Origin: Ignavibacteriales bacterium
GTDB lineage: Bacteria; Bacteroidota; Ignavibacteria; UBA10030
NCBI GenBank assembly: GCA_026390595.1
Contig: JAPLFQ010000008.1
Coordinates: forward strand, 62,001 to 126,000
Direction of reading: 5' to 3'
DNA length: 64,000 nt
Shown: positions 1-64,000 of the stretch, piece after piece
Numbering within the stretch: position 1 is the first letter of the stretch
Layout of the letters: every line of letters begins with the position of its first letter
Notes under the pieces: generated by a model
What the model was told of the DNA's origin: nothing
The model's input: only the letters and a program-made list of their open reading frames with translations
Database searches by the model: none
Program-made: the position numbers and the translations under genes

Positions 1-346
1 ACTTTGTCCTTCGGATGGTGTCGGGGAAGTGCGAATTCCCGCCATCGATAATGATATCGCCGGCATCCAGGTGCGGAATAATCTGCTCGATGAATTCATC
101 GACCGGTTTCCCGGCTTTCACCATGAGCATAACCCGGCGAGGCTTTTTGAGGGAAGCCACGAGCTCGGCGATCGAATGCGCGCCGAGGATCTTCTTTCCC
201 TGAGCACGCCCCTGAATGAAATGATCAACTTTGTCGACGGTCCGGTTAAACACCGCAACTGTAAACCCGCGGCTTTCAATATTCAAGACAAGGTTTTCTC
301 CCATCACCGCCAATCCAACGAGTCCGAAATCAGCTTGTTGTTGCAT
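1..346 (-). CDS. gnd: 6-phosphogluconate dehydrogenase, N-terminal part
   Basis: This gene runs off the left edge, so only about 115 N-terminal codons are visible. The product begins MQQQADFGLVGLAVMGENL, the Rossmann nucleotide-binding start typical of 6-phosphogluconate dehydrogenases, followed by NIESRGF, VFNRT and MVKAGKPVDEFI, then DGGNSHFPDT, the substrate-binding region of the family. The enzyme oxidatively decarboxylates 6-phosphogluconate to ribulose 5-phosphate in the cytoplasm. It is the last visible gene of the long minus-strand run of sugar-acid genes, 23 bases after pdxB. Its position beside a LarA-type epimerase and two PfkB kinases hints that it takes part in uronate use. The ribosome binding site before the ATG is weak. 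Confidence 0.93.
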   Translation of the reverse strand, partial: MQQQADFGLVGLAVMGENLVLNIESRGFTVAVFNRTVDKVDHFIQGRAQGKKILGAHSIAELVASLKKPRRVMLMVKAGKPVDEFIEQIIPHLDAGDIIIDGGNSHFPDTIRRTK

Positions 347-369
347 GCTTTTGCTTTCTGTTGTTGTGT

Positions 370-1497
370 CTAGTGTAGTGTTTTGAATCCTATTGCCTTC
401 ACGATCGGCTCCAGTCCATCGCGTGCATGGAGCAACCTGACGGTGTACGTCGGGAACTCCCTCCGTAACGGATACTCACCGCGCTGCTTCTCAAATGCCG
501 CCGGAAACATCCGGAGTCTGGCATCATCTGTAAGTACGTCATACGTGCGCTTCACGAGACCCGCGACCACGTTCTGCGTGCTCTGGTTGGCGCACTCAAC
601 TTCGAGCGTCGTGCTTGCGGGCAATGGCACTTTTTCAGGGTACCATTCGTGAAGATCCAATCCGAAGAAACGACTGAATGCCTGCACACTCATCGCTGTG
701 CCGTTGGCTTTTCCATCTGCGGAATAGCCGGCAATATGCGGCGTCGCGATTCCAGCGAGGCGAAGAAGATCCGGGTCGATATCGGGTTCATGCTCCCATA
801 CATCCAGCACCGTGTCCTTCATCGGCCTGCTTTTCAGAACCGATTTCAGTGCTTCACCATCCACCACTTCCCCCCGGGACGAATTGATGAGGATGTGATC
901 TTTTCTGAATTTCGCAAGCAGTCGTTCATCCACCATGTGCAGCGTTTTGTCCGGGCCATCGGGATTCAAAGGAACATGAAACGTGACAATATCCGACTGG
1001 TCGATGAGCGTATCGAGCGATACGAAATCCTTTGATCCCTCGTGACGTTCGCGCGGGGGATCGTTCAACAACACTCTCATCCCGAGCGCCTGGCAGAGCT
1101 TCGCCACCTTGCGGCCGACGTTTCCGACACCTACGATGCCGATGGTTTTCTGAGCAAGCTCAAACCGGTGCTGTTCGGCAAGGTGAAAGAGCGCCGCGGC
1201 AACGTACTGCTGGACAGAGGATGCATTGCAGCCGGCGGCGTTCGTCCAGAAAATCTTGTTCGCATTACAGAATGCAGTGTCGATATGATCAAACCCGATT
1301 GTCGCCGAGGCAATAAACCTGACCCGGGTCCCTTCCAGCAATTTCCGTGTGCATTTCGTCCGTGTGCGGACGATCAGCGCGTCGGCATCCCGGATGTCCG
1401 CCTGTCCGATCTCATGCCCCTCGAGATAAAGGACCTCGGCGTGCGGCTCGAGCACTCCCTTGATAAACGGAATGTTCCTATCGATGACAACTTTCAT
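370..1497 (-). CDS. pdxB: Erythronate-4-phosphate dehydrogenase
   Basis: A 375-residue D-2-hydroxyacid dehydrogenase of the PdxB type, which oxidises 4-phosphoerythronate in pyridoxal phosphate synthesis. The NAD-binding motif is GIVGVGNVGRKVAK (about residues 120-133). The catalytic Arg, Glu and His are in SSRGEVVDG, DVWEHEPDID and TPHIAGYSADGKANGT. The last of these is the PdxB signature that separates it from SerA and other paralogues. The C-terminal stretch containing PLRREFPTY resembles the PdxB dimerisation domain. Length agrees with the family (about 380). No other vitamin B6 gene is near; it lies between a LarA-like gene and gnd, so a side role on a sugar acid cannot be excluded, but the sequence says PdxB. 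Confidence 0.9.
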   Translation of the reverse strand: MKVVIDRNIPFIKGVLEPHAEVLYLEGHEIGQADIRDADALIVRTRTKCTRKLLEGTRVRFIASATIGFDHIDTAFCNANKIFWTNAAGCNASSVQQYVAAALFHLAEQHRFELAQKTIGIVGVGNVGRKVAKLCQALGMRVLLNDPPRERHEGSKDFVSLDTLIDQSDIVTFHVPLNPDGPDKTLHMVDERLLAKFRKDHILINSSRGEVVDGEALKSVLKSRPMKDTVLDVWEHEPDIDPDLLRLAGIATPHIAGYSADGKANGTAMSVQAFSRFFGLDLHEWYPEKVPLPASTTLEVECANQSTQNVVAGLVKRTYDVLTDDARLRMFPAAFEKQRGEYPLRREFPTYTVRLLHARDGLEPIVKAIGFKTLH

Positions 1498-1551
1498 TCG
1501 ATTCGTTCGGTGAGATACTGTGAAGGCTGACGTGGAACGATGCTCCCTCTG

Positions 1552-2823
1552 CTATCGAAATCGATCCCGGTGAGCCCAAAGCCCCAATGCGGGATTTGAG
1601 ACAAAGAATACTTTCTCGCCATCGGGCATTGTGTTGAATCCTTCGCTCAGCGTGCCCGGGTTGTACTTCGCCATCATCGTGTTCAAATCGGCGTAGTGGA
1701 AGTTGACGCTCTCAATTTCCTGTTTCGTGAGATGTCCCGGGCAGTACGTGATCGAGAAACGTCCCTCAGACGAGCCGTGGATGAGGTGGGCAGCAGCACT
1801 CAGGTTATGTTTCAGATCTTCCGTGCTCTCTACATACCGCAACACTTCAGGGGTGGTCACATATCCGTACTTGCGTATAAGGACATCGATCTGCTTGTCC
1901 TCGCCAAATTCTTTCAGGCCGGGGGCCAACACGATGAGTTCCCCCCCATCGGCGATTGCCATCCTGGTCCGATACACACTTTTATTGCCGAGCCACGTGC
2001 TCTTAAATTCAGACGGATCCAGGTATACCACCACTTTCCTGAGCGGTTCGTCAAGTATCTGGAAATTCACCTTCAGGGATAGCGCCGCTGCCTGGTGGAA
2101 GCACTCCGCATCGTCTCCGACAAACAAGCCCCGCACTTTCAGCTGACCGTCTGCCCCTCGTGCGACCACAGTCAGTACATACACGATCGGCAGGTGTTGT
2201 GCAAAATTCTCGGACGCGTAGTTGAGCACTCTCCGCACGGGGGTGTCGGCACGCCCCATCATCCGTTCCATCCCATAGACCGCGCCGAGGAAATGACTCT
2301 TGTTGATGCCTTCCTGCCCGCCGGTTCCAACAAAAATATTCTTGTTGTGGCCTGCCATGCCCACCACCTCGTGGGGCACAATCTGTCCGACCGAAAGAAT
2401 CAGATCAAACCCGCCCTCCACAAGCAGCTTGTTAACCTGCGCTTTCCAGGAATAGCTGAGTTTCCCCTCAGACTGCTGCCGGATAAACTCTGCGGGGACC
2501 TCTCCAAGCGTCACAATGTCATTTCGCCAATCGTGGATCCGGAAGAGTCCGAGAGGGGTCTCACCGAACATCGACCGTATATCCTTCTCCTGCATGGGCG
2601 AATGAGTGCCGAGAGCAGGAAGAATATCCGTGAGCCGTTCCCTGTAATACTCCCAGGCAAGACGGGTCAGGATGCCGGCATGAGAATGAAACCGCGTGTA
2701 ATCCGGCGGAATGGCCAGAACTTTCTTCCTAGCTCCCAGTTTCCCGAGCGCCTCTTGTAGTCCGGCCCTCAGATCCTCCTCACGGAGGACATCATCCTCG
2801 GATCCTCTATGATAGAATACCAT
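1552..2823 (-). CDS. LarA-family (lactate racemase-like) nickel-pincer 2-hydroxyacid racemase/epimerase
   Basis: A 423-residue member of the LarA superfamily (DUF2088 N-terminal domain). LarA enzymes use a nickel-pincer nucleotide to racemise or epimerise the C2 carbon of 2-hydroxyacids. Residues matching the family's functional positions are visible: D41 and R44 in DYTR, H74 in GTHSP, H151 in VPHEVVG, K161 in HNKNIF (the lysine that holds the cofactor) and H177 in KSHFLG. The start has a GGAGAA ribosome binding site. It lies 14 bases after a KdgK-like kinase and before pdxB and gnd. D-gluconate 2-epimerase is a described activity in this superfamily, so mannonate/gluconate interconversion is a reasonable guess from context. 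The cofactor genes larB, larC and larE are not in the window. Confidence 0.8.
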   Translation of the reverse strand: MVFYHRGSEDDVLREEDLRAGLQEALGKLGARKKVLAIPPDYTRFHSHAGILTRLAWEYYRERLTDILPALGTHSPMQEKDIRSMFGETPLGLFRIHDWRNDIVTLGEVPAEFIRQQSEGKLSYSWKAQVNKLLVEGGFDLILSVGQIVPHEVVGMAGHNKNIFVGTGGQEGINKSHFLGAVYGMERMMGRADTPVRRVLNYASENFAQHLPIVYVLTVVARGADGQLKVRGLFVGDDAECFHQAAALSLKVNFQILDEPLRKVVVYLDPSEFKSTWLGNKSVYRTRMAIADGGELIVLAPGLKEFGEDKQIDVLIRKYGYVTTPEVLRYVESTEDLKHNLSAAAHLIHGSSEGRFSITYCPGHLTKQEIESVNFHYADLNTMMAKYNPGTLSEGFNTMPDGEKVFFVSNPALGLWAHRDRFR

Positions 2824-2837
2824 GGTTCTCCGTCGAA

Positions 2838-3923
2838 CTACCGTTTGATCCTTGCGGAACCCCCGCCCATCACGTGTTTGATTTCTTCCATGGTGACCAT
2901 GCTCGTATCACCGCGGGTGGATTGCAGCAGCGCACCGTGCGCCGCACCCATCTCCACGCACTCCTGGGGCGCCATGTCATGCAACAAGCCGTACACAAAT
3001 CCGCTGCAGAACCCGTCACCGCCGCCGACTCTGTCTTCAATTTCGAGGTTCTCGTACTTCCGCGATTGATAGAAGACACCGTCATAATACATGATGGCAG
3101 ACCAGTTGTTGACGAGGCCGCTCACGACCTCACGAAGCGTGGTCCCCACAGCTTGTATGTGCGGGTACGCGCGTACCACCTGCTGCACCATTTTCTTGTA
3201 CCCATCGATCGGCAGCTGTTTCAGGTGTTCATCTGTTCCTTCCACCTGGAACCCGAGAACTTGCTGGAAATCTTCTTCGTTGCCGATGAGCACGTCGATG
3301 AACGGCATCAGTTTCTTTGTTTCGTCGATCGCTTTCTTCGACGACCAGAGCTTGCTACGGAAGTTGAGGTCGTAGCTCACGATGGTGCCGGCTTCGTGCG
3401 CTGCCTTCATCGATTCGAACGCCACGGCTGCGCAGTTGTCGCTGAGGGCGGTGAAAATTCCCCCGGTGTGAAACCACCGGACTTTCCGTTGTTGAAAGAT
3501 CCGTTTCCAGTCCACGTCACCGGATTTCATGTGGGCCACCGCTGTGTGGCCGCGATCGTAGAGCGTCACACTCGCACGCACGCCAATGCCAACCTCTGTG
3601 AAGTTGAGTCCGATCCGGTCAGTGCGGCCCGACCCGTCATACGGCACCCAGATGACTTCGCTGAGATCCATGCCACTCGTGCGAGCGTGATTTTGAATGA
3701 AGTGACCGAGCGGATTGTCCACGAGACGTGATATCCAACTCGTTCTCATCCCGTAGCGCGAAAGAGCGTACGCAACGTTGTATTCTCCCCCTCCGGCGTA
3801 TGCTTCAAAGACCGGAGTGATCTCGATGCGCTGATGTCCGGGTGGACTCAATCGAATCATGCACTCCCCCAATGCGAGGAGATCGAACTCAGTGCTGGAT
3901 GCTACGAGTACTTTCACGCCCAT
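2838..3923 (-). CDS. kdgK: PfkB-family 2-keto-3-deoxygluconate kinase (paralogue 1)
   Basis: A 361-residue PfkB-family kinase, expected to phosphorylate 2-keto-3-deoxygluconate at O6. The N-terminal GGGEYNVAYAL and the C-terminal RVGGGDGFCSGFVYGL are PfkB signatures; the Asp of GGGD is the catalytic base. DLNFRSKLW and GNEEDFQQVLG are typical of KDG kinases. It is longer than E. coli KdgK (309) through insertions, as in the second copy at 8521-9603, with which it shares WFHTGGIF/WFHSGGIF, DLNFR and the GGSARI ending. An AAGG ribosome binding site precedes the ATG. It is flanked by hppA and the LarA-like gene. Which of the two paralogues uses KDG and which might use another sugar acid, such as gluconate, cannot be told from sequence. 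Confidence 0.85.
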   Translation of the reverse strand: MGVKVLVASSTEFDLLALGECMIRLSPPGHQRIEITPVFEAYAGGGEYNVAYALSRYGMRTSWISRLVDNPLGHFIQNHARTSGMDLSEVIWVPYDGSGRTDRIGLNFTEVGIGVRASVTLYDRGHTAVAHMKSGDVDWKRIFQQRKVRWFHTGGIFTALSDNCAAVAFESMKAAHEAGTIVSYDLNFRSKLWSSKKAIDETKKLMPFIDVLIGNEEDFQQVLGFQVEGTDEHLKQLPIDGYKKMVQQVVRAYPHIQAVGTTLREVVSGLVNNWSAIMYYDGVFYQSRKYENLEIEDRVGGGDGFCSGFVYGLLHDMAPQECVEMGAAHGALLQSTRGDTSMVTMEEIKHVMGGGSARIKR

Positions 3924-3968
3924 TGATGGACCTTCCCGTTACGGTTATGTGGTGTTGCTCCTGACTTC

Positions 3969-6575
3969 TTACCGGGTTTTTCTGCCCTTCTTTGCGGGTT
4001 TCGCTTTCGTTTCAAAATCCGTGATCTCGGTCCCTTCCCGCTTGCTCTGCCAGACTGCCCACGCAATTGCCAACGCACACAGCAGCGCCGCCATCCCACC
4101 GATCGTCTTCATCGCCCATTCCGTTCCGGGCGCTGCAAGCTTCGGCGCAATTACGTTGTATTGGAGCACCAGTCCCAATGCAAGCAAGCTGACCATGTTC
4201 ATGACCTTGATCAGTGGATTCACGGCCGGACCTGCAGTGTCCTTCAGCGGATCACCGACTGTATCACCGGTGACTGCTGCCTTGTGCGCGTCGGATCCCT
4301 TGCCGCCGTAGATGCCGTCTTCAATCAGCTTCTTTGCATTGTCCCAGGCACCGCCAGCGTTCGACATAAAGACAGCGAGGAGCTGACCGGTGAGGATCAT
4401 GCCGGCCAGAAATCCTCCCAACGCATACGGTCCAAGCAGGAATCCCACAAGCAAAGGAGCCATGATTGCGAGAAATCCCGGACCGATGAGTTCTTTCTGT
4501 GCCGTGTTGGTGCAAATATCAACCACGCGGCCGTAGTCCGGTTTCTTCGTGCCTTCCCAGATCTCAGGATCGCGGAACTGCTCGCGGCATTCGCGGACGA
4601 TATCGAACGCTGCGCGCCCCACAGCACGTATGAGCATGCTGCTGAACAGGAATGGAACGGCGCCGCCGATGAGGAACCCGATGAAGACCATGGGATCAGC
4701 GACGGTGAGCTTTCCGGCTTCGATAAGGTACTGCGCTGTTGTCATCTCACTGATCTTGTCTTCACTTCCCACCGCGATCACCGCGATGAAGCTTGCAAAG
4801 AGCGAGACGGCGGCGATGACTGCGGAACCGATTGCGATCCCTTTGGTCTCCGCTTTTGTTGTGTTCCCGACAGCGTCAAGGTCGGCAAGGATCTGTCGGG
4901 CGCGCTTGTAACTTCCCGGGTTCGCCGCTTCCATCTCCTTCGGTTCATATCCCATCTCTCCGATGCCGTTGGCGTTGTCGGCCACAGGTCCGAACACGTC
5001 CATCGAGATCGTGTTCCCGGTGAGCGTCAACATGCCGATACCCGTCATTGCGATGCCGTAGGCGACAAACAGCGGCGGAGTGCCCGCATAGACGAGGACG
5101 GAAAGCATGATCGCAGTCGCAATCACGATGATCGTTGCCACCGTGCTCTCGTATCCGACCGCAAATCCCTGAATGATGTTTGTGGCGTGACCGGTTGTGC
5201 AGGCTTTCGCCAGACTCTTCACCGGAGCGTGCGCCGTGTGCGTATAGTAACTGGTGACCTTGTTCAGCGCGACCGCAAGGAAGACGCCGATGAGACAGGT
5301 CCATGCCGGTCGCAGATCGAGGCCTGGAATTCCCCACGATGAAATCGTCGAAAGGGCTCCCGGATCGCCATTGGGGAAACCAGCGGCGGCTGTTGGATTC
5401 AGCAGTAGATAGGCCGCGTCGAAATGGAGATAGAAATACCCCAGGACGAAGAACCCGACCACGCTGATCACCGATCCGATCCAGAATCCGCGATGAACGC
5501 TCTTGAGTGCTTTGTCTGATGCATCATGTTCCCCGGCCCGGACGGTGTAGGTGCTGATGATGGACCCGAGGACGCCGATGCCGCGGACAAGAAGCGGGAA
5601 GATAACTCCTTTGTGCCCGAACGTTGCCATTCCAAGAATCATGGCAGCGACAATGGTGACTTCATAACTCTCGAAAATATCGGCAGCCATGCCGGCGCAG
5701 TCTCCGACGTTGTCGCCGACGTTGTCCGCGATGGTCGCCGCGTTGCGCGGATCGTCTTCCGGAAGATCTTTTTCGATTTTCCCGACAAGGTCCGCTCCAA
5801 CGTCAGCCGCTTTTGTGTAGATGCCGCCGCCGACGCGCATGAAGAGAGCAAGAAGCGTTCCGCCGAATCCAAATCCCAGCAACGCTTCATACGCCTTGTC
5901 ACCGAAGATCAGGAAAATGATCGTGCCGCCCAGCAACCCCAACCCGTCGGTGAGCATTCCCGTCACAGTCCCGGTGCGGTAACCGAGCTGCATTGCTTTT
6001 CCATAGCCGTGCATCGCCGCTGCTGCAACGCGGAGGTTTCCGGTCGTGGCAAGACGCATGCCCACAAATCCCACCGTCCAACTGAAGAGCGCTCCCACGA
6101 GGAAAGCGAACGCCCGCCCCCATCGGAAAGCCTCTACGGCACCGGTGTATGTAATAAACAACAGAACGGTAATGAGGATAATCAGCGGACCGATTCGCTT
6201 GAACTGGGCGCCAAGGTATGCGTTCGCCCCTTCGCGAACCGCAGCCGCGATTTCCTTCATCTTGTCCGTGCCGGAATCAGCAGCGTTCACCTGCCTCATG
6301 AGGAGAAGTGCGTAAAAAAGTCCCGCAACGGCGATCCCAAGAACCGACAGGAGGCTGAAGATCTCCATCGGTGAATACTTCGGATCGCTGAAGAGTGAAA
6401 AAGCTTCAAAGTGATGGGTTTCAGTGGCGACCGTAACGACTTTCGTGCTGTCCTGACTATAGCCAATCTGCCAGATGTACACAGCGGCAAATACTACCAT
6501 CATCAAGAACAGGTACGCCCGTCGGACGGCCTCAGATTTAAAGTATCTTCTTATCGATTTCATTGTTAAGACCAT
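3969..6575 (-). CDS. hppA: Membrane-bound proton-translocating pyrophosphatase, K+-independent type
   Basis: An 868-residue integral membrane pyrophosphatase with about 16 hydrophobic segments. It hydrolyses PPi and pumps ions out of the cytoplasm. The substrate site is unmistakable: GGGIYTKAADVGADLVGK followed by DDPRNAATIADNVGDNVGD, and near the C terminus DNAKK and GDTVGDPLKDTAGPA. At the position that fixes potassium dependence the protein reads GNTTKA; a lysine there marks the K+-independent, proton-pumping class, whereas K+-dependent enzymes have alanine. The N terminus is extended compared with common 660-770 residue forms, with an extra hydrophobic segment (about 20-40) and a polar loop. 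The start could also be the Met at codon 5. It sits oddly inside the sugar-acid gene run. Confidence 0.96.
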   Translation of the reverse strand: MVLTMKSIRRYFKSEAVRRAYLFLMMVVFAAVYIWQIGYSQDSTKVVTVATETHHFEAFSLFSDPKYSPMEIFSLLSVLGIAVAGLFYALLLMRQVNAADSGTDKMKEIAAAVREGANAYLGAQFKRIGPLIILITVLLFITYTGAVEAFRWGRAFAFLVGALFSWTVGFVGMRLATTGNLRVAAAAMHGYGKAMQLGYRTGTVTGMLTDGLGLLGGTIIFLIFGDKAYEALLGFGFGGTLLALFMRVGGGIYTKAADVGADLVGKIEKDLPEDDPRNAATIADNVGDNVGDCAGMAADIFESYEVTIVAAMILGMATFGHKGVIFPLLVRGIGVLGSIISTYTVRAGEHDASDKALKSVHRGFWIGSVISVVGFFVLGYFYLHFDAAYLLLNPTAAAGFPNGDPGALSTISSWGIPGLDLRPAWTCLIGVFLAVALNKVTSYYTHTAHAPVKSLAKACTTGHATNIIQGFAVGYESTVATIIVIATAIMLSVLVYAGTPPLFVAYGIAMTGIGMLTLTGNTISMDVFGPVADNANGIGEMGYEPKEMEAANPGSYKRARQILADLDAVGNTTKAETKGIAIGSAVIAAVSLFASFIAVIAVGSEDKISEMTTAQYLIEAGKLTVADPMVFIGFLIGGAVPFLFSSMLIRAVGRAAFDIVRECREQFRDPEIWEGTKKPDYGRVVDICTNTAQKELIGPGFLAIMAPLLVGFLLGPYALGGFLAGMILTGQLLAVFMSNAGGAWDNAKKLIEDGIYGGKGSDAHKAAVTGDTVGDPLKDTAGPAVNPLIKVMNMVSLLALGLVLQYNVIAPKLAAPGTEWAMKTIGGMAALLCALAIAWAVWQSKREGTEITDFETKAKPAKKGRKTR

Positions 6576-6734
6576 TTCTCGTTAGGATGCTTGTGTATGT
6601 CCGTTGGTACGATTATTCCCTGACAACGCAGCATCGCTGTGTGCCCCGATCGAAACCGGACCAATCACGAACGGTTGCTGTCGCCATGGGTTTGTGCGGT
6701 GAACAAGAATGTAATCCTTTCAAGAGACCCGTGA
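6576..6734. other. Intergenic region upstream of hppA
   Basis: A 159-base gap before the hppA start. I see no convincing promoter, terminator or repeat. It is one of the larger gaps in this minus-strand run, so an internal promoter is possible but not visible. Confidence 0.3.
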
Positions 6735-7508
6735 TTACGAAACGAGGCTCTCCGAAGCTGATCTCCACCATTTCGCGTATTCAACTTCAAGGATGCGGCG
6801 ATCAGGGAATTCGTAGAACTTCAGGCCGGTCTGATCTCCCAGGAAGAATCCGCGACGGATCGTCCGGAAAAATGCGTGGTGACGGGGGGACCGTGAAACC
6901 GTCTTGGTCTTCTTGTCACTCCCTTTTTCCAGATCGTTGACACAGTCGATCAGGTGAAGGGGATCCGGATAAGGGAGATACCCCGCGAGCTTTCCGTGTT
7001 CATCCCGGTCGAGGAGCATATCGACGAAGAAGAGCCGCGGGACGCTGACCGGATTCTTCGGGTCGGTCATGAATTTCACAAATCCTGACGGCGGGAGCGC
7101 CGAAACGACGAGCGGGTAGACGGGACAGAGTTCTTCATAGAGATTTGACCCGGATTTCTCAGCCTTCGCATCGTAGGGGGAAGAATCGAGCGACAGGACG
7201 CGTCCATCAGCAGTGCAGAGATGGAGTTTCCCGAACGCTGAGAGAGGGAGATGCTCAAGGACTCTGTACACAGAGATGTATTTGCTGCGCTTCGGACTGC
7301 CATCCAGGTGCGGTGTGCACCGTTGCGCGATGTCGTCCATCTTGAAATGATCATTTTTCAACGTTGGATCTATCTCGAAGAACAGTACATTGCCGCGTGC
7401 ATTCTTCTGAGTACCCATCGCCATGTAGCGACCGAACGCTTCAGGCTCAAGGTGTGATGCCACCAGTGCTTCAAAACGATAACAGAGCATGTACAAGTGT
7501 ATGTTCAT
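6735..7508 (-). CDS. Uncharacterised protein, tandem paralogue A
   Basis: A 257-residue cytoplasmic-looking protein with no signal peptide or membrane segment. I do not recognise the family. It is clearly a paralogue of the next gene (7625-8416): both begin with HLYM and ALVAS.L.P, and share PH.DG.PK..K.IS.Y.VLEH in the middle, KKTKT.S near residue 200 and an aromatic WWR close to the C terminus. The shared blocks run the whole length, so this is a full gene duplication. It lies between hppA and the sugar-acid kinase in the same orientation. The ribosome binding site GGAGG precedes the ATG. No catalytic motif stands out. Confidence 0.7.
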   Translation of the reverse strand: MNIHLYMLCYRFEALVASHLEPEAFGRYMAMGTQKNARGNVLFFEIDPTLKNDHFKMDDIAQRCTPHLDGSPKRSKYISVYRVLEHLPLSAFGKLHLCTADGRVLSLDSSPYDAKAEKSGSNLYEELCPVYPLVVSALPPSGFVKFMTDPKNPVSVPRLFFVDMLLDRDEHGKLAGYLPYPDPLHLIDCVNDLEKGSDKKTKTVSRSPRHHAFFRTIRRGFFLGDQTGLKFYEFPDRRILEVEYAKWWRSASESLVS

Positions 7509-7624
7509 AACAACCTCCGGAACTAACCGACCTCCTTGGTCGTACAGCTTTGTGAACGATGATTAAGGGTACAGCAAAATCGACCGGTGGTTCGCCGAAA
7601 CCGTACGCCACCGTTCCAGTGCAT

Positions 7625-8416
7625 TTACCGGACAAATCTCCACCAATCGTAATACTTGTTTTCCAGATCGGAGTGCGACGGCATGGGATAAAACAACAAC
7701 TCGCCGGGCGCAGCAAACCAGAATCCATGCTTGATCAGCGCATACGATGCTTCCACGAGTGTCGTGCTCAGGCTGATGGTCTTCGTTTTCTTGGATGGTT
7801 CTGCCTGCAATTCCAGGAGAAAATCATAAATGCGGGCCGGGTTGGTCTCCGGGATCGGCGAGGACATAATCTCACGATTCTTGTTCCTCTCCATGAATTC
7901 AGCAACATTGAAATCATATTGCGTGAAGCAGATCTTTGGCGCCCCCTTTGACTTCGTTTCGGTGGTAATGTATTTCCCGAACGAACGCTGATCCAGCGTC
8001 GATGCTACGAGATTGGTGAGTGGAGTCATTTCCTGATAGATGCGCACCAGTCCGGGCTCGTTCACAGCATCGTACGGCTTTGCCGTGAGTTCCAGCGACT
8101 TACCGTTCGCCGTGACCAGGTACAGATTTTTCATCGCTTTCAGGTCAACGTGCTCCAGGACGGCGTAGGAAGAGATGAATTTGGTTTTCTTTGGATGGCC
8201 GTCGGGGTGCGGAACCGTCAGAGCAAGGTAGTGATCGATATCAAAGTAGGGGTTCCGGAAGTTGATATCGATCTCCGCAAAGATCACTTTTCCTTTATAG
8301 TGCTTGGCGCTGCCGATGGTGTAATGCTCGGCGAATTCGGTCGGCTTCAACTGAGAAGCGACAAGCGCATTAATGGGGAAAACGATCATATACAGATGTT
8401 TATCGTGCTCAGCCAT
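7625..8416 (-). CDS. Uncharacterised protein, tandem paralogue B
   Basis: A 263-residue protein homologous over its full length to the product of 6735-7508. Conserved blocks are HLYM near the N terminus, VPHPDGHPKKTKFIS with YAVLEH after it, KKTKT and the final YYDWWRF. It is soluble in appearance, with no signal peptide. The start follows an AGGAAAG ribosome binding site. I cannot assign a function. Being placed between a sugar-acid kinase and hppA inside the uronate island is the only functional hint, and it is weak. Confidence 0.7.
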   Translation of the reverse strand: MAEHDKHLYMIVFPINALVASQLKPTEFAEHYTIGSAKHYKGKVIFAEIDINFRNPYFDIDHYLALTVPHPDGHPKKTKFISSYAVLEHVDLKAMKNLYLVTANGKSLELTAKPYDAVNEPGLVRIYQEMTPLTNLVASTLDQRSFGKYITTETKSKGAPKICFTQYDFNVAEFMERNKNREIMSSPIPETNPARIYDFLLELQAEPSKKTKTISLSTTLVEASYALIKHGFWFAAPGELLFYPMPSHSDLENKYYDWWRFVR

Positions 8417-8520
8417 TATCTTTCCTCCGCATTGCGTATGTGATCATGTATGGAAATCAAACGTAAGTTCAATGTTCGGGAAACAGTCCTGGTCATCGCA
8501 GCCTTCAGTGCGAGGCCGCA

Positions 8521-9603
8521 TCAGCGCTGGATGCGCGCCGATCCGCCTTTGGCGAAGGCCCGGACCTGTTCCACCGTGACCATGGTTGTGTCACCGGGGG
8601 TTGTTGTCATCAGAGCGCCATGTGCCCATCCCAGTCTCACAGCTTCTTCGGTGGTCTCTCCGTTGAGCAAGCCATAGATGAAGCCGCTTGCGAACCCATC
8701 GCCTCCACCTACGCGGTCAAGCACACCCAGCTCACATGTCGGTGCAATGTACGTCTTTCCGTTGACCCATGCCACGGCACACCAAATATGGCGATTTGTC
8801 AAATGGACCTCGCGCAGGGTCGTAGCAACCGCTTTGATTTGCGGATGCCGCGCAATGACCTGACCAATCATTCCAAAAAAAGTCTTCGGATCGAGTGATG
8901 ACGTCGCGGCTACTTCCGGACCCGGGATACCGAGACCCTTCTGCAAGTCTTCTTCATTTCCCACAAGTACATCGACATTCTCCACAATGCGACTGACAAC
9001 CTCGGCTGCTCTCTGCGAGCCGCCCCAGATATTCCACAACTTCTCGCGGAAATTCAAATCGAAGCTGACGACGGCCCCTGCCTTTTTTGCCGCCTTCATT
9101 CCTTCGATGATCACTTCTCCCGTCGTTGCCGACAAGGCTGCGAAAATACCACCGCTGTGAAACCAGCGCACGCCGCCGGCAAAGATTGCGTTCCAATCGA
9201 AATCGCCAGGCTTCAACTGCGCCGCTGCTTCGTTGGACCGGTTGTAGAACACCACCGGCGGACGGACACCATGCCCCTGGTCGCTGTACACGGTGGCCAT
9301 GTTTGGACCATTGACGCCATTGTGCTTGAACTGCTTGTAGAAAGGCTTCACACCCATAGCCCTCACCCGCTCTGCGATCAGCTCGCCGATGGGATAATCG
9401 ACCATCGCCGTCGCGATTCCCGTGTTCAAGCGGAAACAATCCGCGAGGTTCGCGGCCACGTTGAACTCGCCGCCGCTGACGTGGATCTGGCATTGCGTTG
9501 CCTTCCGAAAGGGAATGATACCCGGATCCAGCCTGTGAACCAGTGCTCCCAGCGAAACCAAATCGAGCGCACCATTGGGACGCACATTCAATTCGTTGCT
9601 CAT
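8521..9603 (-). CDS. PfkB-family sugar-acid kinase (KdgK paralogue 2)
   Basis: A 360-residue PfkB kinase related to the KdgK-like protein at 2838-3923. It has the N-terminal SGGEFNVAANLAD motif, FDLNFREKLWN, GNEEDLQKGLG, and the C-terminal RVGGGDGFASGFIYGLL with the catalytic Asp. I start it at the ATG at 9603, which has an AGGAG ribosome binding site; a longer reading adds 26 residues encoded by an intergenic repeat (9638-9672) and is not supported. It directly follows the SDR-type uxuB gene. KDG is the likeliest substrate from similarity and context, but with two paralogues in the island one may act on another aldonate such as gluconate. Confidence 0.82.
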   Translation of the reverse strand: MSNELNVRPNGALDLVSLGALVHRLDPGIIPFRKATQCQIHVSGGEFNVAANLADCFRLNTGIATAMVDYPIGELIAERVRAMGVKPFYKQFKHNGVNGPNMATVYSDQGHGVRPPVVFYNRSNEAAAQLKPGDFDWNAIFAGGVRWFHSGGIFAALSATTGEVIIEGMKAAKKAGAVVSFDLNFREKLWNIWGGSQRAAEVVSRIVENVDVLVGNEEDLQKGLGIPGPEVAATSSLDPKTFFGMIGQVIARHPQIKAVATTLREVHLTNRHIWCAVAWVNGKTYIAPTCELGVLDRVGGGDGFASGFIYGLLNGETTEEAVRLGWAHGALMTTTPGDTTMVTVEQVRAFAKGGSARIQR

Positions 9604-9637
9604 CACTTGCTCCTTATGCTTTTTGATTTCTATTCCA

Positions 9638-9672
9638 GATTCTTGGTGCTCTTGGCGGCCTTGGCGGTTAAT
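9638..9672. repeat. Short degenerate intergenic repeat
   Basis: The text TCTTGGTGCTCTTGGCGGCC followed by TTGGCGGTTAATCC is made of imperfect copies of a CTTGGCGG-like unit. It resembles widespread low-complexity intergenic repeats and the GACTTAGTGCCTTTGTGGCA arm at about 58713 in this window. It lies in the operon between uxuB and the kinase gene and creates a false N-terminal extension of the latter. Confidence 0.5.
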
Positions 9673-9687
9673 CCTTTCCACACATTG

Positions 9688-10521
9688 CTACACACCGGAG
9701 TACGCCGAGAACCCGCCGTCGATCGGAAGAACGACGCCGGTGACGAACGCGGACGCCGGCGAGAGCAGCCACAGAGTCGCTCCCAGCAAATCCTCCGGTG
9801 ATCCGAAGCGCCCCATGGGCGTGTGATCCATGATCTTTTTTCCCCGCGCCGTAAGTTCTCCGGTGTTCTTGTCCGTCAGCAGAAACCTGTTCTGGTTTGT
9901 GAGGAAGAACCCCGGAGCGATGGCGTTCACTCTGATTTTGGGCGAATACTCCTGCGCCATATGCACGGCGAGCCATTGCGTGAAATTGCTCACTGCGGCC
10001 TTCGCTGCCGAGTAGGCCGGGATGCGCGTCAGCGGGCGGAATGCGTTCATCGAGGAGACGTTAAGTATAATCCCCTCCTTCTGCTCCGCCATGTATCGTC
10101 CGAACACCTGGCTGGGGAGAACCGTCCCAAGCAGGTTCAGATCGGACACGAGCTTGAACGCCTCGGCAGGCAGATTGAAGAATGACTGTTCGGGATTCGT
10201 CGTCGCCTTGGGGTTGTTCCCTCCGGCGCCGTTGACAAGACAATCGATGCGGCCGAATTCCTTTATGACAGCAGCGGCAGCTTCTTCCATACTTGCCCTG
10301 TCCAGGACGTCCCCTTTCGCCACAAGGTACTTCCCCTTGATCCCCTGAAACCGTTGTACCACCAGATCGGCCAGCGCCGGATCGCGATCCAGTATCGCGA
10401 CGTTGGCATGACAACCGACGAGAGCGCAAGCCATTTCTCCACACAAGACACCTCCACCTCCCGTGATGACCACGGTGCGGTCTGTGAAATCATATTGTTT
10501 TGTGAGGTCTGCAAGATTCAT
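9688..10521 (-). CDS. uxuB: SDR-family D-mannonate oxidoreductase (fructuronate reductase)
   Basis: A 277-residue short-chain dehydrogenase of the kind that replaces the unrelated long-chain UxuB in Bacillus, Thermotoga and Bacteroidota. It would reduce D-fructuronate to D-mannonate with NAD(P)H. Cofactor motif VVITGGGGVLCGEMA (about 23-37), NGAGGNNP (the NNAG position), catalytic Ser in NVSSMNAFRP, and YSAAK with the Tyr and Lys; it ends LPIDGGFSAYSGV. The NGAGGNNP insertion is typical of this subgroup. I chose the internal ATG, preceded by AAAGGA, over one 24 bases upstream without a ribosome binding site. It lies between the transporter and a KdgK-like kinase, next to uxaC one gene away. 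Confidence 0.82.
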   Translation of the reverse strand: MNLADLTKQYDFTDRTVVITGGGGVLCGEMACALVGCHANVAILDRDPALADLVVQRFQGIKGKYLVAKGDVLDRASMEEAAAAVIKEFGRIDCLVNGAGGNNPKATTNPEQSFFNLPAEAFKLVSDLNLLGTVLPSQVFGRYMAEQKEGIILNVSSMNAFRPLTRIPAYSAAKAAVSNFTQWLAVHMAQEYSPKIRVNAIAPGFFLTNQNRFLLTDKNTGELTARGKKIMDHTPMGRFGSPEDLLGATLWLLSPASAFVTGVVLPIDGGFSAYSGV

Positions 10522-10590
10522 ACGAGTGTCCTTTATGGTCAACATTCACGGTGCGTGCGATGGCGTTCTCCATGGCACACGGCAATCTGT

Positions 10591-11889
10591 CTATGCAGCT
10601 TCCTTCATTTCAAATTGTTCAAACTTGGGAGCCAGAACATGGTGCAGGCCAAACGAAACCAGGTATGCGAATCCACAGATCGAGAACAACACGGCATAGC
10701 CGGCTGTGATGTTTCCCGAAGCTTTGAACACATCCAGCAATCTCCCCGTAATGAACGGGAACAGCATTCCACCAATCGCCCCGGCCATGCCGCCAATACC
10801 GATCACGGATGCCACCGCGCGCTTCGGAAACATGTCAGACACCGTGGTGAACAGGTTTGCGGACCATGCCTGGTGCGCAGCGCCCGCGAGACCAATCAGC
10901 ATGACCGCCGTCCAATCGCCGACTTCTGTCACTGCCAGGATCGGAAGCACCAGAAAGGCGAATACGAGCATACCGGTTTTCCGGGCACGCGTTACCGTCC
11001 AGCCCGTTTTTGTCAGGTAACCCGTCACCCAGCCGCCAAGAATACTGAGAACTGTGACAATCGCATAGATCGTGACCAGGTGCACCCAACTGGATTTGAT
11101 ATCCAGGTGACGTGTTTGCTTGAAGTAGTCCGGCAGCCAGATAAGGAAGAACCACCAAACGGGATCGGTGAGAAATTTCGCCACGATAAATGACCACGTT
11201 TGACGGTAGCTCAGCAATTGAAGCCATGGAATCTTTGTGGTCTTTTCTTGATCGAGGTCGCTGCGGATGTGCGTCAGTTCACTTGCGGAGAGCTTTTTGA
11301 TTTTTTCAGGAACATTGTAGAGCGGAAACCAGAAAAGCAACCAGAGGAACCCTGCCAGGCCTGCAGCGATGAACGCAGCCTGCCATCCCCATGTGAACGC
11401 TATCCACGGAACAACCGCGGGCGCGATGATCGCACCGACGTTTGTGCCGGAGTTGAAAATGCTCGTCGCAAGGGCACGTTCCTTCTTCGGGAACCAGAGA
11501 GCCACAGCCTTGATTGCGGACGGAAAGTTCCCTCCTTCACCGAGGCCAAGGGCGATGCGGGCAACGAAAAAACCTCCGACGGTCACAACGAGCGCGTGAC
11601 CAAGCGCCGCCAGGCTCCATGCGGCGATCGAAACGGCATAACCGACCTTTGTTCCGTACTTGTCGATAAACCACCCAAAGAAGAGAAGAGCAACGGCATA
11701 GGCACCCTGGAAGGCCGAGTTGACCAGACCGAATTCTTCGTTCGTCCATTTCAGCTGCTCGTCCAGGATCGGCTTGAGCAGCGAAAGAATCTGGCGATCG
11801 ATGTAGTTGATCGTTGTGGCAAAAAACAATAACGCACAAATCGTCCAGCGATATCGACTGTGCTCGGGACTTTCAATTGATCCGGTCAT
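10591..11889 (-). CDS. exuT: MFS hexuronate transporter, ExuT type
   Basis: A 432-residue major facilitator protein with about 12 membrane segments, of the anion:cation symporter family that contains ExuT. The motif DRQILSLLKPIL after the first segment, FFGWFIDKYGTKVGY (loop 2-3 MFS signature) and RIALGLGEGGNFPSAIKA (segment 4) are characteristic of hexuronate and related acid-sugar symporters. It is 54 bases after uxaC and before uxuB, so import of glucuronate or galacturonate is the expected role. It may also import the unsaturated monouronates released by the exported lyase-GH88 fusion, since no SusC/SusD or TRAP system is in the window. Confidence 0.85.
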   Translation of the reverse strand: MTGSIESPEHSRYRWTICALLFFATTINYIDRQILSLLKPILDEQLKWTNEEFGLVNSAFQGAYAVALLFFGWFIDKYGTKVGYAVSIAAWSLAALGHALVVTVGGFFVARIALGLGEGGNFPSAIKAVALWFPKKERALATSIFNSGTNVGAIIAPAVVPWIAFTWGWQAAFIAAGLAGFLWLLFWFPLYNVPEKIKKLSASELTHIRSDLDQEKTTKIPWLQLLSYRQTWSFIVAKFLTDPVWWFFLIWLPDYFKQTRHLDIKSSWVHLVTIYAIVTVLSILGGWVTGYLTKTGWTVTRARKTGMLVFAFLVLPILAVTEVGDWTAVMLIGLAGAAHQAWSANLFTTVSDMFPKRAVASVIGIGGMAGAIGGMLFPFITGRLLDVFKASGNITAGYAVLFSICGFAYLVSFGLHHVLAPKFEQFEMKEAA

Positions 11890-11943
11890 CTGCAGTGTTC
11901 CCTTTCGTTGGAGTCTGGTTTTCCGTTGCCTGATGCAAAACGG

Positions 11944-13365
<1,422 letters not shown>

Positions 13366-13413
13366 GTCTTCCTTTGTTTCTGCTGTTGTTGATGCATTGC
13401 TCTGGTGATGCCG

Positions 13414-14247
13414 CTAGGCCAGGTCGTTCACCTTGACGCCGTCCATGTCATCAAATACCTGGTTTTCGCCCCCCATAGCCCAGATGAACGTATAGGCTTG
13501 TGTCCCCACGCCGGCATGGATCGACCAGCTTGGATTGAGCACCGCCTGCCGGTTGCGCATCACGATATGTCGCGTCTCCTCAGGCTGGCCCATGAGATGC
13601 ACAACCATTGCCGTCGGCTCGATGTTGAAATACATGTACACCTCCGACCTTCGCTGATGGGTATGCGGCGGCATTGTATTCCACACACACCCTTCCTCAA
13701 GCTCCGTCAGACCCATGACGAGCTGGCAGCTCCTGATGCCGTTCGGGTGAATATATTTGAAGATCGTTCGCTTGTTGGCATCTTTCTGACTGCCCAGCCG
13801 GGCGGGTTCGGCATCGGCAAACTTCGCGTGTGTCGTCGGCAATTCCTTGTGCGCCGGATAACTGACAAAATAGAACATTGCCGGCGTGTCGGGGTTCTTA
13901 CTCGTGAATTCTATCGTCCGTGCGCCGCGCCCGATGTAGAGGGCGTCCTTGAACGTCATGGCATATTCTTTTCCGTCGATGGCGATCGCTCCATCGCCGC
14001 CGGTATTGATGACTCCGATCTCTCTGCGTTCTGCGAAATACTCTGCAGCCATTTCTTTTTTCGTTCCGAGGAGTTTGAGCGATCCCTTGACCGGCACCGC
14101 TGAACCGGTGATCGAACGATCGATATCGGAATACACCATCGGTATATCGTCCGGCGTGAACAGGTGTTCGATCAGGAACGATGTGCGAAGGTCTTCCGTC
14201 GTCATCGATCGAAATCCTCTGGGGTCTGTTGAGAATCGTACTTCCAT
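13414..14247 (-). CDS. kduI: 5-keto-4-deoxyuronate isomerase
   Basis: A 277-residue cupin enzyme matching E. coli KduI in length (278). It isomerises 5-keto-4-deoxyuronate (DKI) to 2,5-diketo-3-deoxygluconate. The N terminus MEVRFSTDPRGF and the metal site PPHTHQRRSEVYMYF with a later His in SIHAGVGT are diagnostic; it ends near NQVFDDMDGV. I start it at the ATG with an AAGGAG ribosome binding site; an upstream ATG adds 30 residues with no family counterpart. It acts after KdgF and before KduD, both present in the same island. Confidence 0.95.
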   Translation of the reverse strand: MEVRFSTDPRGFRSMTTEDLRTSFLIEHLFTPDDIPMVYSDIDRSITGSAVPVKGSLKLLGTKKEMAAEYFAERREIGVINTGGDGAIAIDGKEYAMTFKDALYIGRGARTIEFTSKNPDTPAMFYFVSYPAHKELPTTHAKFADAEPARLGSQKDANKRTIFKYIHPNGIRSCQLVMGLTELEEGCVWNTMPPHTHQRRSEVYMYFNIEPTAMVVHLMGQPEETRHIVMRNRQAVLNPSWSIHAGVGTQAYTFIWAMGGENQVFDDMDGVKVNDLA

Positions 14248-14337
14248 TGTGTGCTCCTTCTCGTGTGATCGTTGTCTTCTGTACTCGTTGATGCTCAATT
14301 GCGTGTCTGTGGAATCATGATCCGTACTGTGGAACAC

Positions 14338-15648
14338 TCAGAAATCACTTCCACAGCATTTCTTGTACTTCTTCCCGCTTCCGCAAGGACACGGTTCGTT
14401 CCGGTCTATCGCGGTTGAAGTTTTGTGGTTCTGCGTGCCAGATGCGAACACCGGTTCAACCGGGGCGGCGTTTTGTTGCATCCAATCGCTCGCGAGCTTT
14501 TTCAAACGGCTGTCAGCGTGTTCAAAGAACGCTATGTACGACTCGCAAAAGTGATTCAGATTGTTGTCACGGGGATCCCGTACACGATCCTTGGTGCATC
14601 CTCCCTGACAGGAACGCAGCCACTGGCATTGTGTGCATTTCTCGGGCAGTTCAGCCTTCCACGATCCGAATGTTGACTGCAGCGGCGAGTTCAGCATCTC
14701 GATGACGCTTCCTTCCATCAGATTCCCCAGTTTCCATTCGGGCTGAACAAAGAAGTCGCACGCATAGACATCGCCGTTGTGCTCCACCACAACATACACA
14801 CCGCACGTTTTGAGGAGTGTGCAGTCCGGAGCGTTCAAGCCGACATATGTGTGAAAGACCGAATCGAAGAAGCGAATGGAAGTGGTAGCCACCGGCCCGT
14901 CGAAATCGGCCTGCCAGAGATCGAACAGCCTCACGAGAAATCTGCCATAAGCTTCGGCGGAGACTGAAAATGGTGCTGCCTTTGAAGGATCCGAAGGATC
15001 TGTCTCCACGCACGGAATAAATTGCATGAAGGTCAAACCCAGTTCTTTGTGGAAATTGTAGATCTCTTCGGGAAACTGAACCGAATAGTCATTAACAACA
15101 GTCAAAGCATTCACTTCAACGCCGGCATCGAGGAGTAGTTTGGCCCGATCTACAACTTCCTTCCACGATGCCTGTCCGCCCTTGAAGACCCGGTAGTGAT
15201 CATGGACGTGCTCAGGTCCGTCTATCGACAGCCCGACCAGGAAGTTATATTGTTTCAGGAAATTGGCCCAATCCTTGTCCAGCAGGATTCCATTGGTCTG
15301 AAGGCCGTTTCCGACAGACCTCCCGTTACCGTACTTGATCTGAAATTGAACTGCCTTTTCGAAAAACGGGAGTCCGGCCAGGGTTGGCTCTCCGCCCTGC
15401 CACCCGAACGAGACGTGGCGCCCTCCCTGCTGCAAGACCTGTTTTACCGTTTCTTCAAGAACGTGCTCGCTCATTCGATGGACCTTCGCTTCCGGAAACT
15501 GGTTCGCCCGATCGAGGTAGAAACAGTACGTGCAATCAAGATTGCAGTCGGGACCTGCCGGTTTTATCAGGACGGAATCGAGAGATTTTCTGGCGAATTG
15601 CATAGTCCCTGAGATTTTGTTTTCCAACTCTTTCAAGATCTTTTCCAT
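14338..15648 (-). CDS. Anaerobic sulfatase-maturating radical SAM enzyme with C-terminal SEC-C motif
   Basis: A 436-residue radical SAM protein of the anSME type, which oxidises the active-site Cys or Ser of sulfatases to formylglycine. The SAM cluster motif CNLDCTYCF is at about 35-43, with [11 protein letters not shown] as the SAM-binding GGE. The SPASM region carries [33 protein letters not shown] and a last Cys in HFCESY, ligands for two auxiliary clusters. After about residue 410 there is an added zinc-binding tail, [16 protein letters not shown], the SEC-C motif. No sulfatase gene is in the window, so its client must be elsewhere. Its place between kduI and GH2 suggests the polysaccharide is sulfated. 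Confidence 0.9.
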
Positions 15649-15708
15649 CGCATGCAGTCACCGAGCCTTGATTGAGCAATATCTCGAACAGCGCTCATGG
15701 GAAGGATC

Positions 15709-18165
15709 CTATCGATTCACAATCACGTAACTGCCTTTGAAGTCCTGATTACGCGCTTCGATCACCGCTTTCTTGCCCGGAGCCGGTTTGAACTCGATCT
15801 GAGCCTTTCCGTTTGCCATTTCGATGACAGAGCTGCGGGTTGGTGTCCCATAGTTCACAACCAGTTCGCCCCCGCCATCACTCGTGAAATATAACCGTTT
15901 GTTGTATTCGAGGCATCGTTGACCGTTCGCGTCGACCGCTGTCGCCGTCACGAGAATCGTTCCACCAGACAGCGTCTCTGATGTCAGCGCGATGTGATCT
16001 GCTTCCCCGCTCTTTCGGTTTGTGTACTGCACGATGACCGTATCGGATGCGGCAGCTTTGCCATTTGTGTACCCGATCGCAATCAGGGTGTTCTTCCCCG
16101 AGAGAAAGTCGATTTGCCAGTTGAGCCCGCTGGCGGGAAACTTCTTGATGTCCTTGAGACGTTTTCCCTGGTTGACACCATTCAGAAACAGTTCGACTTC
16201 GCCGCAATTGCTGAATACCTTCACGTCGCGCTTCACCGTGGCCGGGCCGCTTCGCTCCGTCCAGGTGTGAGATTCAATGTAACAGAATTCGGGAGAAGTT
16301 GTCCAATAGCTCTTGAATACATAGTAAGCATCTTTTGGCTTTCCAGATCTGTCGACCAATCCTTTTTGATTGATGTACGGTATTGGATTCTCCGGGCGCA
16401 GGGGCGTTGGAAAATCCTTGAACGCCCACTGAGCATTTCCGGTGAACCACGGCGTCTGTTCGGAGATATGCAAATACCAATCGAACAAGTTCACAATGTA
16501 GTTTTCGCTCCAATCGCTCATTTGTGAAATGTTCTTGATCTTCTGAGGTTTGATATTCTCCTCCCATCCGGTGGAGACTGTCATCCCTTCGCCAGTGACC
16601 GGAGTTTCTGTGTGCCGGCCAACGTGACTATCGCCCCCGTACTCAGCGTGAAAGCACCGTGCGAAGTTTTTTCGCGCATCGGTAATCGCCTTCTCGAACG
16701 TTGTGTAGACTCCGCTGTACCACCCCGGCCACATGGAAGGGGAAACCAGATCAACAAGGTCAGCTCCTTCTGTAAATTTCCGCGTGGCGGTGGCACGTCC
16801 CGGGTCTAATGCATGAGCGATGGTGTTCAGTTCCTTGATCATGGAGCGGAGAGTATCCATCTGATCCCCTCCAGGAACATCAGGCAGCCAGTAGAGCTCG
16901 TTGCCAAGTGAGTGAATGATGATCGATGGATGATTGAAATTCTGGACGATTTGTTCTTTGAGGAGTCTCCGCGTGTTCGTTTTCCATTCCTCACCCCCCA
17001 TACCACCGCGGCACCAGGGGAGTTCATCCCACACGAGAATTCCCAACTCGTCGCACGCCTTATAGACCTCCGGGTCCTGAGGGTAATGTGCAAGGCGCAC
17101 GAAATTTGCCCCCATTTCCTTGATCATGGTCATATCTTTTCTGTGCAGACTGTCGGGCATTGCGCTGGCAAGGCCGGCGTAGTCTTCATGACGGTGAGTC
17201 CCGCGCAGCAGCAGGCGTTCCCCGTTCAAGAAGAACGGTCCATGTTCCTGGAACTCAAACCACCGGTATCCGATGCGCTCGACGACGTTGTCGATCATCC
17301 GTCCAGCCTGTTTCAGCGATACTGACACGGTATATAATGCCGGATCGGATGGCGACCAGAGATCTGGATTCTTCACATTCTGCATGGTCAAGGCACATTC
17401 CGTGGTACCTTTGGACAGCTTCACCCTGGCAGACCTGCGACCGATTTCTTTTCCTCCGCGATCTTTGAGAACGGCCTCGACTTCACCGTTCATCTCTGCG
17501 GCCCCGGCGTTGGCGATCGAAACGTTCACGACTGTCTCGGCTTCCTTCCTGGTCACTTTCGGCGTTTTGATCAGCACGCGTTCGACGAATTGCGGCGGCA
17601 CAATGTTCAACCAGACATCTCTGGTAATGCCGCCATAGATATGGAAGTCAGATTTCTGCGACGGAATGACATTCGGATCGTACGAGTTGTCGGCTCTGAC
17701 CAAAATGGTGTTCGTTTCCCCATTCTTCAGAAAGGGGGTCATATCAACTGTAAAGGCAAGGTATCCGCCACTGTGCCCACCGGCGCGTGAGCCGTTGACG
17801 TACACATCGCTCTTGATGTTGACCCCTTCGAACTCCAACAGATACTGGAGACTGATCTTACTTGCAGGAACAAACAACTCCTTTTTGTACCAGCTTGCGG
17901 AACGGCGGTAGCCGGGAACCTGGTCGACAGCGTCAAACTGGTTCCATGTGTGCGGCAGATCGATTTGCATCCATGGCTTGCGTGTTTGGCTCAGTTGTTC
18001 GACGGTCGCAAGGTTGTCCTCGAGATAATTCCACTTCTCGTTGATCCTGAAGATCTGCCTCTTTGGCTCATCAATGATCGCTTGTGCCGTGACAATCGAG
18101 AGTGAAACCAGGACAAGAACAATCGACCTCAAGAGCAGAACGAAGAGTCTGTTTGTCATGTGCAT
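15709..18165 (-). CDS. Exported glycoside hydrolase family 2 protein
   Basis: An 818-residue GH2 enzyme (beta-galactosidase/beta-glucuronidase fold). Order: signal peptide (to about residue 28), jelly-roll sugar-binding domain (about 40-190), immunoglobulin-like domain (200-300), TIM barrel (305-610), then C-terminal beta domains. The acid/base Glu is in HSLGNELYW (E423) and the nucleophile in CFHAEYGGD (E508). HYPQDPEVYKACDELGILVWDE is a GH2 signature. I start it at the ATG that overlaps the upstream stop codon (TAATG), which implies coupled translation; a TTG further up is less likely. It probably removes a neutral sugar or glucuronic acid from the polysaccharide attacked by the two lyases; exact substrate unknown. 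Confidence 0.88.
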   Translation of the reverse strand: MHMTNRLFVLLLRSIVLVLVSLSIVTAQAIIDEPKRQIFRINEKWNYLEDNLATVEQLSQTRKPWMQIDLPHTWNQFDAVDQVPGYRRSASWYKKELFVPASKISLQYLLEFEGVNIKSDVYVNGSRAGGHSGGYLAFTVDMTPFLKNGETNTILVRADNSYDPNVIPSQKSDFHIYGGITRDVWLNIVPPQFVERVLIKTPKVTRKEAETVVNVSIANAGAAEMNGEVEAVLKDRGGKEIGRRSARVKLSKGTTECALTMQNVKNPDLWSPSDPALYTVSVSLKQAGRMIDNVVERIGYRWFEFQEHGPFFLNGERLLLRGTHRHEDYAGLASAMPDSLHRKDMTMIKEMGANFVRLAHYPQDPEVYKACDELGILVWDELPWCRGGMGGEEWKTNTRRLLKEQIVQNFNHPSIIIHSLGNELYWLPDVPGGDQMDTLRSMIKELNTIAHALDPGRATATRKFTEGADLVDLVSPSMWPGWYSGVYTTFEKAITDARKNFARCFHAEYGGDSHVGRHTETPVTGEGMTVSTGWEENIKPQKIKNISQMSDWSENYIVNLFDWYLHISEQTPWFTGNAQWAFKDFPTPLRPENPIPYINQKGLVDRSGKPKDAYYVFKSYWTTSPEFCYIESHTWTERSGPATVKRDVKVFSNCGEVELFLNGVNQGKRLKDIKKFPASGLNWQIDFLSGKNTLIAIGYTNGKAAASDTVIVQYTNRKSGEADHIALTSETLSGGTILVTATAVDANGQRCLEYNKRLYFTSDGGGELVVNYGTPTRSSVIEMANGKAQIEFKPAPGKKAVIEARNQDFKGSYVIVNR

Positions 18166-19370
18166 TATCGTACCCAAAGAACCGGTTGCCGGATTGGAAT
18201 GCTGCGCCGGACTTCTTCATTCCCGGAGTCGGCATCAAGCGTCTTCCATGTTTCAACATAGCGCTGCTCACCGAGAGCGATGCCGGCGAAGAGCAAAAAA
18301 GGTTGTCGCGCTGGAAATGCATCAAAATGCATCACGTCTTTCGCATATGGCCATTTCGATTTGTCCACGATGTAGGGATAGAGGAACTGAACCGCCTTCC
18401 GCATGTTCCGGCCGTCCGGGAGCGTGAATTCCCAGAGATTGTCATCGGCCGTCGAGAGAACCCAGCAGATCGCTGCCATTCCCTCGAGGTTAAAAATTGA
18501 ATAGCTGTAGGGCTTTGTTCTTCGCAGTTCCTCCGGAAAGCTCCCATCGGCAGCAAATTGTTTGGGGAGGAAGACGTTCTTGAACCTTGAACGGCAAGAC
18601 GAGAGCGTCGCCGTGTCATTGACGAGATGGGCAAATGCCGCCGCCTGAGTCACCCACCAAGTCCCGTGATTGTTCTTTGCCTCCCGCTCGTCAATTCCGT
18701 ACTGGTGAGTTGTCAGCCATTGGAGGTATTCGCCAAACCACTGCTTGATGGCAGCCTCTTCGCCCGCCTTGAACGACTTCGATCCGGAAAGAACCTCGAC
18801 CGCACGTGCAGCCTCAATGAGATGGATGGTGTCAATGATACCGGTCCCGCGTCCCGTGAACTTTCCTTTGATGGCCTGAGCATACTTCAAGTGAGGATAC
18901 ATTTTCGTTGCGTCATCAACACACCACGCATGCAAATGCAGAATTGCCTTGGAGGCGAATTTCTCGTCGCCGGTGATCTTGTACGCAGCGGTCAATGCAG
19001 AGACAACGTCACAAAAACGGCGCATGACCTCCCTATGTTTGTTGAAATTGTCCGGGTTCGTCATCCCATCGCGCTGTACATACGGACCATCCGGATTCTT
19101 CGGATCAGGCCACCAGTAGTCCCCTTCTGAAAAATACTCATGTACCCCGCCGGTGCTTCGCGGAGATGAAAAAGCAGTAACCGTCACAGGGGGTTCTTTC
19201 AAACACTCTTCTGCGCTTTTCAGGATACGGACGCGATCAATTGAGGCAACATCGACCACACTCTTTTGCCGGGCAGAGGCGTTGGACGCCGGGAGACAAC
19301 ACAGTCCGACCAGGCAGAATGCAAGAACAACTGAGCTGATGGTGATCGACGTGTCGGTGCTGAGTGACAA
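18165..19370 (-). CDS. Exported alginate/glucuronan-lyase-like polysaccharide lyase
   Basis: A 401-residue protein with an alginate-lyase-type alpha/alpha toroid domain (PF05426-like; PL38 is the closest CAZy family I can suggest). It has a hydrophobic N-terminal export segment. Conserved features are YFSEGDYWWPDP, the catalytic NNH motif in AKNNHGT (His about 235) and an Arg plus Tyr in RRTKPYSYS (about 284 and 290), which match the Asn-His / Arg-Tyr set of alginate lyase A1-III. It starts with TTG: the AGGAGG ribosome binding site lies in the last codons of the upstream gene and no ATG fits. It is homologous to the N-terminal half of the preceding fusion protein. Substrate could be a glucuronan, alginate-like or sulfated uronan polymer. 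Confidence 0.8.
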   Translation of the reverse strand: MSLSTDTSITISSVVLAFCLVGLCCLPASNASARQKSVVDVASIDRVRILKSAEECLKEPPVTVTAFSSPRSTGGVHEYFSEGDYWWPDPKNPDGPYVQRDGMTNPDNFNKHREVMRRFCDVVSALTAAYKITGDEKFASKAILHLHAWCVDDATKMYPHLKYAQAIKGKFTGRGTGIIDTIHLIEAARAVEVLSGSKSFKAGEEAAIKQWFGEYLQWLTTHQYGIDEREAKNNHGTWWVTQAAAFAHLVNDTATLSSCRSRFKNVFLPKQFAADGSFPEELRRTKPYSYSIFNLEGMAAICWVLSTADDNLWEFTLPDGRNMRKAVQFLYPYIVDKSKWPYAKDVMHFDAFPARQPFLLFAGIALGEQRYVETWKTLDADSGNEEVRRSIPIRQPVLWVR

Positions 19371-21695
19371 TTAATTCCTCCTGTGGAGATACCGAAGCAT
19401 CGCTTCGATGAAGTAGTAATCGCCATAGATAATCGAAACGTCGACCTCTGACTTGGCGGGCTTGCTGCCGACGGCGTGATTCAAAATCGCGTGCGAATTT
19501 GTTCCCTCTGCCAGATAGGGAGCCGAACAAAGCGAACGAAGTATCTTCTCTGCTGTTTCGAGATAATGTGTTCTCGTAGACGGGTTCTCTACGTAGTTTG
19601 ATAATTCAAACAGGGCTGACGAAGTAATAGCAGCTGCGGAAACGTCCCGGGGTTCATTCGGTATCTCGGGCGCCAGGAAATCCCAGTAGGCCACATTGTC
19701 CGCAGGCAGATGACTGATGAAATAGTCCGCTGCACGCTGGGCTGTTTGCAGAAACCGCTTGTCGTGTGTGAACCGGTACGTCATCGTGTAACCGTAGATC
19801 GCCCATGCCTGTCCACGCGCCCAGGCCGATTCATCGGCGTATCCCTGATGCGTGTTCCGTGCGACCACGCTTCCATTCGTCGTATCATACCCGAGAACGT
19901 GATAGGTGCTCCCATCGGGACGGAAATGGTTTTTCATGGTCGTTTCCGCATGTTTGATGGCAATGTCACGCAGTTGTTTCGAACCGCCGTTCTCTGCCGA
20001 CCAGAAGAGCAGCTCGAGGTTCATCATGTTGTCTATGATGACAGGGTATTCCCATTTGCGGTTATCCCATGATTTGATACAGCCGACAGTAGCGTTGAAG
20101 CGCGTCGAAAGCGTTTGGGCCGCCTGAAGAATGATCTTTTTGTATTCATCCGAGGGATACAATCGATATCCGTTCCCGTAACTGCAAAAAATCTTGAAAC
20201 CGACATCGTGCGTGCCGGTATCGAATTGCTCATGTGCCATGCCCGCGGTCCATTTCTCGGCGGCATTCTTGAAGAACGGATCCTTTGAGTACTCATTCAA
20301 ATACCAAAGTGAGCCCGGAAAGAACCCGCTCGTCCAATCGCGGGCGGCGACGGTCTTCCATGATCCATCTGGAAGCGTACATCGCGCGAATTTCGTGCTG
20401 TCCTGAATTACGCCGACCGACCGTCGCAACTGCTCTGCTGAGAATTGCAGCGCTTGCGAAACGAGCACATCGAGTTTCTGCAAACTCCGAACTCTGGGAA
20501 GGAACAAACGAGACGATGCCGCCGCGATTGTAGGATTCATAAGTCTCTCATACGCCGACTCATATCGTGCATCGCCGTATTTTACCGCTGCAATCTGGAG
20601 CATCGCAACCAGGTGATCGTACTCAATCGGCACGATCTGCCGCCATGTCCATTCCTTTTCCTTGAGCGCGTACGGGAGGAGGAAATCGATCGCCTTTTGT
20701 ATGCCCCGTCCATCGGGAGTAGAATAGTGCCAGAGGTCAACACCGACATGGTCGCCAAGCAGTGCGAGGTTTACGAGTCCCCCCGTGTTCATGACCGAGT
20801 AACCCCACGACTTGGTGCGGGCCAGCTCGAAGGGCTGCGAGCCATCAGGTTCGATCTGAGCTGCGATCCTTTTCGTTCCGGCATTCGAAAGAACCTCCCG
20901 CACGAGCGCCGTCTTGTCCAGAAAAAGCGCGATGGATACTACCTGGACATCATATGCCGTCCCATGGTTATTCTTCTCCGCAGCTTCATCTCTCCCGTTC
21001 TTGCTTTCCAGCAGCCATGAAAGATACGCAGCAAACCACTCTTTCAATCCACGCTCGAGAGATGGTGTCAGAGATGCGGACCCTTTCAACAACCCGATCG
21101 CGTCGATGACGTCCCTGAAACCATAGGAATCAATGATACCGATCCCCCGGCCATCGGTGATACCGTTGATTGCCTGGGCAAAATTGAGATTGGGATTCAT
21201 ACGCGTCTCAGGATCCACGAACCAGACCTGCAACTGCAAACAGGCAGCACGTGCGAATTGCTCATCGCCGGTAATAAAATTCGCCGCCGCCAGCGTCCGG
21301 ACCGCGCTCATCATTGTTCCCAACCGAACCCGATCGCCGAGAGTGTTGTGTTCCGGATTCGTTTCGCCATCACGACGAACATACGGCACCCCCCCGGGTT
21401 TGCTGCTGTCCGGCCACCAGTACGGACCCACACTCATATAATCGTGCTTGCTTCCGCTCGGCGGTACGCCTGATTTCTGCATCACGGAGACTGGCTTTGC
21501 CTGAAGAGCTTTCCGGGCCTCTTTGAGCAAGCCGTCTATCGGAGTTTTGAGCTCCCCGTTCTGCGTGCCGTACGCTGCCCGGGCGGCAACGAGAGTGGAT
21601 GGATCAAGCAGAAAAACCCGCGGCCGCCGATCCTGAGCGGCAAGCGGTCGGCACACGAGGATAAGAACCAGCGCGAAAGCAGCAATTGTCTTCAT
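19371..21695 (-). CDS. Exported fusion of a polysaccharide lyase and a GH88 unsaturated glucuronyl hydrolase
   Basis: A 774-residue two-enzyme protein. Signal peptide 1-20. Residues about 25-390 form an alginate/glucuronan-lyase-like domain with YMSVGPYWWPD, the NNH motif (KNNHGT, His244) and Arg293/Tyr299 in ARTKSWGYS. Residues about 405-774 form a GH88 unsaturated glucuronyl hydrolase with both catalytic acids in place: D497 in GTHDVGF and D555 in PVIIDNMMN, plus the THQGYADESAWARGQAW substrate-site motif. The lyase half would create 4,5-unsaturated non-reducing ends and the GH88 half remove them, giving unsaturated monouronate that KdgF, KduI and KduD can process. The start has a GGGAAAG site. 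The domain pairing is unusual and in one continuous frame. Confidence 0.88.
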   Translation of the reverse strand: MKTIAAFALVLILVCRPLAAQDRRPRVFLLDPSTLVAARAAYGTQNGELKTPIDGLLKEARKALQAKPVSVMQKSGVPPSGSKHDYMSVGPYWWPDSSKPGGVPYVRRDGETNPEHNTLGDRVRLGTMMSAVRTLAAANFITGDEQFARAACLQLQVWFVDPETRMNPNLNFAQAINGITDGRGIGIIDSYGFRDVIDAIGLLKGSASLTPSLERGLKEWFAAYLSWLLESKNGRDEAAEKNNHGTAYDVQVVSIALFLDKTALVREVLSNAGTKRIAAQIEPDGSQPFELARTKSWGYSVMNTGGLVNLALLGDHVGVDLWHYSTPDGRGIQKAIDFLLPYALKEKEWTWRQIVPIEYDHLVAMLQIAAVKYGDARYESAYERLMNPTIAAASSRLFLPRVRSLQKLDVLVSQALQFSAEQLRRSVGVIQDSTKFARCTLPDGSWKTVAARDWTSGFFPGSLWYLNEYSKDPFFKNAAEKWTAGMAHEQFDTGTHDVGFKIFCSYGNGYRLYPSDEYKKIILQAAQTLSTRFNATVGCIKSWDNRKWEYPVIIDNMMNLELLFWSAENGGSKQLRDIAIKHAETTMKNHFRPDGSTYHVLGYDTTNGSVVARNTHQGYADESAWARGQAWAIYGYTMTYRFTHDKRFLQTAQRAADYFISHLPADNVAYWDFLAPEIPNEPRDVSAAAITSSALFELSNYVENPSTRTHYLETAEKILRSLCSAPYLAEGTNSHAILNHAVGSKPAKSEVDVSIIYGDYYFIEAMLRYLHRRN

Positions 21696-21719
21696 CGAAT
21701 CTTTCCCGGAATTACTTTT

Positions 21720-22239
21720 CGGATAATTTGAAAGACGGTATCCAATTCCGTTTCCCTGACGCCAATCGTCGAACCCGTCATTGCATCTGCCGGAATCGAA
21801 TAGACAGAGTTACCAAAGGTGTTTTCCGATCGCACGCTATGATCTGGTGAATATGACAGAAATTAGGCGACGGTTGAAATCCAGCGTCGAGTTTGAATTT
21901 CCACCTATATGTATGCACCTCCCCGTACGCTGCTTTCATCGTATCGGGAGAAGATCCGTCCGTCTTGATCTCACAACGCTGTCGGTCTGTATTGATACAC
22001 CGGTCATCGTCCTGGTCTCTGTGCAGCGTGAACACGAAAACGAATTTGCGCAGGTCAACGTCTCAAGCTTCGGTAATGTGTCTGCCCGCGTGCTTGCAGT
22101 CGGGAACCTCATAACCATATTTTTTCGACACGATCCGGGCGTACGCGTCTCCTGTGCTGTCGGCATTCATGAACACCTGGCCGCTCAGAAGATTCGTGGC
22201 AACGATGGACAATACGAGAATAGAACGCACTGAAGACAT
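21720..22239 (-). pseudogene. Decayed, truncated concanavalin-A-fold polysaccharide lyase
   Basis: From the ATG at 22239 the frame reads a good signal peptide (MSSVRSILVLSIVATNLLSG) and about 55 residues ending in RHITEA, then an in-frame TGA at 22065-22063. The same frame then continues DVDLRKFVFVFTLHRD, TDRQRCEIKTDG, GEVHTYRWKFKLDAGFQP and NFCHIHQI up to a TGA at 21780-21778. The DRQR.EIKT / YRWKFKL blocks look like a heparinase-type jelly-roll lyase (PF14099-like). The C-terminal half is missing; in the next frame FDDWRQGNGIGYRLSN (about 21773-21726) may be a remnant of the lost end. One nonsense codon plus loss of the middle marks it as a pseudogene, sitting between kduD and the lyase-GH88 gene. 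Confidence 0.65.
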
Positions 22240-22318
22240 GATCATACCGTGTGGGGACATCTGGCTAGATCAAACAGGTTTCATGTGTGTACATTGACGG
22301 CTCGTGCACCAACAAATC

Positions 22319-23074
22319 CTATCGCGCCATCCAGCCGCCATCCACCACGAGAACGTGACCGTTCACATAGTCGGACGCGGGGGATGCGAGAAATACTGCC
22401 ACATCAGCTAAATCCTCGGGTGTTCCCCAGCGGCCGGCCGGGATCCTGTCGAGAATAGCCTTTGACCGAACAGCGTCGGCGCGCAAAGCCTTTGTGTTGT
22501 CTGTCGCCATGTACCCTGGAGCAATCGCATTGATATTGATACCCAGCGACGCCCATTCGTTTGCCAGCGCTTTCGTCACCTGCGCAACGGCGCCTTTGCT
22601 CGCGGAGTACGCGGGCACCAGGATCCCTCCCTGGAAACTCAGCAAGGAGGCGATGTTGATGATTTTGCCGGATTTTCGCTTCACCATATCCCGTGCGACA
22701 GCCTGGCTGAAGAAGAAGACGGTCTTGGCGTTTACCGCCATGATGTCGTCCCAGTCTTTTTCAGAATACTCAAGCGCCGGAGTGCGGCGAATTGTCCCGG
22801 CGTTGTTCACGAGGATGTCAACTTTTCCGAACGCCTTGATCGTCTGCTCGACAAGCGATGGGATGGGCTCAATGGACATCAGGTCTGCCGAAAGCGTCAG
22901 CGCTTTTCTGCCAAGCGACCGGATCACGTCGGCTGTTTCGCTCGCTACTTCCCGATCAACGAGCGCGACATCTGCCCCAGCTTCGGCCAGGCCGATAGCC
23001 ATACCGCGTCCCAGACCTTTGAAACCACCTGTCACGATCGCTACTTTGCCCGTAAGATCAAATGAGTGTTTCAT
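22319..23074 (-). CDS. kduD: 2-deoxy-D-gluconate 3-dehydrogenase type SDR
   Basis: A 251-residue short-chain dehydrogenase; it reduces 2,5-diketo-3-deoxygluconate to 2-keto-3-deoxygluconate. Motifs: VTGGFKGLGRGMAIGLAEAG (cofactor), NNAGTIRRTPA (a KduD-like NNAG block), IINIASLLSFQGG with the catalytic Ser, YSASKGAV with Tyr and Lys, and the ending DGGWMAR, which is characteristic of KduD. I start it at the ATG preceded by AAGGATC; an upstream ATG adds 18 unrelated residues. It is 67 bases after kdgF, in the same operon. Confidence 0.93.
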   Translation of the reverse strand: MKHSFDLTGKVAIVTGGFKGLGRGMAIGLAEAGADVALVDREVASETADVIRSLGRKALTLSADLMSIEPIPSLVEQTIKAFGKVDILVNNAGTIRRTPALEYSEKDWDDIMAVNAKTVFFFSQAVARDMVKRKSGKIINIASLLSFQGGILVPAYSASKGAVAQVTKALANEWASLGININAIAPGYMATDNTKALRADAVRSKAILDRIPAGRWGTPEDLADVAVFLASPASDYVNGHVLVVDGGWMAR

Positions 23075-23141
23075 GTGAGATCCTTCGTTTAATTCATTCC
23101 ACAACGGTTTGTTGTTTGCCAACCCCAAAACAAATCCTCAA

Positions 23142-23486
23142 TCACACCTTCACCAGAAAATCTTCACGCATCGGAGTGAACACATCGACGAGGACCCCCT
23201 CTTCCAGGGCAACCACTCCATGTTCAACACCAGATGGAATGAAGAACGAGTCGCCGGCCCTCAGCAACCTCTTCTCCTCAGCAATCTGCACTTCGAATGA
23301 GCCCTTTTCGACGAACGTCACCTGACGATGCGGATGTGAGTGCATCGCACCAACGGAGTGTTCTTGAAATTTGACGCGTACCATCATAAGTGCGGAATCG
23401 TACCCGAGAATCTTTCTCGTGACTCCTCCTCCCACATCTACCCACGTGAGTTGCTCCTCGTTCACAAACAGGCCGCTGTAGTTCAT
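23142..23486 (-). CDS. kdgF: Cupin protein KdgF, unsaturated monouronate to DKI converting enzyme
   Basis: A 114-residue single-domain cupin. KdgF catalyses the linearisation of 4,5-unsaturated monouronates to 4-deoxy-5-ketouronate (DKI). The metal-binding motif is HSHPHRQVTFVEKGSFEV with a Gln in the third ligand position, as in KdgF, and a distal His in IPSGVEHGVVALEEG. The N-terminal half contains VTRKILGYDSALMMVRVKF, typical of the family. The start codon has a GGGAG ribosome binding site. It is the first metabolic gene after the regulator and links the GH88 product to KduI. Confidence 0.9.
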   Translation of the reverse strand: MNYSGLFVNEEQLTWVDVGGGVTRKILGYDSALMMVRVKFQEHSVGAMHSHPHRQVTFVEKGSFEVQIAEEKRLLRAGDSFFIPSGVEHGVVALEEGVLVDVFTPMREDFLVKV

Positions 23487-23570
23487 CTCTTGGCTCCCTT
23501 TGATTGTTCCTGTCGCTCTTTGTTTGCACATACCGTTGGTCACGCAACGATCATGCCGGTCTTTCTGTCT

Positions 23571-24695
23571 TTACAGCGACCGTCTGCTGTTCGGTTTCCC
23601 TTTCTCACCAGACGACTCACGGATGACCAGTTTCGGTTTCACGACCCTGCGAACTGCTCCCCCCTTTCCTGACATCAACCTAAGTAAGAGATCTACGGCT
23701 TGTTTTCCGATTGAGTCGGTAGGTTGGCGGACTGTCGTCAACGGCACCGTTGCGAACTCGCCCCGCTCGATATCGTCAAAGCCAACGATAGCGATGTCGT
23801 CAGGAACACGCAGTCCCTGTTCGAGGATTGCATCTTCAAATCCCAGAGCGGAGAGGTCGTTGTACACAAATACAGCGTCGGGTTTCACGGAGAGCGATCC
23901 AAATTTCTTCCCGATCTCGTAGCCGGACTGATAATCATGCTTTTCCCCCCTTCGGCGGAGCCGAAACTGCAGGCGTTTATCAACTCGCCGGCCGGCAGCT
24001 TTGAGAGCCTTCTCATAGCCTCGCCGGCGTAACTCCCCTACCATATTACCCGCTTCGCCGTTCACGTAACCGATTCGCCGGTACCCCTGGTTCATCAGGT
24101 ATTCCGTAGCCAGGTAACCTCCCTGTTCGTGGTCACTTCCCGCGAACGGAACGTCCTCATCGGCGATGTACGAAACCATGACGAATGGAAATCCCTGCTG
24201 CAGCATTTTGCGAATCGTCGGCGTGACGTGGTACTTGTGGGTCATCGACGCAATGATCATTCCGCTGACCCCGAACTCCCGGAACCTCGCAATTTGCGCT
24301 TCTTCTTTTTCCGCTTTGCCCGATGAATTCGAGATAAGAACATGGTATCCGAGTTCATATGCAGCATCTTCCACACTGTGCATCACGCGTGAGAAGAAGG
24401 GACTGCGGATGTCGCGGATCACGAGACCGATCGTGGGGTGTCCGTTTTGACGCGTATCGATTGCGCGTTGCGCGACGTACGTGCCTTTACCGACACGGCT
24501 GAAGACGATTCCTTCGCTGGCCAGCGTCGTAAGCGCTTTCTTCACCGTAATAAGGCTGACACCATATGCGGAGGATAGTTCGGCGTGCGAGCCGAGCTGA
24601 TCGCCGGGCTTGAGCTCCTTCGAAGCGATCTTCGACTTGATGTCGTCGATGATCTGAAGGTACAATGGCGTGGAGTTATGGATGTCGATGGGCAT
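23571..24695 (-). CDS. GntR/LacI hybrid transcriptional regulator
   Basis: A 374-residue regulator with a GntR-type winged helix (about 5-70; STPLYLQIIDDIKSKIASKE, LSSAYGVSLITVKKAL and GKGTYVAQ) joined to a LacI-type periplasmic-binding-fold sensor domain (about 85-360; PTIGLVIRDIRSPFFSRVM, GMIIAS, PDAVFVYNDLSALG, IAIVGFDDIERG). This is the architecture of B. subtilis AraR. It is the first gene of the uronate operon and lies right after a promoter with a palindromic operator, so it probably represses itself and the whole run, with a uronate or KDG-type inducer (inference). I start it at the second Met, 19 codons into the longest frame, because the promoter covers the earlier one. Confidence 0.9.
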   Translation of the reverse strand: MPIDIHNSTPLYLQIIDDIKSKIASKELKPGDQLGSHAELSSAYGVSLITVKKALTTLASEGIVFSRVGKGTYVAQRAIDTRQNGHPTIGLVIRDIRSPFFSRVMHSVEDAAYELGYHVLISNSSGKAEKEEAQIARFREFGVSGMIIASMTHKYHVTPTIRKMLQQGFPFVMVSYIADEDVPFAGSDHEQGGYLATEYLMNQGYRRIGYVNGEAGNMVGELRRRGYEKALKAAGRRVDKRLQFRLRRRGEKHDYQSGYEIGKKFGSLSVKPDAVFVYNDLSALGFEDAILEQGLRVPDDIAIVGFDDIERGEFATVPLTTVRQPTDSIGKQAVDLLLRLMSGKGGAVRRVVKPKLVIRESSGEKGKPNSRRSL

Positions 24696-24701
24696 ATGAT
24701 A

Positions 24702-24752
24702 ACCTGGTATACTAGGTATAACCAGATTACGTGGAAAGTACTTTTTTGTCAA
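24702..24752 (-). promoter_or_regulatory. Promoter and operator of the uronate operon
   Basis: On the minus strand a -35 box TTGACA (24752-24747) and a -10 box TAATCT (24729-24724) are separated by exactly 17 bases, giving a sigma70-like promoter with a start near 24717. Immediately downstream is an imperfect 16-base palindrome, ACCTAGTATACCAGGT (24717-24702, 7 of 8 pairs matching), ending 7 bases before the regulator ATG. Its position would block transcription when bound, fitting autorepression by the GntR/LacI hybrid. Confidence 0.6.
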
Positions 24753-24934
24753 GACCTATTTTATTTGACAAGTGGACAGCATTCCCATTCCTGAGATATG
24801 AAGACATGGGGGGCATCGAGCAACAAGTGAAGATTCTCACGCAAAGCAGAGTGTTTTGGAGGAATAGGAAATGATTGCTAGTTCTGCGGGCGGGTAGTTT
24901 CCGGAAAGAACCAGCTGACAAAGAATGGTAGCAA
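24753..24934. other. Boundary between the uronate and purine islands
   Basis: A 182-base gap between the uronate promoter and the stop of the XdhC-type gene. Both flanking gene runs are on the minus strand, so the purine operon should end here. I see no strong terminator hairpin with a T run and no complete gene. Confidence 0.35.
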
Positions 24935-26044
24935 TTATGTGGCGTCCTCAAACCATCGATTCGTTTTCTCAGACAAAGGAAACGAGGCGCCGTAGAAGCG
25001 TCTTCGATGGCGGACGAGTTCGGCAACGATGCTTATTGCGATTTCTTCTGCCGTGACCGCACCGATGTGAAGACCAATCGGCGCATGAACCCGCCTGAGT
25101 GTTTCAACGGGAACACCCTCTTGTCTCAGGCTGTCAAACGTCGCACGGACCTTTTTACCGCTCCCGATCATGCCGATATACCGGGCCGGTGTGTCGATCA
25201 CAAGGCGCAAGACTTCTTTGTCTGATTGATGAGCGCGGGTCACAATGACAATGGACATCGACCGCGTGATCGTAATCTTTGAAAGCGCATCACTCCATTC
25301 TCCCGAGATTGTCGCCGCCGCTTCAGGACAACGCGCGGGGGTCGCATAGTCTTCCCGGTCATCGACAATAGTCACAGCAAACCCTGTTGCCGCTGCAACT
25401 TTCGAGACGGAACGACCAACGTGCCCTCCACCGCAAATGACTAAGGCCTGTATTCCCGAGATCGGCTGGATGATGAGCTCGACTCCGCGCGTGGCGAGAC
25501 GCTCCACGTATTCTTCGCGCTGCGATCGTTGGACCTGCTGAAGGAATGTCTCTGGTTCGATCCCGAGCTCATGCAGGAGCGCCCTCAGAGGCTTGAGGTT
25601 TGGGGCGCGCTCATCTGATTCCTCCAGCACAATCCTGGACACAACTCCCGACAGATCGATCCGGCGAAGGAGTACACAATCCTGTCCACTGCTGCGCAGT
25701 GCAACCAATTGCGAAAACACATCGAGAGCATCTTCTCCGATTTTCTCAATCAATACGTCCACGTTGCCGCCGCAAATCATCCCTTCTTCTGAGCCGGATT
25801 CGTTCAGATCGAATTCTTTGATCACCGATTCCCCTGCGGCCGCAAAACGCTCTTTCGCTTCCCTCGTCACCTTTGCTTCAAGCAATCCACCGCCGACGGT
25901 CCCCAGGGCTCGCATTCCATGTTCGCAGATGAGCATCGAGGAACCGGTGGGCAACGGCGTCGATCCCGACGACGAGATGATTGTCGCAAGCACCACACGT
26001 TCGCGCGCTTTCAGAGCAGTGACAATTTCACCGAGGAGGTCCAT
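24935..26044 (-). CDS. xdhC: XdhC/CoxI-family molybdenum hydroxylase maturation factor
   Basis: A 369-residue XdhC/CoxI-family protein, needed to sulfurate and insert the molybdenum cofactor into xanthine dehydrogenase-type enzymes; it is not a catalytic subunit. The N-terminal domain has VLATIISSSGSTPLPTGSSM, GTVGGGLLEAKV and MICGGNVDVLIE, and the C-terminal Rossmann domain starts VICGGGHVGRSVSKVAA and continues GMIGSGKKVRATF. The reading frame extends 87 codons upstream, but homology fixes the start at MDLLGEI; no good ribosome binding site is visible there, and it lies 13 bases after the ygeY stop, so coupling is likely. Last gene of the purine operon, serving the two hydroxylases encoded upstream. 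Confidence 0.9.
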   Translation of the reverse strand: MDLLGEIVTALKARERVVLATIISSSGSTPLPTGSSMLICEHGMRALGTVGGGLLEAKVTREAKERFAAAGESVIKEFDLNESGSEEGMICGGNVDVLIEKIGEDALDVFSQLVALRSSGQDCVLLRRIDLSGVVSRIVLEESDERAPNLKPLRALLHELGIEPETFLQQVQRSQREEYVERLATRGVELIIQPISGIQALVICGGGHVGRSVSKVAAATGFAVTIVDDREDYATPARCPEAAATISGEWSDALSKITITRSMSIVIVTRAHQSDKEVLRLVIDTPARYIGMIGSGKKVRATFDSLRQEGVPVETLRRVHAPIGLHIGAVTAEEIAISIVAELVRHRRRFYGASFPLSEKTNRWFEDAT

Positions 26045-26057
26045 ACGTCGGGGGGGG

Positions 26058-27263
26058 TTAGCGAACCGTGGCGGAATCTGTATAGACCGATGGAAACATG
26101 GCGTACCACGCCATTGCCTTGACAAGCTGCTCAACGGCAATCTGCTCGGTGGCCATGTGCGCGAAAACTTCATTCCCTGGTCCAAAGCCGATGCACGGAA
26201 TGCCATGCATGCCCATGACGGCAACCCCATTTGTGCTGAAGTGCCATCGATTGACAACCGGTTTCCCGCCGAACAGCTTCTCGAATGCCGAAACTCCGCT
26301 CTCAAGCGCGGGGTGGTTCCCGGGCAGCAGCCAGGTCGGATAGTACTTTTTCGTTGGATATGTCAGCCCCTTCCAGCTCGGCACCGCGTAGTCACACACG
26401 ACAACCTCCGCCTGCGACTGCTTGACTCCCGGCAAGTCCTGGATTTCCTGGACTGCCGACATCAAGGTGTCGGTCGCCGCGAGACGGCGGTCGAGGTGGA
26501 TTGTCGAAGAGTCTGCAACGGCGCACAGTGAAGGAGATGTTGAACGAATTTCCGAAATCGTGACTGTTCCTTTGCCAAGAAACGGTTCCCCCGACAGACG
26601 CTCGTTGAGCTTCTCGATATCCTGTATGATCGGAGCCATCGTGTAGACCGCATTAACTCCCCGCTCGGGAGCTGACCCGTGACATGAAATCCCCTTTGTG
26701 GTAACCTGAATTTCCATCCGACCACGGTGCCCGCGATAGACACCCAGGTTTGTTGGCTCCGCGATGACAACGAGCTCCGGATGCAGCTTGTCCTCGTTGA
26801 TGATATATTGCCAGCACAGTCCGTCACAATCTTCTTCTTGCACGCTCCCCACGACATAAAGGGTGTAGTCATCCTCGAGCCCCAGGTCTTTTATCAGCTT
26901 CCCGCCGAACACAATTGACGCGAGCGCCCCCTTCATGTCACAGGCTCCCCGGCCATAGATAATGCCGTCTTTTTCCGCGCCTTTGAATGGATCGACCTTC
27001 CAGTTCGCAGGATTGCCGACATCAACTGTATCCACGTGAGCATCGAGGGCGATGACATGTTTCCCTTTGCCAATCCGGCCAAGGATATTGCCCATCGGAT
27101 CAATCGTCACCTCATCATACCGGCACCGTTCCATTTCCTCTTTGATGCGTTGAATGACCTGTTCTTCCTGCGAGCTGAGAGACTTGATCGCGATCAGGTC
27201 CCGCAGGAATTGTACTATCTGGCGCTCATTACGGTGTGCAGCCTGAAGAATCTCTTTCTTCAT
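26058..27263 (-). CDS. ygeY: M20-family metallohydrolase YgeY
   Basis: A 401-residue M20/ArgE-type zinc amidohydrolase, closest to YgeY. Metal and catalytic residues are visible in ALDAHVDTV (His, Asp), YGRGACDMKG (bridging Asp), QEEDCDG (catalytic Glu and ligand), VIAEPTNL and the C-terminal VFAHMATEQIAVEQL (His). In E. coli ygeY is in the ygeWXY-hyuA cluster linked to anaerobic purine breakdown, where it is thought to hydrolyse an open-ring ureido or amide intermediate. Here it sits 13 bases after a PLP lyase gene and 13 before xdhC, with a good AAGGA ribosome binding site. The exact substrate is not shown by sequence. Confidence 0.88.
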   Translation of the reverse strand: MKKEILQAAHRNERQIVQFLRDLIAIKSLSSQEEQVIQRIKEEMERCRYDEVTIDPMGNILGRIGKGKHVIALDAHVDTVDVGNPANWKVDPFKGAEKDGIIYGRGACDMKGALASIVFGGKLIKDLGLEDDYTLYVVGSVQEEDCDGLCWQYIINEDKLHPELVVIAEPTNLGVYRGHRGRMEIQVTTKGISCHGSAPERGVNAVYTMAPIIQDIEKLNERLSGEPFLGKGTVTISEIRSTSPSLCAVADSSTIHLDRRLAATDTLMSAVQEIQDLPGVKQSQAEVVVCDYAVPSWKGLTYPTKKYYPTWLLPGNHPALESGVSAFEKLFGGKPVVNRWHFSTNGVAVMGMHGIPCIGFGPGNEVFAHMATEQIAVEQLVKAMAWYAMFPSVYTDSATVR

Positions 27264-27276
27264 ACTTGTCCTTCGT

Positions 27277-28728
27277 TTAGCTTGCCATGGCGTTGAATTC
27301 GCCGATCAGCGTGTCGAAATATCCGACCTCATCTTCAAATAGACTGCGCCAGTATTGCGGATCCCACTGGGCGTTAATCTCTTCGTAGGTTTTTCCCTGT
27401 TGCTCCACCCACGTGTAATATTTCAGATTATGAATCGCCTTTCGGTCGTAGTACGTTAATTCCTTGAAATAATCAATCGATTGATGGGCGAGCGGTCCGG
27501 CTTGATCCCGCGCTGCTTCCACAGAAGAATATGCGCCCCGTTCTTTGCGAAGCTCTTCGAGCCGTGACTGGTAAAGATCAACCGAATCCGTGAAGATCGT
27601 GAAGATCACATCATCCTTTGTCAATTCAAAGTACTTCGCCGTCTTCATCGCTGCAAGCATGTTGCCGATGGATGATATGCCGAGCAGTGACAATCGATCA
27701 ACGTGTTGTTGTGGAATACCCAGCGACGAGAGATACTTCTTCCCCTCCGTTTCATTGAACAGCCTGAGAAGGCGCATGCAATCCTCATCGTCCACTGCGG
27801 CTACCGCGTCAGTATTCCGGACATTGTGAACCCACGGCACGTGTTTGTCTCCGATCCCTTCGATGCGATGGCCGCCGAAGCCATTCATGAACAACGTTGG
27901 ACACTGCAGCGCTTCACTTGCAACGATCTTGAGATGCGGATAGTGTTTCTTCAGGTAATCACCTGCAGCTATCGTGCCGGCAGACCCCGTGGCCGAAACG
28001 TACGCGGCCGCACGCAGGTTTGCTGAACGGAGTTCCCGGAATACTTCATCAATTGCCGGGCCGGTTACATTGTAGTGCCAGATGGGATTGCCGAATTCCT
28101 CGAACTGATTGAAAATGATGTTGATTGGATCCTTTTTCAACTCCCAGCATTTGTCGTAGATCTCTTTTACGTTCGACTCACATCCCTGCGTTGCGATGAT
28201 CTCTGCACCAATTTCACGGAGCCACTGGAATCGCTCTTTCGACATTTCCTCCGGGAGGATGGCCACCGGTGTGCAGCCGAGCAAAGCGCAATCGAAGGCT
28301 CCGCCTCTGCAGAAGTTGCCCGTCGACGGCCATACCGCTTTATGCCGTGATGGATCAAATTCGCCGCTCACGAGGCGCGGGACCAGGCAGCCAAACGCAG
28401 CCCCCACTTTGTGGGCTCCTGTCGGGAAATACTTGCCGATGAGACCTATGATGCGCGCATTCACACCGCTGAGGGCCGGGGGAATTTCGAGGTAGTTCAC
28501 CCCACCGAACATTCCGGTCGCTACATCATTCTTCCAGGTAATGCGGAACAAATTAAGCGGATTGATGTCCCAGAGTCCTACGCCCGAGAGCCGCTTCCTG
28601 ATTTCAGCAGGAATGAGCTGTGGGTCGCGCATCTGCGCAAACGTGGGGATAACAACTCCGCGTTTCCTGCAAAGAGATGCTGTCTTCTTGATGACATCAG
28701 GAAAGAGTTGAGCAATGATCTTTGACAT
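27277..28728 (-). CDS. Fold-type II PLP-dependent lyase in the purine operon
   Basis: A 483-residue pyridoxal-phosphate enzyme of the tryptophan-synthase-beta/cysteine-synthase fold. The PLP lysine is probably in YFPTGAHKVGAAFG, and the phosphate-binding loop is SATGSAGTIAAGDYL. WPSTGNFCRGGAFDCALLG fits the Asn contact to the cofactor. It is longer than diaminopropionate ammonia-lyase YgeX (about 400) and not an obvious orthologue, yet occupies the ygeX place between ygeW and ygeY. I infer it degrades an amino acid such as 2,3-diaminopropionate to a keto acid and ammonia. I start it at the ATG at 28728; an upstream GTG lies inside a repeat. An alternative is a desulfhydrase-like activity. Confidence 0.75.
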   Translation of the reverse strand: MSKIIAQLFPDVIKKTASLCRKRGVVIPTFAQMRDPQLIPAEIRKRLSGVGLWDINPLNLFRITWKNDVATGMFGGVNYLEIPPALSGVNARIIGLIGKYFPTGAHKVGAAFGCLVPRLVSGEFDPSRHKAVWPSTGNFCRGGAFDCALLGCTPVAILPEEMSKERFQWLREIGAEIIATQGCESNVKEIYDKCWELKKDPINIIFNQFEEFGNPIWHYNVTGPAIDEVFRELRSANLRAAAYVSATGSAGTIAAGDYLKKHYPHLKIVASEALQCPTLFMNGFGGHRIEGIGDKHVPWVHNVRNTDAVAAVDDEDCMRLLRLFNETEGKKYLSSLGIPQQHVDRLSLLGISSIGNMLAAMKTAKYFELTKDDVIFTIFTDSVDLYQSRLEELRKERGAYSSVEAARDQAGPLAHQSIDYFKELTYYDRKAIHNLKYYTWVEQQGKTYEEINAQWDPQYWRSLFEDEVGYFDTLIGEFNAMAS

Positions 28729-28746
28729 AAGTTTTTCCGGTACATT

Positions 28747-28829
28747 AACCACGGATTACGCTGAAATGACACAGATTGTCACGGATTTGACATCGGTGGA
28801 TATCCGCACTATTCGTGTTATCCGTGGTT
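28747..28829. repeat. Inverted-repeat element between ygeW and the PLP lyase gene
   Basis: Perfect 10-base inverted arms AACCACGGAT (28747-28756) and ATCCGTGGTT (28820-28829) enclose degenerate copies of the same text (CACGGATT, TCCGCACTATTCGTGTTATC). The right arm supplies the last residues (NHG) and the TAA stop of YgeW; the left arm abuts the start of the next gene. It resembles widespread low-complexity intergenic repeats in environmental genomes. Confidence 0.75.
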
Positions 28830-30014
28830 CCTCTTTCTTTTGGTGTTCATGAATTTGGTTATAGTCGGGACGGGTTTCTCCATTCTCGTCAGAAAGATGA
28901 TTGCCGCTATCACAAACGGTTTGAACCCAGCCTCCGCGTACGTATCGAGGCGATATTTCTCGAATACGTTCTTCGATACTTCCCCTTGCACACAGCTCAC
29001 ACCGGAGATGTCGGCTGGGAGACAATGCATGTAGAGGGCTTGTCCTTTCTTTGTAAGCTTCATCTTCTGTTCGTCACATTCCCAATTCTTGAACCTTGCG
29101 TTGTTCACAAGGCATTCCTTCTCCAGCCCGACCAAGCCCTGCTTGTCATTGGCAAAGAGAAGTTCTGTTCGGCGCTGCATAACCTGGTACGGCGCCCACG
29201 ATTTCGGGTACACCACGTCTGCGTCTTCAAACGCGGCCTCCATGCTGTCGACGACGGAAAATGACCCGCCGCGTTGACCGGCATTCTTCCGTGCGACGTT
29301 CACAACATCGGGGATCAGGTCATATCCCTTCGGGTAGGCCAGCGAAACGTTCATCCCGAACCGCGTCATCAGTCCTATGATTCCCTGAGGCACCGACAAC
29401 GGTTTCCCGTAACTCGGAGAGTAGGCCCAAGTCATCGCCAGTTTCTTTCCCCGGAGAGCTTCGAGGGAGCCAAAATGGTTCTTCAGCTGCAGAAGATCGG
29501 CGAGAGTCTGTGTCGGGTGATCGATGTCGCACTGAAGGTTCACGACGCTCGGCCTGCGATGGAGAACGCCTTGTTCAAAACCCTCCTGGACTGCCACGCC
29601 AACCTCACGCATGTACTTGTTCCCTTCCCCAAGAAACATGTCGTCCCTGATACCGATAGTTTCCGCGAGGAAGGAAATCATGTTCGCGGTTTCGCGAACC
29701 GTCTCGCCATGAGCGATCTGTGATTTCTCTTCATCAAGCTCGGAGAGACCCAGTCCAAGGGCGTTCACTGCTGACGCGAAGCTGAACCGTGTGCGTGTGG
29801 ACTTATCCCGAAATATCGAAATTGCCAGGCCGGTATCGAACGCCTTGAAGGGAATGCCCGCATTGTGAAGGTGTTTGAAGATCTCCGCGACCAGGACAAT
29901 TCCCTTAATCTCGTCGTCGCTCTTTTCCCAAGTGAGGAGAAAATCTTTGTTGAACATTCCGAGCTTGAGTTTCTTCAACTCTCGCATTGATGAGTGCAGC
30001 TGTTTCTGTGTCAT
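28818..30014 (-). CDS. ygeW: Knotted carbamoyltransferase YgeW
   Basis: A 398-residue aspartate/ornithine-carbamoyltransferase-fold protein of the YgeW type. The carbamoyl phosphate site is FRDKSTRTRFSFASAV (about 69-84), followed by LQCDIDHPTQTLADLLQL; the HCLPADISG motif near residue 340 is the carbamoyl-binding HCLP loop. YgeW is about 396 residues in E. coli. Its physiological direction is thought to be phosphorolysis of a carbamoylated purine breakdown product to carbamoyl phosphate. A carbamate kinase to make ATP from this is not in the window. The start has AGGGAG. It follows PreA by 37 bases. Confidence 0.93.
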   Translation of the reverse strand: MTQKQLHSSMRELKKLKLGMFNKDFLLTWEKSDDEIKGIVLVAEIFKHLHNAGIPFKAFDTGLAISIFRDKSTRTRFSFASAVNALGLGLSELDEEKSQIAHGETVRETANMISFLAETIGIRDDMFLGEGNKYMREVGVAVQEGFEQGVLHRRPSVVNLQCDIDHPTQTLADLLQLKNHFGSLEALRGKKLAMTWAYSPSYGKPLSVPQGIIGLMTRFGMNVSLAYPKGYDLIPDVVNVARKNAGQRGGSFSVVDSMEAAFEDADVVYPKSWAPYQVMQRRTELLFANDKQGLVGLEKECLVNNARFKNWECDEQKMKLTKKGQALYMHCLPADISGVSCVQGEVSKNVFEKYRLDTYAEAGFKPFVIAAIIFLTRMEKPVPTITKFMNTKRKRNHG

Positions 30015-30051
30015 CGTGCTCCCTTGTTCACTTCCTGAACATGGTGATCTG

Positions 30052-31284
30052 TTACGCTTTCACGTGCATCTCGATGCATCCGTCCACCGGGCACACAAAC
30101 TGACAGAGACCGCAGCCGACACACCGTTCCCAGTCGACGTGAGGAGACTTGTTTGCCCGCTGGTCAATTGCATTGTGGCCTCCATCGCGGCATGCAACAT
30201 AACAGACATCGCACGCGATGCAGAGTTTGTCATTGATATGGCTGCGGATGGTTTGCCGCGGGAGATCGTCATGCATGACAATATTGGGAAGGGCCTTGCA
30301 GACAATTTCTGCCGGCGACGAGAACTTCATTTCATCGAGATAGTGTGACATCCCGCTTCGCAGGTCATCAATCACGCGGAAACCGTGATGCATAACCACC
30401 GTGCAGAACTCGACAACACCGGCCCCAACTGCCATGAATTCGACCGCATCGCTCCACGTCGATGCACCGCCGGTCCCGAGAATTGGAATGTCCACATTGC
30501 GCGCGATTTCGGCAATGGTGCGCAGCGTGATTGGCTTGATGGCCGGGCCCGTCATACCGCTGTACGTTGATTTTCCGGCCAGACTTGGATTTGGCGCGAA
30601 CGAGCGGATATCAATACCCATGAGGGCCTGGATCGAGTTTGAAGCCGTCAGTGCATCACACCCACTTCGCTTCACCGCCCTGGCCACCTCCACGATATCG
30701 GTAACATGGGGGGTGATCTTGATGGAAACCGGGATTCTCGACGCTGCTTCTTTGACCCATCGGGCGGTCAGCTCGGTCGCACTCAGGCTCTGTGCAAGCA
30801 TCTTTCCCGGGTCCTCACCGATATTTCCCTGGGGACACGAGAAACTGCATTCGATCAGATCCGCTCCCGCCTTTTCCAGCCGCGCAACCAGAGTCTGCCA
30901 GTCTTCTTTTCTTCCGGCCATGATGCTGGCTGCGACCATTTTGTCGGGAAACTCTCTTTTCAGCGTCCGGACATTGTGTTCAATCTTGTCGATGTGATGT
31001 TCGGAGATGAGATCGATGTTACCCATGCCGAACAGCTTTTTCCCTTCGTGTTCGAAGCTCGACATCATGGGATAGCACAAATCGACCAGCGTCCCCTCGA
31101 TTGATGTCGTCTTCAGAATCGCCCCCGCCCATCCCATCCGGAATGCGCGACGCACCATATCAAGGTCATCGGTCGAGGGAGCCGCCGCCAGGATGAACGG
31201 ATTCTCGAGGTGTATTCCCAAAAAATCATACGATAAATCCCGTGAAGGATAGATCTCAATTTCTGTCATGCGTTGGTATCCCAT
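30052..31284 (-). CDS. PreA-like dihydropyrimidine dehydrogenase subunit, divergent substrate loop
   Basis: A 410-residue protein with a dihydroorotate-dehydrogenase-type FMN barrel (about 10-320) and a C-terminal two [4Fe-4S] ferredoxin domain (CIACDVCYVAC and CVGCGLCQFVCPVDGC). Matches to PreA/dihydropyrimidine dehydrogenase include ECSFSCPQG, KITPHVTDIVEVARAVKRSG, TGPAIKPI and ILGTGGAST. After SCPQ, however, the loop reads GEDPGKMLAQSLSATEL and lacks both the Cys of mammalian dihydropyrimidine dehydrogenase and the GQ.PEL motif, so the substrate may not be uracil. It is 10 bases after its partner PreT. The pair resembles the domains of YgfK, so reduction of a purine-derived ring is the best guess. 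The ATG has an AGGGGAG site. Confidence 0.85.
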   Translation of the reverse strand: MGYQRMTEIEIYPSRDLSYDFLGIHLENPFILAAAPSTDDLDMVRRAFRMGWAGAILKTTSIEGTLVDLCYPMMSSFEHEGKKLFGMGNIDLISEHHIDKIEHNVRTLKREFPDKMVAASIMAGRKEDWQTLVARLEKAGADLIECSFSCPQGNIGEDPGKMLAQSLSATELTARWVKEAASRIPVSIKITPHVTDIVEVARAVKRSGCDALTASNSIQALMGIDIRSFAPNPSLAGKSTYSGMTGPAIKPITLRTIAEIARNVDIPILGTGGASTWSDAVEFMAVGAGVVEFCTVVMHHGFRVIDDLRSGMSHYLDEMKFSSPAEIVCKALPNIVMHDDLPRQTIRSHINDKLCIACDVCYVACRDGGHNAIDQRANKSPHVDWERCVGCGLCQFVCPVDGCIEMHVKA

Positions 31285-31294
31285 GCTTCTCCCC

Positions 31295-32542
31295 TCACTT
31301 CGCTGTCAGATATTGATGAATGGCGTGGGCTGCATACTTTCCATGCGCAACCGATTGGACGATCGTTCCTTCTCCCGCAATCATATCACCGCCGGCGAAC
31401 ACACCCCGCACCGATGTTTCAAAACTACCGCCGACTTTTACGTAACTGCCTTTTCGATCGAGATCGCCGAGCCACGCAGCCCCGATCGTCTGGCCGATCG
31501 CGATGATGACCGCGCTGGCGTCCAGCACGAAATCCGATCCCTTTACTTCAACAGGCACTGCTCTGCCGGATTTGTCTTTTCTCTTGCCAAGAGCTGTCTG
31601 GCGGCAAGTGATGCCTTCAACCTGTTTCTTCCCGGTGATTCGAACAGGATTGACGAGAAAGCGAATTTCCACCCCCTGTTTTCTGGCTTCGTCGAGTTCT
31701 CCCTTCCACACACGCATTTCTTTCTCGCTTCGGCGATAGATCAGGATCACGCTGTCAGCCCCCAGCCGTTTGGCGGTCGCTGCCGCGTCGAGCGAAACAT
31801 TGCCGCCTCCGATGATCACCACCTTTTTTCCCAGCTTCAACCCTGATGGCCTTGTCTTGGCTCGTTCGAGGAACGAAAGCACTGGAAACACTCCCTGCAG
31901 TTTTTCACCGGGAATTCCAATCATCCGATCTTCGCCGAGACCAACTGCAAGAAAAGTCGCTTCGTGCGTCTTCCGAATCCGGTCGAACCCCCTCGCATCC
32001 ACTGTTTGTTTCTTCACAGTGAAGAACTGCGAAAGGAATTCTGTATCCGAGTCAAGCTCCTTCGCGGCAAGCCGGAATGAAGGGATGCTGTTACGCGGTA
32101 CTCCACCGGGTTTCCCCGAGTCATAGACATCGACCCTATGTCCCATTTTCGCCAACTCGAACGCACAACCGAGCCCGGCGGGTCCGGCGCCGACGACAGC
32201 GACGCTCCTGGCGGATTCCCGAAATATTTCCGGCATCGAAAACCCTCGCCTACGTTCACGTTGGGTTGCGAAGAAATGCAGCTCGCGAATCTGAATGGGT
32301 GTGTCTTCTTTGCCTCGCGTGCACACTGACTGGCAGAATACTTCTTCCGGACAGATCTTGCCGCATGTGTTTGCTAATGCGTTCGAAGTTTTCACGACCT
32401 CGGCTGCTCCGATCACATTGCCCGATCGTATCATCGAAATGAACTTCGGCACGTCGATGTGAGTCGGGCAGGCCGTCATGCAGGGGGCGTCAAAACAATA
32501 CAGACAACGCTCTGCTTCAGTCTTCGCTTGTTGGGAATTCAT
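31295..32542 (-). CDS. PreT/GltD-like NAD(P)H oxidoreductase with Fe-S domain
   Basis: A 415-residue FAD protein of the glutamate-synthase small-subunit / PreT type. The N-terminal helical domain binds two [4Fe-4S] clusters: CLYCFDAPCMTACPTHIDV and NTCGKICPEEVFCQSVC. A FAD Rossmann motif VAVVGAGPAGLGCAFELA is at about 110-128, and an NAD(P) motif VVIIGGGNVSLDAAATAKRLG at about 240-260; it ends with the FAD motif GVFAGGDMIAGEGTIVQSV. It feeds electrons from NAD(P)H to the adjacent PreA-like subunit. I start it at MNSQQAK; the 17 residues before that (MNLKPETQNSKP...) are encoded by a repeat. Confidence 0.88.
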   Translation of the reverse strand: MNSQQAKTEAERCLYCFDAPCMTACPTHIDVPKFISMIRSGNVIGAAEVVKTSNALANTCGKICPEEVFCQSVCTRGKEDTPIQIRELHFFATQRERRRGFSMPEIFRESARSVAVVGAGPAGLGCAFELAKMGHRVDVYDSGKPGGVPRNSIPSFRLAAKELDSDTEFLSQFFTVKKQTVDARGFDRIRKTHEATFLAVGLGEDRMIGIPGEKLQGVFPVLSFLERAKTRPSGLKLGKKVVIIGGGNVSLDAAATAKRLGADSVILIYRRSEKEMRVWKGELDEARKQGVEIRFLVNPVRITGKKQVEGITCRQTALGKRKDKSGRAVPVEVKGSDFVLDASAVIIAIGQTIGAAWLGDLDRKGSYVKVGGSFETSVRGVFAGGDMIAGEGTIVQSVAHGKYAAHAIHQYLTAK

Positions 32543-32560
32543 ATGATCGAGGTAGTTCGG

Positions 32561-32659
32561 TTTTGAGTTTTGAGTTTCGGGTTTCAAGTTCAAGGTTCAA
32601 GGTTCCCGGACAATACAACGTCTTACATCTAACGTTTTACGTCTTACATTTTACGTCTT
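32561..32659. repeat. Degenerate tandem repeat tract between coxS-like and preT genes
   Basis: Three short texts follow each other: TTTTGAGTTTTGAGTTT-type copies, CAAGTTCAAGGTTCAAGGTTC copies, and ACGTCTTACA / ACGTTTTACG / ACGTCTTACATTTTACG copies. The last supplies the C-terminal residues (DVKCKT) and stop of the [2Fe-2S] subunit; the first reads into the upstream extension of preT. Confidence 0.7.
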
Positions 32660-33113
32660 CCACCTCTTTTATCGCATCAACGATTTGCTGATAGCCGGTG
32701 CAACGGCAAAGGTTACCGGAAATCGCAATCCGCACTTCCTCTTCGCTGGGTGTCGGGGAATGGTCGATCAGATCTTTGGCACTCATCAGCATACCGGGGG
32801 TACAAAAACCGCACTGCACCGCATCGTGGTCGAGAAACGATTCCTGCAATGGATGCAGTTTGTCGCCGTCAGCTAACCCTTCTATGGTAAGGACTTCCTG
32901 GCCTCGGATCTGCGGAACGAGAACAAGGCAGGAATTCACCGCCTGTCCGTTCAACAGCACGGTGCACGCGCCGCACTCGCCGATTTCGCATCCCCGCTTT
33001 GTGCCGGTGAGGCCCAGTTCGTCCCTCAAGAAATCAAGGAGTGTCTGGTTCGGGCGAACTTCGAGCTCGTACTTCCTGCCATTGATTGTCGTGTTGATCA
33101 GAACCAAATTCAT
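32637..33113 (-). CDS. Molybdenum hydroxylase [2Fe-2S] subunit (CoxS/XdhC-like small subunit)
   Basis: A 158-residue iron-sulfur subunit of a xanthine-dehydrogenase-family enzyme. The plant-type [2Fe-2S] motif GCEIGECGACTVLLNG is in the first half and the second cluster motif QCGFCTPGM with CRCTGY in the second half. Length is typical (150-170). I start it at MNLVLIN, which follows an AAGGATGG site; upstream ATGs add residues without counterpart. The last six residues and stop fall inside a repeat. It lies 74 bases after the FAD subunit and completes a three-subunit enzyme with 33188-34042 and 34039-36402. Confidence 0.93.
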   Translation of the reverse strand: MNLVLINTTINGRKYELEVRPNQTLLDFLRDELGLTGTKRGCEIGECGACTVLLNGQAVNSCLVLVPQIRGQEVLTIEGLADGDKLHPLQESFLDHDAVQCGFCTPGMLMSAKDLIDHSPTPSEEEVRIAISGNLCRCTGYQQIVDAIKEVEDVKCKT

Positions 33114-33187
33114 GAATCCATCCTTCATGTCGTCGTGGGCAAAGGACGCCTTCACCCTGCATGCGCGTCCTTTGCGGTTGCTTTTCG

Positions 33188-34042
33188 CTATTGGCAACCC
33201 TCCAGTGTGCGCCGGACAAGGACGGCGATCACCGGTTCTTTGTATTCCGTCGACCAGCGCCTCCCGGAAAACGAGATCATCACTTCAGAGACTTTCTTTC
33301 CTGCCTCGGCGAAAATGTCCCGCGACGGTTTCTGACCGATTAACAGGCTCTCCGCTTCAGAAACCCGCTGCCACTTCGGCAGGGCGGCCCCCGGTACAAT
33401 CCGCGCATCAGTGATAAGGCCGGACTGATCTCGGACAAGAATCGCGGCAACGCTCAGTCTTGAAATCGAGAGAGCGTTTCGGCGTCCGAGTTTGACGAAC
33501 GAGCTTCGCGCGCCAGGAGGGAGCTTGGGAAACCGAACCTCAACCAAAATTTCCCCGCTCTCGGCGATCGTGACGTACGGTTTCGCGAAAAATTCCGAGA
33601 GCATCACTTCGCGGGAGCCCGTCGATGATTGCAGTGTTACGCTCGCCCCCAATGCGACGAGGGGCGGAAGAGTATCGGCGCATGCCGCTCCATTCATGAT
33701 ATTGCCGCCGATTGTTCCTCGATTGCGAATCTGCGGCGACCCAATTCCGGATACTGCCGTCTTCAATAACGGGGCAAAGGAGCCGACAACGGGAGAACGC
33801 AGGATCTCTGAATGCGTTGCTAACGGCCTGATGATGATCGCATCACCCGACTCTTCAATCCCCTTCAGCGCGGGAATCCGGGAAATGTCGACGATGGAAC
33901 CGGCCAACTCTTCGGCCGCTTTGCGCATCTCGATAAGCAGATCAGTGCCGCCTGCGAGGAGTTTTGTGCCGGAGCCGAGCGTCGTCAGAAGGTTGCAGGC
34001 CTCCGCAACGGATCGCGGGGAATAATACTCAAACGGCCTCAT
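33188..34042 (-). CDS. Molybdenum hydroxylase FAD-binding subunit (CoxM/YgfM-like)
   Basis: A 284-residue FAD subunit of the xanthine dehydrogenase/CO dehydrogenase type, beginning MRPFEYYSPRSVAEACNLL. FAD-binding motifs KLLAGGTDLLIEMR (about 29-42) and IRNRGTIGGNIMNG (about 104-117) are present, and FVKLGRRNALSISRLSVAA matches the family. It overlaps the preceding Mo subunit by four bases (ATGA), showing a single operon. In E. coli the equivalent gene next to xdhD and ssnA is ygfM. Confidence 0.93.
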   Translation of the reverse strand: MRPFEYYSPRSVAEACNLLTTLGSGTKLLAGGTDLLIEMRKAAEELAGSIVDISRIPALKGIEESGDAIIIRPLATHSEILRSPVVGSFAPLLKTAVSGIGSPQIRNRGTIGGNIMNGAACADTLPPLVALGASVTLQSSTGSREVMLSEFFAKPYVTIAESGEILVEVRFPKLPPGARSSFVKLGRRNALSISRLSVAAILVRDQSGLITDARIVPGAALPKWQRVSEAESLLIGQKPSRDIFAEAGKKVSEVMISFSGRRWSTEYKEPVIAVLVRRTLEGCQ

Positions 34043-36402
34043 GCCTTCCCCCCGCGTATTTTACACGAATCAGCCATCATCGCGTCGATAGATTGTTTTT
34101 GCTCCGACCCGCGTTTCCCCTGCCGCGTCAGTTTATGGCCCAGCAAAACACGTTCAAGGTCCGCCGGAATTTCATAGATCCGTTTGCCCGTTGCATTCGC
34201 AATCGCATTGACGATTGCCGGAGCGGCAAGCTCGTTCGTCGGTTCGCCGACGGACTTCGCCCCAAACGGCCCCATAGGATCTTCGTTCTCCACGATGATC
34301 GTTTTGATTCTCGGCACATCCATCGACGTCGGAATCAAGTACTCATCGAAGTTCAGCTGCTTGGGGATGGCATCCTCGAAGTCAAATTCTTCAAGCAAAC
34401 CATACCCGAGTCCCATGGCAACGCCCCCGCACATCTGTCCGACAACCATGCCGCGATTGATAGCTTTGCCAACGTCGTGTACCGAGACAAAATCAACGAC
34501 GTTGACCTTTCCGGTTTCCGTGTCGACTTCAACTTCAGCGGCATTTGCTCCATAGACGAATGTGAAATATGCTTCGCCTTGCCCTTCTTCTTCGTGCCAG
34601 AATGTCGGCGGGGATTTGTGCCACCCGAGGCCGATCATCGGTCTTCCTTTGTTGAAACACTCTGCTGTCAGCTCGCTGAAAGATGCCAACCGCTCCCTTT
34701 TTCTTGTATCGACGAGGTAATTACCATCAAGGTCGAGAGCATTCACATCGACACCGGTCATCTCCGCGCCTACGGCGAGGAGGGTCGTCCTCACTATCTC
34801 TGCCGCGTTCTTCGCCGCTGATCCCCCCATGATCGTTCCGCGGGATGCGACGGTGGGTCCGGAATCGGCCACGCGGCTGGTGTTGGTATTCAGGAATTGA
34901 ATCCGGCTCATCGAAATCCCCAGCACCTCGGCAACAATCTGCGACATCTGTGTTTGTGCCCCCTGGCCCATATCGGTGACACCCGACGAAACAATCACGC
35001 TGCCGTCTGTTTGAACAGAGACAATCGTTTCGGCCGCATCGGTTCCTTCGGCGCCAAGGGAAACACCACGATAGCTGCACGCAAGACCCACGCCGCGTTT
35101 CTTATCCCCCTCACCTGCCTCACCATACGCCTTCCACTTTCTCCTGAAGTCGATGCCTTCGGCCGCCTTTGTGAGCACTTCCTTGAGGCTTACCTCGTGC
35201 GTGAGTTTCTGCCCTGTGGCAGTTACTGCACCGGATTCAAAGCCGTTTTTCAATCGTATATCGAGAGGCGACACTCCTACTTCTTTGGCGAGTTCGTCCA
35301 TCATCGACTCAATGGCGAAATTTACCTGCGGCGATCCAAATCCGCGCATCGCGCCCGTGTAGTTGTTGTTCGTGTACACCGCATAGACGTCTGTTTTGAC
35401 GTTCTCACAGTAATACGGTCCGGTCGCCTGCACTACAGACCGCCACGTGACAAACGGACTCATTGAAGAATACGCGCCTCCGTCTGCGATGCAGCGAATC
35501 TCCATCGCGGTAATAGTACCGTCCTTTTTCGCCCCCCACTTATAATAGAGCACATAGGGATGCCGTTTGTAGCTTTCCAGCATGGACTCTTCGCGCGAGT
35601 TCACCATCTTAACTGGTTTGCCTGTCTTGAGCGCCAGCAGCGCTGCACGGCAGCACATCGATGTCATCACTTCATCTTTTCCGCCAAACGAGCCGCCGAG
35701 GGTTGACTGCACGATTTGAACTTTGTTGAGCGGGATTTTCAATGCGTCCGCGACCGACCGCCTGCTGGAAAACAGATTCTGCACTGATCCCGTGATCTTC
35801 ACGCCCCCCTGCTCCGCTAGCTCGGCAAGAACCGCTTCGGGTTCTATGTAGGAATGTTCGATGAATTGCGTTGTGAACTTTCGCTCCACCATGAAGTCGG
35901 CTTGCGAGAAGCCCTTCGTCATGTCCCCTTTGCGGACTTTGTGATGAACAAACTCGTTCTTCTCGCCGTGCAGTGCGGGAGCTTCCGGTTTCATCGCTTC
36001 TTCGGGATCGGAGACCACGGGTAGCGGCTCATACTCAACACGGATGAGCGCCAGCGCCTGCTCGGCAGCTTCTTTGGATGTCGCCGCTACCAGAGCAAGC
36101 CCATCACCGAGATACCGGACCCGATCCTCAACCAGGATCTGCTGGTTCTTCTGCACTATCCCAAATACTCTGCTGCCGGGTATGTCTTTCGCGGTCAGGA
36201 CGGCTTCGACGCCAGGGAGCTTGGCCGCTGTGGACACATCGATGGAACGCACGAGGGCATGAGGGAACTTCGATCGAAGCACCTTCCCCCACAACTGGTG
36301 TCCCACTGAATAGTCCTCGGCGAACTTCGCCCTTCCTGTGACTTTTCCCCAGGAATCAACACGGCGCTCAGATTTGCCGATAATCTTGTGTTTACGTGCC
36401 AT
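34039..36402 (-). CDS. Molybdenum hydroxylase catalytic (molybdopterin) subunit, XdhD-like
   Basis: A 787-residue molybdenum-binding subunit. It has the two-domain layout of the family: an N-terminal Ald_Xan_dh domain (KVTGRAKFAEDYSV, LRSKFPHALVRSI) and the long MoCo-binding part with LGGSFGGKDEVMTS, RGFGSPQVNFAIES, MGQGAQTQMSQIVAEVLG and GAKSVGEPTNELAAPAI, whose Glu is the catalytic base. I start it at MARKHKI, after a GGAG site. It overlaps ssnA by 11 bases. In E. coli xdhD, ygfM, ssnA and ygfK form one cluster, so this three-subunit enzyme probably corresponds to XdhD/YgfM. Substrate is a purine or related heterocycle by context. Confidence 0.92.
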   Translation of the reverse strand: MARKHKIIGKSERRVDSWGKVTGRAKFAEDYSVGHQLWGKVLRSKFPHALVRSIDVSTAAKLPGVEAVLTAKDIPGSRVFGIVQKNQQILVEDRVRYLGDGLALVAATSKEAAEQALALIRVEYEPLPVVSDPEEAMKPEAPALHGEKNEFVHHKVRKGDMTKGFSQADFMVERKFTTQFIEHSYIEPEAVLAELAEQGGVKITGSVQNLFSSRRSVADALKIPLNKVQIVQSTLGGSFGGKDEVMTSMCCRAALLALKTGKPVKMVNSREESMLESYKRHPYVLYYKWGAKKDGTITAMEIRCIADGGAYSSMSPFVTWRSVVQATGPYYCENVKTDVYAVYTNNNYTGAMRGFGSPQVNFAIESMMDELAKEVGVSPLDIRLKNGFESGAVTATGQKLTHEVSLKEVLTKAAEGIDFRRKWKAYGEAGEGDKKRGVGLACSYRGVSLGAEGTDAAETIVSVQTDGSVIVSSGVTDMGQGAQTQMSQIVAEVLGISMSRIQFLNTNTSRVADSGPTVASRGTIMGGSAAKNAAEIVRTTLLAVGAEMTGVDVNALDLDGNYLVDTRKRERLASFSELTAECFNKGRPMIGLGWHKSPPTFWHEEEGQGEAYFTFVYGANAAEVEVDTETGKVNVVDFVSVHDVGKAINRGMVVGQMCGGVAMGLGYGLLEEFDFEDAIPKQLNFDEYLIPTSMDVPRIKTIIVENEDPMGPFGAKSVGEPTNELAAPAIVNAIANATGKRIYEIPADLERVLLGHKLTRQGKRGSEQKQSIDAMMADSCKIRGGKA

Positions 36403-37693
36403 GCATCCGACTCCAGAGTTTCTTCGCGACCTGTGCCGCTTTGTGCATGACGGCATCCTCATCGATACCGACCAATTGTTTGTTCCACACGATCCATTTG
36501 CCCCCTACGATCACATGCTGGATCATAGTCGAGTTCATCCCAAACAGGAAGTGACCGTGAAGATTCCGCGAAGTGAGCGGTGTCGGTGACGCATACTCGA
36601 GAACAACCAAATCAGCCGGGCTCCCTTTCTTCAGCGTGCCAAACGGTCTGTTGAAGAATTCGCCCGCGAGCTTCTGGCCATTCTGCACCATCACGGGAAG
36701 ACGTGAAAATTCAGCCCGATGATCGGACTCCGCGTTGCGGAAGTATCCGATCTTTGATTCCTCGAACATGTCTGCGGGAAATCCATCGGTCCCCAGCGCG
36801 GCGCGTGCGCCATACCAGCCGAGGGGCGCATAACCGACAGCGTTGTTCATGTTCGATCGTGGATTGTGAACCATCCACGCCCCCGCCTTCTCTACCGCCG
36901 CAAGCTGTCTCTTCGTGAGATGAACACCGTGCACTACAATTGATTTCTTCCTGAGCACACCGAATTTCTTCAGTCGATCAATAATATCCGTCCTGTGCTT
37001 CTTCAATGAATCGACGACGTCGGCTTTGTCTTCGGCAACGTGGACATGCACGCCGCAATCATACATCGCTGCCAGCTCACCCAATCGGGCAAGCGAATCG
37101 TCTCCGAGCGTGAAAGATGCATGGGCTCCGATTGTCCCCCGGAAGTGCGCGTTGCTGGCATTTTCAGTAAGAAATCTCTCGTTTTCCGCCAGTCCCTCGT
37201 CGCGCCGTTTCTTTCCTCCTCGGTCTGTCGTCTCATAGCAAAGGACCCCCCGTACACCCACTTGACACATCGCGTGTTTGATGAGATCGAGCGAACCGCT
37301 GATGAAATTCGGAGAGGCCTGGTGGTCAATCAATGTCGTGGTGCCAAATTTGACCGACTCTATCGCGCCGGCGAGAGCACTATAATAGATTGCCTCTTCA
37401 TCGAGCGCTTCATCCAGTTTCCACCAAACCTTTTTCAGGATCTCAACGAAGTTCCTTGGAGGCGACGCCGGAGCAGGCATACCCCGGGAAAGCGCTGAAT
37501 ACAGGTGGGTGTGGGAACACACGAAGCCCGGCATCACGATCCAGCCCTTCAGATCAACGATCTCATCCTCCTGCTTCGGCTTCAATCGGGCGGCTCGTTC
37601 AACGATTGTACCTTCGTCGATTCGAATGTCGCACTCTTCAATTGAAGAGGGAGCGAGTGTGACAGCTCGTGTGTTCTTCAGTAAAAGGCTCAC
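36392..37693 (-). CDS. ssnA: Amidohydrolase-superfamily aminohydrolase SsnA
   Basis: A 433-residue metal-dependent hydrolase of the SsnA/TrzA subgroup. The metal ligands are in VCSHTHLYSALSRG (HxH), HVHVAED, VVHGVHL and ALGTDGFPADM (Asp). The size matches SsnA (about 442). In anaerobic purine degradation SsnA is thought to act on a ring-opening or deamination step. It starts inside the previous PLP gene (four-base overlap) and its end overlaps the molybdenum subunit, so all three are translationally coupled. Confidence 0.9.
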   Translation of the reverse strand: MSLLLKNTRAVTLAPSSIEECDIRIDEGTIVERAARLKPKQEDEIVDLKGWIVMPGFVCSHTHLYSALSRGMPAPASPPRNFVEILKKVWWKLDEALDEEAIYYSALAGAIESVKFGTTTLIDHQASPNFISGSLDLIKHAMCQVGVRGVLCYETTDRGGKKRRDEGLAENERFLTENASNAHFRGTIGAHASFTLGDDSLARLGELAAMYDCGVHVHVAEDKADVVDSLKKHRTDIIDRLKKFGVLRKKSIVVHGVHLTKRQLAAVEKAGAWMVHNPRSNMNNAVGYAPLGWYGARAALGTDGFPADMFEESKIGYFRNAESDHRAEFSRLPVMVQNGQKLAGEFFNRPFGTLKKGSPADLVVLEYASPTPLTSRNLHGHFLFGMNSTMIQHVIVGGKWIVWNKQLVGIDEDAVMHKAAQVAKKLWSRMHGT

Positions 37694-38958
37694 GTTCTGT
37701 GCGTCGAAATGAGTGAACGATCAGATAAATGTTGTTCAAGAACCTGAAAATCGGGTTCAATTTCAAGCGGTTCGCCTGCGGCGCGCTTCGCCGATTGCAC
37801 ATCCTTCAATCCATTGCCAGTAATGACAACGACCGCGGACACATCGGCCGGGACGATGCCTTGAGCGATCGCTTTCTTCAATCCGGCGACGCCTGCAACG
37901 CCCGCAGGTTCGCCAAACACCCCTCCGAGTTGCGCAGTGAGACGCATCGCTTCGAGGATCTCGTCGTCAGACACGGCGATCATATCACCGTGCGATGCTT
38001 TGACCTGCTGGATTGCCCGGCGCCAGTTCCGCGGTGTGCCGACAGCAATGCTGTCTGCAATCGTGTCGGTGGAAGTCGGCTGGAGATCCCCGCCGCTGAG
38101 GAATGCATCAAGCAGGGCCCGTGCTCCATTTGCTTGAACGCCAAGAAGCTTCGGAACGCGGTCGATGAACCCTAATCGCCGCATTTCCTCAAGCCCTTTG
38201 CCGATCCCTCCAATCGTGCAACCATCACCAACGGAAACCACAACCCACGTCGGGATCACTGAACCGAATTGCTCGGCGATTTCCAATCCGGCTGTCTTCT
38301 TTCCCTCCACGAGAAACGGATTCGTGCCGCTGTTCCTGTCGTACCACCCGAATTTCCGGCACGCTTCCCGGCACAAATCGAAGGCATTCTCGTATGTCCC
38401 GCGCACGCGGACAACTGTTGCCCCGAAAATAAGGAGCTGTGTTACCTTCGGTTCAGGCGCCCGCTGCGGCACAAAGATAATGCTCCGAAATCCCGTGGCT
38501 GCCGCCATGCCGGCCAGCGATGACGCAGCGTTTCCTGTTGAAGCGCATGCGATGGTATCGAAACCAAATTCTTGTGCTTTGACAAGGCCGACAGAACTCG
38601 CACGGTCCTTGAACGAGCTGGTTGGATTTCTTCCATCATCTTTCAGAAACAACTTCCTGATTCCGACGGCAGAGGCAAGGCGGGGAACATCATACACCGG
38701 AGTCCAGCCAACCTGGAGATGCGGAACCGGCGATCGCCGAGACACCGGCAGCAATTCACGGTATCTCCAATGATCGAACGGTCGATCGCAGAGACCGGAC
38801 GGTGTCAGCGTTGTGCCCGCCGCGTCATAGTCGTACATCACATCGAGAATACCCTGAATGCCGCAATGCGAGCACGTATGGAGATTCCCGTTCTGGAACG
38901 AAGTCCCGCACACAAGACAACGAAGGCCGGCAACAAGCGATTCCGGTGCTGGTGTCAT
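37690..38958 (-). CDS. Threonine-synthase-like PLP enzyme with zinc ribbon
   Basis: A 422-residue fold-type II PLP enzyme. The N terminus is a zinc ribbon (CLVCGTSF and CSHCGIQG). The PLP lysine is in DDGRNPTSSFKDRASSVG (about 110-127), the Asn contact in CASTGNAASSLAGMAAATG, and the phosphate loop in VSVGDGCTIGGIGKGLEEM. This is the threonine synthase group, but the context (four-base overlaps with xdhB-type and ssnA genes) argues against threonine synthesis. It could be a diaminopropionate ammonia-lyase-like or other beta-elimination enzyme of the purine route. I cannot decide this from sequence. Confidence 0.82.
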   Translation of the reverse strand: MTPAPESLVAGLRCLVCGTSFQNGNLHTCSHCGIQGILDVMYDYDAAGTTLTPSGLCDRPFDHWRYRELLPVSRRSPVPHLQVGWTPVYDVPRLASAVGIRKLFLKDDGRNPTSSFKDRASSVGLVKAQEFGFDTIACASTGNAASSLAGMAAATGFRSIIFVPQRAPEPKVTQLLIFGATVVRVRGTYENAFDLCREACRKFGWYDRNSGTNPFLVEGKKTAGLEIAEQFGSVIPTWVVVSVGDGCTIGGIGKGLEEMRRLGFIDRVPKLLGVQANGARALLDAFLSGGDLQPTSTDTIADSIAVGTPRNWRRAIQQVKASHGDMIAVSDDEILEAMRLTAQLGGVFGEPAGVAGVAGLKKAIAQGIVPADVSAVVVITGNGLKDVQSAKRAAGEPLEIEPDFQVLEQHLSDRSLISTHRT

Positions 38959-41294
38959 TTTTTCACCTCGGCGCTTGATTTCACTTTCACCGGCTCCCTT
39001 AGTTTCTCTATGGACAGAAGGACGACCTCATTGGTCGCAGGGAGCGAGAAGTCGGGTTCCGTTTCATGAGAGCCGACAGCGGAGACAGCATCCTTGATCG
39101 CCAACCAGGTAGCAAATCCAAGCATCAACGGGGGCTCTGCGACGGTCTTGCTTCCATGGATAGAATTCGGATGAGCCGCGTTCTCCAGAAGCCTGACTCG
39201 AAAATCGACAGGGATGTCTCTTGCCGTGGGAATCTTGTACGTGTCGGGCGAGTGCGTCATCAGGTTTCCTTCATGATCCCACTTGATTTCCTCGGTGGTG
39301 CACCAGCCAACTCCCTGGATATATCCTCCTTGGATCTGACCGATGTCAATTGCAGGATTGATGGAATCACCGGCGTCATGTAAAATATCTGTCCTCAGGA
39401 GCGTCACCGCGCCGGTGAGCGTATCCACGAGAACTTCAGAAACCGCCATGCCGAACGCATAGTACCGGAACGGTGTCCCAACCCCTTTGGCCTTGTCCCA
39501 TCCAATGCCCGGTGTTCGGAAATATCCTGTCGAGCTGAGGCTGATGCGGCGGAAGACCATCTGCGGCATCGCTTCAGCAAATCCGATCCGTCGTTCAGGG
39601 TGTTTGATGTCGAAGATGGTATCGTGTTCAAACCGTATATCCTCCGGTGACGTGGGAACCGCCGGGCGCTTCTCATTGAAGAACGAGGTGACCCCTTCAG
39701 AGATGCGCGCCTTGAGGATGTCGGTCGCGTTCTTCACTGCAGCGCCGTTCATGTCTGTCCCAGAGGAAGCTGCGGTGGCGGATGTGTTCGGTACCTTGGA
39801 TGTATTGGTCGCATTGACCCGAACACGGTCGATCTTGATGCCGAGTTCTGCTGCTGCGATCTGCTGCATCTTCGTGTGTAGCCCCTGTCCCATTTCCACG
39901 CCGCCGTGGTTGACCAGGACCGTGCCATCATTGTAGATGTTGACGAGAGCGCCCGCCTGGTTCAGAAAGGTCGTGGTGAACGAAATACCGAATTTCACCG
40001 GGGTGCAGGCAATCCCCTTTTTGTAGAACTCATTTGACGCGTTGAATTCTGCCACTGCGTTGCGACGCGCGACATACTCCGAAGAGTGCATCAGCTGATC
40101 GTATATGACGTGCAGGTTGTTGTTTTCCACAGTTTGGCCATAGTGCGTCACGTTGTTTGCTTCCAGCCCGTAGAAGTTCGTCTTCCGGATTTCTGCTGAA
40201 TCTCTGTGCAGGAATCTGGCAACGCGGTCGATGATCGTCTCCATAGCGGCCATGCCTTGCGGACCGCCGAAGCCGCGGAATGCCGTATTCGAGGGGAGAT
40301 TCGTTTTCCAGACCCGCGCCACGACAGTCATATGCGGTACATAGTATGCATTGTCGCAGTGGAACATCGCCCGTTCCATGATCGCAAACGACAAATCCGT
40401 GGCGCCGCCGGCATCGCTGTTGAGTTCGAACTTGACGGCGAGCAGCCTACCATCGTCATCGAATCCAGCTTCATAACGTGTCAGGAATCGGTGTCGCTTT
40501 CCTGTCATGATCATGTCATCATCACGGGAGAGTCGTATCTTTACGGGACAACGGCTTGCGTGAGCGAGGAGCGCACTCCAGCAGGCGACGTGGTTTCCCT
40601 GCGTTTCTTTGCCGCCAAACGCCCCTCCAATGCGCCTGACCTCGACAAGCACATCCTTTTTCTCAATACCGAGGACTTCAGCGACCAGCGTCTGCGTTTC
40701 CGACGGGTTTTGCGAACCGCAATAGACGGACATCTCATCCCCTTCGCCCGGCACGCAGAGAGAAGCTTGTGATTCAAGGTACCAGTGTTCTGCGGCGCCG
40801 GTTCTCAGTTCCCCCTGCAGCACATGCGGAGCAGATCGAAGAGCGGCTTTCGCATCCCCCCGCTGCATGCTTCGCTCAGGACCAAGGATCGTGTTTGCTA
40901 CCATGGCCTCGTCAATGCTCAAAACATGTTCGAGGGGTTCATAGTTGATCTCGATGAGATGTTCTGCAGCCCGGCACTCTGCATCGGTCATCGCCGCTAT
41001 CAGGAACACCGCTTGCCCGACAAACGCCACCTCCTCATGAGCAAGACATGGTTCGTCCTTGACAACAGGTCCCATCTCATTATGTCCCGGAATGTCATTG
41101 GCCGATAGCACAGAAACGACACCGGGTGCACGTTTCGCCTTCGTCAAATCGAATGAGACGATACGGGCATGCGCATGGGGGCTATAGACCACCCGCCCTG
41201 TCAAAGTGCTTGGGCTGGAGGGTATGTCATCGATGTACAGCGCCTCACCGGTTACGTGAAGCACTGCGCTCTCATGCGGCATTTGTTGATGCAT
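38955..41294 (-). CDS. xdhB: Xanthine dehydrogenase molybdopterin-binding subunit
   Basis: A 779-residue large subunit of the classical XdhAB xanthine dehydrogenase (called XdhB in Rhodobacter and Pseudomonas usage). Active-site residues are recognisable: the substrate-binding Glu in EHWYLESQAS, the MoCo motif GGAFGGKETQGN, the Arg in SNTAFRGFGGPQG that orients xanthine or urate, and the catalytic Glu in GSKTVAEPPLMLG. GVEMGQGLHTKMQQIAA is the second MoCo motif. An AAGGGTC site precedes the start. It is separated from the small subunit gene by an inverted-repeat element, and overlaps the next gene by four bases. Confidence 0.95.
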   Translation of the reverse strand: MHQQMPHESAVLHVTGEALYIDDIPSSPSTLTGRVVYSPHAHARIVSFDLTKAKRAPGVVSVLSANDIPGHNEMGPVVKDEPCLAHEEVAFVGQAVFLIAAMTDAECRAAEHLIEINYEPLEHVLSIDEAMVANTILGPERSMQRGDAKAALRSAPHVLQGELRTGAAEHWYLESQASLCVPGEGDEMSVYCGSQNPSETQTLVAEVLGIEKKDVLVEVRRIGGAFGGKETQGNHVACWSALLAHASRCPVKIRLSRDDDMIMTGKRHRFLTRYEAGFDDDGRLLAVKFELNSDAGGATDLSFAIMERAMFHCDNAYYVPHMTVVARVWKTNLPSNTAFRGFGGPQGMAAMETIIDRVARFLHRDSAEIRKTNFYGLEANNVTHYGQTVENNNLHVIYDQLMHSSEYVARRNAVAEFNASNEFYKKGIACTPVKFGISFTTTFLNQAGALVNIYNDGTVLVNHGGVEMGQGLHTKMQQIAAAELGIKIDRVRVNATNTSKVPNTSATAASSGTDMNGAAVKNATDILKARISEGVTSFFNEKRPAVPTSPEDIRFEHDTIFDIKHPERRIGFAEAMPQMVFRRISLSSTGYFRTPGIGWDKAKGVGTPFRYYAFGMAVSEVLVDTLTGAVTLLRTDILHDAGDSINPAIDIGQIQGGYIQGVGWCTTEEIKWDHEGNLMTHSPDTYKIPTARDIPVDFRVRLLENAAHPNSIHGSKTVAEPPLMLGFATWLAIKDAVSAVGSHETEPDFSLPATNEVVLLSIEKLREPVKVKSSAEVKK

Positions 41295-41334
41295 GGAAGA
41301 CCCTTTTCAATAGCCCGGGAGTATTCTCTGTTTG

Positions 41335-41463
41335 AAATCCGAAACACGAACCACGAAGCACGAAGCAATTTCGAAGTCCTGAGCACGAAACGATGGCTCC
41401 GGCTTTGCTCTTCACATTCGTGCTTAGAATTTGTTTAGACTTTCGGATTTAGGATTTCGGACT
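41335..41463. repeat. Long imperfect inverted-repeat element between xdhA and xdhB
   Basis: Outer arms AAATCCGAAA (41335-41344) and TTTCGGATTT (41441-41450) are perfect complements. Inside are several GCACGAA copies on the left (CACGAACCACGAAGCACGAA) and TTCGTGC on the right, then TTTAGGATTTCGG. It can fold into a large imperfect hairpin. The gap (41295-41469) separates the two subunit genes of one enzyme. Confidence 0.75.
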
Positions 41464-41469
41464 TATCTT

Positions 41470-42906
41470 TCAACCGTTTGTTTCACTCCAAAATTTCAGA
41501 AGGAGATTACGTGCGGCCGCGCGGCGAAACTCGGCGCTCCCGCGAACATCTGAAATCGGTTTGAAATCTGCATCAATCAAGCGACGCGCTTCTTCCACAT
41601 GCGCACGGTCCCATGGTTTTCCCTTCAGGAACGATTCCGTCGAGATGGATCGCTTTGTGCATTCCGACATACCGCCAAATGCCAATGTAATATCGTTGAC
41701 AACTCCGTTTTCATTCAGGTCCACCCTGAATCCGGCACTGACCGTCGAAATGTCGAGGTCCCGCCGCTTCGAGACTTTGTATGAACGTATGAGCGACGAC
41801 GACGACTGCCGCGGCAGCACAATGGCCACGATCAATTCGTCAGGCTGACGATCGGTTTTCCGATACCCCTTGACGAATGCGTCTGCTGCAACAGTTCGTG
41901 TTCCACGGCGGCTTGTAAGAATCACCGACGCACCGTACGCGATCAACGCCGGCAGCGCGTCGCCGATCGGAGAAGCTGTGCCGATATTGCCACCAAGTGT
42001 GGCGACGTTCCGGATTTGTCGCGCAGCGAAGAGCGTGAGCATCTCATGAAAGGCCGGAAAATCGCTCTTCACGTGCATCATCACGTCATTGATCCGGACG
42101 CCGGCGCCAATCCTCAGGCTGCGATCATCCCGGACAACTGCCCGGAGTTCTTCGACTCTTGAACAATCGATGATATGCGGGAGTAGTTCAAATTTCTTTG
42201 TCACCTTGAGGGCCACATCTGTCGCTCCGCTGATCAAGGTCGCTTTCGGATGCTTTTCGATCAGCTCCAGGCATACATCCACTGTTACAGGTTGATCGTA
42301 GCGCTGTGTCTGTGCAACGATTGAGATGCTCTTGTGGTGGATGGAGTTCAGAAGTCCAACAATCCGTGATTCATCGTCGCTGAAATGATCACTTCCCTTG
42401 GCATCACAAGCGGACATAGCCGCTTCTATAATCGGCTCATATCCGGTGCAGCGGCAGAGGTTGCCCGCGAGAGCCTCTGCAATCTCATCCCGGGATGGTC
42501 GGCCCGCCTCTTTATAGAGGGCAAACAGCGTCATCACGATGCCCGGGGTGCAGAATCCGCATTGGCTGCCATGTGAATCAACCATGGCCTGCTGAACAGG
42601 ATGCAGATCCCCGGAAGGATTCTTCAAGTTTTCTACTGTAATCAGCTGTTTTCCATGGAGCATCGGGAGGAAAAGGAGGCAGGAATCGACAGCTCTGTAG
42701 TTCATGCTCCCATCTGCGTTCCGATCTCCGAGCACAACTGTGCACGCACCGCAATCCCCTTCCGCGCATCCTTCTTTCACTCCCCGGTGTTTGGGAAGCG
42801 AGCGCAAGTACTCGAGGACCGTGGTTGTCGGTTTCAGTTGCAGCGAAGAATCGAAGGCAATGTCAACGATCGTGCCGTCGAGAATGAACTGGATCGAGTT
42901 GGTCAT
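41470..42906 (-). CDS. xdhA: Xanthine dehydrogenase small subunit ([2Fe-2S] and FAD domains)
   Basis: A 478-residue subunit combining two [2Fe-2S] clusters (GCAEGDCGACTVVLGD; SQCGFCTPGIVM with CRCTGYEPI) in residues 1-175 and an FAD domain (about 190-478) with ATLISGATDVALKVTK and IRNVATLGGNIGTASPIGD. This fused arrangement is that of bacterial XdhA. With XdhB it forms a full xanthine dehydrogenase, distinct from the three-subunit enzyme at 32637-36402. The gene is first in its block: repeats lie on both sides. Confidence 0.95.
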   Translation of the reverse strand: MTNSIQFILDGTIVDIAFDSSLQLKPTTTVLEYLRSLPKHRGVKEGCAEGDCGACTVVLGDRNADGSMNYRAVDSCLLFLPMLHGKQLITVENLKNPSGDLHPVQQAMVDSHGSQCGFCTPGIVMTLFALYKEAGRPSRDEIAEALAGNLCRCTGYEPIIEAAMSACDAKGSDHFSDDESRIVGLLNSIHHKSISIVAQTQRYDQPVTVDVCLELIEKHPKATLISGATDVALKVTKKFELLPHIIDCSRVEELRAVVRDDRSLRIGAGVRINDVMMHVKSDFPAFHEMLTLFAARQIRNVATLGGNIGTASPIGDALPALIAYGASVILTSRRGTRTVAADAFVKGYRKTDRQPDELIVAIVLPRQSSSSLIRSYKVSKRRDLDISTVSAGFRVDLNENGVVNDITLAFGGMSECTKRSISTESFLKGKPWDRAHVEEARRLIDADFKPISDVRGSAEFRRAAARNLLLKFWSETNG

Positions 42907-42935
42907 GTGAAAATCAAATTAATCAATCGACATTT

Positions 42936-43019
42936 ATTATTGAGAGCTGGGAATTGTCACTGCCCCATGATCTGGACAATATCTAATGTCCAATATCGAA
43001 TCATGACTATTGAAGTGTG
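42936..43019. repeat. Degenerate intergenic repeat between hyuA-like and xdhA genes
   Basis: Contains GGGAATTGTCACTG, GGACAATATCTAATGTCCAA and TATCGAATCATGACTATTGAA; GGACAATA and ATGTCCAATATCGAA recur as near-copies at about 53720-53785. It begins just after the hyuA stop and ends close to the xdhA start, with no coding potential. Confidence 0.5.
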
Positions 43020-43029
43020 TTCTCTTCAG

Positions 43030-44418
43030 TCAGCCCCCCCACGCAGCCGCGAAACAAGAACGCTTCACATACCTACCCCGACCAGCCTTGCCAAGCCACA
43101 CATCCCGATCGACGATAATCTCACCGCGGGAAATGACCGTGTCCGCGTTTCCCCGCACCGTTATTCCCTCGTACATTGAATAGTCAACTTGCATATGGTG
43201 GGTCGACGCGGAAATTATGTGTTCCGCGTTCGGGTTCCAGATCACGACGTCTGCGTCACTTCCGACTTCCACCGCGCCTTTCTTCGGATAGAGTCCAAAC
43301 AACTTCGCTGGATTGACAGAAACCAGGTCTACCCACTGTTTCAAAGAGAGCCTTCCCTCGTTCACTCCATAATGATAGAGAAGCTGCAACCGGTTCTCAA
43401 TCCCGGGTCCACCATTGGGGATTTTTGTGAAGTCGTTCAAGCCCGCGCTCTTCTGGGTTTTGAACATGAACGGACAGTGATCGGTCGAAACAACCTGGAT
43501 ATCGCCGGCGCCCAGCCCTTTCCAAAGTGCATCCTGATCGGCGGGAGACCTCAAGGGGGGTGTCAGGACAAACTTCGCTCCTTCGAAATTTGGCCGGGAA
43601 AGGTCTTGCTGGGTCAACAAGAGATACTGCGGACATGTTTCTCCAAACACGCGGGTGCCGTTCTTTCGAGAACGGGAGATTTCTTCCAGAGCTTGAGCGG
43701 ATGAAACGTGTACGATGTAGACCGGGAGATCCGCGCTTCTGGCCAGTGCAAGGACGCGACGGACAGCCTCAGCCTCGGCGCTCGCGGGACGCGTCAGGGC
43801 ATGTTCAATCGGAGCCGTTCGCCCTTCGGCAAGCGCCTTGTGAACAAGATGGTCGATGGCACTTTCGTCTTCGGCGTGTACTGCCACGAGTGCTCCTCGT
43901 TTGCCGGCTCGGATCATCACCTGCAGGATCGTTGCGTCATCCACCATCAACGCTCCCGGATATGCTGTGAAGAGCTTGAAGCTCGTCACGCCTTCGTCGA
44001 CGAGTGCATCGATCTCATTGATCCGGCCTTCCTCCACATCCACCACTATCATGTGCAAACCGTAGTCGATCGAAGCCTTCGATGCCTTCTCCCGCCAGGT
44101 GGCATAGGCCTCGCGCAGAGTGTGCCCCTTCGATTGGGTGGCAAAATCGATAATGGAGGTTGTTCCACCAAATGCTGCAGCGCGCGTGCCGGACTCAAAA
44201 TTGTCGCTGGAAACAGTTCCCCCAACAGGTGCATCCAGGTGAGTATGGACGTCGATGCCGCCTGGGATGACGTACTTCCCTGTCGCGTCGATCGTTTGCT
44301 CTGCTTTCCGATCAAGCCCTTGACCGACGGCACTGATAACTTCATTCTCAATGAACACATCGGACGCTACGACACCTTGTGGTGTCACTACCTGTCCGTG
44401 TATAATCAAAATTGCCAT
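43030..44418 (-). CDS. hyuA: Dihydropyrimidinase/hydantoinase (HyuA-like)
   Basis: A 462-residue cyclic amidohydrolase. Metal ligands: DVHTHLDAP (HxH), the carbamylated Lys in VTSFKLFTAYPG, His in VAVHAEDE and VYIVHVSSAQ, and Asp in VVSTDHCPF. It hydrolyses a cyclic imide or hydantoin ring. In E. coli the counterpart hyuA (ygeZ) lies with ygeWXY. I start at MAILIIHG because family members begin there; a Met two codons earlier is equally possible, and the long upstream extension is not supported. No clear ribosome binding site is visible. Confidence 0.9.
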   Translation of the reverse strand: MAILIIHGQVVTPQGVVASDVFIENEVISAVGQGLDRKAEQTIDATGKYVIPGGIDVHTHLDAPVGGTVSSDNFESGTRAAAFGGTTSIIDFATQSKGHTLREAYATWREKASKASIDYGLHMIVVDVEEGRINEIDALVDEGVTSFKLFTAYPGALMVDDATILQVMIRAGKRGALVAVHAEDESAIDHLVHKALAEGRTAPIEHALTRPASAEAEAVRRVLALARSADLPVYIVHVSSAQALEEISRSRKNGTRVFGETCPQYLLLTQQDLSRPNFEGAKFVLTPPLRSPADQDALWKGLGAGDIQVVSTDHCPFMFKTQKSAGLNDFTKIPNGGPGIENRLQLLYHYGVNEGRLSLKQWVDLVSVNPAKLFGLYPKKGAVEVGSDADVVIWNPNAEHIISASTHHMQVDYSMYEGITVRGNADTVISRGEIIVDRDVWLGKAGRGRYVKRSCFAAAWGG

Positions 44419-44424
44419 CGTCAT

Positions 44425-44635
44425 GAATGCAAGGATTGTCGGAGGATGACCGGGGGGATTGGATGCGCTGGCGTGCATCGTCTGCTGCAGAGAATCCAAA
44501 ACGGTGACGTACAACAATCGAAACCGCGCAAACATCCCGATCACGGCACGCGCAAGTCAAAGTACGTCAGTAATGATTAAACGGCAAGGGGCACCGCCAA
44601 GGAAGGGAGCAAATGGGAATGCGACGCTGCATCTC
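44425..44635. other. Gap between the permease and hyuA genes
   Basis: A 211-base stretch with no convincing gene, repeat or hairpin. It is the largest gap within the purine operon that lacks a recognisable repeat, so a promoter or processing site could be here, but I see no clear boxes. Confidence 0.3.
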
Positions 44636-45967
44636 TTACGATTGCCGGGCGATTCTCATGCTGGTGATCTTCCAGGCAATGGGCGCGGTCAGAACCGCGG
44701 CGACAGCGAAGAGTGTGGCATTGGTATAGGTAGTCTGCTCCGACAACGCCGCGGTCAGTGCGGTGACGAGACAGACCGTCGGCAACGCTGTCATCGCGAT
44801 GAGTCCTGCGACGTTGAGGGGGATTTTGAACGGTCTCGGCTGCTCCGGGTTGCGGATGCGGAGAACAATAAGGGCGACAAATTCGAGGAAGAGCGCTGCG
44901 CCGTACAACGTCACATCGATGATGAGAAGATCGCCAAACTCCCAGAATACCATGCCGCTCACGACGAGCGCACAGACGACGATAGATACATGCGGAACAT
45001 TGTGCTTTGGATGTACTTTGCTGAGCGACGCTGGGAGCAATCCATCGTCTGCCATGGCTTTCGGCACACGGGAAATGGCGAGCAGGATGGAAAGAAAAAG
45101 GCCCAGCGCGCTCGCAATACCCCCGAACGAAAGTATGGCGCCGAGCCACCACCCTCCTATGTGCAGGCCAAGCGATGGAAAACCCTGGGCGGTCAGCACT
45201 TCCGCGTCCATCCCTGCGGCTGTCCCGGTCCAGATGGAAAGGAAATAGAATCCGACGATAAGGAAGAACGCGACGACAATAGAGATGAGGTACGATCTCG
45301 CGGGACGATGTACTTCTTCAACAAAGGAGGATGAATTGTCCCATCCGAGAAAATTCCACATCACGGTATACAGACCCATACCGAAGACGGTGAATCCCAT
45401 CCCGTGCGTTTGAAAGTTCACTCCCGACAGGGAAAAAGAGAACCCTTTCGTTACAGCCACACCAAAAAGTATTCCGAAGGGGACAAGAACGCAAAGGCCG
45501 AGGAGGACGGAGCTTCGCCCGACGGGAATGATTCCGAGGAGATTCAACACAGCAGCAACCCAGATGATGGCAAGACAGATGGGAATTTTGTATACACCCG
45601 CTTCCGGATAGAAGAAGCTCAGGTACTGGACAAACAGGACGGGATAGATCGCAAGATCCGTGAAGGTGAAGAGCCACGACCACCACCCTTCATAGAATCC
45701 CCATTTCATGCCGAGGCCTGATTTCACCCACTGGTAGTAACCCCCGTTGAGCGGCATCATGCCGTTCAGTTCAAGAACCATGAGAATGGAAGGGAGAACC
45801 CAGAGAAGCGGAGTGATAAGAATGAGCGCCAGCGCGAACCCTCCTCCGACGTACTGGAGAACAGGTTCGAGCCCGTACGGGCCGCCTGAAACCGTGAAGA
45901 AGACGACCGCTGTCAGTTGGAGGGGGCGGAGAAGACCGCGACCGCTTCCTGCTATGGGTTGGGTCAT
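44636..45967 (-). CDS. APC-superfamily amino acid/purine-type permease
   Basis: A 443-residue membrane protein with about 12 hydrophobic segments. The start of segment 1 reads VVFFTVSGGPYGLEPVLQYVG and segment 3 region GGYYQWVKSGLG, the helix-breaking Gly-rich motifs of the APC fold, and DNSSSFVEEVHRPARSY matches the loop between segments 6 and 7 in amino acid permeases. It is the first gene of the purine operon, so it may import a purine catabolite or amino acid; sequence alone supports only APC permease. Confidence 0.85.
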   Translation of the reverse strand: MTQPIAGSGRGLLRPLQLTAVVFFTVSGGPYGLEPVLQYVGGGFALALILITPLLWVLPSILMVLELNGMMPLNGGYYQWVKSGLGMKWGFYEGWWSWLFTFTDLAIYPVLFVQYLSFFYPEAGVYKIPICLAIIWVAAVLNLLGIIPVGRSSVLLGLCVLVPFGILFGVAVTKGFSFSLSGVNFQTHGMGFTVFGMGLYTVMWNFLGWDNSSSFVEEVHRPARSYLISIVVAFFLIVGFYFLSIWTGTAAGMDAEVLTAQGFPSLGLHIGGWWLGAILSFGGIASALGLFLSILLAISRVPKAMADDGLLPASLSKVHPKHNVPHVSIVVCALVVSGMVFWEFGDLLIIDVTLYGAALFLEFVALIVLRIRNPEQPRPFKIPLNVAGLIAMTALPTVCLVTALTAALSEQTTYTNATLFAVAAVLTAPIAWKITSMRIARQS

Positions 45968-46034
45968 TCGTTATGAGTTCGGGGATCCTTCCGATTGTGA
46001 TGGTGATACACGAAAACCTGCGGAAGGAACGAGG

Positions 46035-47348
46035 TTATCGCTGTTTCGCAAGCCAAAGTTCAGGGTTTTGCTTTTCGCGGTCTTTCCAGATTTCGAAATG
46101 AAGGATATCGCCGTCCACTGAAGAGCCGCTCTTCGCAATTGTCTCGCCCGCCGCGATCTTCTGGTTCTCCGCAACGTTTACTTCGGACAGATCAGCATAG
46201 ATGGTCCGGTATCCGTCACTGTGAGTCAGAATGACGATGTTCCCCAGGCCGGGGATGAATGTCACGATCGAGACCCTGCCGTCTGCAACCGCTCTCACTT
46301 CGGAACCAGGCCTCACGCTGATATCGATGCCGGTGTTCTCGCGCACCGTCTTGAGCACCGGATGCACCTGGTTGCCGAACCTGGCAGCGATCGATCCGAG
46401 AGAAACCGGCCACCGGAGTCTTCCATGCTGAGCAGCGAACGTCCCCGGGATCCCGGCATCTGGCACGGGTGTGGGTCGGAGCGTACTTCCGGCCTTCGAT
46501 CGTTCACGCTCCGCAGCAGCCTCGCGTTCCTTCCGCTCGGTTTCCTTGTTGATCAGGTCTGTGATGATGTTCTTGAGCTTGTCTGCCGCCGCCCTCTTCT
46601 CGTCCGCCTGTTCTCTGTAGAAAGTCTTGTCCTTGCGGATCGACGCGAGCATCTTCTGGCGTCTCGAAACGTCTCCCTTCAATGAAGACTCTTCGTCGGT
46701 TCTCCTCGCAAGCAACCTGTGCTGTTCCTTGAGGCTGGCTTCCAAACGCTGATTCTGGTGTTCGAGGTCGTTCTTCTTGGTCACAACATTCCGCAGATCT
46801 TTTGCCCGTTGTTCCGAGAACCGCTTCAAATACTCAATCCGGATGGAAAGTTGATTGACCGAATTCGAGGAGAAGAGCAGTTCGAGATCGTACACCCTGC
46901 CATGTTTGTACACCGATTGAACATACCGTGCGTACTGTCCCTTGAGCGACTCAAGCTGCTGTTCCATATTTCCGATCGATGAGCTCGCGCTTCGGATCTC
47001 CCCCGTCAGCTGCTCCTCCTGCTCCTGCAGCCTTCTGATGGATTTGCGCTTGCTGTTGATCTGCTGTTCCAGCTTGTTGATGTTCGCAAGCGTCGATTTC
47101 TCCTGGTCAACTTTCTTGTTGAATTCCTTCTCCGCCGCAGCTGCCTCCGCCCTCAGGCGGGCCTGCTCCTTCTGCATATCGCTGACGCTTGCCGGACGTT
47201 TGTCCTTTTCGGTGCGTGCTTTCTGCGTTGACTTTGACTTGCGGGAGGGTTGCTTCGAACCGGATTGGCCCATGGCCGGCTCGCACACGAGGAAGCTCAG
47301 TGCGACAAGGAGAAGTATGGCGGCGAGTGACCGGGCGAATGCAATCAT
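46035..47348 (-). CDS. EnvC-like murein hydrolase activator, degenerate LytM domain
   Basis: A 437-residue exported protein: signal peptide (to about 27), basic linker, a long coiled coil (about 55-280) and a C-terminal LytM/M23 domain (about 310-437). Two zinc-ligand positions of active M23 peptidases are changed: TVRENTGIDIS has Asn where a His is expected (HxxxD), and GDILHFEIW has Ile in place of the first His of HxH. That is the EnvC situation, where the domain activates amidases rather than cutting itself. It overlaps the DUF4292 gene by four bases and is the third gene of an envelope operon. Confidence 0.88.
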   Translation of the reverse strand: MIAFARSLAAILLLVALSFLVCEPAMGQSGSKQPSRKSKSTQKARTEKDKRPASVSDMQKEQARLRAEAAAAEKEFNKKVDQEKSTLANINKLEQQINSKRKSIRRLQEQEEQLTGEIRSASSSIGNMEQQLESLKGQYARYVQSVYKHGRVYDLELLFSSNSVNQLSIRIEYLKRFSEQRAKDLRNVVTKKNDLEHQNQRLEASLKEQHRLLARRTDEESSLKGDVSRRQKMLASIRKDKTFYREQADEKRAAADKLKNIITDLINKETERKEREAAAERERSKAGSTLRPTPVPDAGIPGTFAAQHGRLRWPVSLGSIAARFGNQVHPVLKTVRENTGIDISVRPGSEVRAVADGRVSIVTFIPGLGNIVILTHSDGYRTIYADLSEVNVAENQKIAAGETIAKSGSSVDGDILHFEIWKDREKQNPELWLAKQR

Positions 47349-48121
47349 TGCCAGCGCACACGTTCTGCGTTCGTGGGAATGTCGAGCACCAGCGGGCTAC
47401 TGTCCGCGTCGATGGCGAGCGAGGAGAACGCCACTGCGACGACACGATGTGCCTGGTGTTGAGTGATGCGAATCTGCCGCGGGAGCGACGTACCTCCTAC
47501 GTCCCTGAATTTCTCAAACCGTTCCTCCACCACCAGCTTTCCTTTGACGTCGGTGTGCTGAATCTTCGCTATTAAGAGTGTGGCGGGGTCGATCCAGTAG
47601 CGGCGAGTGCCTGCGGGATTTCCATACGTCATCACAAGCTGGTTCTCTTCGATCACAAGGCTGTCCGGCTTGTTGTCGTCCCCCGGGAAGAAACTCCCCC
47701 CCGTGAAGAGACTCAGGAGCTCGTCGAACGTCAGATTGACCCGGAAGATACGGTTCAGGTTGACTGCATTGACCGACCCAGTGATCAGCTGGTTTTCAAG
47801 ACTATTATAGAACGTGAACCCGCTTCTTGTCACAAGCGCAGAACCGACGTGAATCCCGAAGGGACCTGCGATCTTCACCAGGATAGAGTCGGGCTTGCGA
47901 AGCATGAGCTCAAACGAACCGGACCCGGCCACCTCCATGGACTCCACGGTGATAGTCCCCGACCCGTTCAACGATTGCACCCGCTCCCGGTTCACTTTCA
48001 CCGTGCGCTGCACAACGTCGGGCGAGATCGCCTTACCGGCAAGGTTTGCCGTCGGAATTGACGCGCATCCGCTGAGCACGATGATAATCCACACCACCAG
48101 AATCGCGGAGAGCTGCTTCAT
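47345..48121 (-). CDS. DUF4292/LolB-like outer membrane lipoprotein
   Basis: A 258-residue lipoprotein with a lipobox (LSGCAS, Cys at 19). The body has the beta-rich pattern of LolA/LolB-like proteins and matches DUF4292: RERVQSLNGSGTITVES, SILVKIAGPFGIHVG, ATLLIAKIQHTD, LPRQIRITQHQAHRVVAVAFSS. It probably works in lipoprotein handling at the outer membrane, by analogy with LolB. Start and stop overlap both neighbours (TGATG and ATGA), a tight operon with the TPR lipoprotein and EnvC-like genes. Confidence 0.82.
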   Translation of the reverse strand: MKQLSAILVVWIIIVLSGCASIPTANLAGKAISPDVVQRTVKVNRERVQSLNGSGTITVESMEVAGSGSFELMLRKPDSILVKIAGPFGIHVGSALVTRSGFTFYNSLENQLITGSVNAVNLNRIFRVNLTFDELLSLFTGGSFFPGDDNKPDSLVIEENQLVMTYGNPAGTRRYWIDPATLLIAKIQHTDVKGKLVVEERFEKFRDVGGTSLPRQIRITQHQAHRVVAVAFSSLAIDADSSPLVLDIPTNAERVRWQ

Positions 48122-49854
48122 CAGATTGAACCTCGGGCGATCTTGTCTTTGAGCGACTGGTTGTTGACGTTCATGTTCAGCGCTTGCTTCCAGAACTCGT
48201 CTGCTTTTTCCTTCTGACCGAGCTTGAACTGGATGTCCCCCATATGTTCGTAGACTGTCGCGCTCGCGCCACCGGCTGCAATCGCCTTTTCGATGTACTT
48301 GCGGGCATCATCGTACTTCGAAAGCCTGAAGTACACCCAACCGGCGGTGTCCAGATACGACGGGTTTCCGGAATCAGCCGCGACCGCCTGCAGGGACATC
48401 CGCAGTGCACGATCGAGCTGTAACCCGCGTTCGGCCAGACTGTAACCATAATTGTTGAGGATCAAGTGAGACTGCGGATCAACCCGCAACGCGCGTTCGT
48501 ACAACGAGTCGGATTCTGAGTTGCGATGGAGTCCATCGAGCGTCAGCGCCAGCGTACTGAGAGCATTGATATCGTCCGGCTTGAGGTCCAGCGAATGCTT
48601 GAGGGCTTTGACCGCTTCGTCAGTCCTGTCCAACCGGCTGTAGCCCAATCCTTCAAGAAAATAAATGCGTGAATCTTTCGGGAGCGCTCGTTTTGCCCGC
48701 TGCATCTCGTCGACAAGTTTCTGGTATTCCCCTTTTTCAAAGTACGAAGTACCGATATACCACCATGCATCGCCGTTCCATTCCGCGAGCCGCGTGACGC
48801 GTTCGAAGTACTGAGTGGCGAGAGAGTCCTGCTTCTCCTGATTGGCGATCATTCCCAGATAATAGTAGGAGCGCCAGTCGTTCGGGATCTCTTTCTTTAA
48901 CTGCTCGAATATCGGTTTGGCCTTTTCGATGAAGGTTGAATCACGCTGCGCCTGCCCCACATAGGCCACGGCTACTCTGAGCCTCACCTCGGGATTGGTG
49001 TGCTCCAATGCCATCAGTTTCTTATAGAGCACGAGAGCTTCATCGAAGTTGCGCTGATCAAGATAGATATCCGCGAGGGCTGCCATTGCTTCGGCATTGT
49101 TCCTGTCGTTCTCGAGAATGCTCTCAAGGATCTTTGTGGCTTCCTGGATCTTCCCCCCGCGTGCATACGTTTCGGCGAGCTGACGCTGCAACACCTTGTT
49201 GCTTGGATCAAGCTCGACCATTCTCCTGTACTTCGCCGCGGCCTGCTCAAAGCGCCCAAGGACATTGTACATTTCCGCCGTTTGGAGCAGTATCTCCCAA
49301 TCATCCCCCTCACGGTCGAGAATGCGCTCATAAATTTCGATTGCCCTCAGAGGGCGGGACGTTTGATAGAGACGTGCGAGATTGAACCATGCTTCTGTGT
49401 TGTTCGAATCAATCTGTACGATGCGTTCGAATTCCGGGACCGCCAACTCGGGCTGGTACGCATTCATGTAGATGGAAGCTAGATTCTGGCGATACAGGAT
49501 CCTGGACGAATCGAGACCGACGGCCTCTTTGGCGTGCTTCGCCGCCAGTGCGTGCTTTCCGAGGAGAGAGTAATCTTTGGAGATTGCAAAGTGGATTGCA
49601 GCTGTTGCCTCCTGCTGAAGGGCTTCCTGGTATTCCAGCACCGCGTTTGCGAAATCGCCCGTGACTTCATACACCGACGCTTTGATGACACGACTCAACG
49701 CCTGTTCGTGCCTGGCTTCCTTGAGCTGCTCGTTGATCTTCCGGGTTGCCTGTACTGCGCGCTGTTCCCGCGCTGTATCCCTGGAGAAACTGCAGCCGGC
49801 GGCTGAAATTGCGACGAATGCGAAAAGAGCAATAAGGGTACGTTTCATATGCAT
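48121..49854 (-). CDS. TPR-repeat lipoprotein
   Basis: A 577-residue lipoprotein (signal MKRTLIALFAFVAISAAGC with the acylated Cys) made almost entirely of tetratricopeptide repeats, at least 12, for example AEAWFNLARLYQ-like, ILLQTAEMYNVLGRFEQAAAKYRRM and YLDTAGWVYFRLSKYDDARKYIEKA. It would be a protein-protein scaffold at the inner face of the outer membrane. First gene of the envelope operon. Two ATG codons six bases apart are possible; neither has a ribosome binding site, and the promoter lies almost on top of them, so the messenger may be leaderless or nearly so. Confidence 0.85.
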   Translation of the reverse strand: MHMKRTLIALFAFVAISAAGCSFSRDTAREQRAVQATRKINEQLKEARHEQALSRVIKASVYEVTGDFANAVLEYQEALQQEATAAIHFAISKDYSLLGKHALAAKHAKEAVGLDSSRILYRQNLASIYMNAYQPELAVPEFERIVQIDSNNTEAWFNLARLYQTSRPLRAIEIYERILDREGDDWEILLQTAEMYNVLGRFEQAAAKYRRMVELDPSNKVLQRQLAETYARGGKIQEATKILESILENDRNNAEAMAALADIYLDQRNFDEALVLYKKLMALEHTNPEVRLRVAVAYVGQAQRDSTFIEKAKPIFEQLKKEIPNDWRSYYYLGMIANQEKQDSLATQYFERVTRLAEWNGDAWWYIGTSYFEKGEYQKLVDEMQRAKRALPKDSRIYFLEGLGYSRLDRTDEAVKALKHSLDLKPDDINALSTLALTLDGLHRNSESDSLYERALRVDPQSHLILNNYGYSLAERGLQLDRALRMSLQAVAADSGNPSYLDTAGWVYFRLSKYDDARKYIEKAIAAGGASATVYEHMGDIQFKLGQKEKADEFWKQALNMNVNNQSLKDKIARGSI

Positions 49855-49861
49855 TGAGAAA

Positions 49862-49890
49862 AATATATCGATTATGGCTCTGAATTACAA
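49862..49890 (-). promoter_or_regulatory. Possible promoter of the TPR/DUF4292/EnvC operon
   Basis: On the minus strand TTGTAA (49890-49885) and TATATT (49867-49862) are 17 bases apart. The predicted start, near 49855, is at or next to the first ATG of the TPR lipoprotein gene, which would give a leaderless messenger. It also covers the first possible ATG of the divergent ATP-grasp gene, favouring a later start there. Confidence 0.4.
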
Positions 49891-49948
49891 GGATTGGGCC
49901 AACATACCGGGGATCGCCGCCCGGAGATCCCGCAGCGCTTGCGGAGAG

Positions 49949-50926
49949 ATGCGAAAGAGGGTATCTTTCGTGTGCATGGAATCATCAGCGAAAGAATATG
50001 ACCTTGGTCTGATCTGGAACTGGACGTTCGATCAGGAGTTTCTCCGACTGGTCTCCTCTGCGGTTCAGGAACTGGGGATGAGCGTCTTCCTGATCGACCA
50101 TCAGTGCCTTCCTGAAACGACTGAGTCGTTGAAAAACGACACCATGCATTTTCGCTTCATACTGGACCGTGCATCCGATGAGGATGAACGGTTCCTGCCT
50201 CTGGCTCAGCTCATCGCACGCAGGCAGGCCGGATCGGGCCGCCGATCGCCAATTCGTATTATCAATCCGTATGATTTGCTGCGTCGCGCGTCCGACAAGG
50301 CGACGATGCATCTCGAATTCCTGACGCATGGTATTCACGTTCCGTTCACCATCATCATTTCTCCTTACAACCACAAGCGGGAGGTGGAGCTCTCGCTCAC
50401 TGAACTTGCGCAGCTTGGCCGCCCTTTCATCATCAAACCGGCAAATACAACCGGTGGAGGAGTCGGAGTCGTTCTCGGCGCCGAGTCTCTGAAAGACATC
50501 ATCGAGACCCGTCAGCACCACAAGAATGACAAGTACCTCCTGCAGGAAAAGGTCGATCCGGCGAACCTGGCCGAGCGGCGCGCCTGGTTCCGTGTTTTCT
50601 TCGCGTTCGGCCTGATAATCCCGTGCTGGTGGGACGACCTGACACATATCTATGAAGAGCTAAGACCCGCAGAGGAAGAAGCGTTCAACCTGCAGCCTCT
50701 CCGGTCGATCACAGAGACGATCAGTAGAATCTGCGGCCTCGACTTCTTTTCCACCGAAATCGCCCTGACACAAGGACATACATTCATCGTCGTCGACTAC
50801 GTCAACGAGATGTGTGACATGCGATTGAAATCCATCCATACCGACGGTGTTCCTGACAGTATCGTGCAGTCTATCGCCTCCTCCATGGCGGGATTTCTCA
50901 GCGATTCCAAGCATAAACTCTCATAG
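49949..50926 (+). CDS. ATP-grasp-fold protein of unknown substrate
   Basis: A protein of about 325 residues with an ATP-grasp fold: RPFIIKPANTTGGGVGVVL is the nucleotide-binding loop, KYLLQEKVD the second strand, and FIVVDYVNEMCDMR the metal-binding region near the C terminus. The first 100 residues form a Rossmann-like N-terminal domain (EYDLGLIWNWTFDQEFL). Such enzymes join a carboxylate to an amine or thiol. I do not recognise the subfamily. The start is uncertain: ATG at 49874, 49949 or 49976; I chose 49949, which has a nearby GGAGAG. It is divergent from the TPR lipoprotein gene. Confidence 0.65.
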   Translation: MRKRVSFVCMESSAKEYDLGLIWNWTFDQEFLRLVSSAVQELGMSVFLIDHQCLPETTESLKNDTMHFRFILDRASDEDERFLPLAQLIARRQAGSGRRSPIRIINPYDLLRRASDKATMHLEFLTHGIHVPFTIIISPYNHKREVELSLTELAQLGRPFIIKPANTTGGGVGVVLGAESLKDIIETRQHHKNDKYLLQEKVDPANLAERRAWFRVFFAFGLIIPCWWDDLTHIYEELRPAEEEAFNLQPLRSITETISRICGLDFFSTEIALTQGHTFIVVDYVNEMCDMRLKSIHTDGVPDSIVQSIASSMAGFLSDSKHKLS

Positions 50927-51064
50927 TGCCACGGCAACTTCCGGCACGAGCTAATATCGACAGAAAGTCCACTCCCTTTCATCTATCCCTTTAAATGAAT
51001 CTATGAATGAATTGCCCTGTGGAAGCTTGATTTTGACTTGTGTCTTTGATACATTTCAACTGGT

Positions 51065-51070
51065 TATAAT
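51065..51070 (+). promoter_or_regulatory. Possible -10 box upstream of the CpoB-like gene
   Basis: A perfect TATAAT occurs 34 bases before the ATG at 51104. No good -35 box stands at 16-18 bases upstream, so the promoter assignment is tentative. Confidence 0.35.
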
Positions 51071-51103
51071 CAACAGTCGCCATTGCCATAGCCCGGAGGC
51101 CTT

Positions 51104-51769
51104 ATGAGTTTTGCACGAACAAAGGAGATTGCGTTTCGCCTCTCCCTTCCCGCGCTGATGATCTCGCTCTTGGTTTGGGGCGGATGCTCAAGCGAGCAAG
51201 CGGTCAAAGTTCCCCCGGGGCCGACCCCCGAGCACAAGAAGATTGATTCGCTCGAGACGGTCAATGTGACTCTCAAGCAGAAGCTTGTGAAGTTTGAGCA
51301 GGACAACAATTCCCTCAATGCCAGACTCAGCGACGTTGAAGCGAAACTGAAGGCGGAACTCGATAGGGCAGCGGCAGCGGCAAAGCCACCTCCACCTCCT
51401 CCGGCCCCGGCGGCAACGTACGAAGGTGCACAGAAGGCCTTTGGAGAGAAGAAGTACGATGAAGCGATCCAGATGTTCCAGGCGCTGCTCGACGGCGGAA
51501 CTCCCGAAGATCTCGCCGACAACTGCCATTACTGGATCGGTGAATCATACTTCGGCAAGAAAGATTACAAAGAAGCGGTGAAGCATCTCGAGATGGTCTT
51601 CCAGTACAAGACCTCCGAGAAGAAGGGGGACGCGTACTATATGCTCGGCCGCGCCCATGAAATGCTCGGAGACAAAGCGAAAGCAAAAGAATCATACGAA
51701 AAAGTAGTGAAGGACTTCCCCACAAACGACAACGTGAAGAAGGCAAAAGAACGCTGGGGACGCCTGTAA
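51104..51769 (+). CDS. CpoB/YbgF-like exported TPR protein
   Basis: A 221-residue lipoprotein-like protein (LLVWGGCSSEQ lipobox, Cys about 28). Then a coiled coil (about 45-90: SLETVNVTLKQKLVKFEQDN), a proline-rich hinge (KPPPPPPAP) and three TPR repeats (about 105-221: AQKAFGEKKYDEAIQMFQAL; CHYWIGESYFGKKDYKEAVKHL; AYYMLGRAHEMLGDKAKAKESY). The layout matches YbgF/CpoB, the periplasmic partner of Tol-Pal, although no tol genes are present here. A GGAGG site precedes the start and a strong terminator follows. Confidence 0.82.
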   Translation: MSFARTKEIAFRLSLPALMISLLVWGGCSSEQAVKVPPGPTPEHKKIDSLETVNVTLKQKLVKFEQDNNSLNARLSDVEAKLKAELDRAAAAAKPPPPPPAPAATYEGAQKAFGEKKYDEAIQMFQALLDGGTPEDLADNCHYWIGESYFGKKDYKEAVKHLEMVFQYKTSEKKGDAYYMLGRAHEMLGDKAKAKESYEKVVKDFPTNDNVKKAKERWGRL

Positions 51770-51797
51770 TCTGTCCAGTGTAGATCTGATACATAAG

Positions 51798-51827
51798 AAA
51801 CCCCCGGCAACGTACGGGGGTTTTTTT
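51798..51827 (+). terminator. Intrinsic terminator after the CpoB-like gene
   Basis: Stem CCCCCG (51801-51806) and CGGGGG (51815-51820), extended by A-T pairs, loop of 8 bases, then seven T. It is 28 bases after the stop codon. On the other strand it may also stop transcription of the M28 peptidase gene, which ends at 51889. Confidence 0.9.
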
Positions 51828-51888
51828 ATTGGCCTGTCTCTATCTGTTCTTCGGGCGATGCCCTTTGTTCTTTGCCTCTCCTCAATTT

Positions 51889-53538
51889 TTATTTTCGACT
51901 CCGCATCCTGAGCCCTGCCGCTTCGAATTCATCTCCCTTGTTCCAGACTGGCAGAGCGCCTGCGTTGGCAAGGCGTCGGATCAGCCGCAGGGCGAATTCC
52001 GCCTGCTGCAGAGCACCGTCATAGTTCCAGTCATCGCGCAACTCGTCGCTTGGCTGGTGATAGTGTTTCAGGTTGAACTCATCGGAGACTTGCTTCCCAT
52101 ACGCCGCCGGCTTGCCAGCATATTCTGCGCACGAGCGGAGTGAAAGCGAAGGAATCCCGACCTTCGCAAATGAGAAATGATCAGATCGATAGAAACTTCC
52201 CTGCTCCGGAAATGCATCCGGCCTGACGACGAGCTTCATCACCGCGGCGATCGCCTCGACGTCCGCCCCGAGCGAAGAGCGCTCTGCTCCCAGACAGATA
52301 ACATCGCTGGTTCTCCCCCAGATGTTGATGCCGTCAATGTTGACATTCGCAATCATCGATGCTGCCGGTACCGTGGGATGCTCAGCGAAATACTGAGACC
52401 CCAACAAATTCTTTTCCTCGGCCGCAACCGCCGCAAAGAGCATCGATCGCTTCGGTTTTTCTTTCATCGCAGCAAACTCTTCGGCAATCGCGAGAATCAT
52501 GGAGACGCCGGACGCGTTATCCAGGGCTCCATTATAGATGGAGTCTCCCTCTACGGGCGCACCGATGCCCAGGTGGTCGTGATGCGACGAGACCACGACA
52601 TATTCCTGGCTCAGCTTCTGATCGCCTCCCCGCAGAATGCCGATGACGTTGCGCGTTTCCAATCTGCGTATGGCGTAGTTCATTCTTCCCGATACTTTCA
52701 AACCGAGCGCAATGGGCTTGAACGTCTTCTTCTGGGCGGACGCAACCAGTGTGTCGAGGTCGAAACCGGTCAGCGCGAGGTACCGCCTCGTGGCTTCCTC
52801 GGTGGTCCAGCCCTTCAGCTTGATATCCCGTGATTTCTCCGGGAGGTCCAGATCAAAATTCTCTCTCGAGCGTGATGTCTTGACAACCTGGAATGGATAC
52901 CCGGCGGAACTGGTTGTGTGAATAATGATGGCTCCAATGGCCCCTTTGCGCGCGGCGATCTCGTATTTGTAAGTCCATCTTCCGTAATACGTCCGTCCTT
53001 TCCCGGCAAAGAACGTCGAGTCCCCGGTGTTGGGATCATCGTTTATAATGAGGAGTGTTTTTCCTGTGACATCGACTCCTTTGTAGTCATCCCAGCCAAA
53101 TTCCGGAGCAACGATCCCGTATCCGACGAAGACGAGGTCAGCCCCCTTGATGGCAATTGCGGGCTCATAGACACCTGTCGTCGCGACAAATTCCTCCGGA
53201 AACTTCAGCCGCGCGGTCTTGTTCCCGGCACCGATCTCCATCGTCGCAGACGGATCAATATGCACGCCGATGACCGGAACACGCTGCAGATATGTTCCAT
53301 TCTCGCCTGCCGGTTCGAGGCCGAGGGCCTTGTATTGGGCGATAATATACGTGAGCGCTCGTTCTTCCCCGCGCGTACCGGGAGCGCGCCCTTCCATGGA
53401 ATCATGCGCAAGGACGGCGGTTCGCTCTTTCAAACGCGCAGCGGTGACACGCGAGAGCGAGAGATCGTCCTGACGGGAACAGGCACAGAGCATGACGAGT
53501 ATGGCTCCGGTGCCCAGCAGCAAGAGTGATTGTTTCAT
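51889..53538 (-). CDS. M28-family aminopeptidase-like lipoprotein
   Basis: A 549-residue lipoprotein (VMLCACSRQD, acylated Cys about 20) of the zinc peptidase family M28, with a protease-associated insertion. Zinc ligands and catalytic residues: VVSSHHDHLGIG (His, Asp), LDNASGVSMILAIAEE (bridging Asp), FAAVAAEEKNLLGSQYF (catalytic Glu pair), NVNIDGINIW (Asp) and a late His in YRSDHFSFAKVGIP. It trims N-terminal residues of peptides in the periplasm. Both ends are well defined; a bidirectional terminator is shared with the convergent CpoB-like gene. Confidence 0.92.
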   Translation of the reverse strand: MKQSLLLLGTGAILVMLCACSRQDDLSLSRVTAARLKERTAVLAHDSMEGRAPGTRGEERALTYIIAQYKALGLEPAGENGTYLQRVPVIGVHIDPSATMEIGAGNKTARLKFPEEFVATTGVYEPAIAIKGADLVFVGYGIVAPEFGWDDYKGVDVTGKTLLIINDDPNTGDSTFFAGKGRTYYGRWTYKYEIAARKGAIGAIIIHTTSSAGYPFQVVKTSRSRENFDLDLPEKSRDIKLKGWTTEEATRRYLALTGFDLDTLVASAQKKTFKPIALGLKVSGRMNYAIRRLETRNVIGILRGGDQKLSQEYVVVSSHHDHLGIGAPVEGDSIYNGALDNASGVSMILAIAEEFAAMKEKPKRSMLFAAVAAEEKNLLGSQYFAEHPTVPAASMIANVNIDGINIWGRTSDVICLGAERSSLGADVEAIAAVMKLVVRPDAFPEQGSFYRSDHFSFAKVGIPSLSLRSCAEYAGKPAAYGKQVSDEFNLKHYHQPSDELRDDWNYDGALQQAEFALRLIRRLANAGALPVWNKGDEFEAAGLRMRSRK

Positions 53539-53860
53539 GGGAATTGTCTTTCGAGAATTGGAGGAGTTATCGAAGAATCGATTGACGAATTGAAAGTATC
53601 AAAAGTCCCGACACAAAGCAACGCACACGTCGTGTCCGCTGACGGCGTGTTGAATCTCAGTGCGCGCGTCTGTATATTGACTGAGTTATCATCCCATACT
53701 TCGAGATTCGAAATTGGGAGTTCGATATTGGACATTCACCTGAACTTCCAGAAGAAGAGAAGTTCATTCGAGTGAATATCGAATATCGATTGACGAACAC
53801 CGAATTCCGAGGTATTTGATCCGGTATTCACGATGATACTCTAAGGCAAAACAACTCCCC
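53539..53860. other. Divergent intergenic region with degenerate repeats
   Basis: This 322-base gap separates the M28 peptidase gene (minus) from radA (plus) and must carry promoters for both. From about 53700 to 53800 it holds degenerate text: AGATTCGAAATTGGGAGTTC, GATATTGGACATTC and GAATATCGAATATCGATTGA. For radA a weak pair TTGACG-17-TATTTG can be drawn at 53788-53816. No gene is supported. Confidence 0.5.
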
Positions 53861-55222
53861 GTGTCCAAGATCCAGACAAAATACGTGTGCCAGTCTTGCG
53901 GGTATGTCTCCCCCCGTTGGGTAGGAAAGTGCCCGAATTGCAATGAGTGGAACACCTTCGTCGAAGAAGCGCCATCTCCGTTGAAGCTCTCGAGAAAACC
54001 GGCAGGGGCCGCCTCGAATCTCGATCCGATTCCGATGGACCAGCTTGAGAGCGAAGACGTTCCGCGCGTCAAGACGAATATCGAGGAATTCGACCGCGTG
54101 CTCGGCGGCGGACTTGTTCCCGGTTCACTGATACTGCTCGGAGGCGATCCGGGCATCGGAAAATCCACGCTCATGATGCAGGTGGCCCTGAAGCTCAAGG
54201 ATCAGGTTATTCTCTATATTAGCGGCGAAGAGTCTGTGCGGCAGATCAAGCTTCGGGCCGAACGACTCGATGCAAGCGACAAGAGCGGCATCCTGCTCCT
54301 GGCGGAAACGAATCTCGACCTCATTCTCAATGTCATCGAGCGGGGCACGCCCGACCTGATCATCGTTGATTCGATTCAGACGATGTACCGCCCCGGGCTG
54401 GAGAGCGCGCCGGGAAGCGTAAGCCAGGTACGCGAATCGACCGCGTTGCTGCTGCGGCTGGCAAAGACACGCGGCATTCCGATTTTCGTGATCGGTCATG
54501 TGACAAAGGAAGGGGTCATTGCCGGTCCGAGAGTCATCGAGCACATGGTGGACACCGTCCTGCAGTTTGAAGGCGAAGCACACTACGCATACAGGATTCT
54601 CCGCGCGTTGAAGAACCGGTACGGCTCGACGAACGAGATCGGAATTTTCGAGATGCACGAGAATGGCCTGCGGGAAGTCAAAAATCCCTCGGAGGCATTT
54701 CTTTCCGAGCGCCGGTACGGAACATCCGGATCGACAGTGGTTTCCAGCATCGAAGGATCGAGACCGATCCTCATCGAGGTGCAGGCGCTTGTCACGCCCA
54801 CGAGTTACGGTATGCCTCAACGCAACACCACGGGATTCGATTACCGCCGGCTCTCCCTCTTGTTGGCGGTCCTGGAGAAACGCGTCGGCCTCCACTTGGG
54901 CAGCCAGGATGTGTTTGTGAATATCGCCGGAGGTGTGAAAATCGATGAGCCCGCAGTCGACCTCGGCATTGCGACTTCCATCACATCCAGTTTGCGTGAT
55001 ATTCCGGTCGACTCCTCCACCGTCGCCGTCGGCGAGATTGGACTGGGGGGAGAAATCAGAACCGTCGGACACGTTGAGAAACGTGTGCAGGAAGCATCCA
55101 AACTCGGATTCAAACGGATCATCGTACCCCATAACAATCTCAAGGGCTTGAAGGGACAAGAGGGTATTGAGATCGTCGGAGTTCATACCGTCAACGAAGC
55201 GATCCAGCAATTGATCAGCTAG
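53861..55222 (+). CDS. radA: DNA repair protein RadA/Sms
   Basis: A 453-residue RadA, the branch-migration ATPase of homologous recombination. It has the N-terminal zinc finger (CQSCGYVSPRWVGKCPNCNEWN pattern, Cys 11/14/28/31), Walker A GGDPGIGKST (about 93-102), Walker B LIIVDSIQT, the RadA-specific KNRYGSTNEIGIFEM, and a C-terminal Lon-protease-like domain (about 280-453; VFVNIAGGVKIDEPAVDLGIA). The start is GTG; no ATG fits, since the zinc finger begins ten codons later. Length matches E. coli RadA (460). Confidence 0.97.
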   Translation: MSKIQTKYVCQSCGYVSPRWVGKCPNCNEWNTFVEEAPSPLKLSRKPAGAASNLDPIPMDQLESEDVPRVKTNIEEFDRVLGGGLVPGSLILLGGDPGIGKSTLMMQVALKLKDQVILYISGEESVRQIKLRAERLDASDKSGILLLAETNLDLILNVIERGTPDLIIVDSIQTMYRPGLESAPGSVSQVRESTALLLRLAKTRGIPIFVIGHVTKEGVIAGPRVIEHMVDTVLQFEGEAHYAYRILRALKNRYGSTNEIGIFEMHENGLREVKNPSEAFLSERRYGTSGSTVVSSIEGSRPILIEVQALVTPTSYGMPQRNTTGFDYRRLSLLLAVLEKRVGLHLGSQDVFVNIAGGVKIDEPAVDLGIATSITSSLRDIPVDSSTVAVGEIGLGGEIRTVGHVEKRVQEASKLGFKRIIVPHNNLKGLKGQEGIEIVGVHTVNEAIQQLIS

Positions 55223-55264
55223 CGCCACTTCTATCTCGGGATCTTGTATTCAAAAAGGCGCTAG
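55219..55264. repeat. Inverted repeat at the radA stop codon
   Basis: CTAGCGCC (55219-55226) contains the radA stop and is matched perfectly by GGCGCTAG (55257-55264) after a 30-base loop. It could protect or end the messenger, but there is no T run, so I do not call it a terminator. Confidence 0.4.
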
Positions 55265-55328
55265 TGCCAGCTTCCAATAGCGATCTCGATGACAATAGAC
55301 GATACGATTTCTTGGAAGCGGCATTGAT

Positions 55329-55808
55329 ATGATACAAGAAGAGCAGCTGCGGTTCATGAGAGAGGCAATTGAGTTTTCGAGGGGAAACGCCAGAGACGGC
55401 AAAGGCGGTCCCTTCGCTGCTCTTATTGTCCAGGGTGATGCGATTATTGCGCGCGGCACGAATCTCGTCACTTCGACCAATGACCCGACAGCGCACGCGG
55501 AGATCGTCGCCATCCGGGAAGCGTGCAGGCACCTCGGCACGTTTCAACTTGCCGGATGCGATTTCTATACGACGTGCGAGCCGTGCCCGATGTGTCTCGG
55601 TGCAATCTACTGGGCGCGCCCGCGGGCCGTGTATTTCGCAAACACACGACATGATGCGGCCGGCATCGGGTTCGATGACCGCTTCATCTATGATGAATTT
55701 ACCCTCCCCCACGAGAAACGCAGAATTCCGATGATTCAGGTTCTTCGGGATGAAGCGCTCATTGCCTTTCGTGAATGGACGACCAAATCTGACAAGATCT
55801 CTTACTGA
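55329..55808 (+). CDS. guaD: Guanine deaminase, CDA-fold
   Basis: A 159-residue zinc deaminase of the cytidine deaminase fold. Zinc site: TAHAEIVAIREAC (HAE) and TTCEPCPMCLGAIYWAR (PCxxC). The run GTNLVTSTNDPTAHAE and GFDDRFIYDE match bacterial guanine deaminase (B. subtilis GuaD, 156 residues) better than TadA. It converts guanine to xanthine, the substrate of the xanthine dehydrogenase encoded in this window, though it lies 10 kb away in another transcription unit. It is followed closely by the SemiSWEET-like and rdgB genes. Confidence 0.88.
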   Translation: MIQEEQLRFMREAIEFSRGNARDGKGGPFAALIVQGDAIIARGTNLVTSTNDPTAHAEIVAIREACRHLGTFQLAGCDFYTTCEPCPMCLGAIYWARPRAVYFANTRHDAAGIGFDDRFIYDEFTLPHEKRRIPMIQVLRDEALIAFREWTTKSDKISY

Positions 55809-55819
55809 CGGAGCACACG

Positions 55820-56083
55820 ATGCAGTGGATTGGATATCTCGGATTGACGGCACTCGTGGTGTGTTGGATCCCTCAGTCGATTGAGACGATCAAACAGGGC
55901 AGATGCCCTGTGAACCTTGCATTTCTGCTTCTTACCGCGCTGGGGAGTTTCAGTTTGGCTGTGTATGCATTGAGCCTGGGCAACCTGGTCTTTTCCATGT
56001 TGAACTGTCTCACAACGTTCGGCTCGTTGATCAACATCTACTACAAAGTGCTTCCCCGGAAATCACAACAAGGCAATGCATGA
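55820..56083 (+). CDS. SemiSWEET/PQ-loop-like small membrane protein
   Basis: An 87-residue protein with three hydrophobic helices and a PQ pair in VVCWIPQSIETIKQ at the end of helix 1, the mark of the PQ-loop/SemiSWEET family. These small proteins dimerise to make sugar or other solute channels. It lies 11 bases after the deaminase gene and its stop overlaps the rdgB start (ATGA), so the three are probably cotranscribed. Substrate unknown. Confidence 0.78.
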   Translation: MQWIGYLGLTALVVCWIPQSIETIKQGRCPVNLAFLLLTALGSFSLAVYALSLGNLVFSMLNCLTTFGSLINIYYKVLPRKSQQGNA

Positions 56084-56667
56084 ACAAGATTGTCCTCGCC
56101 ACACGGAACTCACACAAGATTCTTGAAATAAAGACCATTCTTCGCGATTTCCCGCTGGAGATTCTGACACTCAACGATGTTCCCAACGTTCCCGAACTGC
56201 GGGAAGACGGAGAGACATTTCAGGCCAACTCGCTGCAGAAAGCGCGCACGGTGTATCAGTTCACAAAACTCCCAGCACTCGCCGACGATTCCGGCCTCGA
56301 GGTATTCTATCTGAATGGCAGGCCGGGAGTTATCTCGGCACGTTATGCCGGCTTGAACGCGACGGACGAGCAGAACAACAAGAAACTCCTGGGACAGATG
56401 CGGGGCGTCTCGCCCCGGCGGCGGAAGGCGCAGTTTCGTGCGGTGCTCACCCTGCTGGACGAGAACGGTGCAGAAGTAACGGAAGGAATTTGTCCTGGCA
56501 GACTTGCGGAATTGCCGCGTGGCACGAACGGTTTCGGTTACGATCCAATTTTCATGCCCGATGGGTTTTCGCGTACGTACGCAGAGCTCACAAGCGAAGA
56601 GAAGAACCAGATCAGCCACCGCGCACGGGCGCTGGCGGCGATGAGACAGATCCTGCAGCGGTGGTAA
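56080..56667 (+). CDS. rdgB: XTP/dITP diphosphatase (RdgB/HAM1)
   Basis: A 195-residue HAM1-family pyrophosphatase that removes non-canonical purine nucleoside triphosphates (XTP, ITP). Motifs: MNKIVLATRNSHKILEI (nucleotide base pocket), LADDSGLEV (metal-binding Asp pair), GRPGVISARYAG, GTNGFGYDPIF and NQISHRARAL. The longer upstream frame overlaps the SemiSWEET gene and is not real; the start is the ATG overlapping its stop. Its coupling to a guanine deaminase, which makes xanthine, fits housekeeping of deaminated purines. Confidence 0.96.
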   Translation: MNKIVLATRNSHKILEIKTILRDFPLEILTLNDVPNVPELREDGETFQANSLQKARTVYQFTKLPALADDSGLEVFYLNGRPGVISARYAGLNATDEQNNKKLLGQMRGVSPRRRKAQFRAVLTLLDENGAEVTEGICPGRLAELPRGTNGFGYDPIFMPDGFSRTYAELTSEEKNQISHRARALAAMRQILQRW

Positions 56668-56694
56668 CGCGAAGTCTCATTTCGCCTAACGGCA

Positions 56695-57891
56695 TTATTT
56701 CAGTTTGCCTTCGATCGTGGCAAGAAGCAGTTCCAGATCAAAGGGCTTTTCGATGAAGTTGTCCACACCCAGGCGCATCCCCGCGCGCACCACAAACTCA
56801 TCGCTGATACCGCTCATCAGAAGAAACGGCGTGTCGTTCAGTCGTTCATCCTCGCGCACATGCTGATAGAACTCCAGGCCCGTCTGTTGACCTTCACCAA
56901 ACAGCAGGTCGGAGACGACGATGGCCGGGATGGTTTTCTGAAGTATCTCGAGCGCCTTTTCCACGCTCTCCGCGGTTACGACGTCATAGCCATGCTTTCG
57001 AAGGTTCGCGGCAAGCGAAAGGAGCAGCGTTTCTTCATCGTCTGCAAGAAGGATCGTTGATTTCGCGTTCGGCGTGTTTTTGGCCCACAGAATCTTCGCC
57101 TCCGCGCACATGTGTTCTTCCATTGTGATGTTGAACTTCCGCCGCATGAGCTGCAGAACTTCGTTCTCGTTCTGCGAGATGACCCCATCCTTCCAGGCAA
57201 TGCGGAGAGACTCCACATATGCATCGATCTGAATTTGTTTTTCGACATCCCGGTGCTCGTCATCTGAGATTCTGAATAGGTCGCGCACTTTTTTCAACTC
57301 GCGCGCCTCTTCTTCCGTCACGGATCCGTCAAACCACATTTCCTTCAACAGCTCGCGATACATCGCTACGCTCGCGCGCTCACCCGGCCTGGATTGATCC
57401 GCAGGCGGCTCCGGCATCACGGCCCGCTGAGGAGAGTGTTCAGGCTTGTCGGCGGCAGGCTTCTTCACTTCATCGGGGTCGAGGAGGCTGATGCGTTCCT
57501 GGTATCCTTTAGCGTAGTAGTTTTGCGGATCGATGGCGAACACTTTTTCCACCTGCTGCCGGGCAAGTTTGAATTTCTTTGCGGCCATGAGCTGATCTGC
57601 CGCGCGCAGGAGCATGCTGATCTGCGCGATGCGCTGATCGTCACGGGAAGTTTTGGGGTCCTTCACTTCCGTCTCTTCGACCTGATGTTTCTGCGATTTC
57701 TCCATCCGGGCACGCACGCGATCCAGAAAAGAACGGGCATAGTAATTCCTCGGATCGAGCTGCAGCGCCGCTTCGATCTGGGCGATGGAATCCTTGAACT
57801 GTGATTCGTTGGCCATGATATCTGCGGCACGCAAATGGAGCGCAACGCGCTCTTTGACCGATTCTTGTTGCGGGTCTTTCTTGCTCAGCAT
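56695..57891 (-). CDS. TPR plus helical domain fused to a C-terminal response regulator receiver
   Basis: A 398-residue cytoplasmic protein. Residues 1-150 hold two TPR-like units (RAADIMANESQFKDSIAQIEAALQLDPRNYYA and the similar RAADQLMAAKKFKLARQQVEKVF). Residues about 170-265 form two acidic helical repeats (MWFDGSVTEEEARELKKVR and IAWKDGVISQNENEVLQLM) that resemble TerB-like or EF-hand-like helical pairs. Residues about 275-398 are a receiver domain: LLADDEETLLL acidic pocket, phosphoacceptor Asp in VVSDLLFGEG, and Lys in FIEKPFD. No DNA-binding or enzymatic output is present. Having the receiver at the C terminus behind TPRs is unusual. It is convergent with rdgB. Confidence 0.82.
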   Translation of the reverse strand: MLSKKDPQQESVKERVALHLRAADIMANESQFKDSIAQIEAALQLDPRNYYARSFLDRVRARMEKSQKHQVEETEVKDPKTSRDDQRIAQISMLLRAADQLMAAKKFKLARQQVEKVFAIDPQNYYAKGYQERISLLDPDEVKKPAADKPEHSPQRAVMPEPPADQSRPGERASVAMYRELLKEMWFDGSVTEEEARELKKVRDLFRISDDEHRDVEKQIQIDAYVESLRIAWKDGVISQNENEVLQLMRRKFNITMEEHMCAEAKILWAKNTPNAKSTILLADDEETLLLSLAANLRKHGYDVVTAESVEKALEILQKTIPAIVVSDLLFGEGQQTGLEFYQHVREDERLNDTPFLLMSGISDEFVVRAGMRLGVDNFIEKPFDLELLLATIEGKLK

Positions 57892-58134
57892 GGACTTCTC
57901 CCTGGGGGCTCTGGACGGTGTACTTAGAAACTATTCATTTCGGTCTTGAAAATCAACGAGCGCCATCACAGAAAGGCTCTGGTGGTCGATAAATGTATTC
58001 TCGCTCCTTTTTTGATATATTGAGCCCGATGAGGAGCTTTGGAGTACGCTTCGGCTGTTTGACCCGGCGTCGGGTGATGGTGCCGCTGGCCCTCGCACAA
58101 TTTCCAAAACATGTATGACGAGAAAGGAACATTC
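57892..58134. other. Divergent gap upstream of the TPR-receiver and small membrane protein genes
   Basis: A 243-base divergent region with no gene. An AT-rich patch (TTTTTTGATATATTGAG, about 58008) is the only promoter-like text. No repeat is evident. Confidence 0.3.
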
Positions 58135-58554
58135 ATGAGCAGGAGACTCTGGATCGGGTTCGTGGCTGTTTTCGTGACGACACAGATCATCGAAGGTCTT
58201 CTCGATTTCTATCTTCTCGATCCAATCTACGGTTCCTATTCCCATATCTGGCGACCGATCGCGGAAATGAAGCTCTGGCTGCTCCCCGTGACCGGAATGT
58301 TCTTTTCGTTTTTCTTCGTCTTCATATTCTCGAAAGGATATGAGGGGAAAGGCATTGCAGAGGGAATCCGCTACGGATTGTACGTCGCGCTGATGGCTGC
58401 GCTTCCGAAAGCGTACGGAAACTACGCACTCATGCAGATTCCATATTCGCTCGCATTGCAGTGGTTTCTGTACGGGACACTTGAATACGTCATCGCGGGT
58501 GCAATTGTGGCAGGAATCTTTTGCCTGCGAATTGACTCTTCTCCTGCATCCTGA
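58135..58554 (+). CDS. Small integral membrane protein, unknown
   Basis: A 139-residue protein with four predicted membrane segments (LWIGFVAVFVTTQIIEGLL; WLLPVTGMFFSFFFVFIF; YGLYVALMAALPKAYG; FLYGTLEYVIAGAIVAGIF). I do not recognise the family with certainty. The ATG at 58135 has an AAAGGA site; an ATG 24 bases earlier is less likely. The stop codon is directly followed by a perfect palindrome. Confidence 0.65.
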   Translation: MSRRLWIGFVAVFVTTQIIEGLLDFYLLDPIYGSYSHIWRPIAEMKLWLLPVTGMFFSFFFVFIFSKGYEGKGIAEGIRYGLYVALMAALPKAYGNYALMQIPYSLALQWFLYGTLEYVIAGAIVAGIFCLRIDSSPAS

Positions 58555-58731
58555 AGAATTGTCAATTCTCGGAAATCCGCAAACAGCGCTCTTCTAGAGA
58601 GCCGAGCGGAAAGTGCCGCCACCAAGTCACTGAGCCAAAGGCTCATGCGCCTCTGGCGCAAAAGACACCAAGGTGTATGAAAACTTCACTTTTCTGCGTC
58701 CTTCTTCTTTGTGACTTAGTGCCTTTGTGGC
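58555..58731. repeat. Array of perfect hairpins within an imperfect inverted repeat
   Basis: Starts one base after the stop with AGAATTGTCAATTCT (7+1+7 palindrome, 58555-58569). Then GCCACCAAGTCAC (58618-58630) and GTGACTT...GTGGC (58711-58731) form outer arms. Between them stand three perfect hairpins: TGAGCCAAAGGCTCA (58631-58645), TGCGCCTCTGGCGCA (58646-58660) and ACACCAAGGTGT (58665-58676). The rest of the gap to the S46 gene (58732-58876) has no gene. Confidence 0.75.
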
Positions 58732-58876
58732 AAATGACGAGTTTTCATCCGAGCTTCTAGGGCGCTCTTCTTGCATGGACCGCGTGTTTTCGTTGCGTGA
58801 GCAGAGAGTTCTTCTTACCTTGATTCACTTTTCTGGTCATCCAAATCAACTGTACAACATTTCACGAGGTGTATCT

Positions 58877-61009
58877 ATGTTGCGAGCAATAGTAAGATCC
58901 TCCGCAATTGTTCTGCTTGTCTCGCTGGTGTTCTTCGCCGGCTGTTCGAGCAACCAGGGAACACGACCGGAGGTTACGAGTCAGCAAGTGCTTGAGAGCG
59001 TGAAAGCCGGACAGTTCGACACTGGCAAAATGTGGACGTTCGATTTCCCGCCGGTCGACTATTTCAAGAAGACTTACGGTTTCACCCCTGACAAAGCGTG
59101 GTTTGACAAAGCACGCCTGGGCACGTTGCGACTTCCGGGTTGTACCGCATCGTTCATCTCCGAAGACGGTTTGGTGATGAGCAACCATCACTGCGCGCGG
59201 GGTCCTCTTGCTGCCGTCGCCAAGGAAGGTGAGAAGTTTGTTACCGATGGATTTTACGCAAAGACTCTGGAAGAAGAGCGGAAAGCCCCGACGTATGTCG
59301 ACCAGCTTGTGACAATCGAAGACGTGACATCCGAGATGCAGGCAGCGTTTGACAGCGGAACAACTGACAGCGCAAAGGCGGCGAACCGCGCTGCCAAGAC
59401 GACCCAGATCATCGCCCGCTACGCTGCAAAGTTCAAGCAGACCACGAGCGATTCGATGGTCTTTAATGTATACCCCTTCTACAATGGTGGACACTATTCA
59501 CTCTACGGCTTCAAACGTTATACCGATGTCCGCCTCGTGTTCGCACCGGAAGAAGAGATCGCGTTCTACGGCGGCGATCCAGATAACTTCACCTATCCGC
59601 GCTACGACTATGATTTGTCGTTGTTCCGCGTGTATGAAAACGGCAAGCCGCTGAAGACTCCCAACTTCTTCCCCTTCAGCAAGAACGGCGCGGCAGAGAA
59701 TGAACCGGTATTTGTCATCGGCAATCCTGGTCGGACAGCTCGTCTCAATACCGTTGCCCAACTCGAGACAGCACGAAATCTCTCGTATCCATTCAATGTT
59801 GCGGCGGGGTCAAGTCGCCTGAACGCGTTGAATGCCTACGTCGAAAAGAACCCTGATAAGAAGTATGAAAACATCAACACGATCTTCGGGATCGCCAACT
59901 CACTGAAAACAACCAAAGGCGAACTTGAAGCGCTCAGAGATCCTATTGTAATGGCGAAAAAGGCCGATTTCGAGAAGAATTTCCGCGGCGCGGTTGTCAA
60001 CAACGCACAGCTGAAGGCGAAGTACGGCGATCCGTGGGGAGAGATTGCGACGTACGAAAAGCAGCTTCAGGCACTCCAGGGCGAGGCGTTGCCGCTGAAC
60101 GTCCGGAACTGGTCTTCCACGCTGTCGCTCGCTGCCGGTCTTCTCGATTACGCAACCGGTCAGATGGATTTCCGCGGCCGACCGGCCGGCAAACCTTCGT
60201 GGCCAAGAAATTATGCGGCAGAAGTTGAGAAGATGATGCTGATAGACCAGCTGACGTACATGAAGAAGTCGCTCGGCGACAAGAATGAAGCATTCAACAA
60301 GCTGATGGCAGGACGTACGCCGGAACAGGCCGCAGTCGCGCTCATGAGCAGTTCCATAACTGGATCCAAGGAGAAGTTCGAAGCATTGGCGAATGCCAAA
60401 CAGGATGAGATCACAAAGACCGCAGACGTTGTTCTCGACTTCGCGAAGTATGCCACTGCCCGCTCCTCTGAACTCCAGTCGCAGGCACGCCCTGTCGTTG
60501 CGAAGCAGCAGCCTTTCCTGCAATTGCTGGGCAAGGCGATGTACGATGTGTACGGCACCAGCATCCCGCCCGATGCGAGCTTCTCGCTGCGCATCGCGGA
60601 CGGTGTTGTCAAAGGATACGACTACAACGGTACAATCGCCCCAATTTATACAACCTTCTACGGAATGTATGACCGGTACCACTCCTTCGGCAAGAAGGAT
60701 CCATGGAATCTGCCAGCCCGATGGGCAAATCCTCCTGCCGATTTCAACATGAGCACGCCGATTAATTTTGTTGCCACCAGCGACATCATCGGCGGCAACT
60801 CCGGCAGCCCTGTGATCAACAAAAACCTCGAAGTGGTCGGCCTCGTGTTTGATGGAAACATCGAGAGCCTCCCCGGCAGGTTCATCTTCGACGATACGAA
60901 GAACAGGACTGTTGCTGTTCACTCCTCCGGACTGATGGAAGCAATGGAGAAGATCTACAAGATGGACAGGATTGCGAAGGAGATGCGTTTCGGCAAGATC
61001 GTCAACTAG
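58877..61009 (+). CDS. S46-family dipeptidyl-peptidase (DPP7/DPP11 type)
   Basis: A 710-residue lipoprotein-like peptidase (VFFAGCSSNQ). Family S46 enzymes release dipeptides from N termini in the periplasm and are typical of Bacteroidota and relatives. The serine-protease-like triad is visible: His in VMSNHHCARG (about 108), Asp in YDYDLSLFRVY, and Ser in IIGGNSGSPVINK (about 640), with GLVFDGNIESLPG and HSSGLMEAME following. Length matches DPP7 (about 712). I start it at the ATG with a GAGG site; the 50 upstream residues come from the repeat-rich gap. A hairpin follows the stop. Confidence 0.94.
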   Translation: MLRAIVRSSAIVLLVSLVFFAGCSSNQGTRPEVTSQQVLESVKAGQFDTGKMWTFDFPPVDYFKKTYGFTPDKAWFDKARLGTLRLPGCTASFISEDGLVMSNHHCARGPLAAVAKEGEKFVTDGFYAKTLEEERKAPTYVDQLVTIEDVTSEMQAAFDSGTTDSAKAANRAAKTTQIIARYAAKFKQTTSDSMVFNVYPFYNGGHYSLYGFKRYTDVRLVFAPEEEIAFYGGDPDNFTYPRYDYDLSLFRVYENGKPLKTPNFFPFSKNGAAENEPVFVIGNPGRTARLNTVAQLETARNLSYPFNVAAGSSRLNALNAYVEKNPDKKYENINTIFGIANSLKTTKGELEALRDPIVMAKKADFEKNFRGAVVNNAQLKAKYGDPWGEIATYEKQLQALQGEALPLNVRNWSSTLSLAAGLLDYATGQMDFRGRPAGKPSWPRNYAAEVEKMMLIDQLTYMKKSLGDKNEAFNKLMAGRTPEQAAVALMSSSITGSKEKFEALANAKQDEITKTADVVLDFAKYATARSSELQSQARPVVAKQQPFLQLLGKAMYDVYGTSIPPDASFSLRIADGVVKGYDYNGTIAPIYTTFYGMYDRYHSFGKKDPWNLPARWANPPADFNMSTPINFVATSDIIGGNSGSPVINKNLEVVGLVFDGNIESLPGRFIFDDTKNRTVAVHSSGLMEAMEKIYKMDRIAKEMRFGKIVN

Positions 61010-61028
61010 TGTTTTGCTGACAGATCAG

Positions 61029-61060
61029 GGGGCGGCCGACAAGCTGCCCCTTGCTGTTTT
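61029..61060 (+). terminator. Likely terminator after the S46 peptidase gene
   Basis: Stem GGGGCGGC (61029-61036) and GCTGCCCC (61043-61050), seven Watson-Crick pairs plus one G-T, with a 6-base loop, followed by TTGCTGTTTT. It is 20 bases after the stop; the T run is interrupted, so efficiency may be modest. Confidence 0.6.
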
Positions 61061-61103
61061 CTCACGCATCGATGGAACCCCGCAGGGGCTGTTGGGGGTT
61101 GAA

Positions 61104-61168
61104 AAAGGAAGTATGTGGGTAGAGAGTACTGGAGTAGGAAGTACTGAAGTAGTGGAGTAGTAGAGTAA
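61104..61168. repeat. Degenerate GAGTAG/AGTACTG tandem repeat
   Basis: About eight imperfect copies of a GGAGTA(G/C)TG-like unit: AGAGTACTGGAGTAGGAAGT, ACTGAAGTAGTGGAGTAG and TAGAGTAATGGAG. It runs into the first possible ATG of the next gene. Confidence 0.65.
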
Positions 61169-61185
61169 TGGAGATGGCTCGGATT

Positions 61186-61740
61186 ATGCGAAATGTACTC
61201 AACCGTCTGGCGATAGCATTGGTTCTCTGTCTTGGGATCGCCATCCCCCTTCGGGCACAAACCCAATTGGGAGATCGTCCCAGCGGATTTGATACCTGGC
61301 TCGGGCTCCAGGCGGTTCCAAGCATGATGGTTGTCTCTCACCCCGGTGATATTCCGTTCGCCTTTGAGTGGGAAGCGACGCCGGTCTTGTATTCCTTTGG
61401 CATGACGAAACTGGTCTCGCCCTGGCATTCGTTCAGAGTCGTACCCCCGGCGCGGTTTACGGGTTCCATCGAGCTGAAGATCACCGGGCAGGTATCGACG
61501 CGAAAGACCGGCTCATCGTACTTCGGCAGCTCCGTCCAGCTCATTGGTCACGTACCGCTCATTGAACGCGGCGAGTATCTGGGTCTCACTGTGGGCGTCG
61601 CAAAGTACGCATTCGCTGGCTCCTCTCCTTGGTTCAAAGTCGTTGGTGTTTCCACTCTCTTTGGCTTCGTCGAGCTCAACTTCAAGCACAGTGCAGATCC
61701 AGCGATCTGGATGGGCACGATTGAATTTCGTTTCTTCTGA
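61186..61740 (+). CDS. Exported protein of unknown function
   Basis: A protein of about 184 residues with a clear signal peptide (LNRLAIALVLCLGIAIPLRAQ). The mature part is rich in alternating hydrophobic residues and glycine and ends in an aromatic (GTIEFRFF), which suggests a beta-barrel or beta-sandwich, possibly an outer-membrane protein. I do not recognise the family. Starts at 61168 or 61174 lie in or beside the repeat; I prefer the ATG at 61186. Confidence 0.55.
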   Translation: MRNVLNRLAIALVLCLGIAIPLRAQTQLGDRPSGFDTWLGLQAVPSMMVVSHPGDIPFAFEWEATPVLYSFGMTKLVSPWHSFRVVPPARFTGSIELKITGQVSTRKTGSSYFGSSVQLIGHVPLIERGEYLGLTVGVAKYAFAGSSPWFKVVGVSTLFGFVELNFKHSADPAIWMGTIEFRFF

Positions 61741-61835
61741 AGGCGCCTTGACGAGCACACGGATGACACAGAAGAAGCACGAGATTCCCGCCGATCGACA
61801 TCAGTGTAGATCTCGTATCATCAGGTCCCGTTGTT

Positions 61836-61926
61836 CTTCGACAGTTGAACCTGCCCGCCGAACCATTTCTCTTTGGGCAGGCGTGCTGTCGAAGAGGGCC
61901 CATGTCCGACAGTTCAACTGTCGGAC
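61836..61926. repeat. Large hairpin followed by a perfect 23-base palindrome
   Basis: Arms CTTCGACAG (61836-61844) plus CCTGCCC (61850-61856) pair with GGGCAGG (61875-61881) plus CTGTCGAAG (61886-61894). Ten bases on, GTCCGACAGTT-C-AACTGTCGGAC (61904-61926) is a perfect palindrome with 11-base arms. The CGACAGTT core is shared between both structures. It lies in the leader of the metallohydrolase gene. Confidence 0.7.
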
Positions 61927-62869
61927 AACAAGATCAAGAACATATTGTCCAGTAGTTGCTGCAGTCCTTGTCCTGTTCGCGTGCTACGGCTGCAATCCTC
62001 TTGTCGCTCGATTCACTTCACGCGCGATCGATCAACTCAGCGAACCGACTCAACCAGTTGCGCATAAGATCGTGTCGCCCGTTCGCAACAGCGTGGGCCT
62101 TTCGGTTCTCTGGGTGGGACACGCCACCGTCCTGATACAAATCCACGACAAGGTCATCATCACCGATCCGGTGTTCACCAACACCATCGGTCTCCTCGCC
62201 AAGCGTTCCATCGATCCGGGTATCGATTCCAAGTCCATCCCGCGACTCAACGCGATTGTGATCTCCCATATTCACATGGATCATTTCAGTTACTCAAGCC
62301 TGGATCTGCTTCCGAAAACTGCCAGACTTTTTGTCCCTTCGGGCGGAATTTCATATACGCCCGAGTTCGGCTTCAGGGAAACCGTCCCGCTAAAACCGTG
62401 GCAGGTTTTTGAAGATGACGGCCTTCGCATCACGGCTGTCGCTGAAAAGCATTTCGGGGGGCGGTACGGATTTGATGCGGGCTGGAATGAGGACCCAACG
62501 TGGACGGGCTACGTCATTGAATACAAAGGAACGACCGTGTTCTTCGCTGGAGATACCGGGTTCGATCCCGAACTGTTCAAGGAGATCGGCCGCCGATTCC
62601 ACGTTGATGTCGCCCTCGTGCCGATCGCCCCGGTGGAGCCGCGCGAATTCATGAGCCGCGTTCACGTCGACCCCAAAGAGGCCCTCCAGGTCTTCGAAGA
62701 TGTTGGTGCAAAGCTGATGATTCCGATCCATCACGATACGTTTTTCCAGGGACTGGAACCGACCGCAGCCTATGCGAAGAACCTTCTGGAGAAACTCATA
62801 GCAGAACGCGGACTCCGGGATCGGGTAAAGATTCTTGAAATCGGCGAGCAGGTCATTCTCAAAGAATAG
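61883..62869 (+). CDS. UlaG-like metallo-beta-lactamase-fold hydrolase
   Basis: A metallo-beta-lactamase-fold protein (COG2220/UlaG-like, related to NAPE-PLD-type hydrolases) of about 328 residues. Motifs: VLWVGHATVLIQI, SHIHMDHFSYSS (HxHxDH metal site), FFAGDTGFDPELF and MIPIHHDTFF. The N terminus has a hydrophobic export segment ending VLFACYGCNPL, possibly a lipobox. The start is uncertain: the open frame has an ATG at 61763 but the family-like part starts near 61955; I use a GTG at 61883, which falls inside a hairpin. It is 13 bases before the serine hydrolase gene. Confidence 0.75.
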   Translation: MLSKRAHVRQFNCRTTRSRTYCPVVAAVLVLFACYGCNPLVARFTSRAIDQLSEPTQPVAHKIVSPVRNSVGLSVLWVGHATVLIQIHDKVIITDPVFTNTIGLLAKRSIDPGIDSKSIPRLNAIVISHIHMDHFSYSSLDLLPKTARLFVPSGGISYTPEFGFRETVPLKPWQVFEDDGLRITAVAEKHFGGRYGFDAGWNEDPTWTGYVIEYKGTTVFFAGDTGFDPELFKEIGRRFHVDVALVPIAPVEPREFMSRVHVDPKEALQVFEDVGAKLMIPIHHDTFFQGLEPTAAYAKNLLEKLIAERGLRDRVKILEIGEQVILKE

Positions 62870-62882
62870 GAAGGAACTCCCA

Positions 62883-63836
62883 ATGGTTACGGCCGCGAAG
62901 CCCCTCCCCTCTCTTCTTCTCGTCAGTTGTCTTCTTCTGCTCAGTTCGTGCAGCCCCTCCGGCTCCGCTCTCAGGCCGCACGACGATCGTGTACTGCAGC
63001 AGAATGTGGAGGCGCTTGTGAAGGGCTTCAGAGGAGATGTGGGGGTGTACGTCAGGAACCTCACAACCGGTCAAATGGCGGCCTGCCAGCCCGACACTCT
63101 GTTCCCCACCGCAAGCATGATAAAAGTGCCCATACTCTGCGGCGTCTTCGATAAGATCAACAAGGGGGAACTCACATACGGCCAGGAACTCGTGTACCGC
63201 GACTCGTTGAAATACGACGACGGTGTCACCGGTTCCTTCCGCGACAGCACGAAGCTTCCTCTGGCCGAAATCGTCATGCTGATGATTGCGCTGAGCGACA
63301 ACACCGCGTCTCTCTGGCTCCAGCAGCTGGCCGGCACCGGCACGACGATCAATGCGTGGCTGGAGAACAATGGATTCCACCAGACACGTGTCAATTCACG
63401 GACCCCGGGCCGCCAAGGGATCCGCGAGATCTACGGCTGGGGACACACCACACCGCGCGACATGGCAGAATTAATGGCACTCATCTACCAGGGGCGCGCA
63501 GTCAGTCCCGATGCAAGCGAACAGATGTTCCGCGTTCTGTCGAAACCGTTCTGGGATGGGGAGGCGGTTTCACAAATCCCGCCCACAGTTCACGTTGCAT
63601 CCAAGAGCGGAGCTGTGAACGCCTCCAAATCGGAAGTCGTGCTTGTCAACGGCCCGTCCGGCGACTATGTATTCTGTGTCATCACGAAAAACCAGAAGGA
63701 TCAGCGGTGGGAGGGTGACAACGAGGGCTATGTCCTGATTCGCCGTGTTTCAAGGATGCTGTGGGAGTACTTTGAACCTGATTCGAAGTGGAAACCGGCG
63801 CCGGGTTCGGGGAGATGGGAAAAACCGAACAAATAA
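62883..63836 (+). CDS. Class A beta-lactamase-fold serine hydrolase
   Basis: A 317-residue lipoprotein (LLLLSSCSPSG). The penicillin-binding motifs are clear: SxxK in PTASMIKVPI (Ser about 79), SDN in ALSDNTASLW, and KSG in HVASKSGAVN. The omega-loop segment that holds the deacylating Glu in class A beta-lactamases (ExxLN) is replaced by TPGRQGIREIYGWGHTTPRDM, with no ExxLN. It is therefore better described as a beta-lactamase-like hydrolase than a resistance enzyme. AAGGA site before the ATG; likely cotranscribed with the preceding hydrolase. Confidence 0.88.
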   Translation: MVTAAKPLPSLLLVSCLLLLSSCSPSGSALRPHDDRVLQQNVEALVKGFRGDVGVYVRNLTTGQMAACQPDTLFPTASMIKVPILCGVFDKINKGELTYGQELVYRDSLKYDDGVTGSFRDSTKLPLAEIVMLMIALSDNTASLWLQQLAGTGTTINAWLENNGFHQTRVNSRTPGRQGIREIYGWGHTTPRDMAELMALIYQGRAVSPDASEQMFRVLSKPFWDGEAVSQIPPTVHVASKSGAVNASKSEVVLVNGPSGDYVFCVITKNQKDQRWEGDNEGYVLIRRVSRMLWEYFEPDSKWKPAPGSGRWEKPNK

Positions 63837-63865
63837 TGGTGGCTCCGTGAACGGGATATTAATGG

Positions 63866-63900
63866 TGAATTGTCAATTCACAATTCTCCATTGACAATTA
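63866..63900. repeat. Palindrome cluster between convergent genes
   Basis: TGAATTGTCAATTCA (63866-63880) is a 7+1+7 palindrome with the same GAATTGTCAATTC core as 58556-58568. ATTGTCAAT and ATTGACAAT further form a nested inverted repeat. It stands between convergent genes and could act as a transcription stop. Confidence 0.6.
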
Positions 63901-63907
63901 TCCGCCT

Positions 63908-64000
63908 TCACTTCATCTGCTGAACTGTCTGATACCCAACGACCACCGAATCTGATACATTGTGATACCGGATCTTCACGATGAGGTCCCGTGTTGATCT
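63908..64000 (-). CDS. C-terminal end of an unidentified gene
   Basis: The last 30 codons and TGA stop of a minus-strand frame that is open to the right edge: it reads DLIVKIRYHNVSDSVVVG and ends VQQMK. The pattern of alternating hydrophobic residues suggests beta strands. Too short to identify. Confidence 0.4.
   Translation of the reverse strand, partial: RSTRDLIVKIRYHNVSDSVVVGYQTVQQMK

Follow-up and report, generated by a model that had tools for sequence, protein, structure and literature searches.

An apparent variant of the yanthine pathway for reductive urate catabolism, with PreT/PreA in the YgfK slot, in an Ignavibacteriales bacterium

Introduction

How could a gene cluster of the anaerobic purine/urate type work without recognisable YgfK or YgeX? 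This question is raised by a locus in an Ignavibacteriales genome, lying in a stretch of 64,000 nucleotides (hereafter, the window). Reductive urate breakdown via 2,8-dioxopurine (yanthine) has already been published, and the reactions of XdhD, YgfK/UacX, SsnA, HyuA, YgeW, YgeY, and YgeX are known from work on Escherichia coli and Clostridioides difficile (PMC12507026). The main text of that report makes no mention of PreA, PreT, Bacteroidota, or Ignavibacter. In the open-licence PMC literature, we found no account of the present variant from Ignavibacteria and none of a corresponding cluster in haloarchaea. In this study, we aimed to elucidate which enzymes occupy the ring-reducing and terminal steps at this locus.

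Materials and methods

Gene families were assigned by profile searches. Gene identity, gene order, co-occurrence, the non-overlap of the reductases, and the pocket residue were determined from sequence in this study. Corrected gene starts were placed from the beginning of the family match and the next ATG. The class sample comprised 178 genomes, 47 of which carried SsnA.

Results

Gene content of the cluster

An anaerobic purine/urate gene set is present at 24935-45967. Its 15 genes all lie on the minus strand, and each matched its expected family. The original prediction of a ygeWXY-hyuA/xdhD-ygfM-ssnA-type set was borne out by HyuA, SsnA, YgeW, and YgeY, which scored above their curated cut-offs. 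The genes are as follows.

44636..45967, minus, APC-family amino-acid permease (Pfam PF13520), adjoining the cluster
43030..44544, minus, HyuA, hydantoinase/dihydropyrimidinase (TIGR02033, 608 bits, cut-off 393)
41470..42906, minus, XDH1 small subunit, 2Fe-2S + FAD (TIGR02963, 571 bits, cut-off 467)
38955..41294, minus, XDH1 large Mo subunit, xanthine dehydrogenase (TIGR02965, 1040 bits, cut-off 849.5)
37690..38958, minus, ThrCl, threonine-synthase-like PLP enzyme (PALP; profile match to YgeX)
36392..37693, minus, SsnA aminohydrolase (TIGR03314, 472 bits, cut-off 455.5)
34039..36402, minus, XDH2 large Mo subunit, XdhD counterpart (under the cut-off of all models listed; start placed as above)
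33188..34042, minus, XDH2 FAD subunit, YgfM counterpart (NF043083, 201 bits, under the cut-off of 310)
32637..33197, minus, XDH2 2Fe-2S subunit (NF041020, 210 bits, and NF043084, 190 bits, both under cut-off)
31295..32593, minus, PreT, FAD/NAD(P)H/4Fe-4S electron-input subunit (Fer4_20 + Pyr_redox_2; YgfK model 441-836)
30052..31284, minus, PreA, FMN subunit, proposed yanthine reductase (NF006183, 428 bits, cut-off 335)
28818..30014, minus, YgeW knotted carbamoyltransferase (TIGR03316, 605 bits, cut-off 500)
27277..28752, minus, PLP491, cysteine-synthase/CBS-like PLP enzyme (PALP; tied to YgeY by co-occurrence)
26058..27263, minus, YgeY M20 hydrolase (TIGR03526, 571 bits, cut-off 321.5)
24935..26044, minus, XdhC-type Mo-enzyme maturation factor, YqeB-like (PF13478/PF02625; NF045664, 314.5 bits, under the cut-off of 350; start placed as above)

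From the XDH1 large subunit through XdhC, the intergenic gaps are <=65 bp or negative; hence, this part reads as one operon. The listed starts of XdhC and the XDH2 large subunit are too long; the former probably begins near 26044, and the latter would begin near 36402. The APC permease is probably not part of the cluster core, because no relative of it was found at E<=1e-8 in the fetched loci, three of which (G490, G228, and G078) extend past HyuA on its upstream side. The cluster does not extend to the alginate-lyase/KduD genes (19371-23128). A gut setting is not supported, as the record titles of several named relatives suggest peat or fen, lake sediment, or groundwater.

Proposed pathway

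The operon probably encodes reductive, oxygen-independent purine/urate catabolism, that is, the published yanthine pathway with two modules exchanged. XDH1 would oxidise xanthine to urate, and the three-subunit XDH2 would reduce urate to yanthine. Electrons from NAD(P)H would pass through the FAD and Fe-S clusters of PreT to the FMN of PreA, which would dearomatise yanthine. The ring of reduced yanthine would be opened by SsnA to give ureidomethyl-hydantoin, which HyuA would open to 2,3-diureidopropionate. One ureido group would be removed by YgeW through phosphorolysis, yielding carbamoyl phosphate, which could serve a carbamate kinase as substrate; the cluster holds no gene for this kinase, and one above its cut-off is encoded elsewhere in the genome. 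The other ureido group would be hydrolysed off by YgeY. A PLP lyase other than YgeX, most likely ThrCl, would cleave the resulting 2,3-diaminopropionate, releasing pyruvate and ammonia, and PLP491 may act on the same C3 amino acids in a further PLP-dependent step. We infer the activities of PreT/PreA, XDH2, ThrCl, and PLP491 from their sequences.

Terminal step

A second ygfK/ygeX set elsewhere in the genome had been named as grounds against a variant pathway; it was looked for and none was found. YgeX (NF006058) had no match in this genome at E<=1e-20, as expected from the earlier view that it is not recognisable here. Against NF006058, ThrCl scored 51.6 bits and did not reach the cut-off of 276, and PLP491 had no listed match at E<=0.001. 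In profile comparisons, ThrCl matched YgeX over 314 columns (probability 99.6%), whereas PLP491 matched it over 51 columns only (77%). ThrCl is the likelier candidate for the terminal diaminopropionate lyase in place of YgeX.

ThrCl lacks the Asp120/Asp189 of YgeX and is nearer to threonine synthase in both sequence and fold. It exceeded the general threonine synthase model TIGR00260 (227 bits, cut-off 167), stayed under the cut-off of the nearer model PRK08197 (288, cut-off 303), and is 33-36% identical to the top solved threonine synthases. A biosynthetic threonine synthase is nevertheless unlikely. Two other threonine synthases above cut-off are encoded in the genome. Moreover, the position of Thermus thermophilus threonine synthase R160, which we take to bind the substrate phosphate, is Leu in the window protein and Arg in 0 of the 39 readable family members (Leu 32, Thr 6, Cys 1; the other 12 of 51 did not match the search pattern). 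ThrCl is present in 44 of 46 YgeY genomes when the scan at E<=1e-70 (36 genomes) is combined with neighbourhoods (10 genomes added); some scan matches of 37-40% identity are unlinked to YgeY, and a stricter count (about 66% identity or more, or near YgeY) gives 37 of 46. The family also occurs in an Acidobacteria MAG, a KSB1 MAG, and haloarchaeal megaplasmids.

It is less likely, although quite possible, that PLP491 is the YgeX substitute and ThrCl an accessory. PLP491 lies between YgeW and YgeY, the place of ygeX in E. coli, and co-occurs with YgeY: of the 178 genomes, 44 have both, none has PLP491 alone, 2 have YgeY alone, and 132 have neither. In one of the two exceptions, the PLP491 slot is taken by an enzyme of the cysteine synthase A type (TIGR01139, 364 bits, cut-off 351); the contig of the other stops at this slot. 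In view of this co-occurrence, we rejected the idea that PLP491 is unrelated to the pathway. The short match to YgeX, however, argues against the substitution, as does a Bosea plasmid on which a broken YgeX relative lies near a PLP491 relative. Two clusters from haloarchaea, which contain Mo enzymes together with SsnA-like and UacY-like proteins, point the same way: in the stretches read, a ThrCl relative of 46-47% identity was the sole protein caught by the PLP491, ThrCl, and YgeX profiles. Six of the 44 genomes with PLP491 also have a YgeX-type enzyme, which counts against the proposed scheme. The AlphaFold model of PLP491 is poor (mean pLDDT 58.5, 11 close sequences), and its fold matches, namely cysteine synthase, CBS, and beta-cyanoalanine synthase, add nothing to what the sequence indicates.

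Slot of the proposed yanthine reductase

The stated absence of YgfK was confirmed: all 27 candidates of the genome were scored, and none exceeded the cut-off. L001, a 1253-aa YgfK-like match, was rejected with 310 of the required 835 bits; its sequence and neighbours suggest a protein of the formate-dehydrogenase type that includes a GltD-like domain. The description of PreT/PreA as a 'split YgfK' is not supported as homology. PreT matches the C-terminal half (441-836) of the YgfK model TIGR03315 with 249.6 bits and does not reach its cut-off of 835.3. For PreA, a DPD/PydA-type protein, the description finds no support: TIGR03315 is absent among the best 25 of its 35 families, and window-type PreA matched the YgfK N-half with a profile probability of 8%. 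Remote kinship of the two is possible, because other PreA-type/YgfK-type domain pairings gave 2-94%.

In sister genomes, the frame ThrCl-SsnA-...-YgeW-PLP491-YgeY retains the hydrolytic genes while the reductive module varies, with PreTA and three-subunit XDH2 in some and a short YgfK and fused Se-type XDH in others. PreT/PreA occupies the slot held by YgfK in sister genomes, as had been proposed. Among the 47 SsnA genomes, PreTA was found in 10, a PreT-PreA fusion in 9, full YgfK in 17, and short YgfK in 9, with no overlap among the matches listed; some genomes may hide a second reductase, since the scans scored the best few candidates per genome (best 4 for YgfK). A UacX-like protein is present in G035, one of the remaining two; in the other, G396, the contig stops 19 bp past SsnA.

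Compared with dihydropyrimidine dehydrogenase (DPD), window PreA keeps N609, N736, and C671 and carries N668S, E611D, and T737S. Position 668 is Asn in 18/18 pyrimidine-type sequences, a type set by similarity in which the function is known for pig DPD and E. coli PreA only. It is Ser in 18/18 window-type PreA (15 genomes) and in 11/11 PreT-PreA fusions (9 genomes), some genomes having been fetched twice. DPD Asn668 makes a hydrogen bond to O4 of 5-fluorouracil (PMC10970046); yanthine lacks the C6 oxygen, which would correspond to uracil O4. PreA is most likely a yanthine reductase, because Ser replaces the uracil-binding Asn668 of all pyrimidine-type sequences. In the FMN-domain tree, the window type, the pyrimidine type, and the fusions are each monophyletic. 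When a UacX-like protein from Cetobacterium, encoded in a cluster of the C. difficile type, is added, the window type and fusions join (0.993), so the two may owe Ser668 to a single origin. For the YgfK types, Ser at 668 was set aside as evidence, as that alignment joins barely related domains.

It is improbable that the cluster serves mainly pyrimidines or hydantoins, with PreT/PreA reducing uracil, HyuA opening dihydrouracil, and the XDH genes as mere neighbours. PreA and HyuA do exceed the PreA and dihydropyrimidinase cut-offs, and PreTA-HyuA loci elsewhere in the class resemble pyrimidine loci. Window HyuA is 58-61% identical to HyuA of these loci and therefore does not discriminate between a purine and a pyrimidine role. 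No separate pyrimidine PreA was found in this genome at E<=1e-40, so PreA may have a side role in pyrimidine breakdown. However, the loss of Asn668, the alternation of PreTA with YgfK in one conserved frame, and a second, pyrimidine-type PreA in three sister genomes favour the purine/urate use originally predicted over the pyrimidine use that had been named as its refutation. The pyrimidine pathway is not known to involve SsnA, YgeW, YgeY, or a pair of XDHs.

XDH1, XDH2, and the substrate

XDH1 retains all the residues aligned to E232, R310, and E730 of Rhodobacter capsulatus XDH, which are presumably functional positions for xanthine dehydrogenase, and exceeds the xanthine dehydrogenase models TIGR02963 and TIGR02965. 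The XdhD counterpart consists of three separate subunits (Mo, FAD, and 2Fe-2S), as noted originally; all are present, each under the cut-off of every model listed. Its large subunit has D/R/E at the three positions, and Glu606 of E. coli XdhD falls in an insertion absent from XDH2 and hence is not alignable. It is very unlikely that the operon degrades a similar N-heterocycle (isoguanine, a pterin, or an oxopurine other than urate). Such a substrate would be compatible with the low XDH2 scores, with the Asp that XDH2 carries at the E232 position (Glu in XDH1), and with a cluster lacking an NCS2-type permease (the single one found in the genome sits on another contig). The XDH1 residues and models argue against it, as does the downstream set, which is the one that work on E. 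coli and C. difficile established for urate (PMC12507026).

Discussion

Because the yanthine pathway is already published, the window cluster is a variant, as the original prediction supposed: other enzymes have apparently taken over ring reduction and the final step of the urate pathway. With xdhD-ygfM-ygfK-ssnA/ygeWXY-hyuA of E. coli (PMC12507026), it shares SsnA, HyuA, YgeW, YgeY, the Mo-hydroxylases, and the proposed reaction order. It differs in having PreT/PreA for YgfK, XDH2 as three subunits, two other PLP enzymes instead of YgeX, and no carbamate kinase in the cluster. The C. difficile variant likewise has a DHO_dh-type FMN enzyme, UacX (PF01180), in place of YgfK (PMC12507026), and the UacX-like Cetobacterium protein also has Ser aligned at DPD 668, beside a gap. 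UacX lacks an FAD domain, and ferredoxin has been suggested as its donor (PMC12507026), whereas PreT supplies an NAD(P)H/FAD module in the window. The window keeps YgeW instead of UacY; the C. difficile type keeps YgeX. PreT/PreA of the window is the same two-module flavoenzyme as pyrimidine PreT/PreA and pig DPD, but differs at the pocket positions and in its SsnA/XDH gene context.

A broader reading is offered tentatively. The C3 end may be handled by two PLP enzymes, with the ThrCl-type 'threonine synthase' family, from Ignavibacteria to haloarchaeal megaplasmids, as a widespread diaminopropionate lyase, and PLP491 catalysing a new reaction on ureido-/diamino-alanine (e.g., direct ureido elimination from albizziin). 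Within one class, at least five enzymes might stand in for one another at the yanthine-reduction step; one of them would be an NAD(P)H-linked DPD-type reductase of two subunits whose specificity has shifted from uracil to yanthine.

So far, this pathway has been described mainly in bacteria of the gut; the present findings extend it to Ignavibacteria-type bacteria of the environment, and direct, testable reannotations follow. Ser at DPD 668 beside SsnA would serve as a sequence marker that tells yanthine reductases from pyrimidine reductases of the same name, and 'threonine synthase' genes, archaeal ones included, may be catabolic lyases. The natural reductase swaps put comparable enzymes at hand for experimental studies of urate-lowering pathways.

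Cluster organization and the published pathway

According to the main text of PMC12507026, XdhD-YgfM reduces urate to yanthine (2,8-dioxopurine), which is dearomatised by YgfK, or by UacX in C. difficile. SsnA and HyuA are the ring-opening enzymes after dearomatisation, YgeW (or UacY) and YgeY remove two ureido groups, and YgeX cleaves diaminopropionate to pyruvate (PMC12507026); which of the ureido groups leaves first is in dispute (commentary PMC12990295). The phyla given for SsnA are Pseudomonadota, Bacillota, Chloroflexota, Actinomycetota, Spirochaetota, and Elusimicrobiota, and the main text makes no mention of PreA, PreT, Bacteroidota, or Ignavibacter (PMC12507026).

In the window, fifteen genes lie in a row on the minus strand (45967 to 24935); from the large subunit of XDH1 onward the intergenic distances are at most 65 bp or negative, and the cluster reads as a real and conserved operon. 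Family scans gave the following order of transcription.

Genes 1-6, minus strand: APC permease, HyuA, XDH1 (xanthine dehydrogenase, two subunits), ThrCl (threonine-synthase-like PLP enzyme), SsnA
Genes 7-15, minus strand: XDH2 (Mo-hydroxylase, three subunits), PreT, PreA, YgeW, PLP491 (491-aa cysteine-synthase-like PLP enzyme), YgeY, XdhC-type maturation factor

The cut-offs of the curated models were passed by HyuA, SsnA, YgeW, YgeY, PreA, and XDH1; no gene of the cluster passed those of YgfK, XdhD (TIGR03313), or YgeX. Elsewhere in the same genome, there was no YgfK over cut-off and no YgeX at E≤1e-20, and an NCS2-type permease was found on a contig other than that of the cluster. The sole carbamate kinase over cut-off in this genome lies within C6:52838-65757 (L105), flanked by ornithine- and aspartate-carbamoyltransferase-like genes; close by are a PLP gamma-family enzyme and a gene set of the formate-dehydrogenase type that includes a GltD-like domain; these names, that of the kinase excepted, were assigned by reading of the sequence. 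Downstream of the cluster, at 19371-24752 of the window, genes for an alginate-lyase/GH88-like protein, KduD, a cupin, and a GntR/LacI-type regulator make up a uronate set of their own.

XDH1 retains the residues aligned to E232, R310, and E730 of R. capsulatus XDH; in XDH2 and the 23 sequences close to it, these positions read D, R, and E. The three positions fit a xanthine dehydrogenase role for XDH1, and for XDH2 that of a modified purine hydroxylase that would work as a reductase. Glu606 of E. coli XdhD, proposed for yanthine formation (PMC12507026), falls in an insertion with no counterpart in XDH2.

Conservation among relatives

A scan of named genomes gave 25 SsnA loci, mostly titled Ignavibacteria/Ignavibacteriae/Ignavibacteriales, Bacteroidetes/Bacteroidota, or Chlorobi, with one Acidobacteria and one KSB1. 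Window-type PreA (77-88%) was present in 11 loci, a YgfK-like gene took its place in five, and two showed signs of a PreT-PreA fusion, one of them cut off; the remaining seven were not classed by reductase, and several end at the edge of a contig or fetched stretch. Apart from such exchanges, the frame ThrCl-SsnA-(reductases)-YgeW-PLP491-YgeY is conserved. At L090, for example, PreT/PreA and XDH2 give way to a YgfK-like protein of 756 aa and to a Se-type fused XDH that exceeds the TIGR03311 cut-off, and in some relatives a more distant carbamoyltransferase (40-44%) replaces the close YgeW. The sample of 178 class genomes includes one other representative of the window's genus (G490).

Three loci (L079, L137, and L138; L079 and L138 are one genome) carry two SsnA genes per cluster, about 60% and 36% to that of the window, the second adjoining a PreT-PreA fusion; they are perhaps hybrids of two cluster types. 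At L048 (G152), a PreT-PreA-HyuA group, accompanied by aminotransferases and an NCS1 permease, adjoins a block of YgeY, carbamoyltransferase, ThrCl, and PLP491, so that pyrimidine and urate end-modules are adjacent.

Candidate terminal lyases

YgeX passed its cut-off in seven of the 178 genomes, and six of these belong to the 44 that have PLP491; the YgeX stretches read in five of these six held neither PLP491 nor YgeY. In the published neighbourhood figure every PF00291 protein is scored as YgeX (PMC12507026), and an exchanged lyase would be invisible there.

PLP491 is possibly the terminal lyase, although we hold this reading to be the less probable of two: it is present in 44 of the 46 YgeY genomes and in no others (Fisher p = 8.8e-40, a value that ignores the relatedness of the genomes), and its profile aligns to YgeX over just 51 columns (probability 77%), against 314 for ThrCl (99.6%). 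Of the two exceptions, G401 has a contig that stops within YgeY, and in G423 a gene between XdhD and YgeY encodes a protein of the cysteine synthase A type (TIGR01139, 364 bits; cut-off, 351).

L189 7866-8918: cysteine synthase A-type enzyme of G423, in the place of PLP491 in relatives

This substitution hints at beta-replacement or beta-elimination as the PLP491 reaction. Relatives of PLP491 (43-44%) on Bosea and Rhizobium plasmids have M20 hydrolases and TauE/SafE exporters as neighbours. On the Bosea vaviloviae plasmid (L184, 11163-22127), RidA, gamma-glutamyltransferase, an M20 hydrolase, and a TPP enzyme are nearby, as is a YgeX relative whose reading frame is split in two; these genes may form a pathway for an amino acid derived from diaminopropionate. 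The plasmid settings point to reactions of substituted alanines.

By strict count, at least 37 of the 46 YgeY genomes have ThrCl next to SsnA or in the vicinity of YgeY. In 51 sequences it lacks YgeX Asp120 (T in all) and Asp189 (N in 44, S in 7), which we take to be functional residues of YgeX. ThrCl also lacks Arg160, presumably functional in threonine synthases, though its score exceeds the cut-off of the general model for that family. Two further proteins of the same genome exceed threonine synthase cut-offs (TIGR00260, 289 vs 167; PRK08197, 594 vs 303).

Urate-type clusters were also found on two haloarchaeal megaplasmids, from Natrinema sp. DC36 (L186) and Haloarcula marismortui (pNG700, L187). 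Families, tested on the Natrinema copy alone, comprise Mo enzymes, an LLM (F420-type) oxidoreductase, a HyuA-like protein, a ureidase-type hydrolase, a UacY-like D-aminoacylase (36%), and an SsnA-like hydrolase (280 bits; cut-off, 444). In both clusters, a 46-47% ThrCl relative is the sole protein matched by the ThrCl, PLP491, and YgeX profiles, and this "thrC" is probably a catabolic lyase. Given these clusters and the lyase comparisons, ThrCl is our preferred terminal lyase, with somewhat better than even confidence.

The reductase slot

SsnA was detected at E≤1e-60 in 47 of the 178 genomes, 23 of them over the model cut-off. Among these 47, window-type PreT/PreA occurred in 10, the PreT-PreA fusion (open frames of 831-883 aa) in nine, full YgfK in 17 (16 over cut-off, one split across two contigs), and short YgfK in nine, G243 being assigned from its locus. 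Outside the four sets, G035 carries a UacX-like protein close to YgeY, and the contig of G396 stops 19 bp past SsnA; G414 has full YgfK and no SsnA match. The four sets did not overlap among the matches listed, with the best four YgfK candidates scored per genome and UacX looked at in loci. Enzymes that substitute for one another at a single step would give such a pattern, although some genomes may hide a second reductase.

In pig DPD, 5-fluorouracil is held by N609, N668, S670, N736, and T737, with N668 touching O4 (PMC10970046). In our alignment, position 668 is N in 18/18 pyrimidine-type sequences (E. coli PreA, pig DPD, and 16 class sequences named by similarity, eight of which have HyuA in the region retrieved). 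It is S in 18/18 window-type PreA sequences (15 genomes) and 11/11 fusions (nine genomes), and the same 29 have D for E611; N609, N736, K574, K709, and the catalytic C671 are conserved. A UacX-like protein from a C. difficile-type cluster of Cetobacterium also aligns with S at 668, beside a gap from the missing Cys loop, and retains E611. Yanthine lacks an oxygen where uracil carries O4, which would make loss of N668 chemically sensible. A mainly pyrimidine-degrading role for the window PreA is very improbable: the window type has S at 668 in all 18 sequences, and three genomes (G055, G251, and G478) carry both PreA types. In favour of such a role, the window's genome has just one PreA at E≤1e-40; HyuA is non-discriminating, at 58-61% to its counterparts in three loci of the pyrimidine type.

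The exchange of the ring-reducing enzyme for a PreT/PreA pair, predicted to act on yanthine, is a well-supported reading of the sequences. YgeX is clearly lost, with ThrCl and PLP491 as candidate substitutes. With functions assigned by homology, the cluster is a new variant of the known urate pathway.
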